DNA of 64,000 nucleotides, taken from positions 124,001 through 188,000 of the forward strand of contig JAIUPL010000002.1 in assembly GCA_020160935.1 (NCBI GenBank). The letters are read 5' to 3'. This document shows positions 1-64,000 of the stretch, in pieces (the stretch's first letter is position 1; each line of letters begins with the position of its first letter). The notes beneath the pieces were generated by a model. It saw only the letters and a list, made by a program, of their open reading frames with translations, had not been told where the DNA came from and searched no databases. The position numbers were made by a program, and so were the translations under genes. The DNA is from Bacteroidota bacterium. GTDB taxonomy: Bacteria > Bacteroidota > Bacteroidia > Chitinophagales > Saprospiraceae.

Positions 1-3000
1 GACCCACGAAGTACTCAGGGTTAGGCAGTTCGGCTTTCATTGCCACAGCGGCATACAGCCGTAGGATCGGGATGCGACAGCGGCTGCACAGCCAGTCGAT
101 GTCGACGCCGACGCCCATTTCGCCGTCCAGCCCCACGTATGCCTGCCCTTTGGCGCGCCAGCTATCGAGGCCGTTGCCGCCATTGGCGCACAGCAGGCCG
201 GGCTCCCGTACCAGCATCATATCGACTCCTGCCCATGCTTTCAGGGAGGCATAAAATATGGCAAAATTCAGGCTGGTTTCCAGCGACAGGTGTGCACCAA
301 AAGCCACCCCGCTGCCGTCGGGACTGCGTCTGTCCGGTATCTGGCGCCCGTCGCCACTCAATGCCTGGCTGCCCAGTTTGGCGCGGCTTTCGGCATTGGC
401 GCCTGTCAGCATAATTTCAACGGCTTCGGGCAGTGGTGGAAGTTCGGTAGGAATAGGGGTGCCGACCATGAAGTAGGTGCTGATTTCTACCCAAAGGCCG
501 GGAATTTCTGCAATCATACCTGCCCTTCCCATCGGAATATTCAACTGTTCGTCTTTCCCATTCGGGTTGAGGTGGCCCAGGTAAAAATGCCACATCGTTT
601 TGTCGGCATAAAAAGTGGCTGTTACAAGTTCATTTTGAGGCCCGACGCCGTGAATAACAGGGTTGCTGCGCGGGTAGGCGAGTTTCACCTTCAGCCAGCC
701 TGTAAATCGGAATTCGTTGTTGCCGATATTACTGAGCCGGAATTCGCAACTGGCCGTTATGGGCGCTGTATCCGCCGGATCGGGGTCGTTCTGGTCTTCC
801 GGCAGGAAATAGGCCTCGCCGCCTACAGAAATGTAGGTCAACGAGCCATGATGCGTATCAATCTCGGCTTCCACTTTCACGGTGAGGCCGTACACGCCGC
901 CCGATGGCGGGCCGAAGAGCGCGCGCAAACCGAAGCCCAGCGTACCCCATTTCGGCGAGAACTGAATCCTGTTCGCCGAGCCGTGCTGCGCAGAGGAGTC
1001 GGTAGCGGTCAGGCGACGCAATTCATCGGGGCTGGCAAACTGACCCTCCGAGAGTTTTTCCATATTATACCACACGCCGCCACCGATACCCATGATGGCT
1101 ACGCCCGGGAAAATGGTAATGCCGCTCGACAGGCGCACCATCGCATCTATGGAGAAATAAGGGTAATATTGATTGGAAGTATTGTAATCCGGGCATGTCG
1201 TGCAGTTTTTCACCGTACCGAATTCCACAAACAGGTTGAAAGCGCCGAGGCTGGGCAGTGCCACGTTGGCCGAACCGCGTACGACGTCTTTTTTGCCGCC
1301 GGAGGGCATGTTTTCTGAATAAAATTCGATTTCTCCGGCCAGCCGTATGCCACCGCCTACGTCGCCGGAAATGCCGATTTTGCTGACTTCTACGCCGCCC
1401 CATTCGAGCGACAATTGATCGATGTGATCGAGGCTGAAATTGCGCACGATGGCATAAAATGCGATGGTGGTTTTTGCGCTCAGTTGCTGGGATGAGCCTG
1501 AGGTGAGCGTCAGTTCAAGATTTACTATCCTGAGCCCCAGTTTCATGTTGCCGTCTTCACCTGTCTGAAATACAGGTTCAATGGTTCCTACTTTCACCGG
1601 GAAACCGGCCGTGTTGTGCTGAGGGCAGGCAGCAGCAAAATATGAGTTGGTATCAAAGTAAAACCCTCCACGCTGGCTGGAAACGCCAAACCGAAGGTGT
1701 TCATAACGAACACCTGCGAAGTCCATACCTGGAATAGAGCCTCCACCCGTCATGTCTCCGACGAGGCTAATATGTCCGAATAAACAAGCCTCCAATCGCA
1801 CATCATTGCTGTTGATCACAAATTCAATGGCCGAGTTGGCATCCAGGGTGGCTTCGGCAATATCCCACATGTCGATATGCATGATTTGATTAGCCGGCAC
1901 ATTGGTTCGGAACTGATAGGAAGCCGTTGTTTGATTGCCCACTTGCACAGTGAGTAGCATGGAATAATCGAGGAGTTCGCCCGCCCGGAAAATCGGCAGC
2001 CCGATTTTTCCGCGCATCGAACCCCGGATGGAGGTGTTTTGTACGATGCCCAGCCCCAATTCCGAAATGCTGAAACGCCAACCCTGTATGCGCCCGCCCG
2101 ACTGCGGCCCGTCGTCGATGTCGAGTATGTTGCGGGCATAAATGGAAGCAGAAATACCCGAAGGATCGATCAGCATGGTATCAATCTGGAAACCGATGCG
2201 CTGCGCCTGCCCGTCCTTGAACTCCGGGCGCATGCGCACGGCAATAGTGGCGGCATAAAAACCCGTCCAGGTATTCAGCAGGCGAGGGTCGGTCGCCGCA
2301 GGCCCGCTTGCACTTTCAATGCCCAGTCGGCTCAGTTCGTAGCCTTGCGGAAAGCCCATGTGGGCGGGGTTTCTTTTATCCGACATATCGATCCAGGCAT
2401 TCTGCAATTCAAAACCCCAGCCTTCAAGGCCCACGATCTGGAACGGGTGGTTGAAGGTCACATTCGCAATAAAATCATAACTGCCTGCATCGCGGGTGAG
2501 GCGCGCCGAAAACGAGCCTTCCACTTCTCCGGCAATGAGGGCGGCATTGGCAGGATTTTCGGGCACAAGGGCCGTGCGTGGGAAAATGGTTTTGCCAGCC
2601 AGCAATGCTTCCTTGAAACCGGCGCAGTCGAATTCCACAAAACTGTATTGATTCGAGTTGGCGGGCGGGGCAGTGTTGGTGCCTGGAAACACAAGGCGGT
2701 AGTTCTCCGGTCGGTTGTCGCCGACAATCAAATCCTCTGCCAGGTACAGCCGGAATACCGACTGAAAACCGCCGGGGTGTATGCAAATGCGGTCGGCCTT
2801 AAAAATGAGCGGATGCCCGGCAAATTCGCCCGGCAGGTCGTAGCCGAATTTGATGCTCAATTCCGCTCCGGTGAGCCCGAATTGCAGGTCGTCAATTACC
2901 GCTACTACTTTGGCGCCATCGATGGCCTGATCCCAACCGATGGGCAGTTTTTGTACGATAAAATCGTTGGCGAGGCCGACTTCGCTGGCCAGCGGCAGGT

Positions 3001-5200
3001 CGCCGTTGAGGGCATAATTGAGCCAGCCACCGGCGGTTCGTGCCAGGTTTTCAACGGGGTTGCCTTCCATTTCTTTCGCTACAGAAAACTCGCCTTCATA
3101 CGCCCGGTGTTCGGCATTGACGCGCATGGCGATAAAACTGACCTTGATTTTCAGGTTGTTCAAAAACGGAATGGCAATATCGCCCCAGCCGTGGTAGCCG
3201 TTTTGCGGGTTGCCGCCTTCGATGTGGCGGATGGTCATGGTAAATTTGCCTACCACTACTTCGTTTTCCACTTCCTGGGCTACCGAATTGCGATCGGTAG
3301 GCGCCTGCACCGTGCAATCGGCCAGGCAGCCTGTTTGAGCCGGTGTGTTGGCGCCGGGCTGGTTCTGTGCCGTGCTGTTGCAGTCGGCCGTAGCACCCAC
3401 GCAGAATTTCCGTACTTCCGAGGTTTGGTAAAAGGTGCTGTTCTGGTTGGCAGGGTCTTGCAGCCAGCCTACGCGCCACCAGTAGGTGCCTTCGCTGAAG
3501 GTCAGGGGCGTAGCGCCCGAACTGGCGTTTTTGTAAATCAGCGCCTGTTTGGCCTGCGCTTCGGAGGCATTGTCGATTTGAAATGCTTCTAGTGTCAGGG
3601 CTTCCGAACGGGTGGCGTTGGTTACGATCTGGGTAAATTCCTCGTCGCGGGCGATTTGCAGCACCCAGCGTTCGTCGACCGGGCCGTAGTGAAAGGTCCG
3701 CGTGGTGGCGCTGCCGCCGCTGCCTGTGCGCCGCACAATGTCGGGGATGGTGGGGAAGAGTTTTTCGGGCGCATCGCCTGTTTTCCAGTTGAAAGTGATG
3801 TTTTCATTTACCTGAAAACGGGCATTGTCGGCAGGTGTTTGCAGCACAGACGCGGGCATACCATACTGGAAGTCTTCGGAAAAGGCCTGTCCGTTCAACA
3901 CTTCGCCATTCCGGCGGGTGACGGCGCCGTTCATATTCCAACTATAGGTATTTCCGTGCTGAAGTACCCGCGGCGTGGCGCTTTCGCCCTGCGGCGCGGC
4001 GTACACGGGCAGGTAGCAGGCGCGTTCGCGGGCTACATCGGCTGGGTAGTTCTGAAGTCCCTGGCCGACTACTGGGCTGGTAGCGCCCCAGTTGTTGTCG
4101 CCCGTGTACTCGTGCGGATTGGGTGTGCCTCCATTGAATTCGGTGCTGTAGTCGAATGTGTGATAATCATCGCTATACGGCGACATGTGTACGATCACCG
4201 GAAACTGTTTGAAGGGAATAATGCCTCCGTTCGGATAATCCGCCTGAAACCCGAAGGCATCTCCGCCTCCGGCATCGCCCGTTACTTCCAGCAGACAAGG
4301 GTCGCTGAATCCATTGTTTTGAAATGCCAGCGTACCGGACACAGCCTGTACCCTAAACACATATCTCAGGCCGGGCACCAAAGCCGGTTCGGCGCCAGCC
4401 ATCACATCCAGCAGATAAATATTGCTACCGTCGTCGATGTCCACAATCTGGGCAGGCAGAGCGCTATTGTTGATGATTTGAAGCGGATCTGCCTGCGCGG
4501 GCGTACCATCGGGCACTGTGTAAAAATACAGTCGATACTGCACATCGCTGCCGCCTGGCAAGCCAGATACCACCCAGGCGATGGGCAGGTTCGGGTCGGT
4601 GTCGGTGTTGACGGTAATCGGGCAAGGGGCAGGTTGGGTTATCTGGGGCTGGAGGTAATAAGTGACGGGAAAAGTGCTGCAACTGGCTCCTTCGCCGGAA
4701 GATAACTGCTGGTCTTGCGGAATATTCGGCGTGTCAAAATTGTGCGCCGTCAGGCAAAAACTGTAGGTACCTTCCGGCAGCACCTGGTCGCTGCTATTAG
4801 CAGGGTTGAAGCCTACCACATCAAAATCGGAGAGGCGCAAGCCGCTTTGCAGTGCTTCCACATCAGCCCCCGTCAGCAAAAGGCTGGGTTGGCCTTGCGG
4901 GAGCACTATGGCTTCGGCGGGCCGTACTCCCGGCCTGCTGCTCAATCTGTTCCCATTCGTAGTGTTTTCCAGCACTAAGCCCAGATAAATGCGGTATTCC
5001 CTTGAATCCTGCACATCATTGCGAAAAATGGAAACCACCACCTGATTTTGAAACGCTTCGTAATCACTGAAACGCAGCGGATACGGCGGCGTCATGGTCG
5101 TAACCACAGAAAGCGGGTAATTCTGCGCCAGCGCTACCCGGGTTATTCCGGCGCACAAGAGCAGACAGAGGATGAAGCGGAGCAGGAAATGCATTTTCAT
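1..5200 (-). CDS. TANFOR domain-containing secreted giant protein, C-terminus outside window
   Basis: One uninterrupted minus-strand frame runs from the ATG at 5200 down to base 1, at least 1733 codons, so the 3' end is missing. The N-terminus is a signal peptide (MKMHFLLRFILCLLLCAG, then an ALAQ-like cleavage site). Residues about 27-190 fit the TANFOR domain: YPLSVVTTMTPPYPLRFSDY, a stretch on tolerating fixed vocabulary such as RNDVQDSREY and LSSRPGVRPAEA, then EGTYSFCLTAHNFD. Fibronectin-like segments with NGEVLNGQAFSEDFQY follow, and a long beta-rich body. The family is known from Bacteroidota surface proteins of unknown role. The ATG overlaps the TGA of the upstream barrel gene by ATGA, which implies translational coupling. 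Function is not known; an envelope structural or export-associated role is inference. Confidence 0.85.
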   Translation of the reverse strand, partial: MKMHFLLRFILCLLLCAGITRVALAQNYPLSVVTTMTPPYPLRFSDYEAFQNQVVVSIFRNDVQDSREYRIYLGLVLENTTNGNRLSSRPGVRPAEAIVLPQGQPSLLLTGADVEALQSGLRLSDFDVVGFNPANSSDQVLPEGTYSFCLTAHNFDTPNIPQDQQLSSGEGASCSTFPVTYYLQPQITQPAPCPITVNTDTDPNLPIAWVVSGLPGGSDVQYRLYFYTVPDGTPAQADPLQIINNSALPAQIVDIDDGSNIYLLDVMAGAEPALVPGLRYVFRVQAVSGTLAFQNNGFSDPCLLEVTGDAGGGDAFGFQADYPNGGIIPFKQFPVIVHMSPYSDDYHTFDYSTEFNGGTPNPHEYTGDNNWGATSPVVGQGLQNYPADVARERACYLPVYAAPQGESATPRVLQHGNTYSWNMNGAVTRRNGEVLNGQAFSEDFQYGMPASVLQTPADNARFQVNENITFNWKTGDAPEKLFPTIPDIVRRTGSGGSATTRTFHYGPVDERWVLQIARDEEFTQIVTNATRSEALTLEAFQIDNASEAQAKQALIYKNASSGATPLTFSEGTYWWRVGWLQDPANQNSTFYQTSEVRKFCVGATADCNSTAQNQPGANTPAQTGCLADCTVQAPTDRNSVAQEVENEVVVGKFTMTIRHIEGGNPQNGYHGWGDIAIPFLNNLKIKVSFIAMRVNAEHRAYEGEFSVAKEMEGNPVENLARTAGGWLNYALNGDLPLASEVGLANDFIVQKLPIGWDQAIDGAKVVAVIDDLQFGLTGAELSIKFGYDLPGEFAGHPLIFKADRICIHPGGFQSVFRLYLAEDLIVGDNRPENYRLVFPGTNTAPPANSNQYSFVEFDCAGFKEALLAGKTIFPRTALVPENPANAALIAGEVEGSFSARLTRDAGSYDFIANVTFNHPFQIVGLEGWGFELQNAWIDMSDKRNPAHMGFPQGYELSRLGIESASGPAATDPRLLNTWTGFYAATIAVRMRPEFKDGQAQRIGFQIDTMLIDPSGISASIYARNILDIDDGPQSGGRIQGWRFSISELGLGIVQNTSIRGSMRGKIGLPIFRAGELLDYSMLLTVQVGNQTTASYQFRTNVPANQIMHIDMWDIAEATLDANSAIEFVINSNDVRLEACLFGHISLVGDMTGGGSIPGMDFAGVRYEHLRFGVSSQRGGFYFDTNSYFAAACPQHNTAGFPVKVGTIEPVFQTGEDGNMKLGLRIVNLELTLTSGSSQQLSAKTTIAFYAIVRNFSLDHIDQLSLEWGGVEVSKIGISGDVGGGIRLAGEIEFYSENMPSGGKKDVVRGSANVALPSLGAFNLFVEFGTVKNCTTCPDYNTSNQYYPYFSIDAMVRLSSGITIFPGVAIMGIGGGVWYNMEKLSEGQFASPDELRRLTATDSSAQHGSANRIQFSPKWGTLGFGLRALFGPPSGGVYGLTVKVEAEIDTHHGSLTYISVGGEAYFLPEDQNDPDPADTAPITASCEFRLSNIGNNEFRFTGWLKVKLAYPRSNPVIHGVGPQNELVTATFYADKTMWHFYLGHLNPNGKDEQLNIPMGRAGMIAEIPGLWVEISTYFMVGTPIPTELPPLPEAVEIMLTGANAESRAKLGSQALSGDGRQIPDRRSPDGSGVAFGAHLSLETSLNFAIFYASLKAWAGVDMMLVREPGLLCANGGNGLDSWRAKGQAYVGLDGEMGVGVDIDWLCSRCRIPILRLYAAVAMKAELPNPEYFVG

Positions 5201-6972
5201 GATCGTTGGTTTTTGCCTGATGGAAGTTGCGGAATAGGGCCCGGGGCGGCAGAATTGGTATCTTTTGCCCTGAAAATGGAGCCCAGACTGTAATTGTAGG
5301 TAAGGTTGGCGTTGAAGGCCGTTACGCGACCACCTTGGAGCCGGGGCGAATTAGTCAGGTTGAGCGACAGGGCCAGGGTATGCGTTTTCTGCACTTTGAT
5401 ATGGCCGCGTGTGCGCACATACCAACCCAGGCCGCCGCCGCTGCCGCCGGGAAGTTGTGTTTGCGTAATGCCCGTGTTACCACTCAGCGAATAGCGGTCT
5501 TTCAGCCAGCGTTTGGTGCCATTTACACCTGCCGTCCAGCGCACAATTTTTCCTTGAATTGTTTCGACAAATCCGCCGCTGGCTGTGCTGCCTATCTGCC
5601 AGCCCGCCGCCCTGTTGTCGAAGCGCCAGTTGAAAGCGGGCGTGAGTGACAGGTTGTTTCTGGCTGTGCCGGTTTCGGTGTTGTTTTCACCATACAGGTT
5701 GCCGGAAATATTAAGTCCGTACAAATGGGAGCGCTCCTTGGTGCCGGTTCTGTAGGAGAGATTAGCTCCAGCAGTTTGGGTAGCCTGCCTGAAATTCAGC
5801 AGGGAATCGAGTTGATCTACCGGGTATCCGGGGTTGCGTTGGAGGTTGTTCTGGAAATTGTAGTAGTTCAGATTGGCGTTGAACTGCCCATTGGGGCGGG
5901 CGTTGATATTGAAACCGAGGTTTCGATTCACCGACTGGCGTTGTAAGTTGCCCAAAGTGTTGTTGCGTTGCAGACCCGCCGTTACTTGCACTTGCGCCTT
6001 GCCTTTCCACAAAGTAGCGCTGGGGGTGAACAAAATGCGCTCCACATCGGCGCTGAAATTGTACACCCCCAGCGTGGCATAATCCTGCTGGATGAGGGTG
6101 TAGGAAACACGCGCCTGAAATACCCGCAATCGGAGTGCCAGCCCGACATCGCCCGCAAAACGCACTTGCGTGCTCACATTGGGATGAAAATACCGCACCA
6201 GCGAGGCCGGGTAATCGCTGCCGATACGAATGGTGTCGGCAAATCGATTGCGGGTAAGCGCACTCGCGCCCGCATCCAGGTCGAAGGTGACAATTTTGAA
6301 AAAAGTAAAATTGGCCTTGGCCCCTGCGGCTACATTGTCTTGCGGCTGCCCTGCCCGGCGACCCTCCACCGACGCCACGGAGAGCGTATCGTCGGAGGCC
6401 CGGAAAAACACAAAATCCCAGTAGTTGCGGAAGGTACCCACGCCCAGTTTGAAAGCATAGCCACGCCGGTCGAAAGACGGAATAGCAGCCTGCCGATCCA
6501 GCGTATCCAGCACGCTGACATCCACCGGGCGCATAAACTGCCCGTACACTGCGCCAAGGCGGAGTTTGCCGGTCGTTTCGAAGCCACCGCCCAGGAACTG
6601 CCATCCACCGAGGGTATACTTGGAAAAATTGACATTCCGATGTCCGCCATGCAGGGTCAGCCATTTCCAGCGTGGCGAAGCGCCGAAACGGTTGAACGGC
6701 TGCCGGAAAGAGCGATCCTGTTCCGAAAACACAAAGGAAAACGGAATGGTAATGCCCCACAGCGATACCGTAGGCGACCCCGCTACCGTCCAGGTAAATG
6801 GCCGGTTGGCAGCGCCGGGCAGGCTGCTGTTGAACGTAGCCGCATTGAGGGAGATGCCGCCCGACAGGTCGAAGGGGCGTTTGCCCTTGAAACTGCCAAT
6901 GTCCTGTGCGGGCAGCGCACAACAAAGGCTGCCGAGCAGGAGGCAGAGGCAGAGGCGTTTAAAAGATAACAT
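5197..6972 (-). CDS. Outer-membrane beta-barrel-like protein (591 aa), partner of TANFOR protein
   Basis: Start chosen at ATG 6972, which gives a clean signal peptide (MLSFKRLCLCLLLGSLCCAL then PAQ); the frame is open 17 codons further upstream, but that part lies in the terminator of the preceding gene. The mature part alternates hydrophobic and polar residues with many aromatic strand ends (for example FTWTVAGSPTVSLWG, WDFVFFRASDD, LNLTNSPRL) and ends in a strand-like YNYSLGSIF before a short Pro/Gly tail. That is typical of an outer-membrane barrel. It overlaps the downstream TANFOR gene by 4 bp (ATGA), so the two very likely form one operon and may work together at the cell surface. I do not recognise a named family; transport or anchoring would be a guess. 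Confidence 0.75.
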   Translation of the reverse strand: MLSFKRLCLCLLLGSLCCALPAQDIGSFKGKRPFDLSGGISLNAATFNSSLPGAANRPFTWTVAGSPTVSLWGITIPFSFVFSEQDRSFRQPFNRFGASPRWKWLTLHGGHRNVNFSKYTLGGWQFLGGGFETTGKLRLGAVYGQFMRPVDVSVLDTLDRQAAIPSFDRRGYAFKLGVGTFRNYWDFVFFRASDDTLSVASVEGRRAGQPQDNVAAGAKANFTFFKIVTFDLDAGASALTRNRFADTIRIGSDYPASLVRYFHPNVSTQVRFAGDVGLALRLRVFQARVSYTLIQQDYATLGVYNFSADVERILFTPSATLWKGKAQVQVTAGLQRNNTLGNLQRQSVNRNLGFNINARPNGQFNANLNYYNFQNNLQRNPGYPVDQLDSLLNFRQATQTAGANLSYRTGTKERSHLYGLNISGNLYGENNTETGTARNNLSLTPAFNWRFDNRAAGWQIGSTASGGFVETIQGKIVRWTAGVNGTKRWLKDRYSLSGNTGITQTQLPGGSGGGLGWYVRTRGHIKVQKTHTLALSLNLTNSPRLQGGRVTAFNANLTYNYSLGSIFRAKDTNSAAPGPIPQLPSGKNQRS

Positions 6973-6994
6973 AAGGTATGCAGGGTTGAGGGTA

Positions 6995-7027
6995 AGATTT
7001 GACAACTTTACAAAAGTTGTCAAATCT
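6995..7027 (-). terminator. Hairpin terminator after the S74 gene
   Basis: A perfect 15-bp inverted repeat (AGATTTGACAACTTT, 3-nt loop ACA, complementary arm) lies 19 bp past the stop of the S74-domain gene. It ends before the start codon chosen for the barrel gene, so it probably separates the two transcription units. Confidence 0.7.
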
Positions 7028-7046
7028 CACACAAGGCATCTACGAC

Positions 7047-9968
7047 TTACTGACGGCCTTTCAATTCGGCTACCAGTTGTTTCAATTGCGTCATTTGCTG
7101 CTGCAAATCCGACAGGTCTTTTTTCACCTGTACAAGTTCGACCTGCTGCTGTTCGATAACCTGTTGTTGTTCCTGAATGGCTTTGATGGCAATAAGCCCT
7201 AGTTTGTCATAAGCGACACCGAGGTAAGATTGTCCGTCAGTTCTGCTTTTACCTTCACTGACCAGTTCGGGAAAACGCTCCTGTAATTCCTGGGCGAGTA
7301 CGCCGAACGAGAGCGCCGCATTGTCTTTTTCCTGTTTATATCGATAAGTGTACATGGGAAGGCTGTTCACCCGGCCCAGCACGCTCGTTTCGAAGCGCTT
7401 AATATCTTTTTTCAGACGGCGATCGGAGAGGTTGACATATTGTCCGTTGGGTTGAATAGCGGCAATTGCTGCTGCGTCATTGAAGTAAAATTCCAGTCGG
7501 CTGTTGAATACAGCCATTTCTACATCAAAATTGCCTGCCTCGTTTTCAATTTTTAACCCTGAATCTCCTATACCACCGTAACTCGACTGCTTGATATGTA
7601 CGGTACGCTCCGGTAGATATGTGTTAAATCCCACACCGGCACCGGTAATAAGCGAACGTGCACCATTAAAAACGCCGCCTGTTCCTGTGCTAGAAACTCC
7701 CTCTACACCAATTGATCCACCCGTGCCCTGTACTCCTACGCCATCCTGCCCGGCAGCAATGGCAATACCTTGTACGCCGTAAGCAGTCTCTGGAAATTCG
7801 CCCAAAACATTTCCAATATTTTCTCCAATAATTGCGGAGTGTTTGTTGATAGAACTTTGAAAGGAATTCAACACATACATGCCCGACTGGTCGGCGGTAT
7901 TGGCGATCCGAAAACCAATGCCTTCCGGGCCCACCGTGGAGCAGGTACCACTGTAAGGCAAGGTAAGGCTGCCCCCGCCGCTGCCTTGCAAGTCGGTACC
8001 GGCGGCCCAGGCAGAGCCGTTCCATTTGAGTACCTGCCCGACGGTAGTAGCACCCAAAGTGGCGAGTTTGTCAGATGTGACAGCATTGTTGGCAAGTTGG
8101 GTGGTTCCCACGCGCGAGGCTTTGATGGTTAGGTTGCTGAATACCCCGGTGATGTCGCCATCAGCCACGGTGGTCGTCGTGAGGTCATTAGCCGCGTTGG
8201 TATCGCCTGTATTAGTAATCACATTGCCTGCGATGCTGATACCTGCACCCGCCGTATAAGCAGGCGTGGAAGGCAAGGTGACGCTGCCACCGCCGGGAGA
8301 AAGGGAAAGTTGGCTGCCGCTGAGCGTCAGGGTCTGAATTTCATTGGTGGCCGATGCGTCGTCGTCCTGCGGTAGGAGCACGGTATTTCCACCGGAAATG
8401 CTCAACTGATTGCCGGACAGCGACAGGTTCTGGATTTCATTGGTAGCAGAATTGTCTGTGGCCGAAATCACGTCGCTGTTGATTTGAATGCCTGCGCCAG
8501 CGGTGTATGAAGCGCCGTTGTCATTGGCGGGCGCCCAGGTGCTGCCGTTCCATTTGAGTGTCTGGCCGGTAGAGGCGCCGTTTTGGCCGATGGTAACGGG
8601 GCTGCCAGCCGAGCCGTTTCCTACGAGGGGCGCAGCGGTGGTGGTAGAGCCCGAGCCGCTGGTGGTGTTGTCGTCTTGCGGCGTCCATTGTGCGCCGTTC
8701 CATTTCAGGGTTTGGCCGGTGGTGACGCCGGTGGTTACCACATCGTTGAGGTCGTTGAGCGATTGTGGTACGATACCCGGCGCCAGATCGGCGAGTACAA
8801 TAGAGCCGTCGGCGATGCTGCCGGAGTTGATGGCATTGGCTGCCAGTTGCGGAGCGGGGTAAAAACCACTGAGGGCGCCACCCGCTGCTGTGGCATTGGT
8901 GATATCGTCGTTGGGGTTGTTGTCGCCGGTATTCGTAATTACATTGGAGCCATTGATAGCAATGCCTTGTCCGGCTACATAGGCAGGAGGAGTCGGCAAT
9001 TGCACACTGCCGCCGCCATTGGAGAGCGACAACTGATTGCCGGAAAGCGTCAGTGTTTGCAGTTCGTTGGTGATGCTGCCGTCCACCTCTGCCGGCAAAG
9101 TGACGGTATTTCCATTGCTGATGGTCAACTGATTGCCAAAAATAGTTAATTGCTGATTATCAGCACCTGCAACAGGCGTGGCCGGTACCCAGGCGCTACC
9201 ATTCCATTGAAGCACCTGGCCTGTAGAAGCACCGTTCTGGGCAATACTGGAGGGCTGGATAGCGCCCGGCTGCAGGTCGGCAGCGGAAATAGAGCCGTCG
9301 GCAATTTCATTGGAGCCTACGGCGCCCGGCGCTATTTGCAGGTTGCCGGCAGTACCTGTCACATCGCCTCCGAAAGAGGAGTTGATGGTCAGGTCATCGT
9401 TAGCATTTACATCGCCGGTATTGCTGATCTGTGCGCCCTGGATACCAATACCTGGACCCGCTGTATAGTTTCCCCCAACAGGCAGCGTCACTGTGCCGCC
9501 GCCGTTGGAGAGGGTGATCTGATTTCCGGAAATGGACAAGAACTGTATCTCATTGTCGGGATCGCTGTCGTCGTCGCCCAGCAAGGTGCGTTCGGCCACC
9601 TTGGCGTATGGAACGGCTTGCAAGGCAGTGGCCGGGAACACGTAGTTATTGGCCCCAATGGCCACCGTTACCTGCACGGATCGGCCGCCGCTGCCCCAGT
9701 CGAGCGTAGCGAAATTGCCACTCAGCGGGGTGCCTGCGCCCACCACTACATTGAACAAGCCGAGCGGATTGGTTTGAACGGTGTGTATTTCCCGATACAA
9801 CTCTGTATTGTCGGTATTCAGGATGGAAATAGTGGCGGTGCCGCTTTGGTTGGCAATGGCCTGAAAGGAGTTATCGCGCAGCACAGCCTGGTAATTGATG
9901 CCCGTTGTTTGGGCCAATAAAGCAGCACTGCACAGCAGCGCCAACAGCGTAGTGTACAAATATTTCAT
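7047..9968 (-). CDS. Secreted tail-fibre-like protein with C-terminal S74 chaperone domain
   Basis: 973 aa. Signal peptide MKYLYTTLLALLCSAALLAQ, then GINYQAVLRD, the usual opening of Bacteroidota collagen- or fibre-like secreted proteins. The middle (about 130-680) is a low-complexity array of beta repeats: NGGGTVTLP, GQVLKWNGSAW, NEIQTLTLSGNQLSLS and GSIADGSI recur many times. From about residue 846 comes a peptidase S74 / endosialidase-type intramolecular chaperone (SDRRLKKDI with the Ser and Lys expected for self-cleavage, then FGVLAQELQERFPELV and YDKLGLIAIKAI), ending in a Gln-rich coiled coil. Known members trimerise and cut themselves off the fibre. Start ATG lies 19 bp after the stop of the upstream T9SS protein, so the two are probably co-transcribed. 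Phage tail origin is possible, but no other phage gene is near. Confidence 0.88.
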   Translation of the reverse strand: MKYLYTTLLALLCSAALLAQTTGINYQAVLRDNSFQAIANQSGTATISILNTDNTELYREIHTVQTNPLGLFNVVVGAGTPLSGNFATLDWGSGGRSVQVTVAIGANNYVFPATALQAVPYAKVAERTLLGDDDSDPDNEIQFLSISGNQITLSNGGGTVTLPVGGNYTAGPGIGIQGAQISNTGDVNANDDLTINSSFGGDVTGTAGNLQIAPGAVGSNEIADGSISAADLQPGAIQPSSIAQNGASTGQVLQWNGSAWVPATPVAGADNQQLTIFGNQLTISNGNTVTLPAEVDGSITNELQTLTLSGNQLSLSNGGGSVQLPTPPAYVAGQGIAINGSNVITNTGDNNPNDDITNATAAGGALSGFYPAPQLAANAINSGSIADGSIVLADLAPGIVPQSLNDLNDVVTTGVTTGQTLKWNGAQWTPQDDNTTSGSGSTTTAAPLVGNGSAGSPVTIGQNGASTGQTLKWNGSTWAPANDNGASYTAGAGIQINSDVISATDNSATNEIQNLSLSGNQLSISGGNTVLLPQDDDASATNEIQTLTLSGSQLSLSPGGGSVTLPSTPAYTAGAGISIAGNVITNTGDTNAANDLTTTTVADGDITGVFSNLTIKASRVGTTQLANNAVTSDKLATLGATTVGQVLKWNGSAWAAGTDLQGSGGGSLTLPYSGTCSTVGPEGIGFRIANTADQSGMYVLNSFQSSINKHSAIIGENIGNVLGEFPETAYGVQGIAIAAGQDGVGVQGTGGSIGVEGVSSTGTGGVFNGARSLITGAGVGFNTYLPERTVHIKQSSYGGIGDSGLKIENEAGNFDVEMAVFNSRLEFYFNDAAAIAAIQPNGQYVNLSDRRLKKDIKRFETSVLGRVNSLPMYTYRYKQEKDNAALSFGVLAQELQERFPELVSEGKSRTDGQSYLGVAYDKLGLIAIKAIQEQQQVIEQQQVELVQVKKDLSDLQQQMTQLKQLVAELKGRQ

Positions 9969-9987
9969 GGCGGAAAGGATTGAGTGT

Positions 9988-10515
9988 TTACCTGATTTTT
10001 ATGAAGTGAAATGTATTGGATTGCCCTTGTGCATTGGAAAACCGCAGGGCGTAGATGCCATCGGGCAGGTTGTGAACTGGAATGGGATAGCGGCCGGAAG
10101 TCGGGAATGACAATGCTGTCAAAACCTCCCGGCCCACGGCATCGAATACGGAGGCATGTAGTTGCAGGGGTGCTTGATCTGCCGTACTAAGCGTTGCATA
10201 CAAGTACTCGGACGCCGGGTTGGGATACAGCAGGATGTCCACGTCAGGAATAATCTCCCCTGTTTTTACAATACCATCAGATGCTGCATTGTGAAAGCCT
10301 TGCCCCAATGCCACTTCATTGGCAGCAGACAAGGTCTGAATGAGCGCCTCTCCGATGGTGAAACTCAGGTTGGCGCCTGAGGAAACGGCTTGCAACGACG
10401 TGCCGGCGCTCCCGACTACGACAGGGCTAAGTTGTTGGGCTATACCAGTCATTGGAAGCAGGACACCGAGCAAGGCGGTGCAACATGCGCTTTTTATCAG
10501 GTGCAACATTTTCAT
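9988..10515 (-). CDS. Small secreted protein with T9SS type A sorting domain
   Basis: 175 aa. Signal peptide at 1-26 (MKMLHLIKSACCTALLGVLL ... GIAQ). A short N-terminal part contains SGANLSFTIGEAL, a motif common in this group of small T9SS cargo. The C-terminal 80 residues are a type A sorting domain: LYPNPASEYLYA, VFDAVGREVL, LPDGIYALRFSNAQG and a final basic FIKIR. The domain directs export through the type IX system and is normally removed at the surface. Likely first gene of a unit with the S74 protein downstream. The mature function is unknown. Confidence 0.85.
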   Translation of the reverse strand: MKMLHLIKSACCTALLGVLLPMTGIAQQLSPVVVGSAGTSLQAVSSGANLSFTIGEALIQTLSAANEVALGQGFHNAASDGIVKTGEIIPDVDILLYPNPASEYLYATLSTADQAPLQLHASVFDAVGREVLTALSFPTSGRYPIPVHNLPDGIYALRFSNAQGQSNTFHFIKIR

Positions 10516-10672
10516 GATTTTTTAGATATTTTGATACTGCAAAGGTTCTCTCCATCCGTCGCATGTGCAATACCACGATCATGTGACACCTTGTACCACT
10601 ATGTTTTTCGGTTCTGAAATGTGATGGGTTCTTACAGCGGTATGGAAAGGACGCTTTACAGGCCAAAACGAC

Positions 10673-10706
10673 AGGAGCCACCCCGGCAATCCGGAGTGGC
10701 TCCTCT
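10673..10706 (-). terminator. Terminator of RNase G gene
   Basis: A 14-bp stem with one mismatch (AGGAGCCACCCCGG, loop CAAT, CCGGAGTGGCTCCT) starts about 20 bp past the RNase G stop. There is little T-tract on the minus side, so read-through is possible. Confidence 0.6.
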
Positions 10707-10726
10707 AAAAATTCTGTACGAATGCT

Positions 10727-12277
10727 TCAATTCAGCCTTATCTCATCCTCATTTCCGTCAAAAAACCTGTAATCCATAATCTGATAATCGGCTTGCGCCT
10801 CGATACGGATCCATTTGTTGTATTTGAAGTACCAGCGCACTTGCTGGCTGATGAGGCCTTTTTTCAGGAAGGCTTCGAGGTAAGGGTGTACGCGCAGGCG
10901 CAGCGGCATTTTCGGCCTCGACTGCATGATGAATTCCAGGTCGCGCTGGATATCGTCGGTGAGCAGGATGCTGGCGTTGATTTTACCCGTGCCATTGCAG
11001 GTGGGGCACACTTCGGCGGTGTCGACCACGACTTCCTGGCGGGCGCGCTCGCGGGTGATCTGCATGAGCCCGAATTTGGAGAGCGGCAGGATGGTGTGTT
11101 GTGACCGATCCTTGCGCATGAAATCCTCCATTTTCTTGGCCAGCAGTTTTTTGTGATCGGGGTTTTTCATGTCGATGAAATCGATCACAATCAGGCCGCC
11201 GATGTCGCGCAGGCGAATTTGCCGGGCAATTTCTTCCGCGGCTTCAAGGTTGACACCCAGAATGGTTTGTTCTACGTCGTTGGTGCTGATTTTGTGGCCG
11301 CTGTTCACGTCGATGACGTGCATGGCTTCCGTTTTTTCAATGATGACGTAGGCGCCGCTGTTCATGGTAGCGGTTTTGCCGAAAGATGCCTTGATCTGCT
11401 TGGTCACGCCGAAAGCATCGAACACGGGTTTGCTGCTGTTGTGCAATTGCACGATACCGACCTGATCGGGGCTGATGTTTTGCATATAAGCCCGGATGTC
11501 GGCATACAGGTCTTTTTCATTCACTACGATACGGCTGAAACCGTCGCTGAGCATATCGCGCAGCACACTGGCCGGTTTGTCGAGTTCGCTGAGCAGTTTG
11601 GCGGGCGGCGTGGTGGTTTTCAGTTGTTTGAAAATATCCTCCCACTGGCCCATCAGGCGCACGAGTTCTTCGTGTAGTTCCTGCACTTTTTTGCCTTCGG
11701 CAGCGGTGCGGATGATGAGGCCGAAGTTTTTGGGTTTGATACTTTCAGCAAGGGTGTGCAGGCGTTTGCGCTCTTCGCCGCTGGCAATTTTTTTGGAAAC
11801 CGACACGGCATCGGAAAAAGGCGATAATACCATGTAGCGCCCCGGAAGGGTGAGTTCGCACGACAGGCGCGGGCCTTTGGTAGAAATAGGCTCCTTGAGA
11901 ATTTGTACGAGTACAGGCCAGCGTTTGTTGAGCACCTGGTCGACCTTGCCCGTTTTGACAATATCCTCCTCGTATTTGAAGTGGTCGAGTTTGTGGGTGT
12001 TGATGCTGCCATTCATCACACCATTGGTCCATTTGACGAGCGAGCGCAATTTTGGCCCGAGGTCGGTATAGTGCAGAAATGCGTCTTTACGGTGGCCAAT
12101 ATCAATAAAAGCGGCATTGAGTCCGGGCATCATTTTCCGGATTTTGCCGATCAGGATATCGCCTACCGTGAAATTATTGTTCGTTTTCTGGTGCTGGAGT
12201 TCGACCAGTTTGCCGTCTTCCAGAAGTGCAAGTTCAACGCCGGATTCAGTGGCATTGATAATCAGTTCTTTATCCAC
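10727..12277 (-). CDS. rng: Ribonuclease E/G family endoribonuclease
   Basis: 516 aa, the usual size of the short RNase G type without a degradosome tail. It opens with MDKELIINATESGVELALLE, followed by an S1-like segment (DILIGKIRKMMPGLNAAFID). The DNase I-like catalytic part carries the two metal-binding aspartates in MHVIDVNSGH and LIVIDFIDM. The Zn-link CPTCNGTG that bridges the dimer is present near residue 405. It cuts single-stranded RNA, including rRNA precursors and mRNAs. The cluster with HU upstream is common in Bacteroidota. About 350 bp of untranslated sequence precede the start, which could serve in autoregulation as in other RNase E genes (inference). Confidence 0.95.
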   Translation of the reverse strand: MDKELIINATESGVELALLEDGKLVELQHQKTNNNFTVGDILIGKIRKMMPGLNAAFIDIGHRKDAFLHYTDLGPKLRSLVKWTNGVMNGSINTHKLDHFKYEEDIVKTGKVDQVLNKRWPVLVQILKEPISTKGPRLSCELTLPGRYMVLSPFSDAVSVSKKIASGEERKRLHTLAESIKPKNFGLIIRTAAEGKKVQELHEELVRLMGQWEDIFKQLKTTTPPAKLLSELDKPASVLRDMLSDGFSRIVVNEKDLYADIRAYMQNISPDQVGIVQLHNSSKPVFDAFGVTKQIKASFGKTATMNSGAYVIIEKTEAMHVIDVNSGHKISTNDVEQTILGVNLEAAEEIARQIRLRDIGGLIVIDFIDMKNPDHKKLLAKKMEDFMRKDRSQHTILPLSKFGLMQITRERARQEVVVDTAEVCPTCNGTGKINASILLTDDIQRDLEFIMQSRPKMPLRLRVHPYLEAFLKKGLISQQVRWYFKYNKWIRIEAQADYQIMDYRFFDGNEDEIRLN

Positions 12278-12627
12278 GATGGAAAGGTTGATGTACCTCA
12301 GGCAAATGAGACCGCAATACTCTATGGACGTTTGGAAAAAGCAAAGTCCCCTCGACCGGCTACCGGGGTCGGTGCGGGCGACAAAAATCAGACCGTCGCG
12401 AGGGTGGATGTACGAGGCGCTATGGCCTCTTGCAAAGGGCTACAAAATCCGCGTATGAACGGGCAGCAAGGGCAATGGAAGTACTCGGTGCGAAGTGCGA
12501 AGTCGATAAAGACTGTGCGCGTATGTCAGGGGTACAACAACATCGAACGGTACTTAACTGCTGAGTTGGGGCAAAACATATTTGGGGTTGAATGCTTACC
12601 TGTCATAGGGAACTAAAAACATACACA
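12278..12627. other. Noncoding stretch upstream of rng
   Basis: About 350 bp without a convincing gene. Long open frames on the plus strand here are continuations of shadows of rng with no recognisable protein content. No clear TAnnTTTG promoter was found. It may be a long 5' leader of rng. Confidence 0.4.
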
Positions 12628-12669
12628 GAAAACTTTCCGGGAGCACAGGGGCTTTTCCGGAAAGTTTTC
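12628..12669 (-). terminator. Hairpin downstream of the mS38-like gene
   Basis: A perfect 13-bp inverted repeat (GAAAACTTTCCGG / CCGGAAAGTTTTC) with a 16-nt loop lies about 75 bp past the stop of the 30-codon gene and ahead of rng. It probably ends the HU-TPR-mS38 transcript. Confidence 0.5.
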
Positions 12670-12744
12670 GAACGACGGTACGTCTGGCGCTGACCCCGGC
12701 ATAAAGCCCGCAAAAAGCGGCGCCACATGCCTGTGGTTCAGTGA

Positions 12745-12837
12745 TTAACGTTTTTTCTTATGGCGATTCTTACGAAGACGCTTTTTACGCTTGTGCGTAG
12801 CAATTTTATGACGTTTACGTTTTTTTCCGCAAGGCAT
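12745..12837 (-). CDS. AURKAIP1/COX24 domain (mS38-like) 30-residue ribosomal peptide
   Basis: A 30-codon gene, ATG at 12837, TAA at 12745-12747. The product begins MPCGKKRKRHKIATHKRKK and continues RLRKNRHKKKR: half of it is Lys or Arg, and it matches the short peptide annotated in Bacteroidota as AURKAIP1/COX24 domain protein, related to mitochondrial mS38. By that relation it should sit on the small ribosomal subunit. It lies between the TPR gene and rng, on the same strand as HU. Its size makes automated gene calling likely to miss it. Family match is by memory of the very conserved GKKRKRHK...THKRKK pattern. Confidence 0.85.
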   Translation of the reverse strand: MPCGKKRKRHKIATHKRKKRLRKNRHKKKR

Positions 12838-12893
12838 AATGCTTAACTAAATTTTGGGTCTGCTTTTCAGCAGACAGGTTATGAGTTGATGAG

Positions 12894-13676
12894 TCAGCGG
12901 GATTTGCAAATCCCTGCAAACTCTTGTGCTTTTGCTGTATTTCCCAATGCATCGTAGGCTTTTGCCAGCAAGCAAGGGGTGTTTGGGTTGTTTTTGCTCA
13001 GCGACCAGGCTTTTTCCAGTCGATCGACGGCGCGTTGCCACTGTCCGGTTTTGATGGCCAGGCGGCCCAGCGCATTGTACACTGCCGGATTGTCCGGGTA
13101 CTTGCTTTCCAGGTCGCGCAACATCAGGACGGCTTGCATCGGGTTGTTGGGCGGCGGGTTTTCGGAGTACACCAGCGCCAGGTTGACACGGTGTTCCGGG
13201 TTGTCCGGATTGAGCGATGCAGCATTTTCAAATGCCTTCACCGCATGGGTGGCACAAAAACTGCGCACCGTTTGATCTTCCGTAGCCACCAGGGCGCTGA
13301 AATAAAGCGCTCCAGCCACCGACCATGCCGTATCGGCATTTTCCAACGCCGCTACTTCTTCTGCGATACCGCCTGCGATGGGCAATTGCCCGGCGCGGTA
13401 CCACCAGCCCGACAGGTCTTTCAGTGCGGAAATACGCGCTTTATCGCTGCCGGCTGCTTCCATTTGTTTTTCCAGATCGGCTACTTCTGCCATCTGACCG
13501 GGTGTGAGGTGTGCTTTGGCGTCGGCTTCCAGCGTTTCCAGGCTGGTGCTTTCTGCCTGCAGGCTGCGCGACTGTTCCGATACTTTTTGCTTCTCCGTTT
13601 TGGTGTCAAAACCCAGATAAAGAAGCAGAAACAGAGCCAGCGCGGCCAGTATTACCGAATATTGTGTTCTATTCAT
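12894..13676 (-). CDS. Membrane-anchored tetratricopeptide repeat protein
   Basis: 260 aa. A short N-terminal cytoplasmic stub and one transmembrane helix (YSVILAALALFLLLYLGF, about residues 6-23) are followed by a coiled segment (KTEKQKVSEQSRSLQAESTS) and at least three TPR-like helical pairs: AFENAASLNPDNPEHRVNLA, YPDNPAVYNALGRLAI and LEKAWSLSKNNPNTPCLLAK. TPRs mediate protein-protein contacts, here presumably in the periplasm. It sits 44 bp downstream of HU on the same strand. No enzymatic motif is visible. Confidence 0.8.
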   Translation of the reverse strand: MNRTQYSVILAALALFLLLYLGFDTKTEKQKVSEQSRSLQAESTSLETLEADAKAHLTPGQMAEVADLEKQMEAAGSDKARISALKDLSGWWYRAGQLPIAGGIAEEVAALENADTAWSVAGALYFSALVATEDQTVRSFCATHAVKAFENAASLNPDNPEHRVNLALVYSENPPPNNPMQAVLMLRDLESKYPDNPAVYNALGRLAIKTGQWQRAVDRLEKAWSLSKNNPNTPCLLAKAYDALGNTAKAQEFAGICKSR

Positions 13677-13720
13677 AAAAAGGGTGAGGCTAGCCCCTGA
13701 TGGGCAGGCCCTGTTCCAGA

Positions 13721-14032
13721 TTAATCTTCAGATTCGTCGTCCGGCAGAGAAGTCACATTTTTCTTGACCTGCTCGGTGAAAATTTTCGCCGGTTTGAACG
13801 AAGGAATGAAGTGCTCCGGGATATCGATCGACTTTCCTTTTTTGATGTTGCGCCCTACTTTTTTGGCGCGTTTTTTTATCACGAAACTGCCGAACCCGCG
13901 AACGTAAACGTTTTCGCCATTGGTCATGGTGGATTTGATTTCCTTGAACAATTCCTCGAGTGTGACGAGTACGTCCACTTTGGCTACGCCGGTTTTTTCG
14001 GAAATAGCGTTCACAAGGTCAGCCTTTCTCAT
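13721..14032 (-). CDS. HU/IHF family DNA-binding protein
   Basis: 103 aa, normal HU length plus a short acidic tail (LPDDESED). N-terminal MRKADLVNAISEKTGVAK is the HU dimerisation helix pair; VYVRGFGSFVIKKRAKKVGRN holds the GFGSF hinge leading into the DNA-binding arm, and IDIPEHFIPSFKPAK closes the fold. It bends and compacts DNA. Head of a unit HU - TPR - mS38-like peptide. Whether it works as HU or IHF cannot be told from the sequence. Confidence 0.93.
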   Translation of the reverse strand: MRKADLVNAISEKTGVAKVDVLVTLEELFKEIKSTMTNGENVYVRGFGSFVIKKRAKKVGRNIKKGKSIDIPEHFIPSFKPAKIFTEQVKKNVTSLPDDESED

Positions 14033-14303
14033 GTTTTATTTCGTTGATTTTGAATGAATTACGAACGAAAGTCGGGTTTTTTGAAAAACGAGGTGCAAAG
14101 TTCTAACAATTTTCGGCCTTCACAAGCTTTTCCGGAAAAAAATAAGACCAATATTGCTTTGAAAATCAGGCACTAAGCGATTTGCCTACCCGTCTCCGTC
14201 ATTTTTACTTTTACGCCGGAAAACTCGCTCTAATTCAGCAGTTTACAAAAAAAATGTCCGAAAATTTGCATTCACAGGGCCATATTATTTTCTCTTGCAG
14301 GTT

Positions 14304-14338
14304 CTTGTTATTCGATGTGCGGTTTTCGTGTAAGTTTG
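14304..14338 (+). promoter_or_regulatory. Candidate promoter of yicC
   Basis: TAAGTTTG at 14331-14338 matches the Bacteroidota -7 element TAnnTTTG. The upstream element is weak (CTTG at 14304-14307, spacing 23). Start codon follows about 60 bp later. Confidence 0.45.
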
Positions 14339-14399
14339 CCGTCCCTTTCGGTACATCTGAATTTTTTTCTATTCTCTTAATCTTTTGACTTTCTGGATC

Positions 14400-15275
14400 A
14401 TGCTCCTATCAATGACAGGCTACGGTCGGGCAAATGCCACTTATGGCGATAAAACGATTTCGGTGGAGGTACGTGCGCTCAACTCCAAAATGACGGATAT
14501 CAAACTTCGTTTCCCTGGAGACTACAAGGAAAAGGAGGTGGAATTGCGCAAACTGGTAACTGATCACGCCGAACGCGGCAAAATCGACGTCAACATAGAT
14601 GTGCAGAATGCCGATGGCGCCGCACTGGTAAGCCTTAATGAGGCATTGTTCAGGGGCTACCACCGCGAATTGAGCCGCCTGGCCAACGAACTGCACATCC
14701 CGCAGGGCGAAATGCTGCAAGCCATCCTGCGTATTCCGAATGTGGTGGCTGCTGCTTCGGGCGAGGTGGATGAAGATGAGTGGCAGGCCATTTGCCAGGT
14801 AGTCACCACGGCGCTCGATAATTTCAAAAAATTCCGCATCCTTGAAGGCCGTTCGCAGGAAGCCGATTTGCGGCAACGCGTTACCAATCTCACGTCTTTT
14901 CTCGAACAGGTGACGCCTTTCGAACGCGAACGCTTCGTTCGGATGCGCGAACGCATGCGCAACAACCTCGAAGAAAATTTCGGCAAGGACAATATCGACC
15001 AGAACCGTTTCGAACAGGAAATCCTGTATTACCTGGAAAAAATGGATATGTCGGAGGAAAAAGTGCGCCTGGCCATGCATTGCAGCCACTTTCTCGAACA
15101 CCTCGACAGCAAGCAGGAGTCGGTGGGCCGTACGCTCAATTTTATTTCACAGGAAATGGGCCGTGAAATCAACACCCTGGGCGCCAAGGCCTACGACGCC
15201 GATATTCAGCGCCTCGTGGTGCAAATGAAAGACGAACTGGAAAAAATCAAGGAGCAATTGGCCAACGTGCTGTAG
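14400..15275 (+). CDS. yicC: YicC/YloC family endoribonuclease
   Basis: 291 aa. ATG 14400 was preferred over an upstream in-frame ATG at 14385 because it gives MLLSMTGYGRAN, the standard family opening. The N-terminal YicC domain (residues 1-155) and the C-terminal DUF1732 domain (about 210-291) are both present; the latter ends with the conserved series FLEHLDSKQESVGRTLNFIS and QEMGREINTLGAKA. YicC proteins are metal-dependent endoribonucleases that take part in small-RNA turnover. Full length, convergent with the FGE-like gene with only 3 bp between stops. Confidence 0.93.
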   Translation: MLLSMTGYGRANATYGDKTISVEVRALNSKMTDIKLRFPGDYKEKEVELRKLVTDHAERGKIDVNIDVQNADGAALVSLNEALFRGYHRELSRLANELHIPQGEMLQAILRIPNVVAAASGEVDEDEWQAICQVVTTALDNFKKFRILEGRSQEADLRQRVTNLTSFLEQVTPFERERFVRMRERMRNNLEENFGKDNIDQNRFEQEILYYLEKMDMSEEKVRLAMHCSHFLEHLDSKQESVGRTLNFISQEMGREINTLGAKAYDADIQRLVVQMKDELEKIKEQLANVL

Positions 15276-15278
15276 GTT

Positions 15279-16187
15279 CTACTTTTTACTTCTCGCCAGC
15301 CGCATACCCGCTGCATGAAAATGCTGCTGCGGTCGGGCATGGTGTCGATTGGCGCAGCGGGCGTGGTAGGCATCGAAATACCAGGCGCCGCCACGCAGCA
15401 CTTTTTGGGCGCCCTCCGCAGGCCCGAGTGGCCAAATGGAGGCGTCGGGGTGCGCATAGGCGTCGGGAGCATACCAGTCGTTGCACCATTCCCATACATT
15501 TCCGCTCATATGATAGAGCCCGAGGCTATTGGGGTGAAGCGAATGCACGGGCAGGGTACACCCTCTGCTCAGGCCGCCGGGTGCGTAAGATCGTGCAAAG
15601 GCCGGGCGCATGTCGGCATTGATGTCTTCAGCGTGTGCAAGGTCTTTGCCGGTACCAAAACGTCGTTTTTTGCCGCCTTCGCGCGCTGCATACTCCCATT
15701 CCGTTTCGGTAGGCAGGCGGTAGCCGTCGGCAGTTCGGTCGAACAGCACGGTGTCGGACGTAGTAGTATAGGCCGGCGCCATGCCTTTTTGCCGGCTCCG
15801 CCAGTTGCAATACGCCACGGCATCGAACCAGGTAATGCCTACGATGGGTCGCTGTGGGTCGAACAAAACGGAATCCAGCACGCGGTAGTAGTCTTTCGAG
15901 CCGGTTTGGTAGTGGTAGGCGTTTCCGGTTTGCAGCCAGGCCGGATAATTGGATTGGGTGGCGTGTACAAATTCGAGGTACTCGCCGGTGCTGAGTTCGC
16001 AAGTGGCCAGGTAAAAATCGGGAACCCTGACGCGATGCACCGGGACTTCATCCGTACTGCCATCTCCGAACAGATCGCCCATGTCGAATGTACCGCCTTG
16101 AATGAGCAGCAGTGTATCGGGCTGCTGTGCCTGTGCAGTACAGGTCGCCAGGAAGAAGGCCAGCCGAAGTATGATTCCCGGCCTCAT
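15279..16187 (-). CDS. Formylglycine-generating-enzyme-like (SUMF1) secreted protein
   Basis: 302 aa with a signal peptide (MRPGIILRLAFFLATCTAQAQ). The FGE-sulfatase fold is clear: IQGGTFDMGD, VPDFYLATCELSTGEYLEFV, PIVGITWFDAVAYCNWRSRQ, YRLPTETEWEYAARE, MSGNVWEWCNDWY, LRGGAWYFDAYHARCANR. True FGEs need two cysteines that bind copper near the C-terminus; only one (RCANR) is obvious here, so a binding or structural role, as in many Bacteroidota paralogues, is more likely than sulfatase activation. It is followed 4 bp later upstream by xseB on the same strand. Confidence 0.88.
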   Translation of the reverse strand: MRPGIILRLAFFLATCTAQAQQPDTLLLIQGGTFDMGDLFGDGSTDEVPVHRVRVPDFYLATCELSTGEYLEFVHATQSNYPAWLQTGNAYHYQTGSKDYYRVLDSVLFDPQRPIVGITWFDAVAYCNWRSRQKGMAPAYTTTSDTVLFDRTADGYRLPTETEWEYAAREGGKKRRFGTGKDLAHAEDINADMRPAFARSYAPGGLSRGCTLPVHSLHPNSLGLYHMSGNVWEWCNDWYAPDAYAHPDASIWPLGPAEGAQKVLRGGAWYFDAYHARCANRHHARPQQHFHAAGMRLARSKK

Positions 16188-16191
16188 GGTT

Positions 16192-16386
16192 TCACTGGCT
16201 GTTCAATTTGCTCACTTCTTCTTCGATGGCGCGCAGGCGTTCGCGACAAAAGCGAATCAAGTCATTGGCCCGCGCAATGGCCGTTGCCAGTTGATCGATC
16301 GGCAGGGTTTCGGCCTGCAGCGCCTGCACGATTTGCTGCAGTTCGGCCTGGGCGGATTTGTAGGTGAGCGTTTCGTCTTTTTTCAT
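16192..16386 (-). CDS. xseB: Exodeoxyribonuclease VII small subunit
   Basis: 64 aa from ATG 16386; the frame stays open upstream into the long inverted repeat, which is not protein-like. MKKDETLTYKSAQAELQQIV, LQAETLPIDQLATAIARAND and CRERLRAIEEEVSKL form the two-helix hairpin of XseB. Several copies bind the large subunit XseA, which degrades single-stranded DNA. xseA is not adjacent. The gene ends 4 bp before the FGE-like gene starts, so the pair is probably co-transcribed. Confidence 0.85.
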   Translation of the reverse strand: MKKDETLTYKSAQAELQQIVQALQAETLPIDQLATAIARANDLIRFCRERLRAIEEEVSKLNSQ

Positions 16387-16404
16387 AAACAGGTGTATTT
16401 TCTT

Positions 16405-16612
16405 TTCCCGCAGAGTAATTTCCCGTAGAGTAATTTCCCGCAGATTTCCGCAGAATACACGCAGATTTCCGCAGATCGTAGAGCACACTAAGACATTGAT
16501 TAATAACAACTTGCGTACTCTACGATCTGCGGAAATCTGCGTGTATTCTGCGGAAATCTGCGGGAAATTACTCTACGGGAAACTACTCTACAAGGAAACT
16601 ACTCTGCGGGAA
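16405..16612. repeat. Long intergenic stem-loop, TTTCCGCAGA-type arms
   Basis: Left arm 16405-16483, loop 16484-16517, right arm 16518-16612. The inner 60 or so base pairs are perfect, built of repeated words such as CGCAGATTTC and TAGAGTAATTTCCCG. The right arm carries one extra unit. The apex stem is CGTAGAG/CTCTACG, shared with the other stem-loops. It fills the space between the SET gene stop and the xseB start. Confidence 0.9.
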
Positions 16613-16627
16613 GAAAATTCAGCGTCC

Positions 16628-17014
16628 TCACTTTTCGAACCACACTTTGCTCTGGTTATCCACATCGCCGTTGTAGTTGATCAGAATTTCCGAACCGGCA
16701 GGAATATCTTTTATGCAATAAAAATCGATGGTGCGCGCCTCGAAATCCATTCCGTACTCTGCATTGGGCTGGTAGGAATGGTTATACAAAGACCCATAGC
16801 CCAGACACAGCGCATACCACTCGCCTTCTTCTCCCCAGTCGAAGTAGTAGTCGTCGAGCACCGTCTGGCGCACATGCGGCAGTTGTTCTTTGGGAAACAA
16901 CAAAATAGGGCATACCTCGATGACCTCTCCCGCTTCGATGTCGCGGGCGGCAAATACGCCCTGGCCATGCAGGTCGGAAGGGGCAACGAAGATGGAGGCT
17001 TGTTGAAGACTCAT
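16628..17014 (-). CDS. SET domain-containing protein-lysine methyltransferase-like protein
   Basis: 128 aa, the minimal SET domain. Motifs in order: GQGVFAARDIEAGEVIEVCP (SET-N), YALCLGYGSLYNHSYQPNAE with the NHSxxPN core that binds S-adenosylmethionine, and AGSEILINYNGD with the catalytic-region Tyr. Short bacterial SET proteins of this form methylate lysines in unknown targets. It lacks the pre-SET and post-SET cysteines of eukaryotic forms. Upstream lies an arm of heptamer repeats, downstream a long hairpin. Target unknown. Confidence 0.85.
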   Translation of the reverse strand: MSLQQASIFVAPSDLHGQGVFAARDIEAGEVIEVCPILLFPKEQLPHVRQTVLDDYYFDWGEEGEWYALCLGYGSLYNHSYQPNAEYGMDFEARTIDFYCIKDIPAGSEILINYNGDVDNQSKVWFEK

Positions 17015-17019
17015 GGATA

Positions 17020-17056
17020 GAGAGTGAGAGGGTGAGAGGGTGAGAGATGTGAGAGT
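17020..17056. repeat. GTGAGAG heptamer arm, 5' flank of the four-helix gene
   Basis: About five copies of GTGAGAG/GTGAGAT-type heptamers. The complementary CTCTCAC array stands at 17481-17547 on the other side of the four-helix-bundle gene, so the two arms could pair around that gene. Confidence 0.85.
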
Positions 17057-17415
17057 TATGGGGAGAGGGATGATTTGATTTTGGAGGTGACTTTGAGAAT
17101 TTCCAGTGATTCATTGGCCAGCCACGAAATTTCATGTTTGTCGCCATAGCCGGCAGCATCGAACAAATCGAGCCAGTACATTATCTCGTCTGCCTCTTCC
17201 ACTACGATGCAAATTTTTGCAAATTTTTCATTTTTTGAACGTCCCCTACAAAAGGCCCTGAAATTAGCCCCTACGGAAGTAGCCGATTTGCACAATTGGT
17301 GGCACAATGTTCTGGTTGCCTGATTGTAAGGTATATGGCTCAGGAATTTTATTGTCCTGACAGCCAATATTCGGGTTCTATCCCTAAATTTTTCATTGAA
17401 TTCTGTGTTTGTCAT
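17056..17415 (-). CDS. Four-helix bundle (S23 / IVS-like) protein
   Basis: 119 aa, typical length. FNEKFRDRTRILAVRTIKFL, RTLCHQLCKSATSVGANFRA, FAKICIVVEEADEIMYWLDL and LANESLEILKVTSKIKSS give the four helices; SATSVGANFRAFCRGRSKNE is the signature of the family first seen in 23S rRNA intervening sequences. These proteins form pentamers and are often found in genomic repeats or near retroelements; their role is unsettled. Here the gene lies in the loop of an inverted GTGAGAG repeat, and its stop is at the edge of the left arm. Confidence 0.9.
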   Translation of the reverse strand: MTNTEFNEKFRDRTRILAVRTIKFLSHIPYNQATRTLCHQLCKSATSVGANFRAFCRGRSKNEKFAKICIVVEEADEIMYWLDLFDAAGYGDKHEISWLANESLEILKVTSKIKSSLSP

Positions 17416-17480
17416 AATGAAGCCTTTATTAAATTAAAAAAACGCACGAATACAAAGCGCTTCGTGCCGCGCTTATAAAT

Positions 17481-17547
17481 TCACTCTCTCACTCTCTCAC
17501 TCTCTCACTCTCTCACTCTCTCACTCTCTCACTCTCTCACTCTCTCT
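17481..17547. repeat. CTCTCAC heptamer array
   Basis: Nine nearly perfect tandem copies of CTCTCAC. The array runs into the stop codon (TAG) of the TPM protein at 17546-17548. It is complementary to the arm at 17020-17056. Confidence 0.9.
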
Positions 17548-18385
17548 ACCAGTCCCCTCCCGCGCCGCCGCCGCCAAAACTTCCTCCTCCAAAACTGCCG
17601 CCATCGCTGCCTCCGCCCCAGCCACCACTGCTGCCTCCGCCGAAGCCGCCGCCACCGCCGCCGATCCACCAGCCGCCACCCCAGGGGTCATTGTCGCGAC
17701 GATTACGGGCTCGTTTGCCATCTTTGGTATAGGCGGTACCCATGCCTTTTTTTACCCTGTAAAATACAAACACAATAAGAGAGATCAGGCACAGCAACAC
17801 GATCAGGACAATCCAGCCCGCGCCGTCGCCGCCCTGGGCCTGGTCGTTGGTAAATTCGCCACCCAGTGCCCGAATGATATCATCTATGCCGGCATTGATA
17901 CCTTGATAGTATTGTTGTTGCCGGAAGTAGGGGCCCATGGTATTTCGGATGATATTGCCCGCGGTGATATCGGGGATAGCGCCTTCGGTACCGTATCCGG
18001 TGGCAATAAAAATGCCGCGATCGGGTGGCTGCGATTTGATGAGCACCACCACACCATTGTTTTTGTCCTTGCGGCCGATACCCCAGCGGTTGCCCAGTTC
18101 GAAGGCATAAGACGCCTTGTCGTAGTCGCCCAGGTCGGGGCGAATCATCACCACGATCTGGGTACTGGTGGAGTCGTAGTAGCGGCGCAGTCTTTCTTCC
18201 AGGGTAGCCTTTTCGCCGCTGCCGAGCCAGCCGGAGTAGTCGTGTACATACACCGCAGGTTCGGGTTTGGGCGGAATAGGATCGTCGCTGCTTTGCGCCT
18301 GCAACAGTGTCATCGACAGCAACAAGGCCAGCACCGGGAGTACCGCGATGCGGAAAAGGCGCCTGGAAAGGTTTTCAGTCGCCAT
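17546..18385 (-). CDS. TPM domain membrane protein with Gly-rich tail (YgcG-like)
   Basis: 279 aa from ATG 18385, which overlaps the stop of the upstream TPM gene by 11 bp; upstream in-frame ATGs would lie deeper inside that gene. Signal peptide (RIAVLPVLALLLSMTLLQAQ), TPM domain about residues 40-175 (VYVHDYSGWLGSGEKATLEE, TQIVVMIRPDLGDY, GIGRKDKNNGVVVLI, IATGYGTEGAIPD), one transmembrane helix (GWIVLIVLLCLISLIVFVFY) and a long Gly/Trp/Ser tail. TPM proteins occur with LemA, as here. Members act at the membrane, some in photosystem II repair; the role in this bacterium is unknown. Confidence 0.88.
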   Translation of the reverse strand: MATENLSRRLFRIAVLPVLALLLSMTLLQAQSSDDPIPPKPEPAVYVHDYSGWLGSGEKATLEERLRRYYDSTSTQIVVMIRPDLGDYDKASYAFELGNRWGIGRKDKNNGVVVLIKSQPPDRGIFIATGYGTEGAIPDITAGNIIRNTMGPYFRQQQYYQGINAGIDDIIRALGGEFTNDQAQGGDGAGWIVLIVLLCLISLIVFVFYRVKKGMGTAYTKDGKRARNRRDNDPWGGGWWIGGGGGGFGGGSSGGWGGGSDGGSFGGGSFGGGGAGGDW

Positions 18386-18806
18386 AAATAATTTCATCGG
18401 GAAGTTCATTGTCGTCATGGTTGTCGTCGGCAGGGAAATAGGCGCGCAGCCGGTCGCCGATCAGGGAAATCACTTCTATAATGCCGCCCGTGGCGTCGTC
18501 CTGTTGCAGGCGTTCGCGCAGCAGGCGTTTTTCCGACTCCCAGAACTGGTTTCCTACCCGCTGGTGAATGCCCGCATCGCCCCAGATAGCAAAATGCCTC
18601 GATTTCTCGGCGATGTACAACAACACTGCATTGCGGTTTTTGGTGTTGAACATGCCAAACAGTTGAAACACCTCTTCCGCTCGCTCTACCGGGTGGTCGC
18701 GCAGGCAAAAATCTTCCATAAACAGCCGGATTTCCCCGCTGGTGCCGCGTTCTGCCGCTTTAATGGCAGCGAGGATACGGGCTTCTTCTTCTTTGGAAAA
18801 GAGCAT
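18375..18806 (-). CDS. TPM domain protein, soluble
   Basis: 143 aa. It begins MLFSKEEEARILAAIKAAER, then TSGEIRLFMEDFC, and GMFNTKNRNAVLLYIAEKSR and FAIWGDAGIHQRVGNQFWES of the TPM fold, without signal peptide or transmembrane helix. An acidic tail (DDNHDDNELPDE) closes the protein. It lies between lemA and the membrane TPM gene on the same strand and overlaps the latter, the standard LemA-TPM-TPM order of Bacteroidota. The upstream gap to lemA is filled by a long stem-loop. Confidence 0.85.
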   Translation of the reverse strand: MLFSKEEEARILAAIKAAERGTSGEIRLFMEDFCLRDHPVERAEEVFQLFGMFNTKNRNAVLLYIAEKSRHFAIWGDAGIHQRVGNQFWESEKRLLRERLQQDDATGGIIEVISLIGDRLRAYFPADDNHDDNELPDEIIYGD

Positions 18807-18811
18807 CTTTT

Positions 18812-19043
18812 ATAGAGCGTGAGAGAAGTGAGAGGGTGAGAAAGTGAGAGATGTGAGAGGGTGAGAGCGTGAGAGATGTGAGAGGGTGAGAGATGTGAGA
18901 GGGTGAGAGATGTGAGAGGGTGAGAGTTGACCACTTCGCTCAATGCAATAAGCAAAGCGGTCAACTCTACAAACTCTCACGCTCTCACATCTCTCACGCT
19001 CTCACCATCTCACGCTCTCACGCTCTCACATCTCTCACCCTCT
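18812..19043. repeat. Long intergenic stem-loop, GTGAGAG arms
   Basis: Left arm of about 16 heptamers (18812-18925), a 15-bp core (GTTGACCACTTCGCT at 18926-18940 against AGCAAAGCGGTCAAC at 18951-18965) with two mismatches, and right arm of CTCTCAC-type heptamers to 19043. It spans from the lemA stop to the start of the downstream TPM gene, inside what should be one operon. Confidence 0.9.
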
Positions 19044-19045
19044 AT

Positions 19046-19651
19046 TTACTGTCCAAATTTATCATCCAGGTTCGGCGCCTTTTCCGCTCCCTGCGTAGCC
19101 TGGAAGTATCCTTTCGGAGAGAAACCGAAAATACCGGCAATAAGGTTGGTAGGGAAACGGCGGATGTAGGCATTAAAACCATTCACCGCCTCATTGAAAT
19201 TGCGGCGGGCGAGTGCAATGCGGTTTTCCGTGCCTTCGATCTGTGTTTGCAGGTTCACGAAATTCTGATTGGCTTTCAAATCAGGGTACGCTTCCGATAC
19301 GGCCAACAGGCTTTTCATGGCGCCATACAGGTTGTTTTGCGCCTGTTCGAAGCGCTGGATATTTTCGGGCGTCAGGTTGTTGGCGTCAATTTTCACCTGG
19401 GTAGCGGAAGCACGGGCCTGAATGACGGCTTCCAGGGTTTTGCGTTCGTAGTTGGCGGCGGCTTTTACGGTCGATACCGTTTGGTCGATCAGGTCCATAC
19501 GGCGCTGGTATTGGTTTTCCACTTCCGACCATTTGGCCTTGATGCCTTCGTCCATGCCGACGGCTTTGTTGTAGGAGCCGCACATGCTGAATACCAGAAT
19601 GGCGCCCAACGCGAGCAGGATAATGGGGAGGTATTTTCTAAGATCTGTCAT
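19046..19651 (-). CDS. lemA: LemA family protein
   Basis: 201 aa. N-terminal membrane segment (YLPIILLALGAILVFSMCG, with a Cys that could be lipidated), then the LemA core: YNKAVGMDEGIKAKWSEVEN, YQRRMDLIDQTVSTVKAAAN, LLAVSEAYPDLKANQNFVNL, ENRIALARRNFNEAVNGFNA, RRFPTNLIAGIFGF. Long helices with the N-terminus outside or in the periplasm. It is followed by two TPM genes, the usual set. Molecular role is unknown. Confidence 0.93.
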   Translation of the reverse strand: MTDLRKYLPIILLALGAILVFSMCGSYNKAVGMDEGIKAKWSEVENQYQRRMDLIDQTVSTVKAAANYERKTLEAVIQARASATQVKIDANNLTPENIQRFEQAQNNLYGAMKSLLAVSEAYPDLKANQNFVNLQTQIEGTENRIALARRNFNEAVNGFNAYIRRFPTNLIAGIFGFSPKGYFQATQGAEKAPNLDDKFGQ

Positions 19652-19741
19652 TGTAAAGAAAGGGTTGATTTTGAATGTTTTATCTTAATAACAGGCATTT
19701 AAGGTCGTGCGAAAATAGGCATATTGCCGGGAAGAAAAAAA

Positions 19742-20512
19742 TTAGCGTGTTTTCACGCTGTTGCGCAAAACGGCCGCCAGAATACCAGTTGCCACCGCTG
19801 CATTGAGCGATTCGGCATGCCCCGCCGGATGGCGCGGAATGGTGAGCCGATGGGTGAGCAGTTGTTCGGTGATTGGGCTTATACCGCGCCCTTCATTGCC
19901 GATGACAAGCAGGCCCCGGCCTGGAAGATCGCTTTGAAACAGGTCGGCGCCACCCAGTACAGCCCCCATCACCGGCGTGTCGGAGGGGCAGGCAGCCAGG
20001 AGTTCGGACAATTCCATTTCCCGGGAAGGTATGCGCAGCACGGCGCCCATGCTGGCTTGCACCACTTTCGGGCTGAGTACATCCACGGTGTCGGGGGAGC
20101 AAAAAACGGCCGGGAAACCAAACCAGTCGGCGATGCGCAGGATGGTACCACAATTGCCCGGATCCTGAATGCCATCGAGATACAGGCAAATATCGTTGGA
20201 GGCCAGCACCGGCTCGGGCAGTTCGTCGGGCCATTGCGCTACGGCCAGCACGGAATGCGGGGTCGTCAGCGTCGATATTTTTTTCAGTTCCGATTCCGAC
20301 ACCGGGTTAAAGTTTTGCAAAAACGGCTGCAACAGCGCAGCATGATCGGCCGCCCAGCGTTCCAGTCCAAAAATGGACACTACGCCGAACCGTTGTTGTT
20401 GCAAGAGTTCGGCCACCATTTTTTCGCCCTCCACTAAGAAGTTTCGATACTTTTGCCGGTACTTTTTTACCTGGAGGGAGAGAATGTATTTACTCTGGTT
20501 GTTTGTTAACAC
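19742..20512 (-). CDS. TrmH family RNA 2'-O-methyltransferase
   Basis: 256 aa if started at the GTG at 20512; that gives VLTNNQSKYILSLQVKKYRQ, the normal N-terminus of this family. A start at 20614 would run into the divergent barrel gene. The substrate-binding N-terminal domain (FLVEGEKMVAELL) is followed by the SpoU fold: LDGIQDPGNCGTILRIADWF (motif 1), LLVIGNEGRGIS (motif 2) and IPRHPAGHAESLNAAVATGI (motif 3), which form the knotted SAM site. It modifies a ribose in rRNA or tRNA; the site cannot be told. Divergent from the gene at 20566. Confidence 0.88.
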   Translation of the reverse strand: MLTNNQSKYILSLQVKKYRQKYRNFLVEGEKMVAELLQQQRFGVVSIFGLERWAADHAALLQPFLQNFNPVSESELKKISTLTTPHSVLAVAQWPDELPEPVLASNDICLYLDGIQDPGNCGTILRIADWFGFPAVFCSPDTVDVLSPKVVQASMGAVLRIPSREMELSELLAACPSDTPVMGAVLGGADLFQSDLPGRGLLVIGNEGRGISPITEQLLTHRLTIPRHPAGHAESLNAAVATGILAAVLRNSVKTR

Positions 20513-20565
20513 GATAGAGAAAGCCGGATTGCATTTTTTCAGTACAATCCGGACACAAAAGAAGC

Positions 20566-21231
20566 ATGTTTTACACAAATAAACACCTTGCCGACACAAA
20601 ACAAGGCCGTGCATTGCTGCCCGTAGCCACCTGGCTGCTGGGCTGGGTCATGCTGTTTTCTTCCTGCAATGTGACAAAACATCTGAACACGGCCAAAGGC
20701 GAACGGCTGCTTGTGTCGAACTCGCTCGAACTGAAAGCGGAGCGCAAGATGAATTTTGCCGAACGAACACCTTTTTTGTACCAACTCGAATCCTACTACA
20801 AACAAAAACCCAACCAGCGCGCATTCGGGATGTTCCGCACCCGGCTCTGGTTTTATTACAAATACGAACACCGCGACAGCAAGTTTGCGCGCTGGGCCAT
20901 GAGCCGCATTGCCGAAGCACCTGTTATTTACGACGACGCACTGGCGCAACGCACCGCCCAGAATTTTGAAAACCAGATGCGCCAGCGCGGGTATTTTGGC
21001 GCTACGGCCTCCTACCACACCGATACCATCAACCAGTACAAGGTAAAAACCAAGTACACCCTGGTGCTAGGCCCACTGTATCATATTGATTCTGTGTTTT
21101 TTGTGAGCCAGGATAGCCTGGTGAAACAGGTGCTCGACCTCACCGACGAAGAAACGCTGCTGCACCACGGAGATGCCGTCGACGGACAGGTGTTTGAGGC
21201 AGAGCGGCTGCGCATTACTGCCGCTTTGTAA
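20566..21231 (+). CDS. BamA/TamA-like surface antigen, N-terminal part (stopped by in-frame TAA)
   Basis: 222 aa up to a TAA at 21229-21231. The same frame continues without break for 573 more codons (see 21265-22950), so this is one gene of about 794 codons with a nonsense codon. A lipoprotein-like leader (LLGWVMLFSSCNVTKHL) precedes POTRA-like segments: GERLLVSNSLELKAER, MRQRGYFGATASYHTD, YKVKTKYTLVLGPLYHIDSV. Such proteins insert outer-membrane proteins or export surface material. The sequence around the stop reads ERLRITAAL-stop-HRGYAYFTPNF; a single base change from AAA, CAA, GAA or TAC/TAT would restore it. Divergent from the TrmH gene, 53 bp away. Confidence 0.8.
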   Translation: MFYTNKHLADTKQGRALLPVATWLLGWVMLFSSCNVTKHLNTAKGERLLVSNSLELKAERKMNFAERTPFLYQLESYYKQKPNQRAFGMFRTRLWFYYKYEHRDSKFARWAMSRIAEAPVIYDDALAQRTAQNFENQMRQRGYFGATASYHTDTINQYKVKTKYTLVLGPLYHIDSVFFVSQDSLVKQVLDLTDEETLLHHGDAVDGQVFEAERLRITAAL

Positions 21232-21264
21232 CACCGTGGCTATGCTTATTTCACCCCCAATTTT

Positions 21265-22950
21265 GTGGAATTCACTGGCGACACTACAGGTCTGCAAACC
21301 AATGTGACTGTGGAAGTGCTACCTCCGGGCGATTCCACCATGCACAAGGTGTACACCATCGGTGAAATTGCGGTGTTTTCCAGCCTCCTGCCTGATGTGT
21401 CGACTATCCGCCAGGACACCACTATCAATGGTGTCTATTTTGCTTCGACGGACCCGAAATTTCAGGTAAAACCCGAGCGACTGTACCAGGCCATCGCGTT
21501 GCAACCCAGTTGGCCTTACCGACAGGAAGATTTTGATAAAACTACCCACAACCTGAACGCGCTCGGCGTTTTCCGCTTTGTGACCGTCAAACCCTATCAG
21601 GACTCCATCCAGCCCGACAAGATCAATGTAGCGATTTCGTTTCGACCCAACAAACGCCTGCCCATTGGCGGCGATATCGACCTCAACTCTTCCACATCTC
21701 CTTCGCTGGCGCGGAACTTGCTGGGGGTGTCGTCGTCGCTGTCGTTTACCAATCGCAACCTGTTTCGTGGAGCAGAGCACCTGCAATCGAACATTCAGTA
21801 CAACATCGAATTTGGCGTAGGCGCCCGGCGCTTCATTTTTTCCAATGAGGTGAAATTCCAGAACGAACTGGTTTTTCCACGTTTCTTCGATTATTTCGGG
21901 TTTTGGCGAGGTGTACATGCCATGCGGTTCGGGCAAAAAAGAATCCTGCCCACCGGCTTGTACAATCGTATGAAAGCCGACGGGCAGGCACGCTTCAGCC
22001 TGAACTATAACTATCTGAACGTTACTGACTTCTTTGCCTATAACCTCATCAATGCGTCGTTTGGCTACGATGTGCGTTCGAACATAGAACACCAGTACAA
22101 TATCGACCAGGTAGGCATCGACGCGCTGCGCCTGATCGATACGCTCAAAGTGTCGAACGAGTTTCTGGCGCGCAGTTTCAGCAACCAGTTGTTTACCGGC
22201 TTTGTGCTGCGCGCTTTCAACTACAACTACGCCAGCAAGCCCAATCGATTTGGCGAACGCTGGGGTTTTCGTTTTACCTCCGACCTGTCAGGGCTCGAAG
22301 AATACCTGGTCAACCGGCTTTGGAGCATTCCATTCGGTCAGCAACAGTGGAAAATGGCCGGACTCGATTTTGCCAAATACCTGCGCCTCGACTTCGATGC
22401 GACCTACACCCGCGAATTCAGGAAGGATGTGATCGGCGCCCTGCGCGTCGGTTCGGGTATTGTGACGCCGTATGGCGACACCAAAGATGCGCCTTATGTG
22501 AAACAGTTTTTTGTAGGCGGCCCGTCGAGCCTGCGCGCCTGGCGCATTCGCCAACTCGGCCCCGGCGGCTACCACGACCCCAAAGCCACACAGCCTTATT
22601 ATCAGGCGGGCGATTTCCGCTTCGAATTCAACGGAGAACTGCGATTTCCGCTGTTCTGGTGGCTGAAAGGCGCTGTTTTTGTCGATGGCGGCAATATCTG
22701 GACGATTCGGGCCGACAGCCTGCGCCCTGGCTCGCAACTGCGCTGGGATTCGTACAAAAACATTGCGCTGGGCACCGGCATTGGTATTCGGGGCGACTTC
22801 AGTTATTTTGTATTGCGCGTCGATTTCGGCCTCCCGCTGCGCTGGCCCTACCGGCAGGAAGAATCCGGTTCGTACTGGGCGCTCAATCGCTTTACAAGGC
22901 TGAAATGGAAGGATTTTAACCCGAATCTGGCAGTGGGGTATCCATTCTAA
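21265..22950 (+). CDS. BamA/TamA-like surface antigen, C-terminal barrel part
   Basis: 561 aa counted from the first ATG after the TAA; the real protein continues from the part ending at 21231 in the same frame. It holds the last POTRA-like unit (IALQPSWPYRQEDFDKTTHN, LNALGVFRFVTVKPY) and a 16-strand type barrel with the Omp85 hallmark: VKQFFVGGPSSLRAWRIRQL matches the GGxxSxRGW-like loop 6 (here SLRAWR), followed by FRFEFNGELRFPLFWWLKGA and FVDGGNIWTI, and a final FNPNLAVGYPF. If the TAA is real, this half lacks its signal and would not reach the membrane unless read through. Confidence 0.82.
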   Translation: MEFTGDTTGLQTNVTVEVLPPGDSTMHKVYTIGEIAVFSSLLPDVSTIRQDTTINGVYFASTDPKFQVKPERLYQAIALQPSWPYRQEDFDKTTHNLNALGVFRFVTVKPYQDSIQPDKINVAISFRPNKRLPIGGDIDLNSSTSPSLARNLLGVSSSLSFTNRNLFRGAEHLQSNIQYNIEFGVGARRFIFSNEVKFQNELVFPRFFDYFGFWRGVHAMRFGQKRILPTGLYNRMKADGQARFSLNYNYLNVTDFFAYNLINASFGYDVRSNIEHQYNIDQVGIDALRLIDTLKVSNEFLARSFSNQLFTGFVLRAFNYNYASKPNRFGERWGFRFTSDLSGLEEYLVNRLWSIPFGQQQWKMAGLDFAKYLRLDFDATYTREFRKDVIGALRVGSGIVTPYGDTKDAPYVKQFFVGGPSSLRAWRIRQLGPGGYHDPKATQPYYQAGDFRFEFNGELRFPLFWWLKGAVFVDGGNIWTIRADSLRPGSQLRWDSYKNIALGTGIGIRGDFSYFVLRVDFGLPLRWPYRQEESGSYWALNRFTRLKWKDFNPNLAVGYPF

Positions 22951-22953
22951 TGC

Positions 22954-23176
22954 AACACGGATTGCGCGGATTGGAACACGGATTGCGCGGATTTAAGACG
23001 GATTTTTTGGGGTGTGGAAATTGGGAAAAACTATAGACCTTCGCAGGAGTTTTTGATGCTTATCAGCCTTAAAAATACCATTCACCATTTCTTAAAATCC
23101 TTACAGACAAGTCCGAATCTACCCTACCCACAAACGCTATCCGTGTAGATCCGTTCCTTATCTGTGCGATCCGTGT
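22954..23176. repeat. Imperfect intergenic inverted repeat, ACACGGATTGCGCGGATT words
   Basis: Left arm 22954-23003 with two copies of ACACGGATTGCGCGGATT; right arm 23136-23176 with GATCCG/ATCCGTGT words in the opposite sense, ending at the start codon of the DUF937-OmpA gene. About 130 bp of unremarkable sequence lie between. The same words recur at 61342-61479. Confidence 0.6.
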
Positions 23177-23177
23177 T

Positions 23178-24395
23178 ATGAACTTTCTCGACTCTTTTAA
23201 ACACTACCTCAGCCCTGATCTGATTCGGCAGGCTGCTTCCCTGCTCGAAGAAACGCCCGAGGGTACAGCCAAAGCGGCAAGCAGCCTGCTGCCGACCATT
23301 CTGAGTGGTTTGCTGCAAAAAACGGGTGATTCCCATGCCCTGGACAGTATTTTCCAACAAATTTCAAGTTTCGACGCGGGTATTCTCGACGACCTGGCCG
23401 GACTGATCGGGAGTGGCAACCTGGCCCACAACGACCCTAAAGATGCTTCGGGACACCTGATGGGCTTGCTGTTCGGCTCCAAAGTGCCGGCGCTGACAAA
23501 TGCTGTAGCCGCCTTCTCCGGCGTAAAATCATCTTCGGCTTCTTCCTTGCTTGGCCTGGTAGGCCCGCTGGTGATGGGCGTTTTGAGCAAAAAAATCGGG
23601 AGCGACACCCTGAGCGCTGCCGGGCTGGCCAACTTGTTGTCTGATGAAAAAAATACCATTTTCGGCGCACTGCCAGGTGGCATTGCTTCCTTGCTGGGAT
23701 TGGTAAATCCGGCTGCTGCAACTGCGTCTGCCGGCAATTCTGACGACGACCCCGGTACTGCCACCGGTACCCAATGGCTGTGGCCCCTGTTGCTGCTGCT
23801 GGTTCTGGGCGGCGGTATTATCTATTATCTGAAAAACTGTGCTCAACCGGCGCGGCCTATGCCTGTCGAAACGCCTGTGGTAGACTCTACTGCTATCAAG
23901 GCAGCCGAAAAAGCAGATGCCGCGCAAGCCGCCGCACAGTTGTACATGAAAAAACTCGCTTCGGGTTTTGAAATCAAGGGCAATCAAAATGGTATTGAAA
24001 ATCAATTGATTGCGTTTATTGAAGACGCCAATCGCCCCATTGATAAAACGACCTGGTTCAATTTCGACCGCCTGACTTTTAATACCGGCAGCGCTGTGAT
24101 CGATATGAACAAATCGCGCGAGCAACTGACCAATATCTACGAAATCCTGAAAGCATTTCCGAAGGTAAAACTCAAGGTCGGCGGCTATACCGATAATGTA
24201 GGCAAAGAAGCCGACAATATGAAACTCTCTACTGACCGCGCCAAAGCCACCGTCGCCGCCCTCGAAGGTATGGGTATCGAAAAAGGCCGCCTGACGCCCG
24301 AAGGCTACGGCCCCCAACATCCCGTTGCCAGCAACGACACGGAAGAAGGTCGGGCACAGAACCGGCGGATTGCGGTTAGAGTAACACAAAAATGA
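23178..24395 (+). CDS. DUF937 and OmpA domain membrane protein
   Basis: 405 aa. N-terminal DUF937 (about 1-180): FLDSFKHYLSPDLIRQAASL, SSLLPTILSGLLQKT, LLGLVGPLVMGVLSKK, DEKNTIFGALPGGIASLLGL. One transmembrane helix at about 196-215 (WLWPLLLLLVLGGGIIYYL). C-terminal OmpA/MotB domain: WFNFDRLTFNTGSAVIDMNK, LKVGGYTDNVGKEADNMKLS, TPEGYGPQHPVASNDTEEGR, AQNRRIAVRV, with the Asp and Arg that bind meso-diaminopimelate peptidoglycan. So it anchors an inner-membrane protein to the wall. The stop TGA is the first TGA of the following heptamer array. Confidence 0.9.
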   Translation: MNFLDSFKHYLSPDLIRQAASLLEETPEGTAKAASSLLPTILSGLLQKTGDSHALDSIFQQISSFDAGILDDLAGLIGSGNLAHNDPKDASGHLMGLLFGSKVPALTNAVAAFSGVKSSSASSLLGLVGPLVMGVLSKKIGSDTLSAAGLANLLSDEKNTIFGALPGGIASLLGLVNPAAATASAGNSDDDPGTATGTQWLWPLLLLLVLGGGIIYYLKNCAQPARPMPVETPVVDSTAIKAAEKADAAQAAAQLYMKKLASGFEIKGNQNGIENQLIAFIEDANRPIDKTTWFNFDRLTFNTGSAVIDMNKSREQLTNIYEILKAFPKVKLKVGGYTDNVGKEADNMKLSTDRAKATVAALEGMGIEKGRLTPEGYGPQHPVASNDTEEGRAQNRRIAVRVTQK

Positions 24396-24596
24396 GAGCG
24401 TGAGAGTGGTGAGAGCGTGAGAGCGTGAGAGCGTGAGAGCGTGAGAATGGTGAGAGTCCGTAGAGTGTACCGCTTCGCTCTTGATATTTCATAGGAAAGC
24501 ATGTACTCTGCGGACTCTCGCTCTCTCACCACTCTCACTCTCTCACACTCTCACTCTCTCACACTCTCACACTCTCACGCTCTCACTCACTCTCTC
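24393..24596. repeat. Long intergenic stem-loop, GTGAGAG arms
   Basis: Left arm 24393-24456, core with CCGTAGAGTGTACCGCTTCG at 24458-24477 against a decayed partner TGTACTCTGCGG at about 24502-24513, right arm of CTCTCAC and CTCTCACA words to 24596. It begins with the stop codon of the OmpA gene and ends at the base before the kbl ATG. The genes on both sides read in the same direction. Confidence 0.9.
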
Positions 24597-25793
24597 ATGT
24601 ACACCAACGTAGAACCTACCCTCCAACACGAACTCCAGGGCATCCGCGAAGCCGGCCTGTACAAGGACGAGCGCGTGATCACCACCACACAAGGCCCTGT
24701 GATCAGTACCACCACCCAGCACGATGTGCTGAATTTTTGTGCCAACAACTACCTTGGACTAAGCAGCCACCCCGAAGTGACGGAAGCCGCCATCGAGGCC
24801 ATCCGGACGCACGGCTACGGCATGTCGAGCGTGCGATTTATTTGCGGCACACAAGACATCCACAAGGAACTGGAACGCCGCATCGCCGATTTTCTCGGTC
24901 AGGAAGACTGCATCCTATACGCGGCGGCCTTCGACGCCAATGGCGGGCTGTTCGAACCGCTGCTCGGCGAAGAAGATGCCATTATCAGCGACGAACTCAA
25001 CCATGCCAGCATCATCGACGGTATTCGCCTGTGCAAAGCCAAACGCTTTCGCTACAAGCACAACGACATGGCTTCGCTGGAAGATTGCCTGCAACAGGCA
25101 CAGGCCGCCGGTGCTCGCCGCAAACTGATTTTTACCGACGGCGCATTTTCCATGGATGGCACCATTGCCCAACTGGATAAAATTTGCGACCTCGCCGACC
25201 GCTACGATGCCATGGTGGGCATAGATGAGTGTCACGCCAGCGGATTCCTCGGCCGCACAGGCCGCGGCACCCACGAATACCGGGGCGTGATGGATCGTAT
25301 CGACATCATTACCGGCACCCTCGGCAAAGCCCTGGGCGGCGCCAGCGGCGGCTTCACGGCTGCTCGCAAGGAAATTGTGGATATGCTGCGCCAGCGTTCG
25401 CGCCCTTACCTGTTTTCCAATACCCTCATGCCCGCCATTGTGGGCGCCAGCATCAAGGTAATGGAACTGCTCAGCAGCAGCACAGCCCTGCGCGACAAAC
25501 TGGAAGCCAACACCCAATGGTTCCGCGCGGCTATGACGGCTGCGGGTTTCGACATCATTCCCGGTGAACACCCCATCGTGCCGATTATGCTGTACGAGGC
25601 CAAACTGGCGCAGGAATTTGCCCGCCGCCTGCTCGACGAAGGCATTTATGTCATCGGATTCTTTTACCCCGTGGTAGCACAAGGCAAAGCCCGCATCCGC
25701 GTGCAAATGTCGGCCGCGCATGAGCCAGAACACCTGGAGCGTGCGGTAGCGGCGTTTACGAAGGTGGGAAAGGAATTGGGTGTGATCAAGTGA
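24597..25793 (+). CDS. kbl: Glycine C-acetyltransferase (2-amino-3-ketobutyrate CoA ligase)
   Basis: 398 aa, standard length. ATG 24597 is used; the frame is open upstream only because the CTCTCAC repeat has no stop in that frame. Alpha-oxoamine synthase features: [71 protein letters not shown], and [13 protein letters not shown] with the lysine that binds pyridoxal phosphate. Kbl splits 2-amino-3-ketobutyrate with CoA to glycine and acetyl-CoA in threonine breakdown. The partner threonine dehydrogenase is not next to it. AKB ligase is favoured over KAPA synthase by the close family-like motifs. Confidence 0.93.
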
Positions 25794-25869
25794 TGGGGTT
25801 CGGCTACGCCGAACAGGGGCTGGGATTTTGCGGATTGAGCGGATTTTATTGATCTTTTACCACGAAGGG

Positions 25870-25970
25870 TTTTACCACGAAGGCCACAAAGGGTTGCACA
25901 AAGTTCACAAAGAATTGAATGTAAGTCCTTTGTGAACTTTGTGCAACCCTTTGTGGCCTTCGTGGTAAAA
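25870..25970. repeat. Perfect 43-bp inverted repeat
   Basis: Left arm 25870-25912, loop 25913-25927, right arm 25928-25970, all 43 pairs matching. Words are ACCACGAAGG, CCACAAAGGG, TTGCACAAAG, TTCACAAAG. Partial further copies (TTTTACCACGAAGGG before, CTCGTGGTAAA after) flank it. It follows kbl. Confidence 0.95.
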
Positions 25971-26134
25971 CTCCTCGTGTTAAAAAAAACTCGTGGTAAA
26001 AAACAACAACCCACCCACGTCCAAAACGGTCATTCAGTCTTCCGAATCCGTCGTTCAGGCATTTTCGCTGCCACCACATCGAAGCGCAGCACTTCCCTGC
26101 AACCATCGGTATTTTGCACAGACTTTAATTCGTG

Positions 26135-26166
26135 TTTCGAGGCGCTCCTCAAAACGCTTATCTTTG
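26135..26166 (+). promoter_or_regulatory. Promoter of the LytTR regulator
   Basis: TATCTTTG at 26159-26166 fits TAnnTTTG; TTTC(G) at 26135 stands 20 bp upstream as a weak -33 element. The ATG follows at 26186, a short leader. Confidence 0.55.
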
Positions 26167-26185
26167 TCTACAAACGCACCATACC

Positions 26186-26902
26186 ATGACGCTCCGCTGT
26201 ATCATTGTGGAAGACGAGCCACTGGCCGCCGAAATACTCGCCGAATACATTGGCCAAACCCCTTTTCTCCAACTCACGCACATTTGCAACGACGCCATTC
26301 AGGCCCTCGATGTGGTGCGCCAGCATCCTGTCGACGTCATATTTCTCGACATCAACCTGCCCAAACTCAGCGGACTGGAATTTCTGAAAACCCTCTTGCA
26401 CCAGCCGCGGGTGATTGTCACCTCCGCATACCACGAATTTGCCGTGCAAGGCTTCGACCTGCATGTGACCGACTACCTGCTCAAACCCATTGAGTTCAGC
26501 CGCTTTTCCAAGGCCGTCAACAAACTCCTGCAACCCCACCGGCAGTCGGATCAGGCATCGGCTGCCAAGAACTCCGTGCCGCCTGTTCGCCCCTACTATT
26601 TCTTTATGGTGAACAAACGCTCGGTAAAAATTTACCTCGATGAAATTCTTTTTATCGAAAGCCTGAAAGACTCGGTGAGCATCGTCACCAAAACAAAAGC
26701 ATACAATACCCACTACCAACTCGGCGAACTGGAAGAACTCATGCGCTCGGATAATTTTCTGCGCATCCACCGCTCTTTCCTGGTGGCTGTGGATAAAATT
26801 GAGTCGTTTTCAGCAGCAGAAGTGGAAATCGCCGGTCGGGTGCTGCCGATTGGGAGAAGCCATAAGTTGTATGTGATGGATCGACTGGGGAGACAGAGTT
26901 AG
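26186..26902 (+). CDS. LytTR family response regulator
   Basis: 238 aa. Receiver domain (1-125): LRCIIVEDEPLAAEILAEYI with the acidic pair, VIFLDINLPKLSGLEF with the phosphorylated Asp near residue 54, VTSAYHEFAVQGF and DYLLKPIEFSRF with the conserved Lys. LytTR DNA-binding domain (about 145-238): FFMVNKRSVKIYLDEILFIE, MRSDNFLRIHRSFLVAVDKI, VLPIGRSHKLYV. ATG 26186 fits the promoter and the standard N-terminus. Bacteroidota LytTR regulators usually pair with a histidine kinase of the LytS/YehU type; none is next to it, so it looks like an orphan. Convergent with the TIR gene. Confidence 0.93.
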   Translation: MTLRCIIVEDEPLAAEILAEYIGQTPFLQLTHICNDAIQALDVVRQHPVDVIFLDINLPKLSGLEFLKTLLHQPRVIVTSAYHEFAVQGFDLHVTDYLLKPIEFSRFSKAVNKLLQPHRQSDQASAAKNSVPPVRPYYFFMVNKRSVKIYLDEILFIESLKDSVSIVTKTKAYNTHYQLGELEELMRSDNFLRIHRSFLVAVDKIESFSAAEVEIAGRVLPIGRSHKLYVMDRLGRQS

Positions 26903-27124
26903 AGGGTGAGAGGGTGAGAGGGTGAGAGAGTGAGAGAACGTAGAGTGTACCGCTTTGCCCACACATATTCTATGAGCAAAGCGGTACACTCTACGTTCTC
27001 TCACTCTCTCACCCTCTCACTCTCTCACCCTCTCACTCTCTCACCCTCTCACCCTCTCACTCTCTCACCCTCTCACCCTCTCACTCTCTCACCCTCTCAC
27101 TCTCTCACCCTCTCACATCTCTCG
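26903..27124. repeat. Asymmetric long stem-loop, GTGAGAG / CTCTCAC arms
   Basis: Left arm 26903-26938 (five heptamers), perfect 20-bp core 26939-26958 against 26976-26995 (CGTAGAGTGTACCGCTTTGC), right arm 26996-27124 (about eighteen heptamers, alternating CTCTCACT and CTCTCACC). It lies between two convergent genes. The stop codon of the TIR gene (27113-27115) lies within the right arm. Confidence 0.95.
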
Positions 27125-27931
27125 TATCGCCGTTACCACCCGATTCATTCCGCTCTCAAAAGCATCGCCCTGGATCATGGTCATGGCGACCGTTTTCAGT
27201 TTCAGGAGGATGGTGCTAAATTCTTTTTGCAGGTCGAACAGGCGTTTGCGGTCGTCTTCGAGGTCGCGGGCGTCGCTGCCGAGTGAGCGGATTTCCTGAA
27301 TATCCTTATCGAGTTCGAGGATTTTGGCGCTGATGCTTTTGAGCGCAGCGATTTGAAACTTGGAGTCGAACACCACGTCGTCGAGGCGGACGGGAATGAA
27401 TTTTTTGTCGGCCATCCAGATTGCGTACATCGACGCCACGCTTTCCTGCCCTACCCAGCCCGATTGCAGGCTTTTGGCCGACACGATCGACACCACGGCA
27501 TCACATTGTTTGATACTGGCCTGGATAAAATCCAGGATGGAACGGCCGGCTGCCAGATCGTCTTCGTCGAGGATGACATCGAAGCCTTTGTTTTCCAGAA
27601 AAGTGCGCACATTCCGGGCCACTTCTTTGTCTTCGTGGTTGTAGGAAATGAACACTTTTTTGCTCGTGGAAGCGGTGTTATTGCCGCTGTTGGGCTGGGC
27701 AGTTGGGGTGGCGTTGTTTTTCAGTGATCCGGCGAGTTCCAGCGCGGCATAATTGATTTGAGCCTGAATGCGCGACCATTCGCTGAATTCGATCAGGCCC
27801 ATGTTGTATTGTTTTTTGCCCTGGTTGTAGCGGGCTTGCAGCAAAATGGCATCGGGAGCGCCAGTGACGAGGAGTTGAAGCGCTTCTTCGGTTTGTCCGC
27901 TGGAAATCAGTTGCTGGATTTGATCTTTCAT
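27113..27931 (-). CDS. TIR domain protein with N-terminal effector-associated (EAD11-like) domain
   Basis: 272 aa. Residues 1-70 (IQQLISSGQTEEALQLLVTG, LLQARYNQGKKQYNMGLIEF) resemble effector-associated domain 11, a small death-fold-like adaptor. A Thr/Asn linker follows. The TIR domain (about 90-215): KVFISYNHEDKEVARNVRTF, VILDEDDLAAGRSILDFIQ, AVVSIVSAKSLQSGWVGQES with the Glu expected for NAD cleavage, and KFIPVRLDDVVFDSK. A coiled tail (DLEDDRKRLFDLQKEFSTIL) closes it. EAD adaptors are known to recruit effectors in conflict systems, so a self-killing or defence role is likely (inference). The last codons and the TGA come from the repeat array. A second TIR remnant lies at 29772-29966. Confidence 0.85.
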   Translation of the reverse strand: MKDQIQQLISSGQTEEALQLLVTGAPDAILLQARYNQGKKQYNMGLIEFSEWSRIQAQINYAALELAGSLKNNATPTAQPNSGNNTASTSKKVFISYNHEDKEVARNVRTFLENKGFDVILDEDDLAAGRSILDFIQASIKQCDAVVSIVSAKSLQSGWVGQESVASMYAIWMADKKFIPVRLDDVVFDSKFQIAALKSISAKILELDKDIQEIRSLGSDARDLEDDRKRLFDLQKEFSTILLKLKTVAMTMIQGDAFESGMNRVVTAIREM

Positions 27932-28046
27932 TAGGTAGTTATCCGTGATCGGTTATCTGTTATCAGGCTTGTTACGCAGGCATTGTATGATGACCTTTAC
28001 CGATTCCGATGTAATACTGGTGTTTTGAAAACAATTTCGAGGAGCC

Positions 28047-28079
28047 CAAAGGTAGTACCAAGAACGCATTATTTCCAAA
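28047..28079 (-). promoter_or_regulatory. Promoter of the EAD11-TIR gene
   Basis: On the minus strand: TTTG (28079-28076), 21-bp spacer, TACCTTTG (28054-28047), an exact Bacteroidota promoter. Leader of about 110 bp to the ATG at 27931. Confidence 0.7.
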
Positions 28080-28109
28080 AAGCCTGTGGTTGGGAATTTT
28101 TTTGCCGAG

Positions 28110-28142
28110 TTTGGTTTTTCCCGTCCCGAAAACATACCTTTG
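28110..28142 (+). promoter_or_regulatory. Promoter of tRNA-Val
   Basis: TTTG at 28110-28113, 21-bp spacer, TACCTTTG at 28135-28142; the tRNA starts 17 bp further on. Divergent from the TIR promoter 31 bp away, with the same -7 octamer. Confidence 0.75.
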
Positions 28143-28158
28143 CACCCCGTTGAGCAAA

Positions 28159-28232
28159 CGGGTCATAGCTCAGTTGGTTAGAGCGCCACGTTGACATCGT
28201 GGAGGTCACAGGTTCGAATCCCGTTGATCCGA
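28159..28232 (+). tRNA. tRNA-Val (GAC)
   Basis: 74 nt. Acceptor CGGGTCA pairs with TGATCCG (one G-T), D arm GCTC/GAGC, anticodon stem CCACG/CGTGG with loop TTGACAT (anticodon GAC, codons GUC and GUU), T arm with TTCGAAT and one A-C mismatch, discriminator A. CCA is not encoded. Confidence 0.93.
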
Positions 28233-28241
28233 CGAGAAAAT

Positions 28242-28376
28242 AGAGGGTGAGAGATGTGAGAGCGTGAGAGATGTGAGAGTTCGTAGAGTGTACCGCTCTG
28301 CTAAAAAATTCAATGAGCGGAGTGGTACACTCTACGAACTCTCACATCTCTCACGCTCTCACATCTCTCACCCTCT
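28242..28376. repeat. 61-bp stem-loop between two tRNA genes, GTGAGAG arms
   Basis: Left arm 28242-28302, loop 28303-28315, right arm 28316-28376; 59 of 61 pairs match and the two exceptions are G-T. The order of variant heptamers (GTGAGAG, ATGTGAGAG, CGTGAGAG) is mirrored exactly. The apex core is TCGTAGAGTGTACCGCTC. It starts 9 bp after tRNA-Val and ends 5 bp before tRNA-Pro. Confidence 0.97.
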
Positions 28377-28381
28377 AAAAA

Positions 28382-28455
28382 CGGGACGTAGCTCAGCCCG
28401 GTAGAGTACACGTCTGGGGGGCGTGTGGTCGCAGGTTCGAATCCTGTCGTCCCGA
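28382..28455 (+). tRNA. tRNA-Pro (GGG)
   Basis: 74 nt. Acceptor CGGGACG/CGTCCCG is perfect; D arm GCTC/GAGT; anticodon stem CACGT/GCGTG with loop CTGGGGG (anticodon GGG, codons CCC and CCU); T arm GCAGG/CCTGT with TTCGAAT; discriminator A. CCA is not encoded. Confidence 0.93.
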
Positions 28456-28464
28456 CTGAGTATT

Positions 28465-28503
28465 AAGGAGTTATAAACGAAAGTTTGTAACTCCTTTTTT
28501 TGT
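28465..28503 (+). terminator. Rho-independent terminator of the tRNA unit
   Basis: 14-bp stem with one G-T (AAGGAGTTATAAAC, GAAA loop, GTTTGTAACTCCTT) followed by a run of T. It stands 10 bp past tRNA-Pro. Confidence 0.88.
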
Positions 28504-28832
28504 TCACCAACTTATCCTCGACCCGCGTAAATGATTATAATACTGAAAGATAGTTGCACTTTGGGAAGTTGAACACCACCAGTTTATTAATAGTAATGAT
28601 ATAACTTTAAACGATCTCAATATTATTAAAGATATATCATTACTTTTCAGAAGTTATCATTGAGGGTTGGTTAGGGTAATGACAAGAAAAATACTGATAT
28701 TGATGTGATTATCAGAAAACCGTCATTTACGTCTATACAAAATTATATTTTGTATAGACAGACTTGTGAGCACTTCTTCAATCTACCAAAATTCAGTGCT
28801 ATACCAGTTGAAGAAATATAAGAATAGAATAA
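28504..28832. other. AT-rich noncoding start of the island, with two palindromes
   Basis: Base composition drops sharply right after the tRNA terminator. No recognisable gene. An imperfect 19-bp palindrome (28592-28610 against 28626-28644, 18 of 19 pairs, AGTAATGATATAACTTTAA) and a perfect 13-bp palindrome (28731-28743 against 28747-28759, GTCTATACAAAAT) are present. A 48-codon open stretch at 28675-28821 overlaps the second palindrome and is not convincing as a gene. Confidence 0.6.
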
Positions 28833-28961
28833 TTACAAACTCTTCAAAAAAGCCTGAAGCCCATTGGGAGCATTCAAAGCCTCAGACGTAATAATGGAAA
28901 TGTTTTGATATTTAGAGGCCTCATATTGTCGGGACATGGTGTAATAGGCATAAAAAGTTTT
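28833..28961 (-). pseudogene. C-terminal remnant of an unknown protein cut by the IS
   Basis: On the minus strand the last 42 codons of a gene remain, reading FYAYYTMSRQYEASKYQNIS then IITSEALNAPNGLQAFLKSL and TAA at 28833-28835. The frame enters directly from the IS end at 28962. The upstream part is not found on the other side of the element. I do not recognise the family; it looks like an enzyme or helical C-terminus. Protein-like composition against the AT-rich surroundings supports a real remnant. Confidence 0.55.
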
Positions 28962-29771
28962 GGTACTGTTTAGAAATGTATGCTGACATAACTGTTTGAT
29001 AATCAGGCTGCATTTCGATGATTGATGTACATTTTAATGATCAAATAGTGCATTTCATCATCTCTGGAATGACAAACGGTTCGCCTTGTTAATCGTTTTA
29101 GGTGCGTTCGGAAGCCTCGGTTTAATCGCTCAATGTGCGTGGTGTGTTCTTTGCCAATGGTATGTCGGTCTGCTGGAAGCACTTTGGAGTAAGCCTTGTA
29201 GTCATCGGTGTAAAAGCGGCCAATGGTCAGATTTTTCAGTTTGGCATACAAGGATTGACAAGCACTCTGGTTTCGCCTGCCGATATGAAATGCCAAAATC
29301 TTTCGCTCCTTCCGCGCCCACACATACCAGCACCAGCGTTTCCGTTTTTTGCGCTGATCTACAAATGACCAGAACTCATCCACTTCTACTTCTTCATAAT
29401 ATCCCTGAAAAGCAGGCTCTTTTATCTTTCTGCTATGTCTGCGAAGGCTATCCACTATACTACTAGGATATAATTCCAAAACGTGGCCAATATCTCGAAT
29501 CCCGGAAGCGTGAAGCGTCATGGAAACCATCTGCTGTTTTATGCTCGGATCGGCACCACGGTAGAAATACCGATCTTGAAACTGTTTATCACATGAATGG
29601 CATCGATAATTCTGTTGACCATTGGCCTTTCGGCCATTCTTCTTTATTTTTGTCCCCTTGCAATGGGGACAGCAAACTTGGATGAGTACTTCGAACATAC
29701 CTCCAAATTTCGCTCGTTCCCTTTGCTTTTTATAGCCCTATCATCCTCAGCATACATTTCTAAACAGTACC
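28962..29771 (-). mobile_element. IS1-family insertion sequence, 810 bp, 25-bp perfect terminal repeats
   Basis: Ends GGTACTGTTTAGAAATGTAT (28962 onward) and its exact complement (to 29771) give a 25-bp perfect terminal inverted repeat. One transposase gene fills the inside. There is no clear target duplication of the usual 8-9 bp: only A-rich sequence flanks both ends, and unrelated gene remnants read outward on each side, so the element has probably taken part in a deletion or rearrangement. Confidence 0.92.
29003..29698 (-). CDS. IS1-family transposase, single-frame form
   Basis: 231 aa in one frame, joining what are InsA and InsB in classical IS1. N-terminal zinc finger CCPHCKGTKIKKNGRKANGQ followed by CHSCDKQF; helix-turn-helix region (SGIRDIGHVLELYPSSIVDS); DDE-type core with VEVDEFWSFVDQRKKRKRWC and GRFYTDDYKAYSKVLP, then NRGFRTHLKRLTRRT. 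Full length with no frameshift signal needed, so it is probably active or recently active. Confidence 0.93.
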   Translation of the reverse strand: MFEVLIQVCCPHCKGTKIKKNGRKANGQQNYRCHSCDKQFQDRYFYRGADPSIKQQMVSMTLHASGIRDIGHVLELYPSSIVDSLRRHSRKIKEPAFQGYYEEVEVDEFWSFVDQRKKRKRWCWYVWARKERKILAFHIGRRNQSACQSLYAKLKNLTIGRFYTDDYKAYSKVLPADRHTIGKEHTTHIERLNRGFRTHLKRLTRRTVCHSRDDEMHYLIIKMYINHRNAA

Positions 29772-29966
29772 AAAAAAAGAGCAATGGAGAAAAATGATTT
29801 GGGAGAGAATATTGTTATTCCAGTGATATTACGTCCTTGTAATTGGACGATATTGCCGATAGCAAAGATTCAAGCATTGCCTAAAGCCGGAAAACCAGTA
29901 TCTCTTTGGAATTCCACAGATGAGGCGTTTTTAAATGTTGCTAAAGGGATAGAACCTCTCCTTTAA
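29772..29966 (+). pseudogene. C-terminal half of a second TIR domain protein, cut by the IS
   Basis: The plus-strand frame emerges from the IS end and runs 64 codons: KKRAMEKNDLGENIVIPVIL, then RPCNWTILPIAKIQALPK and GKPVSLWNSTDEAFLNVAKG. The VIPVILRPCxW and ALPKxGKPV elements are typical of the second half of bacterial TIR domains. The N-terminal half is not on the left of the element. It may still be translated from ATG 29784 but would have no NAD-cleaving site. Confidence 0.8.
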
Positions 29967-30002
29967 TCAATGAATTGAGTTACATTTATAATTTGGAGAT
30001 GA

Positions 30003-31754
30003 TTATAGTTTAGCATAATACTGCCTGATCCTATCTGCCATTAATTTTCGTCTTTCTTCCAGAAACCCAATATATCCTTCCACATCGGAAGTAAATACAG
30101 ATTGCGGGATACAATGTGCTTCCATATTTAGCACCAATTGTTTCTGATCTGTAATGGAGCCATACCTGGATACTCCGGATTGACACTGCTGAAGCACTTC
30201 GCCAAAATAGCCGGCGGGTGCTTTATTCCCGATTTGTATATTGATTTCGGACTGCATAAAAACAAAGTTGGCGATTTGGTTGTATTCACCCCGTTGCAGG
30301 CCTTGTTTTTTCAGAAATTCCTTGGGGAAAATATGGTGCACATCACCCCGGTGTTCAACCAGTTCCCGCACGCTTATGTCTCGCGACAAAAATCCTTTTT
30401 CATTTGCAGCGATCTGGCTGGCCAGAAAGACATAAAAAAACGGACTGCTTACGGAGGAAGTTGTCAGTTGTTGTGGTAAAGCAACTTCCCAAAAACCTTC
30501 TGATAAAACGGCAGCCTCCGTATCTGCAAGGTATTGGCCGAATGGCTGCTCTGCAATCTGTTTGATATCATAATCAAACTGAGATTCGAATGAACCCGAA
30601 GAGCGTTGGGTGAGAATGGAAAGTACGAACCAGCGCTTGACGTAAGACTCAATAGTGGAAGCGGCCTCCCCTTTATCGCGCAACTTGAGATATAGCATGT
30701 ATGCGAAGTTGAGCGCATTTTTGGAGCGAATCATGTCGGGCAACACGAACCCTGCACTTTTAAGGATCATGAGAAACCGTTTGAAATGGGTTTCATTCAT
30801 GAACTTCAGTACGCCCGTTTTTAATTGGGCAAATGATGCTTCGGCGATGCTTTCCTCGAAAGTACGCGTTTCAAAGTTACGGCCTGAAAGCAGGCTTACA
30901 AGGTCTCCTAATTTGGCCCGATTGAACTCCGTCCCGAAGCAAACGCGCAGCATATCATTATAGGTGGGATCGTACAATTCATCGTTTTCGTCTCGAAGCC
31001 AACTCATTTTAGAGAAATAATCCGTATTGGCGAATTCAGGATCATTATCCTGAATATGTTTAAAAAACTCGGGGGCTACCGCCAGATGACAAAAATAGTC
31101 AATGGCTTTTCGCAAGTGTTGCCCACCGTATGATTCGTTGGCTGCAATTTTAGACATAGCGAAATCAGCCTGACTCAGCACCACACCCTGAGAGTTAATC
31201 CGGATAAAAATCTCGGTAACGGTTTCAATATCCAGTTCTGGTGCCAGTTCGATGAGACCAATTTGTTTTTTAGCCAGATTAAAGAGATTACCAATATTGT
31301 CGATCACCTTTTGCTGGTCTGCATCAGGGTTTTTGCTCAGATAGTCATTGATTACATGAAAGGAATTGGTGCCGGATGTAAAGTATTCGGCAATGTCGGG
31401 CAACCAGGAACGGTCTTTCAGGATAGCCGGGTTTTGTACTTCAAAACGTTCATCGAGCGGATGAAAAGCGATTTTGATCTTTACACGTTCGTAACGCTTA
31501 TTAATGACGTACTCACCCAGAATTGCAGCCTTCAGAGCGGTAACACGCTGCTGTCCGTCGATAAGGATTTTCTTGCCTTCTGACAGGGAACCGTCTTTCA
31601 GACGGATATTGGGATTGCGCCAGGCAATGACGTATCCTACAGGGAAACCCTGATATAAAGAGTCCATCAGGTCGCGTACTTTGGATGCATCCCACACAAA
31701 CGGTCGCTGAATTTCAGGGATTGCAATTTCACCGGATTTTACCCAGGAAAGCAA
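30003..31754 (-). CDS. DUF262 / HNH (GmrSD-like) protein, possibly with a nonsense codon near its start
   Basis: 583 aa from a TTG at 31754. DUF262 motifs: [35 protein letters not shown] (DGQQR, nucleotide-binding), [20 protein letters not shown]. Near the C-terminus, [18 protein letters not shown] is the HNH-type motif of the DUF1524-like domain. Together this is the layout of GmrSD and related nucleases that cut modified phage DNA. An ATG at 31799 in the same frame would give MSLQK[21 protein letters not shown]; the residues after the TAA (31782-31784) still look like the family start, so the stop is probably a point mutation in codon 6. Low GC and position in the island suggest transfer. 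Confidence 0.83.
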
Positions 31755-31828
31755 TGTTTCAATGAGGTGTTGGTTAACGGCTTATTTTTGTAAACTCATT
31801 TTAGTAAATACTATAGTTATAATAATGA

Positions 31829-31871
31829 CAAAACTAAAGACGTCAGACAATATCCGCTACAATATATTGTA
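31829..31871 (-). promoter_or_regulatory. Promoter-like -7 element and palindrome upstream of the DUF262 gene
   Basis: On the minus strand TAGTTTTG (31836-31829) fits TAnnTTTG. The perfect 14-bp palindrome TACAATATATTGTA lies at 31858-31871, where the -33 element should be, and could be an operator. Both are suggestions from pattern only. Confidence 0.4.
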
Positions 31872-31911
31872 AGTTTTTTAAACATTATGTTGATACCCTC
31901 AAATACGTAGT

Positions 31912-32301
31912 ACCATTTCATTCACCGAAGAGCGCAAGCGATACGGCAGTATCAACGAGGCCAACAAACTTTTTGTCAACAAGGTGTACGATTTTTCCCA
32001 GTCGCAGCCTTCGGCATGCAGCCCCGATGTCGACTGGAGCGAGTTCGCGGCCGACTACCAGGATCGCTCGATTCTGGAAACCCGGCTGACGCGCTTGCGT
32101 TCGCTGGTGGAAATGATGGAAAACGCCAAGATTTTGCACGACTTCGACAATTTCCAGAATGCGCTGGTCGACTATTCCTTTACACAGTACAAGAAGGATA
32201 CCGATGAAAGCGGTTTCGGAACGAAATACAATGCGTTGCGGCAGTTTTTCCCGCGCGCAGCAGGTGCCAGCGCTGCGCCGGCGCCGGAAGCCAAAGTGTA
32301 A
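31912..32301 (+). CDS. 5'-truncated hypothetical protein at the island border
   Basis: The frame is coding-like from about 31912 (TISFTEERKRYGSINEANKL) to the TAA at 32299-32301, with FVNKVYDFSQSQPSACSPDV, YQDRSILETRLTRLRSLVEM and FGTKYNALRQFFPRA. There is no ATG; the first usable start is a GTG at 31984, inside the protein-like part. GC content jumps from the AT-rich island to normal exactly here, so the gene probably lost its start when the island arrived. Helical, small, no family recognised. An Ala/Pro tail (AGASAAPAPEAKV) ends it. Confidence 0.6.
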   Translation, partial: TISFTEERKRYGSINEANKLFVNKVYDFSQSQPSACSPDVDWSEFAADYQDRSILETRLTRLRSLVEMMENAKILHDFDNFQNALVDYSFTQYKKDTDESGFGTKYNALRQFFPRAAGASAAPAPEAKV

Positions 32302-32418
32302 CGAACAGGAAGATTTCAGTAGCCCGCATCACCGGCCAGGTGGTGCGGTTTTTTTTGCGCGCATCGGGGTTCGGCAGGGTTGGGTAACAATGACAGGGAT
32401 CGGGAAACGCACGCACGT

Positions 32419-32500
32419 AGAGACAAGGCACGCCTTGTCTCTTGTCTCCGCCTAAAAAATCCTGTCCCTGTGCTACAGAGACAAGGCATGCCTTGTCTCT
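32419..32500. repeat. Pair of GAGACAAGGC palindromes
   Basis: Two 24-bp palindromes at 32419-32442 and 32477-32500, AGAGACAAGGC then its complement, centres CA/CG and AT. Each is self-complementary, and the two are also complementary to each other. The same pair recurs at 35073-35137, at the other end of the T9SS gene. Confidence 0.9.
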
Positions 32501-32593
32501 ACCCACCCCACCAATCGCATAAAAACAAAAAATCCCCACCCAGGCAGCAATCCTCCTTCTTTTTTGTATCATTGTACCATTACACACCTGCCT

Positions 32594-33709
32594 ATGAAAT
32601 ATTTCCGCTACCTCTTTTTGCCAGGCCTGCTGCTGGCCGCCCTTTCTGCTCGTGCTCAAACCAATACCATTTATTACAACGGGCAATTGCCTTTATACAT
32701 GCCCGACGGGTACAACGGCAGTATTTCACTGCTGGTATCGGGCGCTGATCACGATACGCTGGGGATAAACGGCCATGGCGTGTGTCGGGTATTTCTGTCG
32801 CTGGAGCATGAATACATCGGCGATTTGATGGTCACATTGACGTCACCCGGCGGGCAATCCATTCCGTTGATCGGTCCGATCGGCTTTTTCGGAGGTACGG
32901 ATTTTAGCACCTGGGATGTGGCTTTTACGCGTTGTGCCGACGTAGCACAACCGGAACCGGGATATAGCCATACCTGGAGCAACGAACAGGGATGGGGGCT
33001 CAACGGGGTGTTTTCTGGCTCCTATTACCCGTATCAGGGCTGTTTTGAAAACCTGACCGGACCGGTGAATGGCGCATGGACGCTGACGATCACTGATGGA
33101 CTGGCCCTGGATGCTGGTGCGTTGAACGGTTTTGGCATAGAATTCTGCAACAGCGCCGGGGCCACCGGTATGGGTTGCCAGGCAAATGCAGGCACGCTGA
33201 CCCATTCGGATATTTACTATTGTCAGGGTGGCAATCAGCCACCTCCGCAACCTCCTGCCTATACAAATATTAGCCAGGCTCCTCCTGCAGATGCTTATGA
33301 TTACACCTATGCATTCGGCCGTGCTTCCGATGATGTTTTGATGGGGTACGAAGCGCATGCCGACCTTTCCACGCTGGATACCGGCACTTACCGAATTTAC
33401 GGCGTGTCTTATCCCGAAGATGCGGATTCCTTGCTTCCCATTCCGGATGGGGTGCTGACCCTGAGCCAAATACGCAACTCGTTGAATTCCAGTATCCCGC
33501 CGTTTTGTGGTGATGTGTCTTTTTCCAGCATCAAAGCAATTGTAAGGCCGCCAGCGCAGGATACGATCTTGTATGCCAGTACGTGCAATGGGGTGCCAGT
33601 GTATTTTTTCGGTATACATTATTACAACACGGGAACCTATACCCGAACCATCTCCAGGGTTATTGCCAATTTTCTGCTACACTGGTGCTACAGTCGAGTT
33701 TCCCGGTGA
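32594..33709 (+). CDS. T9SS cargo protein, N-terminal part (frameshift near 33655)
   Basis: From ATG 32594 the signal peptide MKYFRYLFLPGLLLAALSAR leads into a proprotein-convertase P-like domain: LEHEYIGDLMVTLTSPGGQS, PVNGAWTLTITDGLALDAG, LNGFGIEFC. After about residue 350 (YYNTGTYTRTI) the sense is lost and a stop comes at 33709. The continuation is in the frame of the next entry; the change equals one missing base in the region ATCTCCAGGGTTATTG. Probably one gene of about 825 codons broken by an indel, or a sequence error. P domains commonly sit in secreted Bacteroidota proteins and proteases; no protease domain is seen. Confidence 0.8.
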   Translation: MKYFRYLFLPGLLLAALSARAQTNTIYYNGQLPLYMPDGYNGSISLLVSGADHDTLGINGHGVCRVFLSLEHEYIGDLMVTLTSPGGQSIPLIGPIGFFGGTDFSTWDVAFTRCADVAQPEPGYSHTWSNEQGWGLNGVFSGSYYPYQGCFENLTGPVNGAWTLTITDGLALDAGALNGFGIEFCNSAGATGMGCQANAGTLTHSDIYYCQGGNQPPPQPPAYTNISQAPPADAYDYTYAFGRASDDVLMGYEAHADLSTLDTGTYRIYGVSYPEDADSLLPIPDGVLTLSQIRNSLNSSIPPFCGDVSFSSIKAIVRPPAQDTILYASTCNGVPVYFFGIHYYNTGTYTRTISRVIANFLLHWCYSRVSR

Positions 33710-35070
33710 CCTACACCATCCGGGATACCATTTGTGCGGGCACATGTTCGGAGGTGCCAGGCTTTGACAGTCCCTGTATTTCCGGACTTTACATCCGCAC
33801 CTTGCCGGCGGTAGCACCTGACGTATGCGATACAACTATTCGGCTGCAACTGACGGTGCTGAATCCTGTTGCTGAAATAACAGCCACAGCAACAACGCTT
33901 GACTGTACGATACACAGCATTGTTTTGTCATCGGGACCTTCTTCCAACGGATTAAAAACCTGGAAAAACCTGAATACCGGCGCCACGAGTTTTGCCTCGA
34001 ACTACACGATCACGACACCGGATACGTATGTTCTGACGTGCCAAAAAGGATCGGGCGAGTTGCTGTGTACAGCGTACGACACTATTCAGATTACATCCGA
34101 ACCGAACCAAATTGCGCTCTCCGTTCCCGACGTTGTATTGCCTTGTGGCCAAACAACAACACATTTTCTCGCACAGGCTACGGGCGCCGGACTTGTGTAC
34201 AACTGGACAGGCCCCGGCGGGTTTACCGGTACTACAAATCATCCGCTTGTAAGTGTTCCCGGCACATACCATGTGACCGTTTCGAACCAGCAAGGCTGCC
34301 AGGGCACAGCCACGGCACATTTGGTGGCAGAAACGCCGCCTTTTTCAGTGGCCGCCACAACTGATTCTATCACTTGCGGGCATCCGGCAACGCTGTTTGC
34401 TGTGACAAATGCTTTTTCACCGTTTTTCCACTGGTCGGGGCCTGGTATGGAAAGTTTTTTGCCGAATCCGCAGGTCTCCACTCCTGCTACTTATGCGGTG
34501 ACCGTCAGCAGCCCGAGCACCCTGTGTACGGCCACTGCCCAGGTAAACGTGGTCAGCCTCCAGGTGTATCCTTTTCTGCATCTGGTGCAACGTATTCATC
34601 CGACAGTAGGCCAGAACAACGGCAGCATCGAGATGAGTACCGGCGGGGCGCCGGGGCCATTCGCATTTTCATGGATCAAAGACGGTCAGGTGGTGGCTAC
34701 CACGGAAGATATTTACGGCGTAGGGGCCGGTGTGTATTCTTACCAGGTACAGGCCGCGAATGGTTGCTCCAAAACGGCCCTTTTTACCCTGTTGAATTCC
34801 TTGCCCAATGACGACGAGTTCAACTCACAATCCTGGGAACTTGCACCCAATCCATCGTCCGGATTTTTCAACCTGCGCTGGAAGGTCGGAGCGCCGGCCG
34901 GCACGCACCTGCGGGTGTATGCCGGCAGTGGTCGTCTGCTCCAGGAGTGGAATGTACCGGAAGGCGCCGAAACGCTGGACATCGATCTTTCGAATGCACC
35001 GGCAGGGCTGTATTTTCTGGAAATGCGGAACGGGGCGGAACGTGCCTGGCAGAAAATGGTGGTGCGGTAG
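33583..35070 (+). CDS. T9SS cargo protein, C-terminal part with sorting domain
   Basis: Meaningful sequence in this frame starts at about 33655 (QGYCQFSATLVLQSSFPVTY). Ig-like or PKD-like repeats follow: VPGTYHVTVSNQQGCQG, TPATYAVTVSSPSTLC, FAFSWIKDGQVVATTED, GVYSYQVQAANGCSKTALF. The C-terminus is a type A sorting domain: WELAPNPSSGFFNLRW, LRVYAGSGRLLQEW, LSNAPAGLYFLEMRNGAE. It is therefore the 3' part of the gene begun at 32594. The stop TAG abuts the GAGACAAGGC palindrome. Confidence 0.82.
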   Translation: MQWGASVFFRYTLLQHGNLYPNHLQGYCQFSATLVLQSSFPVTYTIRDTICAGTCSEVPGFDSPCISGLYIRTLPAVAPDVCDTTIRLQLTVLNPVAEITATATTLDCTIHSIVLSSGPSSNGLKTWKNLNTGATSFASNYTITTPDTYVLTCQKGSGELLCTAYDTIQITSEPNQIALSVPDVVLPCGQTTTHFLAQATGAGLVYNWTGPGGFTGTTNHPLVSVPGTYHVTVSNQQGCQGTATAHLVAETPPFSVAATTDSITCGHPATLFAVTNAFSPFFHWSGPGMESFLPNPQVSTPATYAVTVSSPSTLCTATAQVNVVSLQVYPFLHLVQRIHPTVGQNNGSIEMSTGGAPGPFAFSWIKDGQVVATTEDIYGVGAGVYSYQVQAANGCSKTALFTLLNSLPNDDEFNSQSWELAPNPSSGFFNLRWKVGAPAGTHLRVYAGSGRLLQEWNVPEGAETLDIDLSNAPAGLYFLEMRNGAERAWQKMVVR

Positions 35071-35141
35071 GTAGAGACAAGGCACGCCTTGTCTCTGTAC
35101 ACAATGGCCACGTAGAGACAAGGCATGCCTTGTCTCTACCC
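35071..35141. repeat. Second pair of GAGACAAGGC palindromes
   Basis: Copies at 35073-35096 and 35114-35137, each a 24-bp palindrome as at 32419. It fills the gap between the T9SS gene stop (35070) and the stop of the convergent hydrolase (35144). Confidence 0.92.
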
Positions 35142-35143
35142 AC

Positions 35144-36100
35144 CTACCGCCGCAAAAACGCCCGTATCATCGCAAATTCCTTTTCCGGTTCTTCCACCTG
35201 CGGGTTATGTCCGCTGTATTCGAACATTTCAAATTGCGCTTGCGGGCAATAGGTTTTGTATTTCACCATCATCCAGGGCACCGCTACGCGGTCATATCGC
35301 CCGGCCACGATCAGAATTGGCATTTTCAGCGATTTCAGTTGCTGGCGGTAGTCGAACGTGCCGATATCGCTGCCCACGATAAAATCGCCGTCCTTGCCGA
35401 CCATTTGATAATACACAGCCGAATTGAAGGAATTGGGATAGGGTTTGCGTTTGCGGCCCCTGAAATTGGCGGGGTTGTAAGCGTACAGAAAACCGTAGGG
35501 CACGCGGCCGTATATTTCCTGGTGGATAGGGTCGCTCGATACGGCGCCGGCTTCGCGTACCTTCATCAGCGTATCCCACACCTCCGGGTAATTGGTCATG
35601 ATCTCGTGGTTCGAATTGTCGTCGTTGGCCTGCCACATCACAAAACTGTGGAAGGTATTGGCGAGGATCAAATGTTTCACATGTTCCGGGTATTTGATGG
35701 CATAGCCTTGTGCCACAACACCTCCGTACGAATGGCCGAGTACGTTGATCTGCGAAAAGCCCATGGCCTTGCGCAGTCCTTCCAGGTCTTCGATGTCCCG
35801 TTCCAGGGTGTACTCCTGCACATGAGCGGCCGTATCCGACTTCCCGCGGCCGAGCGCGTCGTAATAGACCAGCGTGTTGGTGGTCGACAGGGAATCAAAA
35901 CTTCTCAAACCGTAGTGGGAGCCTCCCGGGCCACCGGCGATGAAAAAAAGCGGGTCGCCTTTGCCGAAACTGACGGTCCAGAGTTTGGCGCCGTTGACGG
36001 TGTAGTATTTTCCGTCGGTCTGGCTTTCGGGAAATCCTTGTGCGGACAGGGTGAGGGGCAGAAAAAAGAGGAGGAGGAGATGAGCAGCAATGCCTTTCAT
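35144..36100 (-). CDS. Secreted alpha/beta hydrolase, proline iminopeptidase-like (S33)
   Basis: 318 aa from ATG 36100, giving the signal peptide MKGIAAHLLLLFFLPLTLSA. Alpha/beta fold with FFIAGGPGGSHYGLRSFDSL (GGPGG oxyanion region of S33), VYYDALGRGKSDTA, the nucleophile Ser in NVLGHSYGGVVAQG, the Asp in LIVAGRYDRVAVP and the His in EYSGHNPQVEEP. The cap region holds YGRVPYGFLYAYNP. S33 enzymes release N-terminal proline or act on other small esters and amides. Export to the periplasm or outside suggests use of scavenged peptides. Confidence 0.88.
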   Translation of the reverse strand: MKGIAAHLLLLFFLPLTLSAQGFPESQTDGKYYTVNGAKLWTVSFGKGDPLFFIAGGPGGSHYGLRSFDSLSTTNTLVYYDALGRGKSDTAAHVQEYTLERDIEDLEGLRKAMGFSQINVLGHSYGGVVAQGYAIKYPEHVKHLILANTFHSFVMWQANDDNSNHEIMTNYPEVWDTLMKVREAGAVSSDPIHQEIYGRVPYGFLYAYNPANFRGRKRKPYPNSFNSAVYYQMVGKDGDFIVGSDIGTFDYRQQLKSLKMPILIVAGRYDRVAVPWMMVKYKTYCPQAQFEMFEYSGHNPQVEEPEKEFAMIRAFLRR

Positions 36101-36210
36101 GGGAAATGGTGTTGAATTTGAGCGGTGAAGGTAAGAGGTTTGGCGGGATGTCATTGGATGAACGCTTTGGGCTTTCGATCAATGGCAATGGGCACGAGGG
36201 CGGGGGACTA

Positions 36211-36237
36211 CGAGGGCGGGCGACCGCCCGACCCTCG
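36211..36237. repeat. GC-rich hairpin upstream of the hydrolase and lipoprotein genes
   Basis: CGAGGGCGGGC against CGCCCGACCCTCG with one bulged A. It lies in the divergent gap 36101-36371. A related GGGCACGAGGGCGGGGG precedes and GCGCCCGCC follows. Role unclear. Confidence 0.6.
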
Positions 36238-36371
36238 CGCCCGCCATTCCAAAGTTCCAATGCCACCCAAAAATCCTAAAAAAACACGCCCCTCTTTGCA
36301 GCATACCGCTCCCCCGCTGCATACTTATCACAACACCGATCGGATTTTTTCACTTACAAAAAAACATCCGT

Positions 36372-38117
36372 ATGAATCGCATAAGCATATTGTTGTGGAG
36401 TCTCCTGCTGTTGATGGCGGGTTGTCGCGACAATTTTGATATTACCACCACGCGGCAGTTGGGGCCTATTCCCGAAGAAAATGTGCAGGCCTCGCTCATT
36501 GGTCATGTGGTGGATACCCAGGGAAACTCGCTCGAAGGCGTACAGATAGAAGTAGCCGGCCAAAGCCTGATGACCGACGTGCATGGGTTGTTCTACCTGC
36601 ACCAAAAACTCATGAATAAGAATGGCGCATACGTGAAAGCCACCAGAAGTGGATTTTTTCATGCAGGTCGCTTTGCCTTTCCCCGACTGAACAAAAGCAC
36701 CTACCTCGAAATTACCATGATTCCCAAAACACTCACGGCCTCGTTTCAGTCGAGCGAGGTAGCCAGTTTTTCAGGGGTCAGAATTCCGGCCAATGCCATC
36801 GCCAATGCCCAGGGGCAGCCGTACACAGGGCAGGTAAATGCGTATGTGGTGTATCTGAACCCCACCGATCCAGAAACATTCAACCGCATGCCTGGTGATT
36901 TACGAGCGCAGGATGCCCAGGGATATGCAAAAGTGCTGATCTCCTACGGAATGATCGGCGTCGAACTGGAAAGCCCGCTGGGTGAAAAACTGAACCTGCT
37001 GGCAGGCCAGACCGCCACGATTTCTATGGACGTAGCATGGGGCTCACCCGAAACCATTCCGATCTGGCATTTTGATGAGACAAGCGGTTACTGGAAAGAA
37101 GAAGGCGAAGCCACACTGACAGGCAACGTGTACAAAATGGAGGTGCCGCATTTCAGTTACTGGAATTGTGACACACCGGCCGATTATACGCTGCTGACCG
37201 GGCGACTGACAGACACACAGGGACATCCGCTGGCCAACTATGGGGTCACGTTGAGCCAGGAAACTTTTGGTACAGGTGTCGGCAATACCGATGGCGATGG
37301 ATATTTTGGCGGCATTGTTCCGGCCAATGTGACCCTCGACCTGAAAGTGTACAATATATGCGGCGAGGTGCTGCACCTGCAAACAGTAGGGCCGTTGGCC
37401 AATCAAACTTCTGATATTGGAACAATCGTCATTTCCGACCCTGAAACGATTACTACAACGGGCACGCTCGTCGATTGCAATGGGAATCCGTTGCCGGGTG
37501 GACTTGCAATGATTGAAAGAAACGATACCATACTGGCCATAACTCAGGCAAATGAAAACGGGCAATTTACAGTTACCCATAACAATTGTATCAGTTTCAA
37601 TGTCTACAACATTTTTGTAACAGGATACGACCTCAACAATCTGCTTCAAAGCGAGCCGACAGTTGCCACAATAACCAATGATGTCGCCAATGCCGGAACC
37701 ATTCCCGTTTGCAGCAACCTCGACGAATACCTGGTATTTTCGTTTAATGGCGTTTCACAGACACTTTTGTCGGATCAAATCACTTTTGAATACGGTGTTT
37801 CTGCCAACGGGTACCTCGGTGGCTGGCTGGATACGGTGTATATTTCCATGAATTTTGAAAATCTTGTCAATCAACAGGCCACCGTACAAAGCATTAATGG
37901 CGCCATACGATATCCGAACAACGAATTGCACAATTACGGCTGCTCTTATTGTGGTATTTGCCCTTGCGGCGACATCAGTGCAGGCACCCTCCAGTTTACG
38001 GAAGTGCCTGCAGCACCGGGCGAATACGCAGCCGGTTCCGTTACGGGCATGATTCGGGAAGAAGGGCTTTCCATACCGGTACCGTATTCAGTGCAGTTCA
38101 GGATAAAAATGGAATAG
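36372..38117 (+). CDS. Lipoprotein with carboxypeptidase-regulatory-like domains
   Basis: 581 aa. Lipoprotein signal with lipobox LLLMAGC (Cys 18), followed by DNFDITTT. A carboxypeptidase-regulatory-like fold (VQASLIGHVVDTQGNSLEGV, DVHGLFYLHQKLM) is seen at 40-95; a conserved middle part has FSGVRIPANAIANAQGQPYT and MISYG-like strands; two further such units follow (YTLLTGRLTDTQGHPLANYG, TGTLVDCNGNPLPGGLAMIE). A Cys-rich patch (GCSYCGICPCG) stands near the C-terminus. The RNA polymerase sigma factor gene starts 26 bp after. Surface-exposed or periplasmic; function unknown. Confidence 0.82.
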   Translation: MNRISILLWSLLLLMAGCRDNFDITTTRQLGPIPEENVQASLIGHVVDTQGNSLEGVQIEVAGQSLMTDVHGLFYLHQKLMNKNGAYVKATRSGFFHAGRFAFPRLNKSTYLEITMIPKTLTASFQSSEVASFSGVRIPANAIANAQGQPYTGQVNAYVVYLNPTDPETFNRMPGDLRAQDAQGYAKVLISYGMIGVELESPLGEKLNLLAGQTATISMDVAWGSPETIPIWHFDETSGYWKEEGEATLTGNVYKMEVPHFSYWNCDTPADYTLLTGRLTDTQGHPLANYGVTLSQETFGTGVGNTDGDGYFGGIVPANVTLDLKVYNICGEVLHLQTVGPLANQTSDIGTIVISDPETITTTGTLVDCNGNPLPGGLAMIERNDTILAITQANENGQFTVTHNNCISFNVYNIFVTGYDLNNLLQSEPTVATITNDVANAGTIPVCSNLDEYLVFSFNGVSQTLLSDQITFEYGVSANGYLGGWLDTVYISMNFENLVNQQATVQSINGAIRYPNNELHNYGCSYCGICPCGDISAGTLQFTEVPAAPGEYAAGSVTGMIREEGLSIPVPYSVQFRIKME

Positions 38118-38143
38118 CAAGCAAACCAGATTGACCAACCTAT

Positions 38144-38707
38144 ATGTCAGAAACGGCACACGACATATTTGCTCTTGTACAAGGCTGCATACGCCGCCAA
38201 CCTGCTTCCCAAAAGGAACTGGTGCGGCGCTATGCAGCCACCCTTTTGTCGGTAGCGCGGCGTTATGCCCGCAATCCCTCGGATGCCGACGATATTTTGC
38301 AAGACTGTTTTGTGCTGGCGTTTAAAAAAATAGAGTCCTACGACCCTGCGCGGGGCAGTCTGATCGGCTGGCTGCGTAAAATCGCCGTCAACTGCGCGCT
38401 GGCGCACTACCGCAATTACCGTTTTAACTACGAACGGGCGGCAGAAATACTACCGGAAAACGTCGACATATCGTCCGATGTGCTGTCCAAACTGGCATTT
38501 GAAGACATCATGGCCCTGGTCAATACCTTGCCCGACGGCGCGCGCGAGGTATTCAATATGGCGGTGTTCGACGATTTCTCCCACGATGAAATTGCCGCTG
38601 CACTGGGTATTCCGGCCGGCACTTCCCGCTCGCTGTTGAGCCGCGGCCGTCGGCTTTTACAGGAAAAAATATTAAAACTGCAATCCAATGAACTGGCAAG
38701 AATTTGA
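38144..38707 (+). CDS. ECF-type RNA polymerase sigma factor
   Basis: 187 aa. Region 2: RYAATLLSVARRYARNPSDA, DDILQDCFVLAFKKIESYDP, RGSLIGWLRKIAVNCALAHY. Region 4: LPDGAREVFNMAVFDDFSHD, EIAAALGIPAGTSRSLLSRG, RRLLQEKI with the helix-turn-helix. It lacks extra N- or C-terminal domains. Its end overlaps the next gene by 20 bp, so the two are translated together; that neighbour has the build of an anti-sigma factor. Target promoters unknown. Confidence 0.93.
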   Translation: MSETAHDIFALVQGCIRRQPASQKELVRRYAATLLSVARRYARNPSDADDILQDCFVLAFKKIESYDPARGSLIGWLRKIAVNCALAHYRNYRFNYERAAEILPENVDISSDVLSKLAFEDIMALVNTLPDGAREVFNMAVFDDFSHDEIAAALGIPAGTSRSLLSRGRRLLQEKILKLQSNELARI

Positions 38708-40070
38708 AGAGCAATTGAAAAAGCAGGCCGAGGGGCATGAAACGCCTGTCGATACCGAGGCGCTGTGGTCCAGGGTACAAACCCGCAAACGGCGGCGTTT
38801 CGTGCTGTTCTTCTGGTGGCTGCTGGGAGCGGCCGGGCTCATGGGCGGCGCCTACTGGATAGCAGCACGTAGTCAGCAGCCTTCCGCCGTATCCACTTCG
38901 CAAGAGGAAATTCAGCAGATTGCCCGTACCAATGTTAACGCTCCCGACTCATCTTCCGTCTCTATCAACGAAACCGCACCCGTATCGAACCCAACCCTGA
39001 ATGTCCCGAAAACCACTTCCCCAAAAACTGCCGGCGCCATTCGAACATCGCAACATAAAAATACGCCATCACTGGCAGGCACTTCTCCCAAAACGGTGAT
39101 CCCGAAGGATTTACCGAGCCACCTCATTACAGATGCCGCCCCCTCATCTCCTCAACCTCTCAACCCCTCAACCCCTCAACCCCTCATCTCCTCAACCCCT
39201 CAACCTCTCAACCCCTCAACCTCTCAACCCTTCTCAACCCCACCGCCCCCCGGAAACGAGGCTATTCCTCTGCTACCGACGTATATACGCTTGTTGCAGT
39301 CTCCTGCAGCAGACGAATTCGTATTGCCGGAATCTTTTATCAGCCCCTACGCTCCTTTGTTCGCAGTGCCAGCCAAATCCGGTTATCAAGTGGGTATTCA
39401 GTCCGGCATATCTTACTGGAATGTATTCCATCCATCAGGGCCCGATGCCGTTTTCCCGCGTGCCAATGAACGCCTGCTGGAAGCCGTTCATGCAGGAGCC
39501 TTTTTTCAAAAACAAATGGGGCGCCGACTGATCATTCGGGCTGGTTTGCAGTATCAGCGCTACAATGCGGTGTTCCGCTGGCAGGAAAGTTCCATCTTGG
39601 CAAACCAGCCCCGGCAAGTGCACAATTATCATAGCGACGGGCATGTAGACACCACGTATATCCCCAGTGGCACGCTCGTGGAAAAAACGAGGACGGTGCG
39701 GCAGTACAATTACGTTTCATCATGGATGCTGCCTGTCGACTTCAAATGGCGCATCCCGGCGGGCCGCACCACACTGATGCCATTTCTGGGCGTGCAGGCA
39801 GGTTTTCAATCCCAATCGGGTGCATTGCTGAATGCCAATGGCCAGCCGGATTTTAGCCGATACAAGAGCATTTACAAAACCCTGTTTAACCTGGGCCTGC
39901 GCACAGGCATCTCCACCGAATGGCGGATCAATGAACGCAACCACCTGCTGATAGAACCCTGGGGTTCGGTCGATTTGCGCTCGCGCACCGGCAGGTTCAA
40001 TCCCGCGTATGAGCAGTTCTGGCAGGCCGGAGTGAGTGTGGGAGTGGTGAGAATGATGAGTTATGAATGA
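38688..40070 (+). CDS. Membrane protein, putative anti-sigma partner with barrel-like C-terminus
   Basis: 460 aa. The N-terminal 35 residues are cytoplasmic (MNWQEFEEQLKKQAEGHETP), then a transmembrane helix (FVLFFWWLLGAAGLMGGAYW), as in anti-sigma factors encoded after ECF sigma genes. A long Ser/Thr/Pro linker (about 60-200) includes PQPLNPSTPQPLISSTPQPL. The C-terminal 260 residues look like an outer-membrane beta-barrel domain: GYQVGIQSGISYWNVF, LIIRAGLQYQRYNAVF, MPFLGVQAGFQSQSG, FNLGLRTGISTEW. A direct link from sigma factor to an outer-membrane domain is implied (inference). Confidence 0.75.
   Translation: MNWQEFEEQLKKQAEGHETPVDTEALWSRVQTRKRRRFVLFFWWLLGAAGLMGGAYWIAARSQQPSAVSTSQEEIQQIARTNVNAPDSSSVSINETAPVSNPTLNVPKTTSPKTAGAIRTSQHKNTPSLAGTSPKTVIPKDLPSHLITDAAPSSPQPLNPSTPQPLISSTPQPLNPSTSQPFSTPPPPGNEAIPLLPTYIRLLQSPAADEFVLPESFISPYAPLFAVPAKSGYQVGIQSGISYWNVFHPSGPDAVFPRANERLLEAVHAGAFFQKQMGRRLIIRAGLQYQRYNAVFRWQESSILANQPRQVHNYHSDGHVDTTYIPSGTLVEKTRTVRQYNYVSSWMLPVDFKWRIPAGRTTLMPFLGVQAGFQSQSGALLNANGQPDFSRYKSIYKTLFNLGLRTGISTEWRINERNHLLIEPWGSVDLRSRTGRFNPAYEQFWQAGVSVGVVRMMSYE
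39147..39246. repeat. CCTCAACC microrepeat inside the anti-sigma-like gene
   Basis: About twelve tandem octamers (CCTCAACC, CTCAACCT, with two CTCATCTC variants) encode the PQPLNPST repeats of the linker. The style is that of the intergenic arms, but no mirrored arm was seen. Confidence 0.85.
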
Positions 40071-40134
40071 TGAATGATGAATGATGAATGTTTGGGCCTG
40101 GTGATGAAGAAACTGTTTTATTTGAGGAATACCA

Positions 40135-40165
40135 TTTGAGCAAGCATTGATGATTGGTAGATTTG
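40135..40165 (+). promoter_or_regulatory. Promoter of the small membrane protein at 40183
   Basis: TTTG at 40135-40138, 19-bp spacer, TAGATTTG at 40158-40165; start codon 18 bp downstream, so the leader is very short. Confidence 0.68.
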
Positions 40166-40182
40166 TATAAAAAATCAACTCA

Positions 40183-40743
40183 ATGAAATTGGTGCTCCCG
40201 TTTTTATTACTATTCAGCATTCACGCCATCGCTGGCACCATTGCCACGGAATGTGATTCTTTATTCCTCTCCAACGGGAGCGTTTATGCCGTAAAAAATG
40301 TGGATATCAACCGCGATGGTATTTTGTTTTCTTATTGCAACGATACCACCAACGCCCGTCTGGATGCGCCCTGGATGCAAGTTCACCACATCAAAAAGGC
40401 CGATGGTACGATTTTTTATTCCGGTTTTGAAAAACAGGTAGAAACGCCTCTCAGTGCAGAGCAACTTGAAATGGAAAAAAAAGTGAATGCGCTGTTTAGC
40501 CTTTCCATCATAGCCTTTCCGGCCGTGTTCTTCTTTGGAGTAGGCCTGCTTTTATCGATTGTCGTTTTGGCACAAGGTGCTGTGTTGATAAAAAAAACAG
40601 TAGGGCATCCGAATGAAAAATACTTGCGTCGGCGGATCAAGCGCGCGCGACTTCTGGCGAAAATCAATCTTTTTGCATTTTTGTTGCTAGCATTGATTGT
40701 GACTTCTGCCTTAATTGTGCTTTTACTACAACTTAATATGTAA
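40183..40743 (+). CDS. Membrane protein of unknown function (186 aa)
   Basis: Signal peptide MKLVLPFLLLFSIHAIAG, a small periplasmic domain (residues 20-95: DSLFLSNGSVYAVKNVDINR, ISYC-like strands ending in KADGTIFYSG), then two hydrophobic helices (LSIIAFPAVFFFGVGLLLSI and INLFAFLLLALIVTSALIVL) separated by a basic loop (RRRIKRARLLAK). The small domain resembles the GTI / nucleotide-free beta sandwiches of DUF-type Bacteroidota proteins with the pattern IxxGxxxxVKxxxI, but I cannot name it. Own promoter; convergent with the next gene at 7 bp. Confidence 0.7.
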   Translation: MKLVLPFLLLFSIHAIAGTIATECDSLFLSNGSVYAVKNVDINRDGILFSYCNDTTNARLDAPWMQVHHIKKADGTIFYSGFEKQVETPLSAEQLEMEKKVNALFSLSIIAFPAVFFFGVGLLLSIVVLAQGAVLIKKTVGHPNEKYLRRRIKRARLLAKINLFAFLLLALIVTSALIVLLLQLNM

Positions 40744-40750
40744 TTCCTGT

Positions 40751-42133
40751 TCATATCTGGGCCAAAAACCACTCTTTTTCCGACAAGTGTTCTTCGGCAG
40801 CAATGGCAGCGCGCAGTTTTTCCACCTCGGTTTTGCTGGAGAATTGGAGGGCCAGCAATTTAGAAGCGTAACGGATGATGTTGAGATAATTGGAGCGGTG
40901 GTAGCCAATCACCCGTTTTCGGGTGATGTAATTGTGCATGGCATAGAGGTGCGATTGCAGCAGATCGAATTCGTCGAGGGCGTAGTAGGTTTTCAGGAGC
41001 AGGGTTTTGGTGGCCAGATTCACCAGCACATCGCGGTAGTTGGCTTTTTGCAGCAGGTCGAGCACCGCGTTGTAGTTTTTGCGGGCAAATTCCAGTCGCG
41101 CCAGGTTGAAACTGAAAGCACTTTCGCGCCAGGGTTTTTCGAGGCTGTTTTTGTACTGATGGATGAAATAATTCACCCACTCCAGATCGCCCGTATGCAA
41201 GCCGGCTGCTACTACATTGTGGTAGGTGTATCGCGGCAGTACCCCGTTTTCCAGCAAATAGCCGCTTTCCAGCGCAGGCTTGTACAAATCGAGCACTTCC
41301 TGAAAATAACGTTTTTCACCCGCATTCAGTCGCCGAATACAGTAGTTGGCCGCCCAAATGAACAGCCCGTGCATTTCCTCTGCTGAAAAAATGCCCTGAT
41401 CGGACAGCAACGCTTGTTTGTAGTGCTGAAAATGGGTTTCATTTTCCGGAAATCGCATCATCCGGTAGCAGTGCAGGTAAGTGGCAATGGCGGGATGAGA
41501 AGCAGCATAATGTTGTTCGGCTACCGCGATCACTTCGGCTTCCCAGGCACTGTGCTGATCGGCGGTGTACAACACCCGGTGGGCAGTGTGCAGGCATATC
41601 AGCCTCATTTTCAAGGTGATATAAGCCGTGTCGGCAGCCAGAGATGCGGCGCCAAGGTGGTGCAAATGCGTGGGATCGAGTACATAGGAGCGCTGGTGGG
41701 TTTCCCAGTGTAGCCCGAACAACAATTCGTGGTAATGCGCATCGCGCAGCGTACCGGTTTCCAGCCCTTTTTCCAGTCCTTTTCGGGTGCGTTCGAAATG
41801 CGATGCCAGCCCGCGTTTGCGGTAGCCTCCCAGCAGGCGAAGGCGCAACGCGGCTTCGTCATTTTCCAGTTCCTTTTGAACGACGTATTTTTCCAGCAGC
41901 CGATGCAGGTAGGTCATGCGCAGACGCAATTCCTGATCGGGCACGCTTTCGTGGCCGAACAGGTGGCGTTTGGCCGCGCCTTTGTCGCCGGGCTCTTGCC
42001 CGCAAAACCAGTCGAACAACTGCAACACATCTGTCCGCTGATTGAAGTAAGGCGACACCAGGAACTTGCGGATTTCCTTTTTTTCAGCAGGGGAAAAAGA
42101 AAAAATGAGTTGCCGAAGTTGGCTTTTCTCCAT
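40751..42133 (-). CDS. Helical repeat protein of unknown function (460 aa)
   Basis: No signal peptide. It begins MEKSQLRQLIFSFSPAEKKE with IRKFLVSPYFNQRTDVLQLF, a start seen in a large paralogous family of Saprospiria hypothetical proteins (recalled, not searched). The rest is alpha-helical with TPR-like spacing: LRLRMTYLHRLLEKYVVQKE, FQEVLDLYKPALESGYLLEN, WVNYFIHQYKNSLEKPWRES, LKTYYALDEFDLLQSHLYAM. A scaffold or regulatory role is likely, with no enzymatic motif. Divergent from the giant T9SS gene. Confidence 0.75.
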   Translation of the reverse strand: MEKSQLRQLIFSFSPAEKKEIRKFLVSPYFNQRTDVLQLFDWFCGQEPGDKGAAKRHLFGHESVPDQELRLRMTYLHRLLEKYVVQKELENDEAALRLRLLGGYRKRGLASHFERTRKGLEKGLETGTLRDAHYHELLFGLHWETHQRSYVLDPTHLHHLGAASLAADTAYITLKMRLICLHTAHRVLYTADQHSAWEAEVIAVAEQHYAASHPAIATYLHCYRMMRFPENETHFQHYKQALLSDQGIFSAEEMHGLFIWAANYCIRRLNAGEKRYFQEVLDLYKPALESGYLLENGVLPRYTYHNVVAAGLHTGDLEWVNYFIHQYKNSLEKPWRESAFSFNLARLEFARKNYNAVLDLLQKANYRDVLVNLATKTLLLKTYYALDEFDLLQSHLYAMHNYITRKRVIGYHRSNYLNIIRYASKLLALQFSSKTEVEKLRAAIAAEEHLSEKEWFLAQI

Positions 42134-42189
42134 TTTAATTCAATTTTATTAAAATTAAAATATTGAATATCAATGTTTTAGTTTTATAT

Positions 42190-42224
42190 TTTGCAAATAT
42201 AAGTTCAATTATTTGATAAATTTG
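42190..42224 (+). promoter_or_regulatory. Candidate promoter of the HYR/T9SS gene
   Basis: TTTG at 42190-42193 and TAAATTTG at 42217-42224, spacing 23, in an AT-rich divergent gap. ATG is at 42319. Confidence 0.45.
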
Positions 42225-42318
42225 ATTTTGTCTGCCCTGAGGAAATCCCGGACGTTTGTATCGTGATTTTGTGTACGCAATCCTGCTGGTTTTTATCCTG
42301 TCAAAGAATTTAAATCTT

Positions 42319-45300
42319 ATGAAAAAAACACTCCATTCATCGATATCAACTTGTTGGTCCGGCCTGCTTGTTTGCTTTTTGTTGTTAGCCGGGTATGCGC
42401 GACTGTTTGCACAATGCAATCCCGACATCGTTGCGCCTGTCATCACCTGCCCGGCGAATCAATCGGTGTTGACATCGCCCGGGCAGTGCAGCCAAATCGT
42501 GGCGCTTGAAGCCCCGGTGGCAGTGGACAATTGTGGTGCGGTGTCGGTGCAAAACACTTTACCTGTCGGAAATGAGTTTCCGACCGGTACTACTGTTGTG
42601 TTGTACACCGCCACCGACCTGGCTGGCAATATGGCTACTTGCCAAACGACCGTCAAAGTAAGCGGCAGCATTCCGCGCCCGGTATGCGACCGCTGGGTGA
42701 CCGTGCCTGTCGACCCATCGGGCACGACGACCATTTACCCGGAAGACATCCTGGAATATGGCCCGTACACTTGTACGCAAACGGGTTTATCGCTTGAATA
42801 CGACTTTACCAACCCGCCGCTGCCTTCCCTTTCCTTTACCGGTACCGGCACCCATGAAGTGTATGGAGCGGTCATCACCGAGGACGGTTTTTGGGAAAAA
42901 TGCTGGTCGTTCGTCAGTATTGTGGGCGCCGGCGCCGAGTCGTGTACACCCGATGTGACGCCGCCCCAGGTTCAATGCCGACCATACTACATTGTTTATG
43001 CGGATAATGCGCAATGTCAGGCAGTTATTAATCTGGAAAGCCCGGTTGTTACGGATAACTGCGGGCTGTTCACGCTGTTTTCCGATGCTCCACCCGGCAA
43101 CCTTTTTTCTCAGGGGCCGGATAGAATTGTCACATATACGGCAACCGATATTGCTGGCAACAGCAGCACCTGTACGTCGACTATTCGTTTCAGTTACCAG
43201 GAAATTATTCTTCCTGTTTGCCATCCGCTCACGGTTGATCTGAATTCGTCCGGAACGGCGATTGTTACCCCGAATGATGTGCTGGCAGAGGGCCCCTACT
43301 CCTGTACAACGCCGGGTATTTCGCTGGAAATTAATATTAATGCCGAACAATTGCCCTTTTTGACCCTGACGCAGCCCGGAACGTACTTTGCCCAGGTGTA
43401 CATCACCAATTACATTGGCATCATACACGGTTGTCAGTCTGTTATCACAGTAAATCCACTCCCCGGTGGGTGTAATCCCGAAACAACGCCCCCGCTTGCC
43501 CATTGCACGGCTTCCTTAACTGTCGAAACCAATACCCAGGGGCCCGGCCTCGCCCGTATGTATGCCGCCGATCTCAACGATGCCAGTACCGACAACTGCA
43601 CAGCGCCGCAGGACCTGCACTTGCGCGTCACCACAGAAGATGGCACTGTTCCGCCCACGGCTGCTTACGCGGATGTGTCCGGAATCGTCCAAAACCTTCC
43701 GGTATTTTTGTGGGTTGGCGACCAGTCGGGCAACTGGAGTCGATGTAGCGTACCGGTAACAACCACCCCGGCACAATGTACTCCCGACACCATGCCGCCG
43801 CTTGTGACGGCGCCGCCGAATCTGACGTTTACTTACACGGCTTTTGCTGCCCTCAACATAGATTTTGACAACCTGCCGGACGAGTTTCCTGAAATTTATG
43901 CTGCATTTGGTACGGCTACGCACTGGGACAACTGCGATGACGGGAACAGCGATTTGCAAGAGTCGTTTGTAATTTATCCGGATAAAATTATCCGCCGATT
44001 TTTTGCAACGGATGCCGCCAACAACCTGAATGACAATCAATTTCAAACAATTACCATTCTGGATGGCTTTACAGCCCATTTGCCAGGCTGGACAACACCC
44101 GGAATGACGCCTGCCGACCTGGAACTGCAAGGTGTAAATGTCGTCAGTTCGGTATCGGACGAGATTTTTGTAAATCCTTGCAATACCGCGCCGGTCAAAA
44201 TCCTGCGCACCTGGGTAATTGGTGATTTTGAATTCAATCCTCCGCAAGGACTTCCTGTTGTTTTGCCACCGCTCGATACCAACAATGATGGCATTACGGG
44301 CGACCCGTACGACATCATTGTTTTTGGCGACAGCGTTTGGTTGTATGAAAACCATGTGCCTGTGAGGCCTTTGGCTCGACGCGCCTGGTCGTACCAGTAT
44401 GAGCAGACGATTCGTGTCACGTATGGCATCAGCGGTACTGTTTTCATTGATACATCGACTGATTGCGCCTTCGAAAACGGCGAACCTGTGTTAAAAAACT
44501 GGAAGGTAAAAGCCATTGGTCAACCCAGCAATACACCTTACACAGGGCAGACCGACAGCCAGGGACATTATTCCATACAGACGTGTCTGGGCGATACCGC
44601 CGTGGAAATCAGCCTCGATGCGCCTTACAACTATTCCGGCATATGTCCACCCACGTATGTGCTCGACCTCACGCAGGGAGGGCCCTGGGTGCGGGATATT
44701 CCAGTTCAGTTGACAGATGAGTGCAATTTGCTGAATGTCGATATTGCCTCCAACTCCATGAGTCCATGTTTTGCAGGGTATTATGCGGTGAATTATTTCA
44801 ATTTCAGCCAAAACACCATTTCCGGTACACATGTGGATGTAGCGCTCGACCCATATGTTCAGTTTCAGGGCGCTACCTTGACTGGAGTGCCGCAAGGAAA
44901 CAATACCTATCGGTTCCAGACAGGGGCCCTGTCGCCGGGTGCTTCGGGTAGTTTCAAAATATTTTATGTACTCGATTGTGATGCACCGGATGGCGCGACG
45001 CACTGCACGGAAGCCTCCATTTCCCCATATGCCGAGTGTCCGGCGCAAGAAGCGTGGTCGGGCGCAGAATTGCGCGTTACCGGCGCCTGCGACGGCGACT
45101 CGGTGCGCCTGAAAATCACCAACGTGGGCGTAAATCCCATGGCCGGAAAACTGAATTATGTGGTAACCGAAGACCTGATTATGGCACGGCAGGACAATTA
45201 TATACTCGGCCAGGGCGAATATGTAGAAGCCGCTTTCCCTGCCGATGGCACTACGTGGCGCATGGAAACGCCACAGGAGCCTGGCCATCCCTGGGGCGGC

Positions 45301-46119
45301 CTGGTATCGGCCACCGTGGAAGGCTGCGGCGGCATCAATACCACCAATCTGGTAAACGTATTCACGGTAGACGACAATGATCCTTTTACGGCTACCGACT
45401 GCACACAAAACACGTCGGCTTTTGACCCCAATGACAAACAAGGGTTCCCGACAGGGTATGGAAATGAGCATTTTATCAGACCCAATACCGACCTGGAATA
45501 CAAAATCCGCTTCCAGAATACGGGCACGGATACGGCCTTTACCGTGGTCATCCTCGACACGCTTTCCCAATTCCTCCAAGCGGCAAGTATTCGCCCGGGC
45601 GCTGCCAGCCATGCGTACGATTTTGATTTGCTGGAAGGGAATATCCTGCGTTTCCGCTTCGATCATATTCTGTTGCCGGATAGCAACGTCAATGAAGTGG
45701 CTTCGCACGGCTTTGTACAATTCCGCATTGCTCAGCAGCCCGATAATCCGCTGGGGACGGTAATTCCGAATGCTGCCGCGATTTATTTTGATTTTAACGA
45801 GCCGGTCATCACCAATGAAACCTGGCATACCCTGGGCGAAGATTTCCTGGAAGTGTCAGCCATTGAAGATCCGAACCATGTCGGTCCGCTGCTGGTGTAC
45901 CCGAACCCCGCATCTGAAAACATCTTTTTTGAAATGCCGACAGCGCAACAAGGCCGGCGCTTCGAACTCAGTGATGCTACCGGGCGTATTGTTTGCAGCC
46001 ACGATTTCCCGGAAAAAGTATTCCGTTTGGAAAGAGTCCTTCTACCTGCCGGGGTTTATTTCTTCCGCATTTATACGGAAAACGGCGCGGCCGTTTCAGG
46101 AAAAATTGTTGTAAAATAA
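42319..46119 (+). CDS. Large T9SS cargo protein with HYR repeats and a conserved-repeat domain
   Basis: 1266 aa from ATG 42319 (MKKTLHSSISTCWSGLLVCF signal peptide). HYR domains: APVITCPANQSVLTSPGQCS, ATDLAGNMATCQTTVKV, YYIVYADNAQCQAVINLESP, ATDIAGNSSTCTSTIRF. A SdrD/Cna-B-like piece at about 710-790 (GISGTVFIDTSTDCAFENGE, GQTDSQGHYSIQT). Before the C-terminus stands the DUF7619-like domain: FDPNDKQGFPTGYGNEHFIR, LEYKIRFQNTGTDTAFTVVI, PNAAAIYFDFNEPVITNETW. It ends with a type A sorting domain (LVYPNPASENIFFEM, LSDATGRIVCSHDF, LPAGVYFFRIYTENG). A surface adhesin-like protein; ligand unknown. Confidence 0.88.
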   Translation: MKKTLHSSISTCWSGLLVCFLLLAGYARLFAQCNPDIVAPVITCPANQSVLTSPGQCSQIVALEAPVAVDNCGAVSVQNTLPVGNEFPTGTTVVLYTATDLAGNMATCQTTVKVSGSIPRPVCDRWVTVPVDPSGTTTIYPEDILEYGPYTCTQTGLSLEYDFTNPPLPSLSFTGTGTHEVYGAVITEDGFWEKCWSFVSIVGAGAESCTPDVTPPQVQCRPYYIVYADNAQCQAVINLESPVVTDNCGLFTLFSDAPPGNLFSQGPDRIVTYTATDIAGNSSTCTSTIRFSYQEIILPVCHPLTVDLNSSGTAIVTPNDVLAEGPYSCTTPGISLEININAEQLPFLTLTQPGTYFAQVYITNYIGIIHGCQSVITVNPLPGGCNPETTPPLAHCTASLTVETNTQGPGLARMYAADLNDASTDNCTAPQDLHLRVTTEDGTVPPTAAYADVSGIVQNLPVFLWVGDQSGNWSRCSVPVTTTPAQCTPDTMPPLVTAPPNLTFTYTAFAALNIDFDNLPDEFPEIYAAFGTATHWDNCDDGNSDLQESFVIYPDKIIRRFFATDAANNLNDNQFQTITILDGFTAHLPGWTTPGMTPADLELQGVNVVSSVSDEIFVNPCNTAPVKILRTWVIGDFEFNPPQGLPVVLPPLDTNNDGITGDPYDIIVFGDSVWLYENHVPVRPLARRAWSYQYEQTIRVTYGISGTVFIDTSTDCAFENGEPVLKNWKVKAIGQPSNTPYTGQTDSQGHYSIQTCLGDTAVEISLDAPYNYSGICPPTYVLDLTQGGPWVRDIPVQLTDECNLLNVDIASNSMSPCFAGYYAVNYFNFSQNTISGTHVDVALDPYVQFQGATLTGVPQGNNTYRFQTGALSPGASGSFKIFYVLDCDAPDGATHCTEASISPYAECPAQEAWSGAELRVTGACDGDSVRLKITNVGVNPMAGKLNYVVTEDLIMARQDNYILGQGEYVEAAFPADGTTWRMETPQEPGHPWGGLVSATVEGCGGINTTNLVNVFTVDDNDPFTATDCTQNTSAFDPNDKQGFPTGYGNEHFIRPNTDLEYKIRFQNTGTDTAFTVVILDTLSQFLQAASIRPGAASHAYDFDLLEGNILRFRFDHILLPDSNVNEVASHGFVQFRIAQQPDNPLGTVIPNAAAIYFDFNEPVITNETWHTLGEDFLEVSAIEDPNHVGPLLVYPNPASENIFFEMPTAQQGRRFELSDATGRIVCSHDFPEKVFRLERVLLPAGVYFFRIYTENGAAVSGKIVVK

Positions 46120-46121
46120 AG

Positions 46122-46256
46122 AAGTCCTGAGTCCTAAGTCGTAAGTCCTAAGTCCATAGAGTACACCTGATTACCCTTGGCTTATTAAAAATGAATGCCA
46201 AGGGTAATCAGGTGTACTCTATGGACTTAGGACTTACGACTTAGGACTCAGGACTT
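46122..46256. repeat. Perfect 60-bp stem-loop between convergent genes, AAGTCCT heptamers
   Basis: Left arm 46122-46181, loop 46182-46196, right arm 46197-46256, all 60 pairs matching. The outer half is heptamers (AAGTCCT, GAGTCCT, AAGTCGT), the inner half CATAGAGTACACCTGATTAC and CCTTGGC. It starts 3 bp past the T9SS gene stop; the ABC-F gene stop (46248-46250) lies inside the right arm. Confidence 0.98.
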
Positions 46257-48107
46257 TTCTGCCAATTCCAGCCACCGCAACTCTTTTCCTTCCAGCGACT
46301 CCTGCAATTCGCCTAGTTCTTTGGAGAGTTTGGCGGCTTCGTTGGCATCCAGATCGGTGGCGTTGAAGCGGTCGAGGATTTCCTTTTTGCGGGCTTCGTG
46401 GGTGGCCATTTCCTTTTCGAGGCGTTTCATTTCGTTGCGTTCGGTATTGGTGAGGCCGGGCGCAGTGGCGGCTTTGGCAGCCGGTTTGTCGGTAGCGGCA
46501 GCAGATGCCTGGGCCGATTCGCTGCGTTTCAGGGCGCGGTATTCGGCGTAGGTGCCATTGAAATCCTTGATGACGCCATTGCCTTCGAACACAAAAAGGT
46601 GGTCGACGAGTTTATCCATAAAATAGCGGTCGTGCGTGACTACGAGCAGACAACCGGGAAAGTCCTGCAGAAAATCTTCCAGCACCTGCAGCGTGAGCAC
46701 ATCGAGGTCGTTGGTCGGCTCGTCGAGGATCAGGAAATTGGGGTTTTTCATGAGTACCAGCAGCAGGTACAATCGGCGGCGCTCGCCACCGCTGAGTTGG
46801 CTTACATATACTTGCTGTTGGGGTCGGGTAAAGAGGAAACGTTCGAGCAGTTGGGCTGCGGTGAGTTCCTTGCCTTTTTCCAGTGGAATCACCTCCGCTA
46901 CATCGCGCACGGCATCGATGACACGTTTGTCGGCCGTCAGTTGGATGCCTTCCTGTTTGTAGTGGCCAAAAATGACCGTGTCGCCCACCACCACTTTTCC
47001 GGTGTCGGGTTCGAGGCCCTGGGTGATGATTTGCAGGAAGGTGGATTTGCCGGCGCCGTTTTGTCCGACGATGCCCACGCGTTCCTTGCGTTTGAATTTG
47101 TAGGTGAAATTGTCGATAAGGCGCCGCTCTCCGAAACGTTTGCTGATGTTGTGCAACTCCACGATTTTGCCGCCCAGCCAGTTTTCCTTGATCTGGAGGC
47201 TCATTTCGTCGGTGCGTTTTTTGAGGGCATCGTTGGCTTCCTTTCGGTCGAAATAGGCATCTACCCGCGCCTTGGCCTTCGTGGTGCGCGCTTGCGGAGA
47301 GCGCCGCACCCAGTCGAGTTCGTTTTTAAGGAGTTTGTTTTGTTTTTCGTAGGTCGTGCTTTCCACCTCCTCGCGCAGGGCTTTCTTTTCGAGGTAGTCG
47401 GAGTAGGAACCCGAGTAGCGCCGCAGTTGTCCACCGTCCAGTTCGATGATGCTATCGCACACATTTTCAAGGAAATAGCGGTCGTGCGTCACCATAAACA
47501 GCGTGATGCCCGGCTGTTGCAGGTATTCTTCCAGCCATTCGATCATTTCCACGTCGAGGTGGTTGGTCGGCTCGTCGAGGATGAGGAAATCGGGTTCTTC
47601 GAGCAGGATTTTCACCAGCGCCAGGCGTTTCTGTTGGCCACCGGAGAGGGTGCTCACCTGCTGCGAGAAATTTTCCATGCGAAAGCGGAACAACATTTCC
47701 TTCACCTTGGCTTCGAAGGTCCAGGCATTGTGCAGGTCCATATCGGCAATGGCCAACTGCAATTCGTCAGGATGGTCGTGGTCTTCCAGCGCGCGTTCGT
47801 AGCGTTGCACCACCCGCACCAGCGGATTGGAGGGGTCGAGTACGGCGCTCAGCACATCGAGGCCGGGCGAGAAATAGGGTTCCTGATCGAGCCAGCCGAT
47901 ACGAATGTCCTTGCGCAACAGGATTTTTGCCTGTTCGCCTTCGCTGCCTTCCTTTCCGGCAATGACGCGCATGAGCGTGGTTTTGCCAGTACCGTTTTTG
48001 GCGATCAGGCCGATTTTCTGGCCTTTGTCGATATAAAGCGTGATATTTTTAAACAACACCTTTTCGCCGTAGCTCTTGGTGACGTTTTCGAGCGTGAGAA
48101 AATTCAC
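46248..48107 (-). CDS. ABC-F family ATPase (Uup-like)
   Basis: 619 aa. Two ATPase modules: Walker A in LIAKNGTGKTTLM and IVGQNGAGKSTFL, signatures LSGGQQKRLAL and LSGGERRRLYL, Walker B in FLILDEPTNHLDV and FLILDEPTNDLDV. The linker between them has the basic helical hairpin RRSPQARTTKAKARVDAYFD that reaches the ribosome in ABC-F proteins. A charged C-terminal coiled coil (EMKRLEKEMATHEARKKEIL) matches Uup. No transmembrane segments. It probably rescues or tunes ribosomes; resistance to an antibiotic is less likely in a housekeeping position. The last two codons and the stop are part of the perfect hairpin. Confidence 0.93.
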   Translation of the reverse strand: MNFLTLENVTKSYGEKVLFKNITLYIDKGQKIGLIAKNGTGKTTLMRVIAGKEGSEGEQAKILLRKDIRIGWLDQEPYFSPGLDVLSAVLDPSNPLVRVVQRYERALEDHDHPDELQLAIADMDLHNAWTFEAKVKEMLFRFRMENFSQQVSTLSGGQQKRLALVKILLEEPDFLILDEPTNHLDVEMIEWLEEYLQQPGITLFMVTHDRYFLENVCDSIIELDGGQLRRYSGSYSDYLEKKALREEVESTTYEKQNKLLKNELDWVRRSPQARTTKAKARVDAYFDRKEANDALKKRTDEMSLQIKENWLGGKIVELHNISKRFGERRLIDNFTYKFKRKERVGIVGQNGAGKSTFLQIITQGLEPDTGKVVVGDTVIFGHYKQEGIQLTADKRVIDAVRDVAEVIPLEKGKELTAAQLLERFLFTRPQQQVYVSQLSGGERRRLYLLLVLMKNPNFLILDEPTNDLDVLTLQVLEDFLQDFPGCLLVVTHDRYFMDKLVDHLFVFEGNGVIKDFNGTYAEYRALKRSESAQASAAATDKPAAKAATAPGLTNTERNEMKRLEKEMATHEARKKEILDRFNATDLDANEAAKLSKELGELQESLEGKELRWLELAEKS

Positions 48108-48117
48108 TTGCCTGTTG

Positions 48118-48150
48118 TTTGTTATTGGTTATCGGTTATCCGTTATCCGG
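48118..48150. repeat. GGTTATC heptamer run upstream of the ABC-F gene
   Basis: GGTTATC, GGTTATC, CGTTATC in tandem, without a mirrored arm. Similar words (GTTATCC, GTTATCT, GTTATCA) stand at 27940-27965 just upstream of the TIR gene. The rest of 48151-48302 holds no gene. Confidence 0.6.
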
Positions 48151-48302
48151 GCTGAGCATCAGGCACTTGCAGATAAGCAGGCCGAAAAACGCAAAGATAA
48201 CAAAGAACTCAAGGGTACATTGCAGTAGTCTTTTTATGAAAGAAATATGCGAATTTTGCGGCCGCTTTTCAGGATCACCTTTTTTAACACTCTGTTCCGC
48301 CA

Positions 48303-48995
48303 ATGGCCCGCAAGAACAAACTGCGCAAATTCGCCGAAATCCGTTCTTTTTCCAATGTGTACGAATGCTACGACCCGACCCAACCGGGTCTGGTAGGCAA
48401 AGACATGCAACCCGTCGACCTGAAAGGCCGCTGGCACGAACAGCATTTCCAAAACGACCATCCCATCACCCTCGAACTGGCTTGCGGGGCTGGCGAATAC
48501 ACCATCGGGCTGGCCCGGTTGTTTCCGGAGCGCAACTTCATCGGCGTCGACGTAAAAGGCAATCGCCTGCACAGCGGCGCCAAAGAGGCCGTGCTGGCGG
48601 GTATCCAGAATGCGGCTTTTCTGCGCACCCGCATCGAGGTGATCGATCATTTTTTTGCGCCTGGCGAAGTGGCAGAGATATGGATTACGTTTTGCGATCC
48701 TTTCCCGCGCGCTGCCAAGGAAAACCGGCGGCTTACTTCGGCGTATTTCAATGAGAAATACCGGCAAATTTTACAAACAAACGGATTGGTGCATCTCAAG
48801 CACGACGACGACGATCTGGTGCAGTTTACCCTCGAAACCCTCGAAGCCGACCCGCGCTGCTCGCTGCTTTACCAGAATATGGACATCTACGCAGGCCCTT
48901 TGCCCATGCCCGAACTCAGCATCCAGACCCTTTACGAAGGGAAGCACCTGGAGGCGGGCAAAACAATCAAATACCTGCGCTATACGATTGGGTGA
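48303..48995 (+). CDS. trmB: tRNA (guanine-N7-)-methyltransferase
   Basis: 230 aa. KNKLRKFAEIRSFSNVYEC at the N-terminus is typical of Bacteroidota TrmB. The SAM-binding motif is LELACGAGEYTIGLARLFPE followed by FIGVDVKGNRLHSGAK; ITFCDPFPRAAKENRRLTS matches the DPWPKxRHxxRR active-site motif with Trp-Pro altered to Phe-Pro, and FLxxY-like strands end in IKYLRYTIG. It methylates G46 of tRNAs. Own gap upstream; 7 bp before the convergent DUF5916 gene. Confidence 0.93.
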   Translation: MARKNKLRKFAEIRSFSNVYECYDPTQPGLVGKDMQPVDLKGRWHEQHFQNDHPITLELACGAGEYTIGLARLFPERNFIGVDVKGNRLHSGAKEAVLAGIQNAAFLRTRIEVIDHFFAPGEVAEIWITFCDPFPRAAKENRRLTSAYFNEKYRQILQTNGLVHLKHDDDDLVQFTLETLEADPRCSLLYQNMDIYAGPLPMPELSIQTLYEGKHLEAGKTIKYLRYTIG

Positions 48996-49002
48996 GCAGC
49001 CA

Positions 49003-51279
49003 TTACAGGTTGAGCCAGTACACCACTTTCAGTATCACGGCCTTGTTTTTCGGTGAAAAAAACTGCACCGGCGTATTGCGGATTTGCTGTGCGTAGGAGT
49101 TGTCGGTGTACACCAGGTACACATCCGATACCGGTGCGAAACGCCATTGCAGCCGTGCATTGATGTTGAAATTGTTGGCTTGCAGGTTGTACTGGAAGAA
49201 GGAACTGAAAAAAACGCTGCGGCTAAACGCCAGTTCTACCCGTGGCCCGACGAGCCAAAAATCTGCCGAAGCATAAGGTTTCGGCAATCGGATATTGTTG
49301 TAACTATAAAGCACCGACAAGATGCCTAGCGGCTGCAACCGATATGCCAGGCGGCCTTCTACCTGAAATAAGTCGCCATTGAAATATTCACCTGCTGTGA
49401 CGGAAATATTGCCCTGCAATTTGGTGGTAGTGCCGGATGTGTACTCGGCCGTAAAGCCTGAATACCCGTAGCCACCCACTGGCAACGGGTCGGTACCTTC
49501 GGCATCCAGGTTGGTGGGGTCGAAGGCTTCGAACAGGTAGGTGTAGCCGTTGTACAGCGCCACCTGCCCGTATCCCTGGTCTTTAAACCCCACGCCGAAA
49601 TACATGGATGCATCGCGGTCGGTGTGTTTGCCATTCAGGCCGTAGGTAAAACTGCCTTCTATGCCGGTGTAACAATTGGTGACCTGCCTGCCAGCCCAGC
49701 CTTTTTTCGGGTAAAAGCGGGTTTCCAGTTTCGGGAAAAACGACTGCACGCCTGTACGCGGCACAAAACCTGCCTCGGCCGAATAGGTAGAGTCGATGCG
49801 GTTGTAACCCAGTTGCGCATTGAAATAGCGGTCGTTGTAAGACAGAAAACTGGCCAGTGTGCTGCCGCGTTGCGCTTTGTCGGGCGAAAAGGAGCGGTGG
49901 TAATACCATTCGCCTTCCCAGCGGTTGTCCTTGGAGTACAGGTTGTATTCGAGGCCGGCCATGCGGTTCCAGGGCTGCCAGTCGGCGCGTTGCTCGTTGT
50001 TGAGGTCGCCGAGAAAATTTTGTTTATTTACTACTACAGCGCTCAACACACTGCGTTCGAACACCTTGCGCTGCACGGTGGCTACCGTGAAATTGGCAGC
50101 CGGAAGAATGGTGTCGGCATTCCAGTCGCGGCGCCTGGTTTGCATATTCAGCAGGCCGATACGCCACTGGTCATTGAGTTTGCCGCTGAGCCGGGCGCCA
50201 GCCACGATGGGCACTTTTTCATTGCGTTGCAGCACCGGGTTCCAGGCCAGGCCGATGCGCCGGGAAAAAAACGGCCGCGTATCCGGAAATCCGTAAAAGG
50301 CAAACAGATCGCGATTTTCCAGAAAAAATTGCCTGGTTTCAGGAAAAAACAACTCGAAACGGCTCAGGTTGGGCACCTGTCGGTCCACTTCTACCTGACT
50401 GAAATCGGGGTTGATGGTCAGGTCGAGGTTGAGGCCCGGCGTGAGGGCCACTTTGGCATCGCCGCCGATGTTGCGGTTCCAGACAAACTGTTTTTGCTGC
50501 ACTTCCAGCGACTGGTCGTTGCGCACATAATCGACACTGCCGCCGCTCGTGACGTACGGAATCAGGGAAATATTGGCGCCGGGGCGGGGAGGCGGGCTGT
50601 CCCACAGCAGTCGGCCGGCGAAGGCCAGGTTGTGGGTGCTATACTGAAATGGGACGGGCGCCCAGGTGCTCACTTCAAACTGCTGCACCTTGGCGCGGCT
50701 GAACTGCAAACCCCAGGAATTGGGCCCGTCTGACACCGAATAGCGCAGGGTTTTGAATGGAATGGCTACCTCGATCACCCAGCGGTCGTCGTAGTTTTTT
50801 ACGGAAGAATACCATTTGTTGTCCCACTCGAACGACAATTGCTGCCCATTGGAAATCAGGGCTTCGCGTTGCACATTATAAGGACTTATGCTGAACAGAA
50901 ATCCATTCAAACCATCCTTGGAAGGGTCGAACAGCATATTGAGCACATCGGTGGTGCCGGGATCGAAATCGCGGCGCAGGCTCTGGGTGATGTACGTTTC
51001 GCGGGGCTGGTAGCACACCGCGCCTATATACAGGTAGCGGTCGTCGAAAGTGGCATGTGCTTCCACCTGAAACTTCGAATAGGAAGTGTCATTGGGAAAC
51101 ATCAGTTTGAAATGATCTGCTGTGGCTGCTGCCTGCCAGTCGGGTTCATTGAGTTCGCCATCGAGCCGGATGTTGCCTGCGGCTTTTTTGATAGGCAATT
51201 GATACAGATCAGCATTGGGGGTTTGTGCCATGCTCATGCACAGCAAAAAGGTTAGCAAAAGGGTACCGAAAAAGCGCAT
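49003..51279 (-). CDS. DUF5916 outer-membrane protein with CBM9-like N-terminus
   Basis: 758 aa. Signal peptide MRFFGTLLLTFLLCMSMAQ. The N-terminal 200 residues follow the family 9 carbohydrate-binding fold: IRLDGELNEPDWQAAATADH, FDDRYLYIGAVCYQPRETYI, WVIEVAIPFKTLRYS. The DUF5916 barrel then comes: LDLTINPDFSQVEVDRQVPN, LSRFELFFPETRQFFLENRD, FFSRRIGLAWNPVLQ. The final strand is AVILKVVYWLNL. The family is widespread in Bacteroidota; a role in uptake of large substrates has been suggested but is not established. Confidence 0.92.
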   Translation of the reverse strand: MRFFGTLLLTFLLCMSMAQTPNADLYQLPIKKAAGNIRLDGELNEPDWQAAATADHFKLMFPNDTSYSKFQVEAHATFDDRYLYIGAVCYQPRETYITQSLRRDFDPGTTDVLNMLFDPSKDGLNGFLFSISPYNVQREALISNGQQLSFEWDNKWYSSVKNYDDRWVIEVAIPFKTLRYSVSDGPNSWGLQFSRAKVQQFEVSTWAPVPFQYSTHNLAFAGRLLWDSPPPRPGANISLIPYVTSGGSVDYVRNDQSLEVQQKQFVWNRNIGGDAKVALTPGLNLDLTINPDFSQVEVDRQVPNLSRFELFFPETRQFFLENRDLFAFYGFPDTRPFFSRRIGLAWNPVLQRNEKVPIVAGARLSGKLNDQWRIGLLNMQTRRRDWNADTILPAANFTVATVQRKVFERSVLSAVVVNKQNFLGDLNNEQRADWQPWNRMAGLEYNLYSKDNRWEGEWYYHRSFSPDKAQRGSTLASFLSYNDRYFNAQLGYNRIDSTYSAEAGFVPRTGVQSFFPKLETRFYPKKGWAGRQVTNCYTGIEGSFTYGLNGKHTDRDASMYFGVGFKDQGYGQVALYNGYTYLFEAFDPTNLDAEGTDPLPVGGYGYSGFTAEYTSGTTTKLQGNISVTAGEYFNGDLFQVEGRLAYRLQPLGILSVLYSYNNIRLPKPYASADFWLVGPRVELAFSRSVFFSSFFQYNLQANNFNINARLQWRFAPVSDVYLVYTDNSYAQQIRNTPVQFFSPKNKAVILKVVYWLNL

Positions 51280-51372
51280 GAAAAGGAGGACTGGCTAATG
51301 ACGCAAATGTAGGAGAAGCGATTTTTCGGGAAGATGTAATTGAGGCCTTTAAACGGGAATTTGGTCGGTAAA

Positions 51373-51461
51373 TAGAGGTGAGAAGTGTGAGAGAGTGAGA
51401 GCGTGAGAGATGTGAGAGCGTGAGAATGGTGAGAGCGTGAGAGTCCGTAGAGTGTACCGCT
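51373..51461. repeat. Half stem-loop: GTGAGAG arm and left half of the apex core
   Basis: Heptamers from 51373 to about 51444, then CCGTAGAGTGTACCGCTTGT at 51445. The second half of the core and the CTCTCAC arm are missing; unrelated tandem repeats follow. Confidence 0.85.
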
Positions 51462-51484
51462 TGTCTCATTACCACCACCAACCA

Positions 51485-51690
51485 GCCCTGAAAGGGCGTA
51501 TCCAATAGCACAGGGCAACGCCCTGTGTATTCGTATCCCATCCCCCAAAAAACACATATTCACCTCATTCCGGCAACGCCCTGTGTTTTCGTATCCCATT
51601 CCCCCCCAAAAAACACATATTCGCCGCATCCCCGGCAACGCCCTGTGTTTTCATATCCCATTCCCCCCAAAAAACAACCCACCCACCACA
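51485..51690. repeat. Three tandem units of about 60 bp with short palindromes
   Basis: Units start at 51514, 51572 and 51634 (GGCAACGCCCTGTGT, then TTCGTATCCCATTCCCCC and AAAAAACACATATTC). The first is preceded by the hairpins GCCCTGAAAGGGC (51485-51497) and CACAGGGC/GCCCTGTG (51509-51527). The stretch 51691-51861 is A/C-rich with no gene. Confidence 0.85.
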
Positions 51691-51861
51691 TTGCCCACAA
51701 CCTCACAAACCCGCCCAATTGTTCCTCATTCTTCCCAAAAACACCTTTTTCTACATATTCAATAAAAACAAATACACCTCTCTGCAAAAGTCAATTCCCC
51801 AGCCCCGGCGAGGCCCCGCACCTTTGTATCATCAATTTAAACAAAGGAAATTCAATCAATC

Positions 51862-52551
51862 ATGAAAAAATACTTCGTAGTACCCGCCTTTTTTGCAGCC
51901 GCCATGTTGTTCACCTCTTGCGACCAACTTGTTCGGGCAGCCATCGATGATGATACCGTTTGTGGTGAAAATGTGAACACCGGTTACCGGACGGTAAGCG
52001 ACAAGGCATATGAAATGATGCCGGTGATGAATGAAAACACCCGTTTTGTGTACACCAATGCTGCCGGGGAGGAAATGAAACTCACATTAAAGGAAAAGCG
52101 CGAACAAAAAGCGGTATTGAACTACAAAATTCTCTGCTACAACGCTTCCTACAACATTACCCAGTACGAATACTGTGAGACCCAAATGGTAGATTACGTG
52201 TTTGAAAACGCCGAACAAGGCGCAAAAATTTACTACAGTTGGTACCTCGACCAAAAGGACGAGATGATTTACAACGCTTTTAATACATCCATTTACATGG
52301 GCACCCTGACAGGCGGCAGCAACACCTGGGTAGCCGACGACCTCGGCAACGAACTGCCTGCCATTGCCGGAATGGGCGAATGGGCCCGCGAGGTAGGCGA
52401 CACAACCATCCTGGGCCGCCCGTTTCACAACGTGACCTATTACAATTGGGGTATCAACGCAGGAAAAGGATTCTACTTTGAAAAAGGGAAAGGTGTGATC
52501 GCGCTTCAGGCCAACAACGACATATTGTGGGTGCTGGATCGGGTAGAATAA
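51862..52551 (+). CDS. Lipoprotein of unknown function (229 aa)
   Basis: Signal peptide with lipobox MLFTSC (Cys 20). The mature part has VYTNAAGEEMKLTLKEKREQ, YEYCETQMVDYVFENAEQGA and GRPFHNVTYYNWGINAGKGF; ending in KGKGVIALQANNDILWVLD. The GxGFYFEKGKGxIAxQ ending is common to small Bacteroidota lipoproteins whose role is unknown. A CACCTTTG hexamer-like element at 51819 may be the promoter (one mismatch to consensus). Convergent with the DUF3137 gene at 7 bp. Confidence 0.8.
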   Translation: MKKYFVVPAFFAAAMLFTSCDQLVRAAIDDDTVCGENVNTGYRTVSDKAYEMMPVMNENTRFVYTNAAGEEMKLTLKEKREQKAVLNYKILCYNASYNITQYEYCETQMVDYVFENAEQGAKIYYSWYLDQKDEMIYNAFNTSIYMGTLTGGSNTWVADDLGNELPAIAGMGEWAREVGDTTILGRPFHNVTYYNWGINAGKGFYFEKGKGVIALQANNDILWVLDRVE

Positions 52552-52558
52552 CGCCCGC

Positions 52559-53500
52559 TCAGTTCATTACATCCACCTCTTTTACCAGGTTCAGCAGCAG
52601 CGCCAGGTCTTCATAAAACTCTTTGACCACTTCAAAACTGACGTTGGTGGCAAACAAGGAAGGTTCCAGCAGGTCGCGATCCTGGGTCAGGGCCAGATAG
52701 ATTTTATCGCCGATAATGGAAAAATAAATCTCCTTTTGGCGGTTCGATTGCTGGAACCGGTGGCGAAACTGCAAAATAGCGCGCTGCATTTCTGCCGAAA
52801 TGATGTCTTTGATGCGCGTTTCAGCAGTCGCATAAGTATCAAAAATCGCTTCAAACTCCGGAAGCACCATGCCACGAATGCGCCTTCCACCTTCCAGGTG
52901 AAAGGCGCGTTCGCTTCTGCTGAGGTATTTTCGGTAGGCATCGGGCAGCACCAGCACTTTGCCGTGCATATCCCAGCGCTGATAGTCGGCAATCAGGAAA
53001 ATACCGCGGAACACATAATCGAGTCGGTTGCGCACCGGCGAAAACTCCCGCACCCGCAGTTCGCAGGCTTCGAACGGTGTTTCGCGCACTTGTCCGCGAA
53101 TCATGTCCTCCCCTGCATAGTCGTGGGCCGTAGTAAAAATGCGGCTTTCCAAAAATCGTTTGGGGGGTATAAAGTCCTTCGGGTTGTAGCCTTCAAAAGA
53201 AAAATTCACATCGTTGTCGATAAAATCGAGCAACAACTCCACGATACGCGGCTTGAATTCCTTGAAAAACACCTGAATGCGGAATACCAGATAGGCAATC
53301 CAGCAGCCAACCGGAATCAGCAGGAGGAGGGTAATAAAAAATATGTTGAGATAGACCTGTAATGCCAGTACGCCTGCCAGCAGGAGCACCGACATAAACA
53401 ACAAGCGCACCAGTCGCCGACGCCGGAGTTCCATGTGCAGCAATTCCGGGTGGATGCTCTGGTTGTAAAACAGGCGAAAATCGTGGTAGGCAGACAGCAT
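52559..53500 (-). CDS. DUF3137 domain membrane protein
   Basis: 313 aa. Two adjacent hydrophobic helices near the N-terminus (LVRLLFMSVLLLAGVLALQV and IFFITLLLLIPVGCWIAYLV). The DUF3137 core follows: FIPPKRFLESRIF, AHDYAGEDMIRGQVRETPFE, FRGIFLIADYQRW, KVLVLPDAYRKYLSRSERAF, and a C-terminal part with EIYFSIIGDKIYLALTQDRD. Members are membrane proteins of unknown role. It lies 9 bp past the end of the RHH-like gene on the same strand, so it may belong to a unit with ParA. Confidence 0.88.
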   Translation of the reverse strand: MLSAYHDFRLFYNQSIHPELLHMELRRRRLVRLLFMSVLLLAGVLALQVYLNIFFITLLLLIPVGCWIAYLVFRIQVFFKEFKPRIVELLLDFIDNDVNFSFEGYNPKDFIPPKRFLESRIFTTAHDYAGEDMIRGQVRETPFEACELRVREFSPVRNRLDYVFRGIFLIADYQRWDMHGKVLVLPDAYRKYLSRSERAFHLEGGRRIRGMVLPEFEAIFDTYATAETRIKDIISAEMQRAILQFRHRFQQSNRQKEIYFSIIGDKIYLALTQDRDLLEPSLFATNVSFEVVKEFYEDLALLLNLVKEVDVMN

Positions 53501-53509
53501 TACCCTTGA

Positions 53510-53995
53510 TTACAATTCAAAACCTTTTTGGTGGGCATATTCCTCGATATAGCCATCGATCAGTGTAACGAGCAGGTCTTTCAGATAGGCGTTTTCGAGG
53601 CGGGCGATCACTTTCAGTTTTTCCAGTTTGCTGCGGTCGACGGCTACGGTGAGGCGTTTTTTGCCCGATTGTTCGTCGGTTACAATTTCCTGAACATCAA
53701 TGGTTTGGCGAATCAGGGAGTCGAGGCCGCTACGCAGGGGCGAGCGGAAGGCTTCGGAAGAGCGGGCTTTCGATTTACCGCTTTGCGTGACGGTATCGGG
53801 CTGGTTGGATTCGTATTTTTCCAGACTTTCCTCCAGGGCTTCCTGCAGCAGGGAATCGAGGCCCGTGGCAAAGTTCTTGTGGCCGTGCTTGCGCTCGCGC
53901 TGCGTTTCGGGCATGGCATGGTCGTGGCTGCTCTGTTCGGCCTGGCTGTGGCTGAACAGGTCATCGAGCCCTTCGGAAAATCTTTTTTTACCCAT
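53510..53995 (-). CDS. ParA-partner protein with three GLDSL motifs and an RHH-like C-terminus
   Basis: 161 aa. Three short related motifs are spread over the N-terminal 100 residues: KKRFSEGLDDLF (3-14), HKNFATGLDSLLQEAL (about 39-54) and RSPLRSGLDSLIRQTI (about 84-99). They resemble the N-terminal ParA-binding peptide of ParB proteins (KxxLGRGLxALL). The C-terminal 50 residues, KRLTVAVDRSKLEKLKVIAR and LENAYLKDLLVTLIDGYIEE, have the strand-helix-helix layout of ribbon-helix-helix or DUF3408-type centromere proteins. It lies 33 bp downstream of ParA. Role in DNA segregation is inferred from neighbour and motifs. Confidence 0.75.
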   Translation of the reverse strand: MGKKRFSEGLDDLFSHSQAEQSSHDHAMPETQRERKHGHKNFATGLDSLLQEALEESLEKYESNQPDTVTQSGKSKARSSEAFRSPLRSGLDSLIRQTIDVQEIVTDEQSGKKRLTVAVDRSKLEKLKVIARLENAYLKDLLVTLIDGYIEEYAHQKGFEL

Positions 53996-54028
53996 AACGA
54001 TCTTGTTACAAAATAGCCTTTGTTATTC

Positions 54029-54796
54029 TCACCTCTCACCTCTCACCTCTCTCAACCGCTCCAGTATTTCCTTACTCAGTTCCATATAATCGTGCGCGCC
54101 CGGACTTTTTGGACTGTATTCAAAAATATCCTTGCGTTGTGCGGGGGCTTCGGCCAGCGCCACATTGTCGCGCACGTAAGTTTTAAACACTTTGTCGCCG
54201 AAATACTTGTGGATAGTTTCCACCACATCCCGGTTCAGTACCCGGCGGCTATCGTACATGGTAGCGATTACGCCGGCCATATCGAGTTGTTTGTTGAGGC
54301 GGAATTTCACCTTGTCGATCACCTGCTTGATTTTCGCTAGTCCCTGCACCGCCAGAAATTCCGTTTGCAGTGGAATCAGCACATAACGGCTGCTGGTGAG
54401 AGCATTGAGTGTCAACAATCCCAGCGATGGCGGACAATCGATAAAAATGAAATCGTAGTCGTCTGCCACCTGGCCGATCAGTTCCCGCAGGATAAATTCG
54501 CGCCCTGCTTCATTGATCAGTTCCATTTCGGCGCCCGACAGGTCGAGCGACGAAGTGATAACGTCGAGGCCCGTTCGGTGCGTATACGGACTCAGATCGC
54601 CTTCGCCGCGCAATGCTTCGTAAATGGTGATCTTCTGCCGTGGAATACCCAGCGAAATGGTCAGATTGGCTTGAGGGTCCAGGTCGATCAACAACACCCG
54701 CTTACCCAATTCCACCATAGCGGCGCCTATATTAATAGTGCTGGTCGTTTTGCCGACCCCGCCTTTGTGGTTCAAAAGAGAAACTACTATGCCCAT
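54029..54796 (-). CDS. ParA family ATPase
   Basis: 255 aa from ATG 54796 (MGIVVSLLNHKGGVGKTTST); another ATG lies two codons upstream. Deviant Walker A LNHKGGVGKTTSTINIG with both lysines, VLLIDLDPQANLTISLGI (A'), FIFIDCPPSLGLLTLNAL (Walker B), and PLQTEFLAVQGLAKI. The C-terminus has MYDSRRVLNRDVVETIHKYF, usual for Soj-type proteins. It drives partition of DNA or cargo by ATP-dependent DNA binding. The partner is the protein at 53510, not a ParB with nuclease-like fold. Confidence 0.93.
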   Translation of the reverse strand: MGIVVSLLNHKGGVGKTTSTINIGAAMVELGKRVLLIDLDPQANLTISLGIPRQKITIYEALRGEGDLSPYTHRTGLDVITSSLDLSGAEMELINEAGREFILRELIGQVADDYDFIFIDCPPSLGLLTLNALTSSRYVLIPLQTEFLAVQGLAKIKQVIDKVKFRLNKQLDMAGVIATMYDSRRVLNRDVVETIHKYFGDKVFKTYVRDNVALAEAPAQRKDIFEYSPKSPGAHDYMELSKEILERLREVRGER

Positions 54797-54848
54797 ATAC
54801 AACTTTTAAGGTTCCCGCAGGAAGGCATAAAAATACGGATTTTTTTGG

Positions 54849-55005
54849 TAGGGTTGATAAAGTTGATGAGGTTGATAAAGTTGATGAGGGTTGATAAAGG
54901 TTGATGAGGGTTGATATTTTGCCACTCGATGAATGCATATTAGCCCCTTACCCCGAGCCGATGAATATCAACCCTCATCAACCTCATCAACCTTTATCAA
55001 CCCTA
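54849..55005. repeat. Asymmetric intergenic inverted repeat, GTTGATRAR words
   Basis: Left arm 54849-54918, nonamers GTTGATAAA and GTTGATGAG in alternation; loop 54919-54963; right arm 54964-55005, complementary and shorter. The inner GATGAGGGTTGATATT pairs perfectly. It lies upstream of parA and of the S24 repressor gene (divergent gap). Confidence 0.9.
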
Positions 55006-55115
55006 TTGTTTGAAATTGCCTTCCAACAAAATCCACTGCAAATATCTGATTTTCAGAGACAAAAAGATGAATTCAAAAAAAAAATGCCAAACAGACAAAA
55101 AAAACTTTGACATTT

Positions 55116-55147
55116 TTTGTTTTTAAAAACTCTTTGTTTTAAGTTTG
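55116..55147 (+). promoter_or_regulatory. Promoter of the S24 repressor gene
   Basis: TTTG at 55116-55119, 20-bp spacer, TAAGTTTG at 55140-55147, a strong match. The 5' leader is about 95 bp. Confidence 0.72.
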
Positions 55148-55209
55148 CATCGTCAAATATGATAAGCGCAGATACACAACGCTCTTCAAAACATATTCAT
55201 TCACCTGCA

Positions 55210-55226
55210 CCGAATTGTGTGTTCGG
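55210..55226 (+). promoter_or_regulatory. Possible operator in the leader of the S24 gene
   Basis: CCGAA, 7-nt spacer, TTCGG, 19 bp before the ATG. S24 repressors often bind their own leader; here this is only suggested by symmetry. Confidence 0.25.
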
Positions 55227-55245
55227 GAAATAAACTTCCACACTT

Positions 55246-55980
55246 ATGATCAAGGAAGATAGAATTGATCTCAACGACCGTTTTATTCAGGCTTTCAAAT
55301 TGCTGGAAGAACGAGGCGCCATTGTAAAAAATGACCGGAGCGGTAAAGGCGTCGGCGATGTGGCGGATAAAGTATTGGGCAACAAGGCTTATGGTCATAT
55401 CATTCGGGCATTTCTCAACCGGGACAGCAAACGTGTGATCGACTACGGGCAGGCACAACTTTTTGCCCGCACCTACGACATCAACGAAGCATGGCTGCTG
55501 CACGGCATCGGCAATCCATTCGGCTTCGATGCGCCGGGCGACGCGCTTTCCGGCGACCGCAGTTTCAGCACGGGCTCCGGCAATATTCTGTTTACCACAA
55601 TCAGGGCCTTCGCAGGCAGTACGCTGGGGGCTGAAAGTGCAGAAGACAATACGTATTTCTCTATCCCGGGCGTAGCCGGTTCGGGTCTGGTGGCTTTCCA
55701 GATTGAAGGTAACTCTATGGATCCCGTGATCCGTCACGGAGATATTGTTGTCTGCAAATCCGTTGAAAACCTCAACGACATCCGCGACAATGAAATCTAT
55801 GCTGTGCGTTCCAATGGCAATGTATGGGTAAAATACGTGCAGAAAATTTTCAACAACCGCGGAAGAATCGTGCGCCTGAAAATGATTTCTGCCAACTACT
55901 TCGACAATGATCCGTTCGAAGAAGAAGTAAATGAAACAACCCGCCTGTACAAGGTGGTACGAAAAATATCCAACGTGTAA
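55246..55980 (+). CDS. S24/LexA-like repressor-peptidase with N-terminal HTH
   Basis: 244 aa. N-terminal helix-turn-helix-like part: DLNDRFIQAFKLLEERGAIV, GVGDVADKVLGNKAYGHIIR, RTYDINEAWLLHGIGNP. The C-terminal S24 domain has the Ser of the dyad in IEGNSMDPVIRHGDIVVC and the Lys in NGNVWVKYVQKIF; AFAGSTLGAE may hold the self-cleavage region. Proteins of this build are phage-type or stress repressors; in Bacteroidota many are chromosomal with unknown inducer. It has its own promoter and terminator and no phage genes nearby. Confidence 0.87.
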   Translation: MIKEDRIDLNDRFIQAFKLLEERGAIVKNDRSGKGVGDVADKVLGNKAYGHIIRAFLNRDSKRVIDYGQAQLFARTYDINEAWLLHGIGNPFGFDAPGDALSGDRSFSTGSGNILFTTIRAFAGSTLGAESAEDNTYFSIPGVAGSGLVAFQIEGNSMDPVIRHGDIVVCKSVENLNDIRDNEIYAVRSNGNVWVKYVQKIFNNRGRIVRLKMISANYFDNDPFEEEVNETTRLYKVVRKISNV

Positions 55981-56035
55981 CGCCAAAAAAATTCCGTTCC
56001 GAGGAAAAAACTATCCTGCTGTTTATTGTTTTCGG

Positions 56036-56070
56036 AGCCTCCCTGCGTAATTGCCGGAGAGGCTTTTTTT
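56036..56070 (+). terminator. Terminator of the S24 repressor gene
   Basis: AGCCTCCC paired with GGAGAGGCT (one bulge), 14-nt loop, followed by seven T. Confidence 0.85.
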
Positions 56071-56097
56071 ATTTGGGCCAGTTTTTGTTTAAAATTA

Positions 56098-56136
56098 AAT
56101 TTAGTCTTGTCTAAAAATAAAATTAAATTATCTTTG
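56098..56136 (+). promoter_or_regulatory. Promoter and DtxR-like operator of the TonB receptor gene
   Basis: TTG at 56107-56109, 19-bp spacer, TATCTTTG at 56129-56136. The dyad TTTAGTCTTGTCTAAA (56100-56115) covers the -33 element; its TTTAG...CTAAA form recalls DtxR/MntR-type metal-repressor sites. Operator assignment is inference. Confidence 0.6.
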
Positions 56137-56181
56137 CATCAAAATTCGATTGCATAAAAAATAACCAGGCCTTCCTGCCAA

Positions 56182-58443
56182 ATGAATAGAACTATCCTCT
56201 TGCTTGCACTATGTACTTCCCTTTCTTCCCTTCCGGCACAAACGAACCCCGGCATACGAGCCCGGGTAATCGACGCGCTTACCCGCGAACCGTTGGTAGC
56301 GGCCACCGTATCCTTCGACGGTCAGGGCGGCATGTACACCGACTCACTTGGCCGCTTTCAACTGACGGCGCCGGCTGCCGTCCACATCCGCATGCTGGGC
56401 TACAACGCCTGGTCGGGCCGATTGCAGGCCGCCGCAGAAGAAACACTCATTCTGCTCGAACCCGCTGAACAAGCCCTGGGAACGGTCGTCATTTCGGCCA
56501 CCATGAAGGAAGTGACGAAAGACGCTTCGCCCATTCCTGTAGAAATTTACACTCCGCGTTTTTTTCAGAAAAATGCCACCCCCAACCTGTTTGAGGCATT
56601 GACAATTGTAAACGGTGTACGCCCGCAACTCAACTGCAACGTATGCAGTACGGGCGATATCCACATCAACGGCATGGAAGGCCCGTACACGATGGTGACC
56701 ATCGACGGCATGCCGATTGTGAGCGGATTGTCGACGGTGTACGGACTCAGCGGCATCCCCAACGGGCTGGTGGAACGCATCGAAGTGGTGAAAGGACCGG
56801 CCGGAACGCTGTATGGCTCGGAGGCCGTGGGGGGTATGGTGAATGTGATTACCAAAGATGCTACCACTGCACCTCGTTTTTTTGTGGATATGTTTGGCAC
56901 GCATATAGGCGAAATGAACCTCGACGGCGCTGTGGCCGCTCGCAGTGGCAATGCGCATACCTTGCTGGGAATCAATTATTTCCGTTTCAACAACCGGCTC
57001 GATATCAATGGCGACAATTTCACCGACATGACGCTGCAAGATCGAGTGTCGGTGTTCAATAAATGGTCGTTCAGGAGGCCGCAACAGCGCATTGCTTCTT
57101 TTGCAGCGCGGTATGTGTACGAAGACCGTTTTGGAGGCGAAATGCAATGGGCGCCCGAGTGGCGTGGCACAGACAGCATTTATGGCGAAAGTATTTATAC
57201 CAACCGCGTCGAACTGCTGGGAAAATACCAGTTGCCCACTGCCCGTCGCCGCATGATGCTTGACCTGTCGTGGAACCTGCACCACCAGAATTCGGTGTAT
57301 GGAAAAACCGTTTACCTCGGCAAACAGCAAATCGCCTTTGCACAGTTTACTACCGACCTGCCGCTTGGCAAACGCCACGACGCACTCCTTGGCGCAGCCT
57401 TGCGCTACACCGCCTACGACGACAATACACCGGCCACTGCCAGGCCCGACGGCATCCAAAATGCACCTTCCAATACCTGGCTGCCAGGCATTTTCCTGCA
57501 AGACGAACTCGAACTCAATGCCCGCAATCGCCTGCTGCTGGGCCTGCGCTACGACTACCATTCGGCACATGGCAACATCCTGACCCCGCGCATCAGTTGG
57601 AAACGCGCACAAAATGCCCAGAACATCCTGCGTCTGACAGCCGGCTCAGGCTATCGGGTTGCCAATATATTTACAGAAGATCACGCTGCGCTCAGCGGCG
57701 CCCGCGAAGTGGTGATCATGGAAGACCTGCGCCCGGAACGATCCTGGAATGGTAACCTGAATTATGTCTGCAAATTTTATCCTGCCCGCGCGGGCTTTAT
57801 CGGACTCGACGCATCGCTGTTTTATACCTGGTTCAGCAACCAGATTGTACCGGATTTTACAACCGATGCCAACAAGATTATTTACGACAACCTCGACGGG
57901 CATGCCGTTTCGTCGGGTATTTCGCTGAATGTGGATGTCAATTTTCTCAATGGACTGAAAATCATGGGCGGCGCGACTGCCATGAATGTATATCGGGTGG
58001 AAAATGATGTGCGGCAGCCACAACTGTTCGCTCCGCCGCTATCGGGTACCTGGACACTGTCGTATCCAATTCCCAAATTGCGCCTCAGCATCGACTATAC
58101 AGGTCATCTGAGCAGCCCCATGCACCTGCCCGTGCTGCCCAATGACCCGCGACCTGCGCAGTCGCCCTGGTTTTCCATTCACAATGTGCAACTTACCTGG
58201 AAACCCGCCCGCCCCGAAAATCGCGTCGGCAACAAACAACTGGATCAACTGGAATTGTACATGGGTATCAAAAATCTGTTCGGATTTTACCCGCGTGAAG
58301 AAATCATCCTGCGCGCCTTCGATCCTTTTGACAAATACGTTCATGTGGATAACCCGAACGGATTCACCTTCGACCCCACATACAACTATGCCCCGGTGCA
58401 GCGGCAACGGGTATTGCTGGGGGTAAGGTGGAAGTGGGAGTGA
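56182..58443 (+). CDS. TonB-dependent receptor, possibly for a metal or metal complex
   Basis: 753 aa. Signal peptide MNRTILLLALCTSLSSLPAQ, carboxypeptidase-D-like domain (RARVIDALTREPLVAATVSF, GMYTDSLGRFQLTAP), then the plug: TPNLFEALTIVNGVRPQLNC, NVCSTGDIHINGMEGPYTMV, IDGMPIVSGLSTVYGLSGIP, RIEVVKGPAGTLYGSEAVGG. The CxxC in the plug (QLNCNVCST) is not usual in sugar receptors and is found in a receptor group I associate with metal uptake. The barrel ends in RQRVLLGVRWKWE with a terminal Trp. No SusD partner follows, so it is not a SusC. Operator upstream agrees with iron or manganese control (inference). Confidence 0.85.
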   Translation: MNRTILLLALCTSLSSLPAQTNPGIRARVIDALTREPLVAATVSFDGQGGMYTDSLGRFQLTAPAAVHIRMLGYNAWSGRLQAAAEETLILLEPAEQALGTVVISATMKEVTKDASPIPVEIYTPRFFQKNATPNLFEALTIVNGVRPQLNCNVCSTGDIHINGMEGPYTMVTIDGMPIVSGLSTVYGLSGIPNGLVERIEVVKGPAGTLYGSEAVGGMVNVITKDATTAPRFFVDMFGTHIGEMNLDGAVAARSGNAHTLLGINYFRFNNRLDINGDNFTDMTLQDRVSVFNKWSFRRPQQRIASFAARYVYEDRFGGEMQWAPEWRGTDSIYGESIYTNRVELLGKYQLPTARRRMMLDLSWNLHHQNSVYGKTVYLGKQQIAFAQFTTDLPLGKRHDALLGAALRYTAYDDNTPATARPDGIQNAPSNTWLPGIFLQDELELNARNRLLLGLRYDYHSAHGNILTPRISWKRAQNAQNILRLTAGSGYRVANIFTEDHAALSGAREVVIMEDLRPERSWNGNLNYVCKFYPARAGFIGLDASLFYTWFSNQIVPDFTTDANKIIYDNLDGHAVSSGISLNVDVNFLNGLKIMGGATAMNVYRVENDVRQPQLFAPPLSGTWTLSYPIPKLRLSIDYTGHLSSPMHLPVLPNDPRPAQSPWFSIHNVQLTWKPARPENRVGNKQLDQLELYMGIKNLFGFYPREEIILRAFDPFDKYVHVDNPNGFTFDPTYNYAPVQRQRVLLGVRWKWE

Positions 58444-58448
58444 GTTTT

Positions 58449-58664
58449 CAAGGGGCAAGAGGCAAGGGGCAAGAGGCAAAGGGCAAAAGTGCAAGAGGCA
58501 AAGGGCAAGAGGCAAAGGGCAAGAGGCAAAGAGCAAGAGACAAAGGGCAAAAGGCAAAGGGCAAAAGGCGAATTTTGGAAGAACCGAGCCTTTGCCTCTT
58601 GCCCTTTGCCTCTTGCCCTTTGCCTCTTGCCCTTTGCCCCTTGCCTCTTGCCCCTTGCCCCTTG
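58449..58664. repeat. Long stem-loop between convergent genes, AGAGGCA/AAGGGCA heptamers
   Basis: Left arm 58449-58569 (about seventeen heptamers), loop 58570-58586, right arm 58587-58664 (eleven heptamers). It fills the gap between the TonB receptor stop and the stop of the ACS/GNAT gene (58666-58668). Confidence 0.95.
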
Positions 58665-58665
58665 A

Positions 58666-61335
58666 TCAAATCACTTTCTCCGCCACATCAAACTCTTCCT
58701 CCGTGCTTTTGATCACAAAACCCTTGCGCTGGAACAGCCGCCGCATGTCGCCGTTGATTTTTAGGAAAGAGCCGTACACCATACGGTAGCCCTGTTCTTT
58801 GGCGATGTCGAGGATATAATCGGTGAGGATGCTGCCCAGGCCATGGCCCTGCCATGCATCGGTGATGAGAATGGCGTATTCGGCTGTTTCGCGCCAGCCA
58901 TCGCCGACGATGCGCACCACACCAATGAGTTCTTTCTGGCCTTTTCGTTCGATTTCGGCCACGATGGCTATTTCACGGTCGTAGTCGATGTGGGTAAAAC
59001 GCGTGAGCATCTGGTGGTTGAGGCCGGAGAGGTAGCCGAAAAAACGGAAATAAAGCGATTCGCGCGAGGTGTTCTCCACCAGCCGTGCTTCCAGTGCTTC
59101 GTCTTCAGGCCGGATAGGACGCAGCAATACTTTGGTGCCGTCTCGCAACTGCACTTTTTTGATCCATTGCGTGGGGTAGGGTAAGATGCTGAGGTGGCTA
59201 TATGGCTCGCGCTGGCGACCGGGGTCGCGTTCGAGGGTGACAGCGGCGTCCAGGGCGATACCGCCTTCGGCATTCATGGCAAAGGGGTTGATGTCGATTT
59301 CCCGGATGTCGGGGAAATCCATGACGAGGTAGGCAAAGCGGCAGAGAATGTGCTCCAGATACTCCATCGGGACAGCGGGCACATGCCGGTAGCCTTGCAG
59401 AAGGCGACTGATACGCGTACCTTCTACCAAATGCCTGGCAAGTGCACGATTGAGTGGAGGCAGGGCGATCGCACGATCCTGCCAGATTTCCGTAGCAGCG
59501 CCTCCGAGGCCGAACACCACCACAGGTCCAAAAACGGCGTCTTTGACCGTGCCGATGAGCAGTTCGTGCTGTACATCCCACATTTTTTCTACTAAAACAC
59601 CCATAATGCGCGCATCTGGGCGTTTTTTCTGCACATTTTCCAACAGCGAGTGGTAGGCGCGCCGCACATCGGCTTCCGATTCCAGTCCAAGCCGTACGCC
59701 ATTCACATCCGATTTGTGCCAGATGTCGGGCGATTCGATTTTCATAACGACAGGCAGACCTATACTCAGGGCGTGGGCAACGGCCTCATCTTCGGTACGC
59801 GCCAGTTTGCCGATGTTGACCGGTATGCCGTAGCATTGGAGCAACTGCATGGATTCGCTTTCACTGAGTTCCGTGCGGCCTTTTTTGCGCAATTGTTCGA
59901 CAATACCCCGCGCTTTTTCGCGCTGAAAACCTAGTTCGAGCGGCATATCGGGCGGCGTTTCGTACAACAATTCCAGTGTATCGTGGTAGTTGACCATTTT
60001 CATAAACACCTCAACGGCCCGTTCGGGGAACGGATACCAGGGTATTTTTTCCGATTCCAGCAATCGGCGGCCGGGGCCCATGCTGTGCAGACCCATCCAG
60101 GCTGCATACACAGGTTTGCTTTTTACCTTTTTCGATTCCTCCACAACTACCTGGGCAAACTCGGTGGGATCGGTCATGTTTTGTGCCGTCAGGATACACA
60201 AAACGGCATCCACGCCGGTATCGTGCAGGCAGGTTTTGAGGGCCGCGCGGTAGCGTTCGGGGTTAGCGTCGCCCAGCACATCCACCGGATTGGAGCGGCT
60301 CCAGGCCGGTGGCATGATGGTATCGAGGGCACTGAGTGCTGTGGGCTGCAGGGTAGCCAGTACGCCGTCGCGTTGGGCCAGCCAGTCGGTGGCCAGAATG
60401 GCCGGGCCGCCAGCATTGGTGACAATGGCGAGGCGGTTGGAGGCAGGTAGAGGCTGCATGGAAAGCGCCTGTGCACAATCGAACAATTGTTGCACCGTAG
60501 CCGCCCGGATAACTCCTGCACGATGGAAGGCTGCATCAAACACGGCATCGTTGCCAGCCATGCTGCCCGTATGTGAAAAAGTAGCGCGCGCGCCATCCTT
60601 GCTGCGGCCGGCTTTGAGGATCACGATGGGTTTGGAGCGGGCGAAGGCCCGGGCGGCCGACATAAACTTGCGGGCATTCACCAGGCTTTCCATATAAATC
60701 AGGATGCAGGCCGTACGATTATCGGAGCCGAAATAATCGATCAGGTGGTCGAAACCGATGTCGGCCATGCCGCCGATGGATACAAAATGGCTGAAACCTA
60801 CATTTTTTTCTGCTGCCCAGTCCAGGATGGCGCTGCCCATCGCCGCACTTTGGGATATGAATGCCACCCGGCCGTGGGCGGGCATGGCAGGTGCATAGGT
60901 GGCATTGAGGCCCAGGGACGGCGTGAGCAGACCAAGGCAGTTGGGGCCGATGAGCCGGATGCCATGTTCTTTTGCCTGCGCTTTCAGGTCGCGAAAGAGC
61001 GCTTCGCCTGTTTCGCCGGCTTCTTTAAAACCAGCAGAAAGTACCAGCACGGATACGATGCCTTTTTTTCCGCATTCTTTCATCAGGGCAGGCACAATAG
61101 GCGCCGGCGTGACGATGATGGTGAGGTCGGGCACTTTGGGCAATTTGCTTACACTGGGGTAGCATTTCAGCCCGTTCAGGGTTTGGTATTTCGGATTGAC
61201 CGGAAAAATATCCCCTTTAAAACCTGCAGACAGCAGGTTTTGCAATACGGCATGCCCGATTTTTTCGGGCTTTTCAGTAGCGCCGATCAGGGCAACCGAT
61301 TGGGGACGGAAGAAATGATCGAGGATTTTTTTCAT
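58666..61335 (-). CDS. Pat-like lysine acetyltransferase: ADP-forming acyl-CoA synthetase fused to GNAT
   Basis: 889 aa. CoA-binding domain (1-120: FFRPQSVALIGATEKPEKIG, IFPVNPKYQTLNGLKCYPSV), succinyl-CoA-synthetase-like parts with FISQSAAMGSAILDWAAEKN and RATFSHTGSMAGNDAVFDAA (His of the phosphate-carrying type), ATP-grasp domain at about 480-690 (YGIPVNIGKLARTEDEAVAH, VVMKIESPDIWHKSDVNGVR), and a C-terminal GNAT domain (about 720-889: VLLRPIRPEDEALEARLVEN, YAILITDAWQGHGLGSILTD). This is the layout of Pat/PatZ enzymes that acetylate lysines in acetyl-CoA synthetase and other proteins. The histone-deacetylase-family gene next to it supports that reading. Confidence 0.9.
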   Translation of the reverse strand: MKKILDHFFRPQSVALIGATEKPEKIGHAVLQNLLSAGFKGDIFPVNPKYQTLNGLKCYPSVSKLPKVPDLTIIVTPAPIVPALMKECGKKGIVSVLVLSAGFKEAGETGEALFRDLKAQAKEHGIRLIGPNCLGLLTPSLGLNATYAPAMPAHGRVAFISQSAAMGSAILDWAAEKNVGFSHFVSIGGMADIGFDHLIDYFGSDNRTACILIYMESLVNARKFMSAARAFARSKPIVILKAGRSKDGARATFSHTGSMAGNDAVFDAAFHRAGVIRAATVQQLFDCAQALSMQPLPASNRLAIVTNAGGPAILATDWLAQRDGVLATLQPTALSALDTIMPPAWSRSNPVDVLGDANPERYRAALKTCLHDTGVDAVLCILTAQNMTDPTEFAQVVVEESKKVKSKPVYAAWMGLHSMGPGRRLLESEKIPWYPFPERAVEVFMKMVNYHDTLELLYETPPDMPLELGFQREKARGIVEQLRKKGRTELSESESMQLLQCYGIPVNIGKLARTEDEAVAHALSIGLPVVMKIESPDIWHKSDVNGVRLGLESEADVRRAYHSLLENVQKKRPDARIMGVLVEKMWDVQHELLIGTVKDAVFGPVVVFGLGGAATEIWQDRAIALPPLNRALARHLVEGTRISRLLQGYRHVPAVPMEYLEHILCRFAYLVMDFPDIREIDINPFAMNAEGGIALDAAVTLERDPGRQREPYSHLSILPYPTQWIKKVQLRDGTKVLLRPIRPEDEALEARLVENTSRESLYFRFFGYLSGLNHQMLTRFTHIDYDREIAIVAEIERKGQKELIGVVRIVGDGWRETAEYAILITDAWQGHGLGSILTDYILDIAKEQGYRMVYGSFLKINGDMRRLFQRKGFVIKSTEEEFDVAEKVI

Positions 61336-61341
61336 TGGAAC

Positions 61342-61479
61342 GCGGATTACGCAGATTTAGGACACGGATTACACAGATTGAAACACGGATTGCGCGGATT
61401 GAAACACGGATTACACGGATTTTTCTTTGACTGAAAACCAATCTGCGTAAATCCGTTTCCTCCGTGCAATCCGTGTTTC
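61342..61479. repeat. Intergenic inverted repeat, ACACGGATT words
   Basis: Left arm 61342-61421, four to five copies of a ACACGGATTRCRCGGATT-like unit; right arm 61440-61479 in the opposite sense. Pairing is best in GAAACACGGATTGC at the outer end. The right arm contains the stop codon of the deacetylase gene. Confidence 0.85.
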
Positions 61480-62440
61480 AAAACCTCCAGTACTTGTTCA
61501 AATACGATGCGGCCAGGTGCAAATGCAATTCGTATGTTTCCCAGATACGCATACCCGAAGAAGTGCCGGCTTCGTGATGCGGCATAGGCTCGCCATTTAT
61601 GCCGGCGATAAAATTGTGCACCAGTTTGGGCAGTTCTTCCGTATCGTAGCCGCCTTCGAGCACGCCGAACAGTTTGTCGCGGAAGGTTTGGGCCAGCAGT
61701 TTACCAACTTTGTAGTAAAAGTGGCCGGATGCGCGCAATTGCAGCAAGGGATCGAACTGGTGTGCATCGAAACCGGCAGAAATGGCAACTACATCGGGAT
61801 TGAAGTGCTCTGCTGCGGGCAACATATACTCGACGGAATGGAGTAGAATATCGTCGCCACTGCCTGCCGGAAGTGGCACATTAAAGGTAAATCCTTTGCC
61901 TTTGCCGGCGCCGATTTCGTGGGCAGCGCCATTGCCGGGATACGCCGGATATTGATGCATCGACCAGTACAGTACCTGATCGGAGTTGTAAAAAATGTCC
62001 ATAGTGCCATCGCCAAGATGTCCGTCGAAATCCAGGATCAGCACTTTTTTGCCTTTGCTGGCAGCCAGTTGGGCGGCTACCGCTACGTTGTTGAACAGGC
62101 AAAAGCCGTGCGATTCTTCGGCAAAAGCATGGTGGCCGGGAGGCCGCACCAGCGCAAAATCGCCGCGCTCCATCGCCATGATGGTTGCGCCGACGGCACA
62201 GGTGGCGGCTTTGAAACTCCCGGGACATACGACGGTATCGCCGTCGAGGTCGAGGCTGTTCTGGCAGTGCGTACGCACCATTTCAATATATGAACGTGGG
62301 TGCACCAGATCGAGGTAGGCTTCGCCATCAAGCAAAAGTGGTTCGGCCGGCAGTTCACCAAATGCCAGCAGGCGCTTTCGGTTTTCCGGGTGCGTACCAT
62401 TATCATGGTCGAGAAAAACAGGGTGGGAAATTATTTTCAT
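61478..62440 (-). CDS. Histone deacetylase family protein (AcuC-like)
   Basis: 320 aa from ATG 62440 (MKIISHPVFLDHDNGTHPEN). Zinc-dependent deacetylase signature: LVRPPGHHAFAEESHGFCLF with the catalytic His pair, VLILDFDGHLGDGTMDIFYN with the zinc-binding Asp and His, AISAGFDAHQFDPL with the third ligand Asp, and VLEGGYDTEELP with the transition-state Tyr. The second His of the usual DxHHG is Leu here. It lies directly upstream of the Pat-like gene, so the two should reverse each other on the same targets, as AcuA/AcuC do. Confidence 0.92.
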   Translation of the reverse strand: MKIISHPVFLDHDNGTHPENRKRLLAFGELPAEPLLLDGEAYLDLVHPRSYIEMVRTHCQNSLDLDGDTVVCPGSFKAATCAVGATIMAMERGDFALVRPPGHHAFAEESHGFCLFNNVAVAAQLAASKGKKVLILDFDGHLGDGTMDIFYNSDQVLYWSMHQYPAYPGNGAAHEIGAGKGKGFTFNVPLPAGSGDDILLHSVEYMLPAAEHFNPDVVAISAGFDAHQFDPLLQLRASGHFYYKVGKLLAQTFRDKLFGVLEGGYDTEELPKLVHNFIAGINGEPMPHHEAGTSSGMRIWETYELHLHLAASYLNKYWRF

Positions 62441-62589
62441 ACCGATACTTGTTGCCGACAAAGGTAAATGATCGCAATTATAGCCCGTGTGAAGAAGATC
62501 ATCCTTCAGGGTGATATGCGGCGAATGAACTGGGAAAGGTTTGGGGCTTGCGAAAAGCAGAAATTTTCGAACATTTGCGGCAGGAGGGA

Positions 62590-62719
62590 TGAGTTATGAG
62601 TTATGAGTTATGAGTTATGAGTTATGAGTTATGATGCTGTACTCATGGCTTTGTAAATAGTGTGGCCACAAGCAGCGTGAGTATAACTCATAACTCATAA
62701 CTCATAACTCTATAACTCC
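62590..62719. repeat. Stem-loop in a divergent gap, GAGTTAT heptamers
   Basis: Left arm of six GAGTTAT heptamers (62590-62634), weak core with TGCTGTACTCA, right arm of ATAACTC heptamers (62683-62719). Unlike the others it lies between divergent genes. Confidence 0.92.
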
Positions 62720-62747
62720 TCTGCCACCATCTACAAACCCACCCACC

Positions 62748-63623
62748 ATGATTCTCGTTACCGGCGCCAACGGACAACTCGGGCAGTCTTTTCAAAAAAT
62801 GGCTGCTCAATACCCGAACCTGCAGTTCCTGTTTGCGGGTTCTGCTCAATTGGATATTGGGGATAACAAGGCTGTGAAGCGTTTTTTTCAGCAACATAAC
62901 CTGCGTGGTTGCATCAATTGCGCGGCCTACACGGCCGTAGACAAAGCAGAATCGGAACCCGAACAAGCGCAGCGCATCAATGTGAGCGGCGTGCAACACT
63001 TGGCGCGCGCCTGTGCAGCACAGCATATTCCGCTGATTCATTTTTCCACCGACTATGTGTACCATTCCCGGCAGAATCGCCCATTTGTGGAAACCGATGC
63101 GGTCAGCCCCAAAGGTGTGTATGCGCGTACCAAATTGCAGGGAGAGCGTGCCGCCCTGCGCCTGCATCCCACAGGGGCAATGGTCATTCGTACCTCGTGG
63201 GTGTACTCGGAATTTGGCCATAATTTTTTGAAAACCATGCTTCGCCTGGGCGCCGAGCGCCCGGCTTTATCGGTGGTATTCGACCAGATCGGTACGCCTA
63301 CGTATGCGCCCGATCTGGCTGAAGCCGTACTTTTTATCATCGATCGCGTGCAGCATGGGGTACTTTCGGGTAGCCAATTGCCGGGTATTTGGCACTATTC
63401 CAATGAAGGAGTGGCCAGTTGGTACGATTTTGCGCAGGCGATCTTTGATATACAAGGCTTATCGTGCCGCGTGTCGCCCATTGAAACGGCTAAGTATCCC
63501 ACACCGGCACAGCGCCCGCCATTTAGCGTAATGAACAAATTGAAGATCAAGAACCGGTTGGGGGTGGAGATTCCGCACTGGCGGGAAAGTTTGGAAAAAT
63601 GTTTGGGTGAAATGGGGAAGTGA
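62748..63623 (+). CDS. rfbD: dTDP-4-dehydrorhamnose reductase
   Basis: 291 aa. Rossmann motif at the very start (ILVTGANGQLGQSFQKM), CINCAAYTAVDKAESEPEQA, IHFSTDYVYHSRQNRPFVET, catalytic YxxxK in GVYARTKLQGERAAL, VIRTSWVYSEFGHNFLKTML, and GTPTYAPDLAEAVL. It reduces dTDP-6-deoxy-lyxo-4-hexulose to dTDP-L-rhamnose with NADPH. rfbA, B and C are not adjacent. The 5' gap is filled by the GAGTTAT stem-loop. Confidence 0.94.
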   Translation: MILVTGANGQLGQSFQKMAAQYPNLQFLFAGSAQLDIGDNKAVKRFFQQHNLRGCINCAAYTAVDKAESEPEQAQRINVSGVQHLARACAAQHIPLIHFSTDYVYHSRQNRPFVETDAVSPKGVYARTKLQGERAALRLHPTGAMVIRTSWVYSEFGHNFLKTMLRLGAERPALSVVFDQIGTPTYAPDLAEAVLFIIDRVQHGVLSGSQLPGIWHYSNEGVASWYDFAQAIFDIQGLSCRVSPIETAKYPTPAQRPPFSVMNKLKIKNRLGVEIPHWRESLEKCLGEMGK

Positions 63624-63655
63624 ATCAGTGTTCCAGATATCCAGATATACAACAC

Positions 63656-64000
63656 ATGTTATGGCCTTTCTTACATAAAAAACTCCGCGACCGCATTCCG
63701 GTCATGCTGTTGCTGGTGCTGCAGAGCGAAGGTAGTTCGCCGGGGCGGCAGGGATTCAAGATGGGCGTTTCGGCCGACAGCGATTTGCTGGGCAGCATCG
63801 GTGGCGGTATCATGGAGCACAAACTGGTGGAAAAAGCACTTGCCTTGCTGGCCCGGCACCATCCAGGTGTTTCTACCATGTGGCAGCACCACAACAAAAC
63901 ACAGCCTTCCGACCGCTCGGGCATGATCTGCTCGGGAAGCCAGCGGATCGTATTCGTGCCGCTGACGCCCCTGCACCTGCCGTTGCTGGAAATGATTCTG
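63656..64000 (+). CDS. XdhC family protein, truncated by the window end
   Basis: 115 codons visible from ATG 63656, frame open to the window end. FLHKKLRDRIPVMLLLVLQS then EGSSPGRQGFKMGVSADSDL, LGSIGGGIMEHKLVEKALAL and DRSGMICSGSQRIVF match the XdhC/CoxF N-terminal domain, including the Cys-containing SGMICSG. These proteins handle sulfuration or insertion of the molybdenum cofactor in xanthine dehydrogenase type enzymes. The dehydrogenase should lie nearby, outside the window. Confidence 0.85.
   Translation, partial: MLWPFLHKKLRDRIPVMLLLVLQSEGSSPGRQGFKMGVSADSDLLGSIGGGIMEHKLVEKALALLARHHPGVSTMWQHHNKTQPSDRSGMICSGSQRIVFVPLTPLHLPLLEMIL

Follow-up and report, generated by a model that had tools for sequence, protein, structure and literature searches.

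Concerted arm change and family turnover in giant gene-end hairpins of a Saprospiraceae genome

The genome of the window (the window being the whole stretch of DNA analysed, 64,000 nucleotides; the genome is designated G000) carries long, mirrored hairpins at the 3' ends of many genes. The two arms of these elements change in concert, and the same intergenic gap can hold a different hairpin family in the closest relative found, G043, although the flanking genes share about 87% identity. In 839,252 bp of G000, 139 hairpins with stems of 25 to 143 pairs were detected (score at least 24). Long inverted arms at the places originally named are real, as shown by arm folding and by shuffled contigs: Markov-1 shuffling of four contigs, with G007 and G009 represented among them, produced no hairpins in 12 runs (three on each contig), whereas the unshuffled 448 kb of G000 that entered this comparison yielded 79; a further 391 kb were added afterwards. 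We consider it somewhat probable that the hairpins are interspersed palindromic repeats that the genome tolerates at gene ends, with families that turn over and arms that are kept mirrored by replication template switching. Searches of the open-licence literature found no published account of such hairpin families.

Word families and loci in the window

The initial annotation described the tandem words as unrelated from locus to locus and mostly 7 bp long. Instead, words are reused across G000 in about a dozen dispersed families, each with its own word and with members in unrelated flanks, and while GAGTTAT does form heptamers (family D, 62589..62718), the period of the GTGAGAG arrays is mostly 8 bp or mixed. 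In general, tandem words make up the outer part of an element; an inner module (GTAGAGTAC/GTGT/TTG) often follows, then a short loop, and beyond the loop the same parts are mirrored. A loop-proximal core, GTAGAGTAC and its variants, is common to four families with unrelated tandem words, and is concentrated in the hairpins (78 copies within 24.8 kb of hairpins versus 11 in 814 kb elsewhere); this core had escaped the initial annotation. Stop codons in all three frames were found on the inward strand of 119 of 370 arms, compared to 52 on the outward strand and 41 in shuffled arms. Stems built in the same way from other words are present in G005, G006, G007, G009, G014, G023 and L040, as would be expected if each locus had arisen independently, by slippage expanding a short word at the gap and mirroring it there. 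The recurrence of words as families in both G000 and G043, several with shared cores, mostly refutes this picture within G000 and makes it highly improbable overall, but slippage and mirroring may be the birth route of a new family.

Twelve loci of the window are mirrored, nine of which pass the detector while three form long stems on folding, and a split pair around an ORF (17019..17546) makes a thirteenth. The number of mirrored loci is thus twelve and not, as counted earlier, at least fourteen. For two arrays, at 51374..51460 (+ strand) and 54027-54051, folds show no mirror partner. The first of these is a one-armed family A array ending in the GTAGAGTGTACCGC core, and the corresponding gap of G043 likewise has one arm. 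Whether a further array, at 39140-39241, lies inside an ORF or immediately precedes it differs between gene calls.

Besides the one-armed array, family A, with GTGAGAG words, is represented by the split pair and four hairpins. The split pair consists of GTGAGAG words at 17019-17055, an ORF of 119 aa on the - strand (17056-17415) and CTCTCAC words at 17481-17546, and G043 (C182, L229) also has inverted A arrays flanking an ORF of similar sequence. The hairpin at 18814..19043 occupies a gap between - strand ORFs; that at 24393..24596 carries the GTAGAGTGTACCGC core and extends over the stop codon of the + strand ORF upstream of it. Both gaps hold family K in G043, the former as a K hairpin accompanied by A words. 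At 26888..27123, a core-bearing hairpin (inverted arms at 26888-27046; 74-nt arms, 93%) overlaps both stop codons of convergent genes for a LytTR-regulator and a TIR-protein (Pfam). The last, at 28241..28377, also has the core (62-nt arms, 97%) and lies between the genes for tRNA-Val (28159-28233) and tRNA-Pro (28382-28456); family A is present in this gap of G043 too, with 11 mirrored versus 5 one-sided differences. Two tRNAs were the only Rfam matches in the window.

Among the other families, a family C hairpin at 16404..16612 (inverted arms at 16403-16598; words CCCGCAGA/GTAGAGTAATTT, GTAGAG near the loop) has 84-nt arms that are 93% complementary, each 93% identical to a copy at C51:355621; its flanking ORFs are both on the - strand, and it is absent from the orthologous gap of G043. 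A weaker, folded hairpin of family H (ACACGGATT) at 22951..23177 spans the whole gap between + strand ORFs, from stop to next start, and the G043 gap has H words with a short stem. The hairpin at 25855..26007 (inverted arms at 25855-25985; CACGAAG/CACAAAG words, I-like by eye; 58-nt arms, 95%) has no counterpart in the orthologous gap of G007. In a convergent gap at 46122..46256, a family B hairpin (AGTCCTRAGTC words, CATAGAGTACACC core) is paired at 60 of 60 positions around a 15-nt loop and contains the stop codon of an ABC-F gene; the words 3' of the ABC-F gene differ from these in G005, G006, G014, G023 and L040. The long stem of family E (GGTTGATGA words) at 54850..55004, obtained by folding, corresponds to a K stem within E words in G043 and to another stem in G047, while G016 and G006 have no hairpin there. 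Family J (CAAGAGGCAAAGGG words) lies at 58449..58664 between convergent TonB-receptor and CoA-ligase genes, its edges 5 and 1 bp from their stops, and the gap is also of family J in G043. At 61334..61477, where folding gives a long family H stem, four word systems occur in five species: H in G000 and G016, CACATAG in G006, GTGTTTTG in G047, and unmirrored H and A words in G043. The G043 gap corresponding to the family D hairpin has another stem. No viral relatives were found for a 1266-aa ORF at 42319.

Placement at gene 3' ends

Hairpins occupy 48 of 94 convergent gaps in G000, 75 of 365 tandem gaps and 12 of 92 divergent gaps (convergent versus divergent, Fisher 2e-8), and none lies inside a called gene. 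Edges facing a stop codon (n = 174) are a median of 7 bp away from it and 47 overlap it, whereas edges facing a start (n = 102) are a median of 71 bp away, with no overlaps. Such a distribution suggests tolerance rather than function: repeats would pile up where they are least harmful, 3' of stops and chiefly in convergent gaps. The same preference for gene 3' ends, strongest in convergent gaps, together with the very stable folds, could also be read as a sign of functional RNA hairpins, acting as bidirectional terminators or 3'-end protectors, with pairing selected on the transcript. However, mismatches read on the transcript strand of 78 tandem-oriented hairpins comprise 62 G-U and 64 A-C, so that the excess of G-U expected of a structured RNA is not seen, and the T-run that follows the stem of an intrinsic terminator is likewise missing (TTTT within 10 nt of 14 of 174 edges, compared to 8.5% of background 10-mers). 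Without a G-U preference or T-tract, RNA selection and ordinary terminators fit poorly. In addition, 46 of the 94 convergent gaps have no hairpin, and the congeners G007 and G009 have only 8 hairpins per 400 kb. We regard a role selected on the transcript as unlikely.

Family turnover and concerted change of the two arms

For 33 hairpins of G000, both flanking genes could be mapped in the sampled part of G043. The gap holds another family in 12 cases, the same family in 7, no comparable hairpin (none above the detector threshold) in 13, and a gene in one; the 13 cases also speak against selection on the transcript. A changed word with mirroring intact, proposed at the outset as a sign of active correction, is thus found at 12 of 33 gaps, modestly more than the 6.4 expected for co-occupancy by another family (p 0.01). 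In much of this word change, one dispersed family has taken the place of another. Some of it looks like nesting in G043: E, A or F words stand just outside 9 of 19 K-type hairpins and inside none, and all nine cases come from G043 (9 of 13, versus 0 of 6 in G000), in a count made without the loosely defined H words and following a word-order listing of 60 orders that covered 180 of 209 elements. Gaps tend to remain occupied when their family changes, in our reading partly because new elements insert inside older ones, and nesting may be a main route of turnover. Mirror quality does not differ clearly between the two genomes (mismatch-free hairpins, 28 of 139 in G000 and 15 of 70 in G043, p 0.86; mismatch rate, p 0.07).

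The concerted change of the arms was observed at 11 syntenic loci with the same family in G000 and G043. Here, 71 columns have changed identically in both arms and 44 on one side, in alignments of tandem-word arms that can be ambiguous, whereas the one-sided rate predicts less than one mirrored column under independence (0.17). At a K locus (C51:352873), 14 columns are mirrored and 1 is one-sided. Mirrored sites also cluster, with 23 adjacent pairs versus 11.2 expected (maximum 21 in 5000). The concert was also seen in elements collected by homology of one arm and not by pairing: re-paired arms matched as well as the true ones in no more than 9 of 2000 trials for 7 of 8 families (differences between true and re-paired arms, 1.18 versus 3.38 in family B, 3.0 versus 7.9 in K), the exception being family E, which showed no arm concert in this test. 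Among 28 family B elements, 45 departures affect both arms and 32 one arm; a smaller test of 16 B elements gave a weaker difference (0.065 per site within, 0.100 between elements).

These observations make template switching a good candidate for the concerted arms. The replication fork would fold the hairpin and then copy one arm from the other, a single event would rewrite several arm bases at once, and complementarity would be maintained at the DNA level. Template switching between inverted-repeat arms is described as leaving arm homogenisation, spacer inversion and multinucleotide changes (PMC8604942; PMC8794818), and in quasipalindrome correction arms grow alike in one step, neighbouring bases together (PMC8794818, PMC8604942, PMC7202029). 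The arm homogenisation and clustered mirrored changes reported above match this footprint. Unlike the quasipalindromes treated there, the elements described here have stems of 25 to 143 pairs, are present in many copies per genome and include families that swap at the same gaps. Of the continuing arm correction suggested initially, the concerted change is supported; much of the word change is family replacement.

Mirrored differences would also arise if another copy took the place of a whole element, and loops bear on this distinction. Of the 11 loci, only one of family F (C51:285933; 3 mirrored versus 2 one-sided columns) has a loop clearly closer to its ortholog than to other family members. 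An inverted loop gave the better match at 3 of 5 loci above shuffle level (an A, a B and the J), with other same-family loops scoring equally high. We infer that arms are rewritten in place by template switching.

Spread of the elements and comparison with known systems

If the elements were MITE- or REP-like and moved by a transposase, their arms could match simply because copies are recent. Dispersed families with unrelated flanks are in keeping with this, as are the words from other families that adjoin K in G043 and a nominal species-specific homogenisation of families A, K, L and H (0, 25, 47 and 37 of 2000 shuffles; seven families, uncorrected), which the shuffle test did not detect in B, C and E. 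Recency does not account well for perfect arms whose nearest scored copy in the genome is 85% (92-bp and 70-bp arms) or 93% (73-bp arm) identical, figures that rest on 40 scored of 278 candidate places; among 22 perfect gapless hairpins, recent copying was indistinguishable for 4 (3 with an identical copy, 1 without any found). Y1_Tnp genes do not point to a mobiliser either. Both such genes of G000 adjoin other palindromes; one of the two has an E and an A hairpin at a distance of about 3.4 kb. Gene number does not track hairpin density, being 2 in each of G000, G007 and G009, so a Y1/RAYT transposase was rejected as mobiliser. Of the features of MITEs, inverted repeats are present. In G043 a rhuM gene is enclosed by A arms; PF13310 has no other match in that genome and no match in G000, and RhuM was rejected as mobiliser. 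With regard to target duplications, orthologous gaps do not align beyond the elements and empty sites were not alignable. Carrier searches used family B only, and returned no match to its pattern (AGTCCGTAGAGTACAC) in viral contigs and none to the 46122 hairpin in plasmids. Overall, we think recent transposase-borne copies an improbable explanation of the matching arms, somewhat less so than selection on the transcript, and transposase-style spreading may coexist with template switching.

REP elements with RAYT transposases are likewise dispersed extragenic palindromes with several families per genome (PMC3733652, PMC2817692). REPs are described as being 20-40 bp long with an unpaired GTAG or CGTC end, whereas the hairpins here are several times longer, have tandem-word arms, and carry GTAG inside the stem in families A, B and C (judged by eye, ends not being scored systematically); ordinary REPs of 20-40 bp would escape our detector. 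Several unrelated short tandem words in one genome are also known from Geobacter metallireducens (PMC2700814), where paired octamer or heptamer sites (GTTGCTYN, TCTCCGTS, MTYCTGA) occur in multiple copies on opposite strands. Those are put forward as binding sites for regulators and comprise 3 to 5 words spaced at variable distance, and the available part of that report makes no mention of arm concert or sister species. TAACTGA heptamers form patchily distributed intergenic arrays in Beggiatoaceae, cyanobacteria and some (five) Bacteroidetes (PMC4679880); these are repeated in direct orientation, chiefly 5' of start codons, apart from a single inverted case, while the repeats described here are mirrored hairpins at gene 3' ends.

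Loss of SbcCD was considered as a cause and rejected, since hairpin-rich G043 retains a divergent SbcC/SbcD pair. This pair is missing from G000, G024, G046, G052 and probably G018, and 20-kb samples of these contained no hairpins in G024, G046 and G018 and one in G052.

Long perfect palindromes are usually considered unstable in bacteria, but many gene ends carry them here. In addition, tandem words that are unrelated to each other can be attached to one short conserved core. A bolder proposal, which we put forward tentatively and with less conviction than the tolerated-repeat account, is that the heritable unit is the mirrored structure and not its sequence, with hundreds of giant hairpins continually rewritten where they stand by arm copying at the DNA level, so that word systems turn over within the genus while the palindrome persists. 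Since close species share many gaps, these provide natural replicates for asking whether selection or arm copying keeps inverted repeats perfect. If arms are indeed copied in place, the hairpins would constitute a natural, genome-wide record of template switching.

Families of intergenic hairpins

The window belongs to a 5.84-Mb genome (G000), and the search took in 41 further genomes of the genus. The nearest named relatives of the window's ABC-F gene are Saprospiraceae MAGs, and the closest relative of G000 found, judged without a tree, was G043 (aligned genes about 87% identical). Inverted-repeat search and folding agree on the giant intergenic stem-loops reported in the initial annotation, for example at 46122-46256 (60/60 paired), 16403-16598 (84-nt arms, 93%) and 28241-28377 (62-nt arms, 97%; between tRNA-Val and tRNA-Pro). 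With the detector set to +1/-3, gap -5 and threshold 24, nine hairpins in the window passed and three more were seen in folds. G000 yielded 79 hairpins in 448 kb, and 139 after extension to 839,252 bp; Markov-1 shuffles of the contigs from the 448-kb stage gave none in 12 runs. Arm polarity in the 839 kb is strong, the 5' arm carrying more G than C in 105/139 hairpins and less in 22.

The words had been described as different at each locus, but the same words recur as families in both G000 and G043. The family letters, coined here, correspond to GTGAGAG (A), AGTCCTRAG (B), CCCGCAGA (C), GAGTTAT (D), GGTTGATGA (E), GTTATCAG...GTTGAGG (F), GTGTTTT (G), ACACGGATT (H), CTTTGTGAA (I), GGCAAGAGG (J), GGATTAGAAGG (K), GCGCCATTTATGGCGC (L) and TTGACAACTTT (M). 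Other palindromes account for a few of the counts, with 4/79 hairpins in G000 and 7/70 in G043 assigned to no family. Families A, B, C and I share a loop-proximal core (GTAGAGTAC, GTAGAGTGT or GTAGAGTTG), present in 43/139 hairpins, with 78 copies in 24.8 kb of hairpins against 11 in the other 814 kb. Copies of the 12-mer GTAGAGTACACC number 231 in G000, 225 in G043, 53 in G016, 41 in G006, 12 in G047 and at most seven in each of the 37 remaining genomes, while its reversed control matched once across 42 genomes. At least one hairpin occurs in 8 of 20 genus members (samples of up to 20 kb each); G007 and G009 are hairpin-poor (8 per 400 kb each) and nonetheless carry a few giant hairpins with different words.

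Some arrays depart from the simple hairpin. A split GTGAGAG pair (whole, 17019-17546) surrounds a 119-aa ORF (17056-17415), and a small ORF likewise lies between inverted GTGAGAG arrays in G043 (C182; L229 6498-6997); the proteins are alike by eye, indicating that a gene can stay stably between arms. At 39140-39241 is an unmirrored CCCCTCAA octamer array, which falls inside an ORF or just 5' of one according to how the genes are called. The 61-bp tandem repeat at 51514-51676, with GGCAACGCCCTGTG, resembles by eye a palindrome adjoining a Y1-type transposase gene in G000 (C42; L247 9583-9677).

Placement at gene ends

In the 839 kb of G000, hairpins occupy 48/94 convergent, 75/365 tandem and 12/92 divergent gaps (convergent versus divergent, p = 2e-8), and none lies within a called gene. 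Stop-side edges (n = 174) are a median of 7 bp away, with 47 overlapping the stop codon, and start-side edges (n = 102) a median of 71 bp with no overlap, gene starts being approximate because genes were called with our own hexamer caller. Both edges overlap stops or lie within 15 bp of them in 24 of the 48 convergent cases. Stops in all three frames were found in 119 of 370 inward arms, compared with 52 outward and 41 shuffled (G000 and G043 pooled), an excess explained in part by gene stops lying inside the arms.

A functional role for the hairpins as RNA appears unlikely, and no result here demands one. Transcript-strand mismatches in 78 tandem-oriented hairpins comprise 62 G-U, 64 A-C and 74 others, so that pairing is not loosened as RNA would permit. 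TTTT lies 3' of the stem at 14/174 edges, compared with 8.5% of background 10-mers, and an Rfam search of the window returned two tRNAs and nothing else.

Mirrored change between arms

Arms were located by homology to the family arm and only then paired, so selection did not depend on pairing. In a re-pairing test that leaves out family F (3 pairs), the true pairing was matched by none of 2000 re-pairings for families B, A, C, K and H; families I, L and E had 2, 9 and 1254 equally good re-pairings. Where the 28 family B elements depart from the consensus arm, both arms do so identically in 45 cases, one arm in 32 and both differently in one; reversed-order arm pairs were never seen among them. 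There are 22 perfect gapless hairpins in the 839 kb, and for 18 of the 21 with another copy there, the nearest is less than identical. Four perfect arms, each matching its partner fully, were searched against the whole genome, with 40 of 278 candidate places scored; the closest other copy among these was 85% for F (92 bp), 93% for C (73 bp) and 85% for 331470 (70 bp), and the K arm had no other copy among the matches listed.

Eleven syntenic loci with the same family in G000 and G043 were hand-picked (at 54850, the K element of G043 lies within E). With gapped columns excluded, 361 columns were the same, 71 were mirrored species differences, 44 were one-sided (10 in G000, 34 in G043) and one was other; independent change at the one-sided rate predicts 0.17 mirrored columns. 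Mirrored sites are clustered, forming 23 adjacent pairs where the null gives a mean of 11.2 and, in 5000 runs, a maximum of 21. The clearest locus is K at C51:352873 (14 mirrored versus 1 one-sided), and B at 212054 shows the opposite trend (3 versus 5). On these alignments, the mirrored columns would fit either rewriting in place or replacement by another copy. The loop is clearly nearer its ortholog only for F at C51:285933 (score 34, versus 28 at most among 13 other F loops; 3 mirrored columns, 2 one-sided). Loop inversion, a second known footprint, was sought at the hairpins and not demonstrated.

Turnover between relatives and possible mechanism

As a test of whether the arms are actively corrected, the initial annotation proposed looking in relatives for the same gap with a changed word and intact mirroring, and such gaps exist. 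In the part of G043 compared, both flanks map for 33 of the 139 G000 hairpins: 12 gaps hold a different family, 7 the same, 13 none and one is long, as classed by script (score limit 16), where 'different' includes D versus D2 and D versus an unnamed stem, and in some 'none' gaps a shorter palindrome or the words themselves persist (C51:196340, C17:14958, C51:192506, C51:360224). Reverse mapping of 23/70 G043 hairpins gave 11 different, 8 same and 4 none. Different-family co-occupancy exceeds that expected from G000 gap occupancy (12 versus 6.4, 25 gaps, p = 0.01). The long gap (C202; L232 4911-6254) has a RhuM-family gene (rhuM) between GTGAGAG arms, its G000 counterpart being a plain hairpin of family A; the gene is the sole match in G043, with none in G000. 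Elsewhere in G000 (C17:208450-211150; L255), an ORF that we take to resemble a DNA cytosine methyltransferase lies between inverted family H arms.

At gap 61334, G000 and G016 carry family H, G006 has CACATAG words and G047 has GTGTTTTG words; the counterpart in G043 (C295) is unmirrored, with an H array on one side and an A array opposite, and may be a hairpin that was broken or half replaced. By eye at 23 loci, the region 3' of the ABC-F gene (46122) has other long stems in G005, G006, G014, G023 and L040, a single array in G021 and no comparable stem in most others, a comparison of the gene end and not always of the entire gap, since the second neighbour often differs. E, A or F words lie directly outside 9/19 K-type hairpins (G043, 9/13; G000, 0/6), on both sides in three, and inside 0/19, which suggests nesting in G043.

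Template switching reportedly homogenises inverted-repeat arms (PMC8604942, PMC8794818). Arm-to-arm copying of this kind would produce mirrored multi-base blocks, indifference to G-U pairs, and perfect arms that lack a close copy. The chances that template switching operates in place are about even, and family spread probably needs a separate agent, none having been found in this analysis. A divergent SbcC/SbcD pair is absent from G000, G024, G046, G052 and probably G018, and present in most genus members searched. Taken as a whole, we lean modestly towards reading these hairpins as families of palindromic repeats at gene ends that undergo turnover and whose arms may be kept mirrored by template switching.
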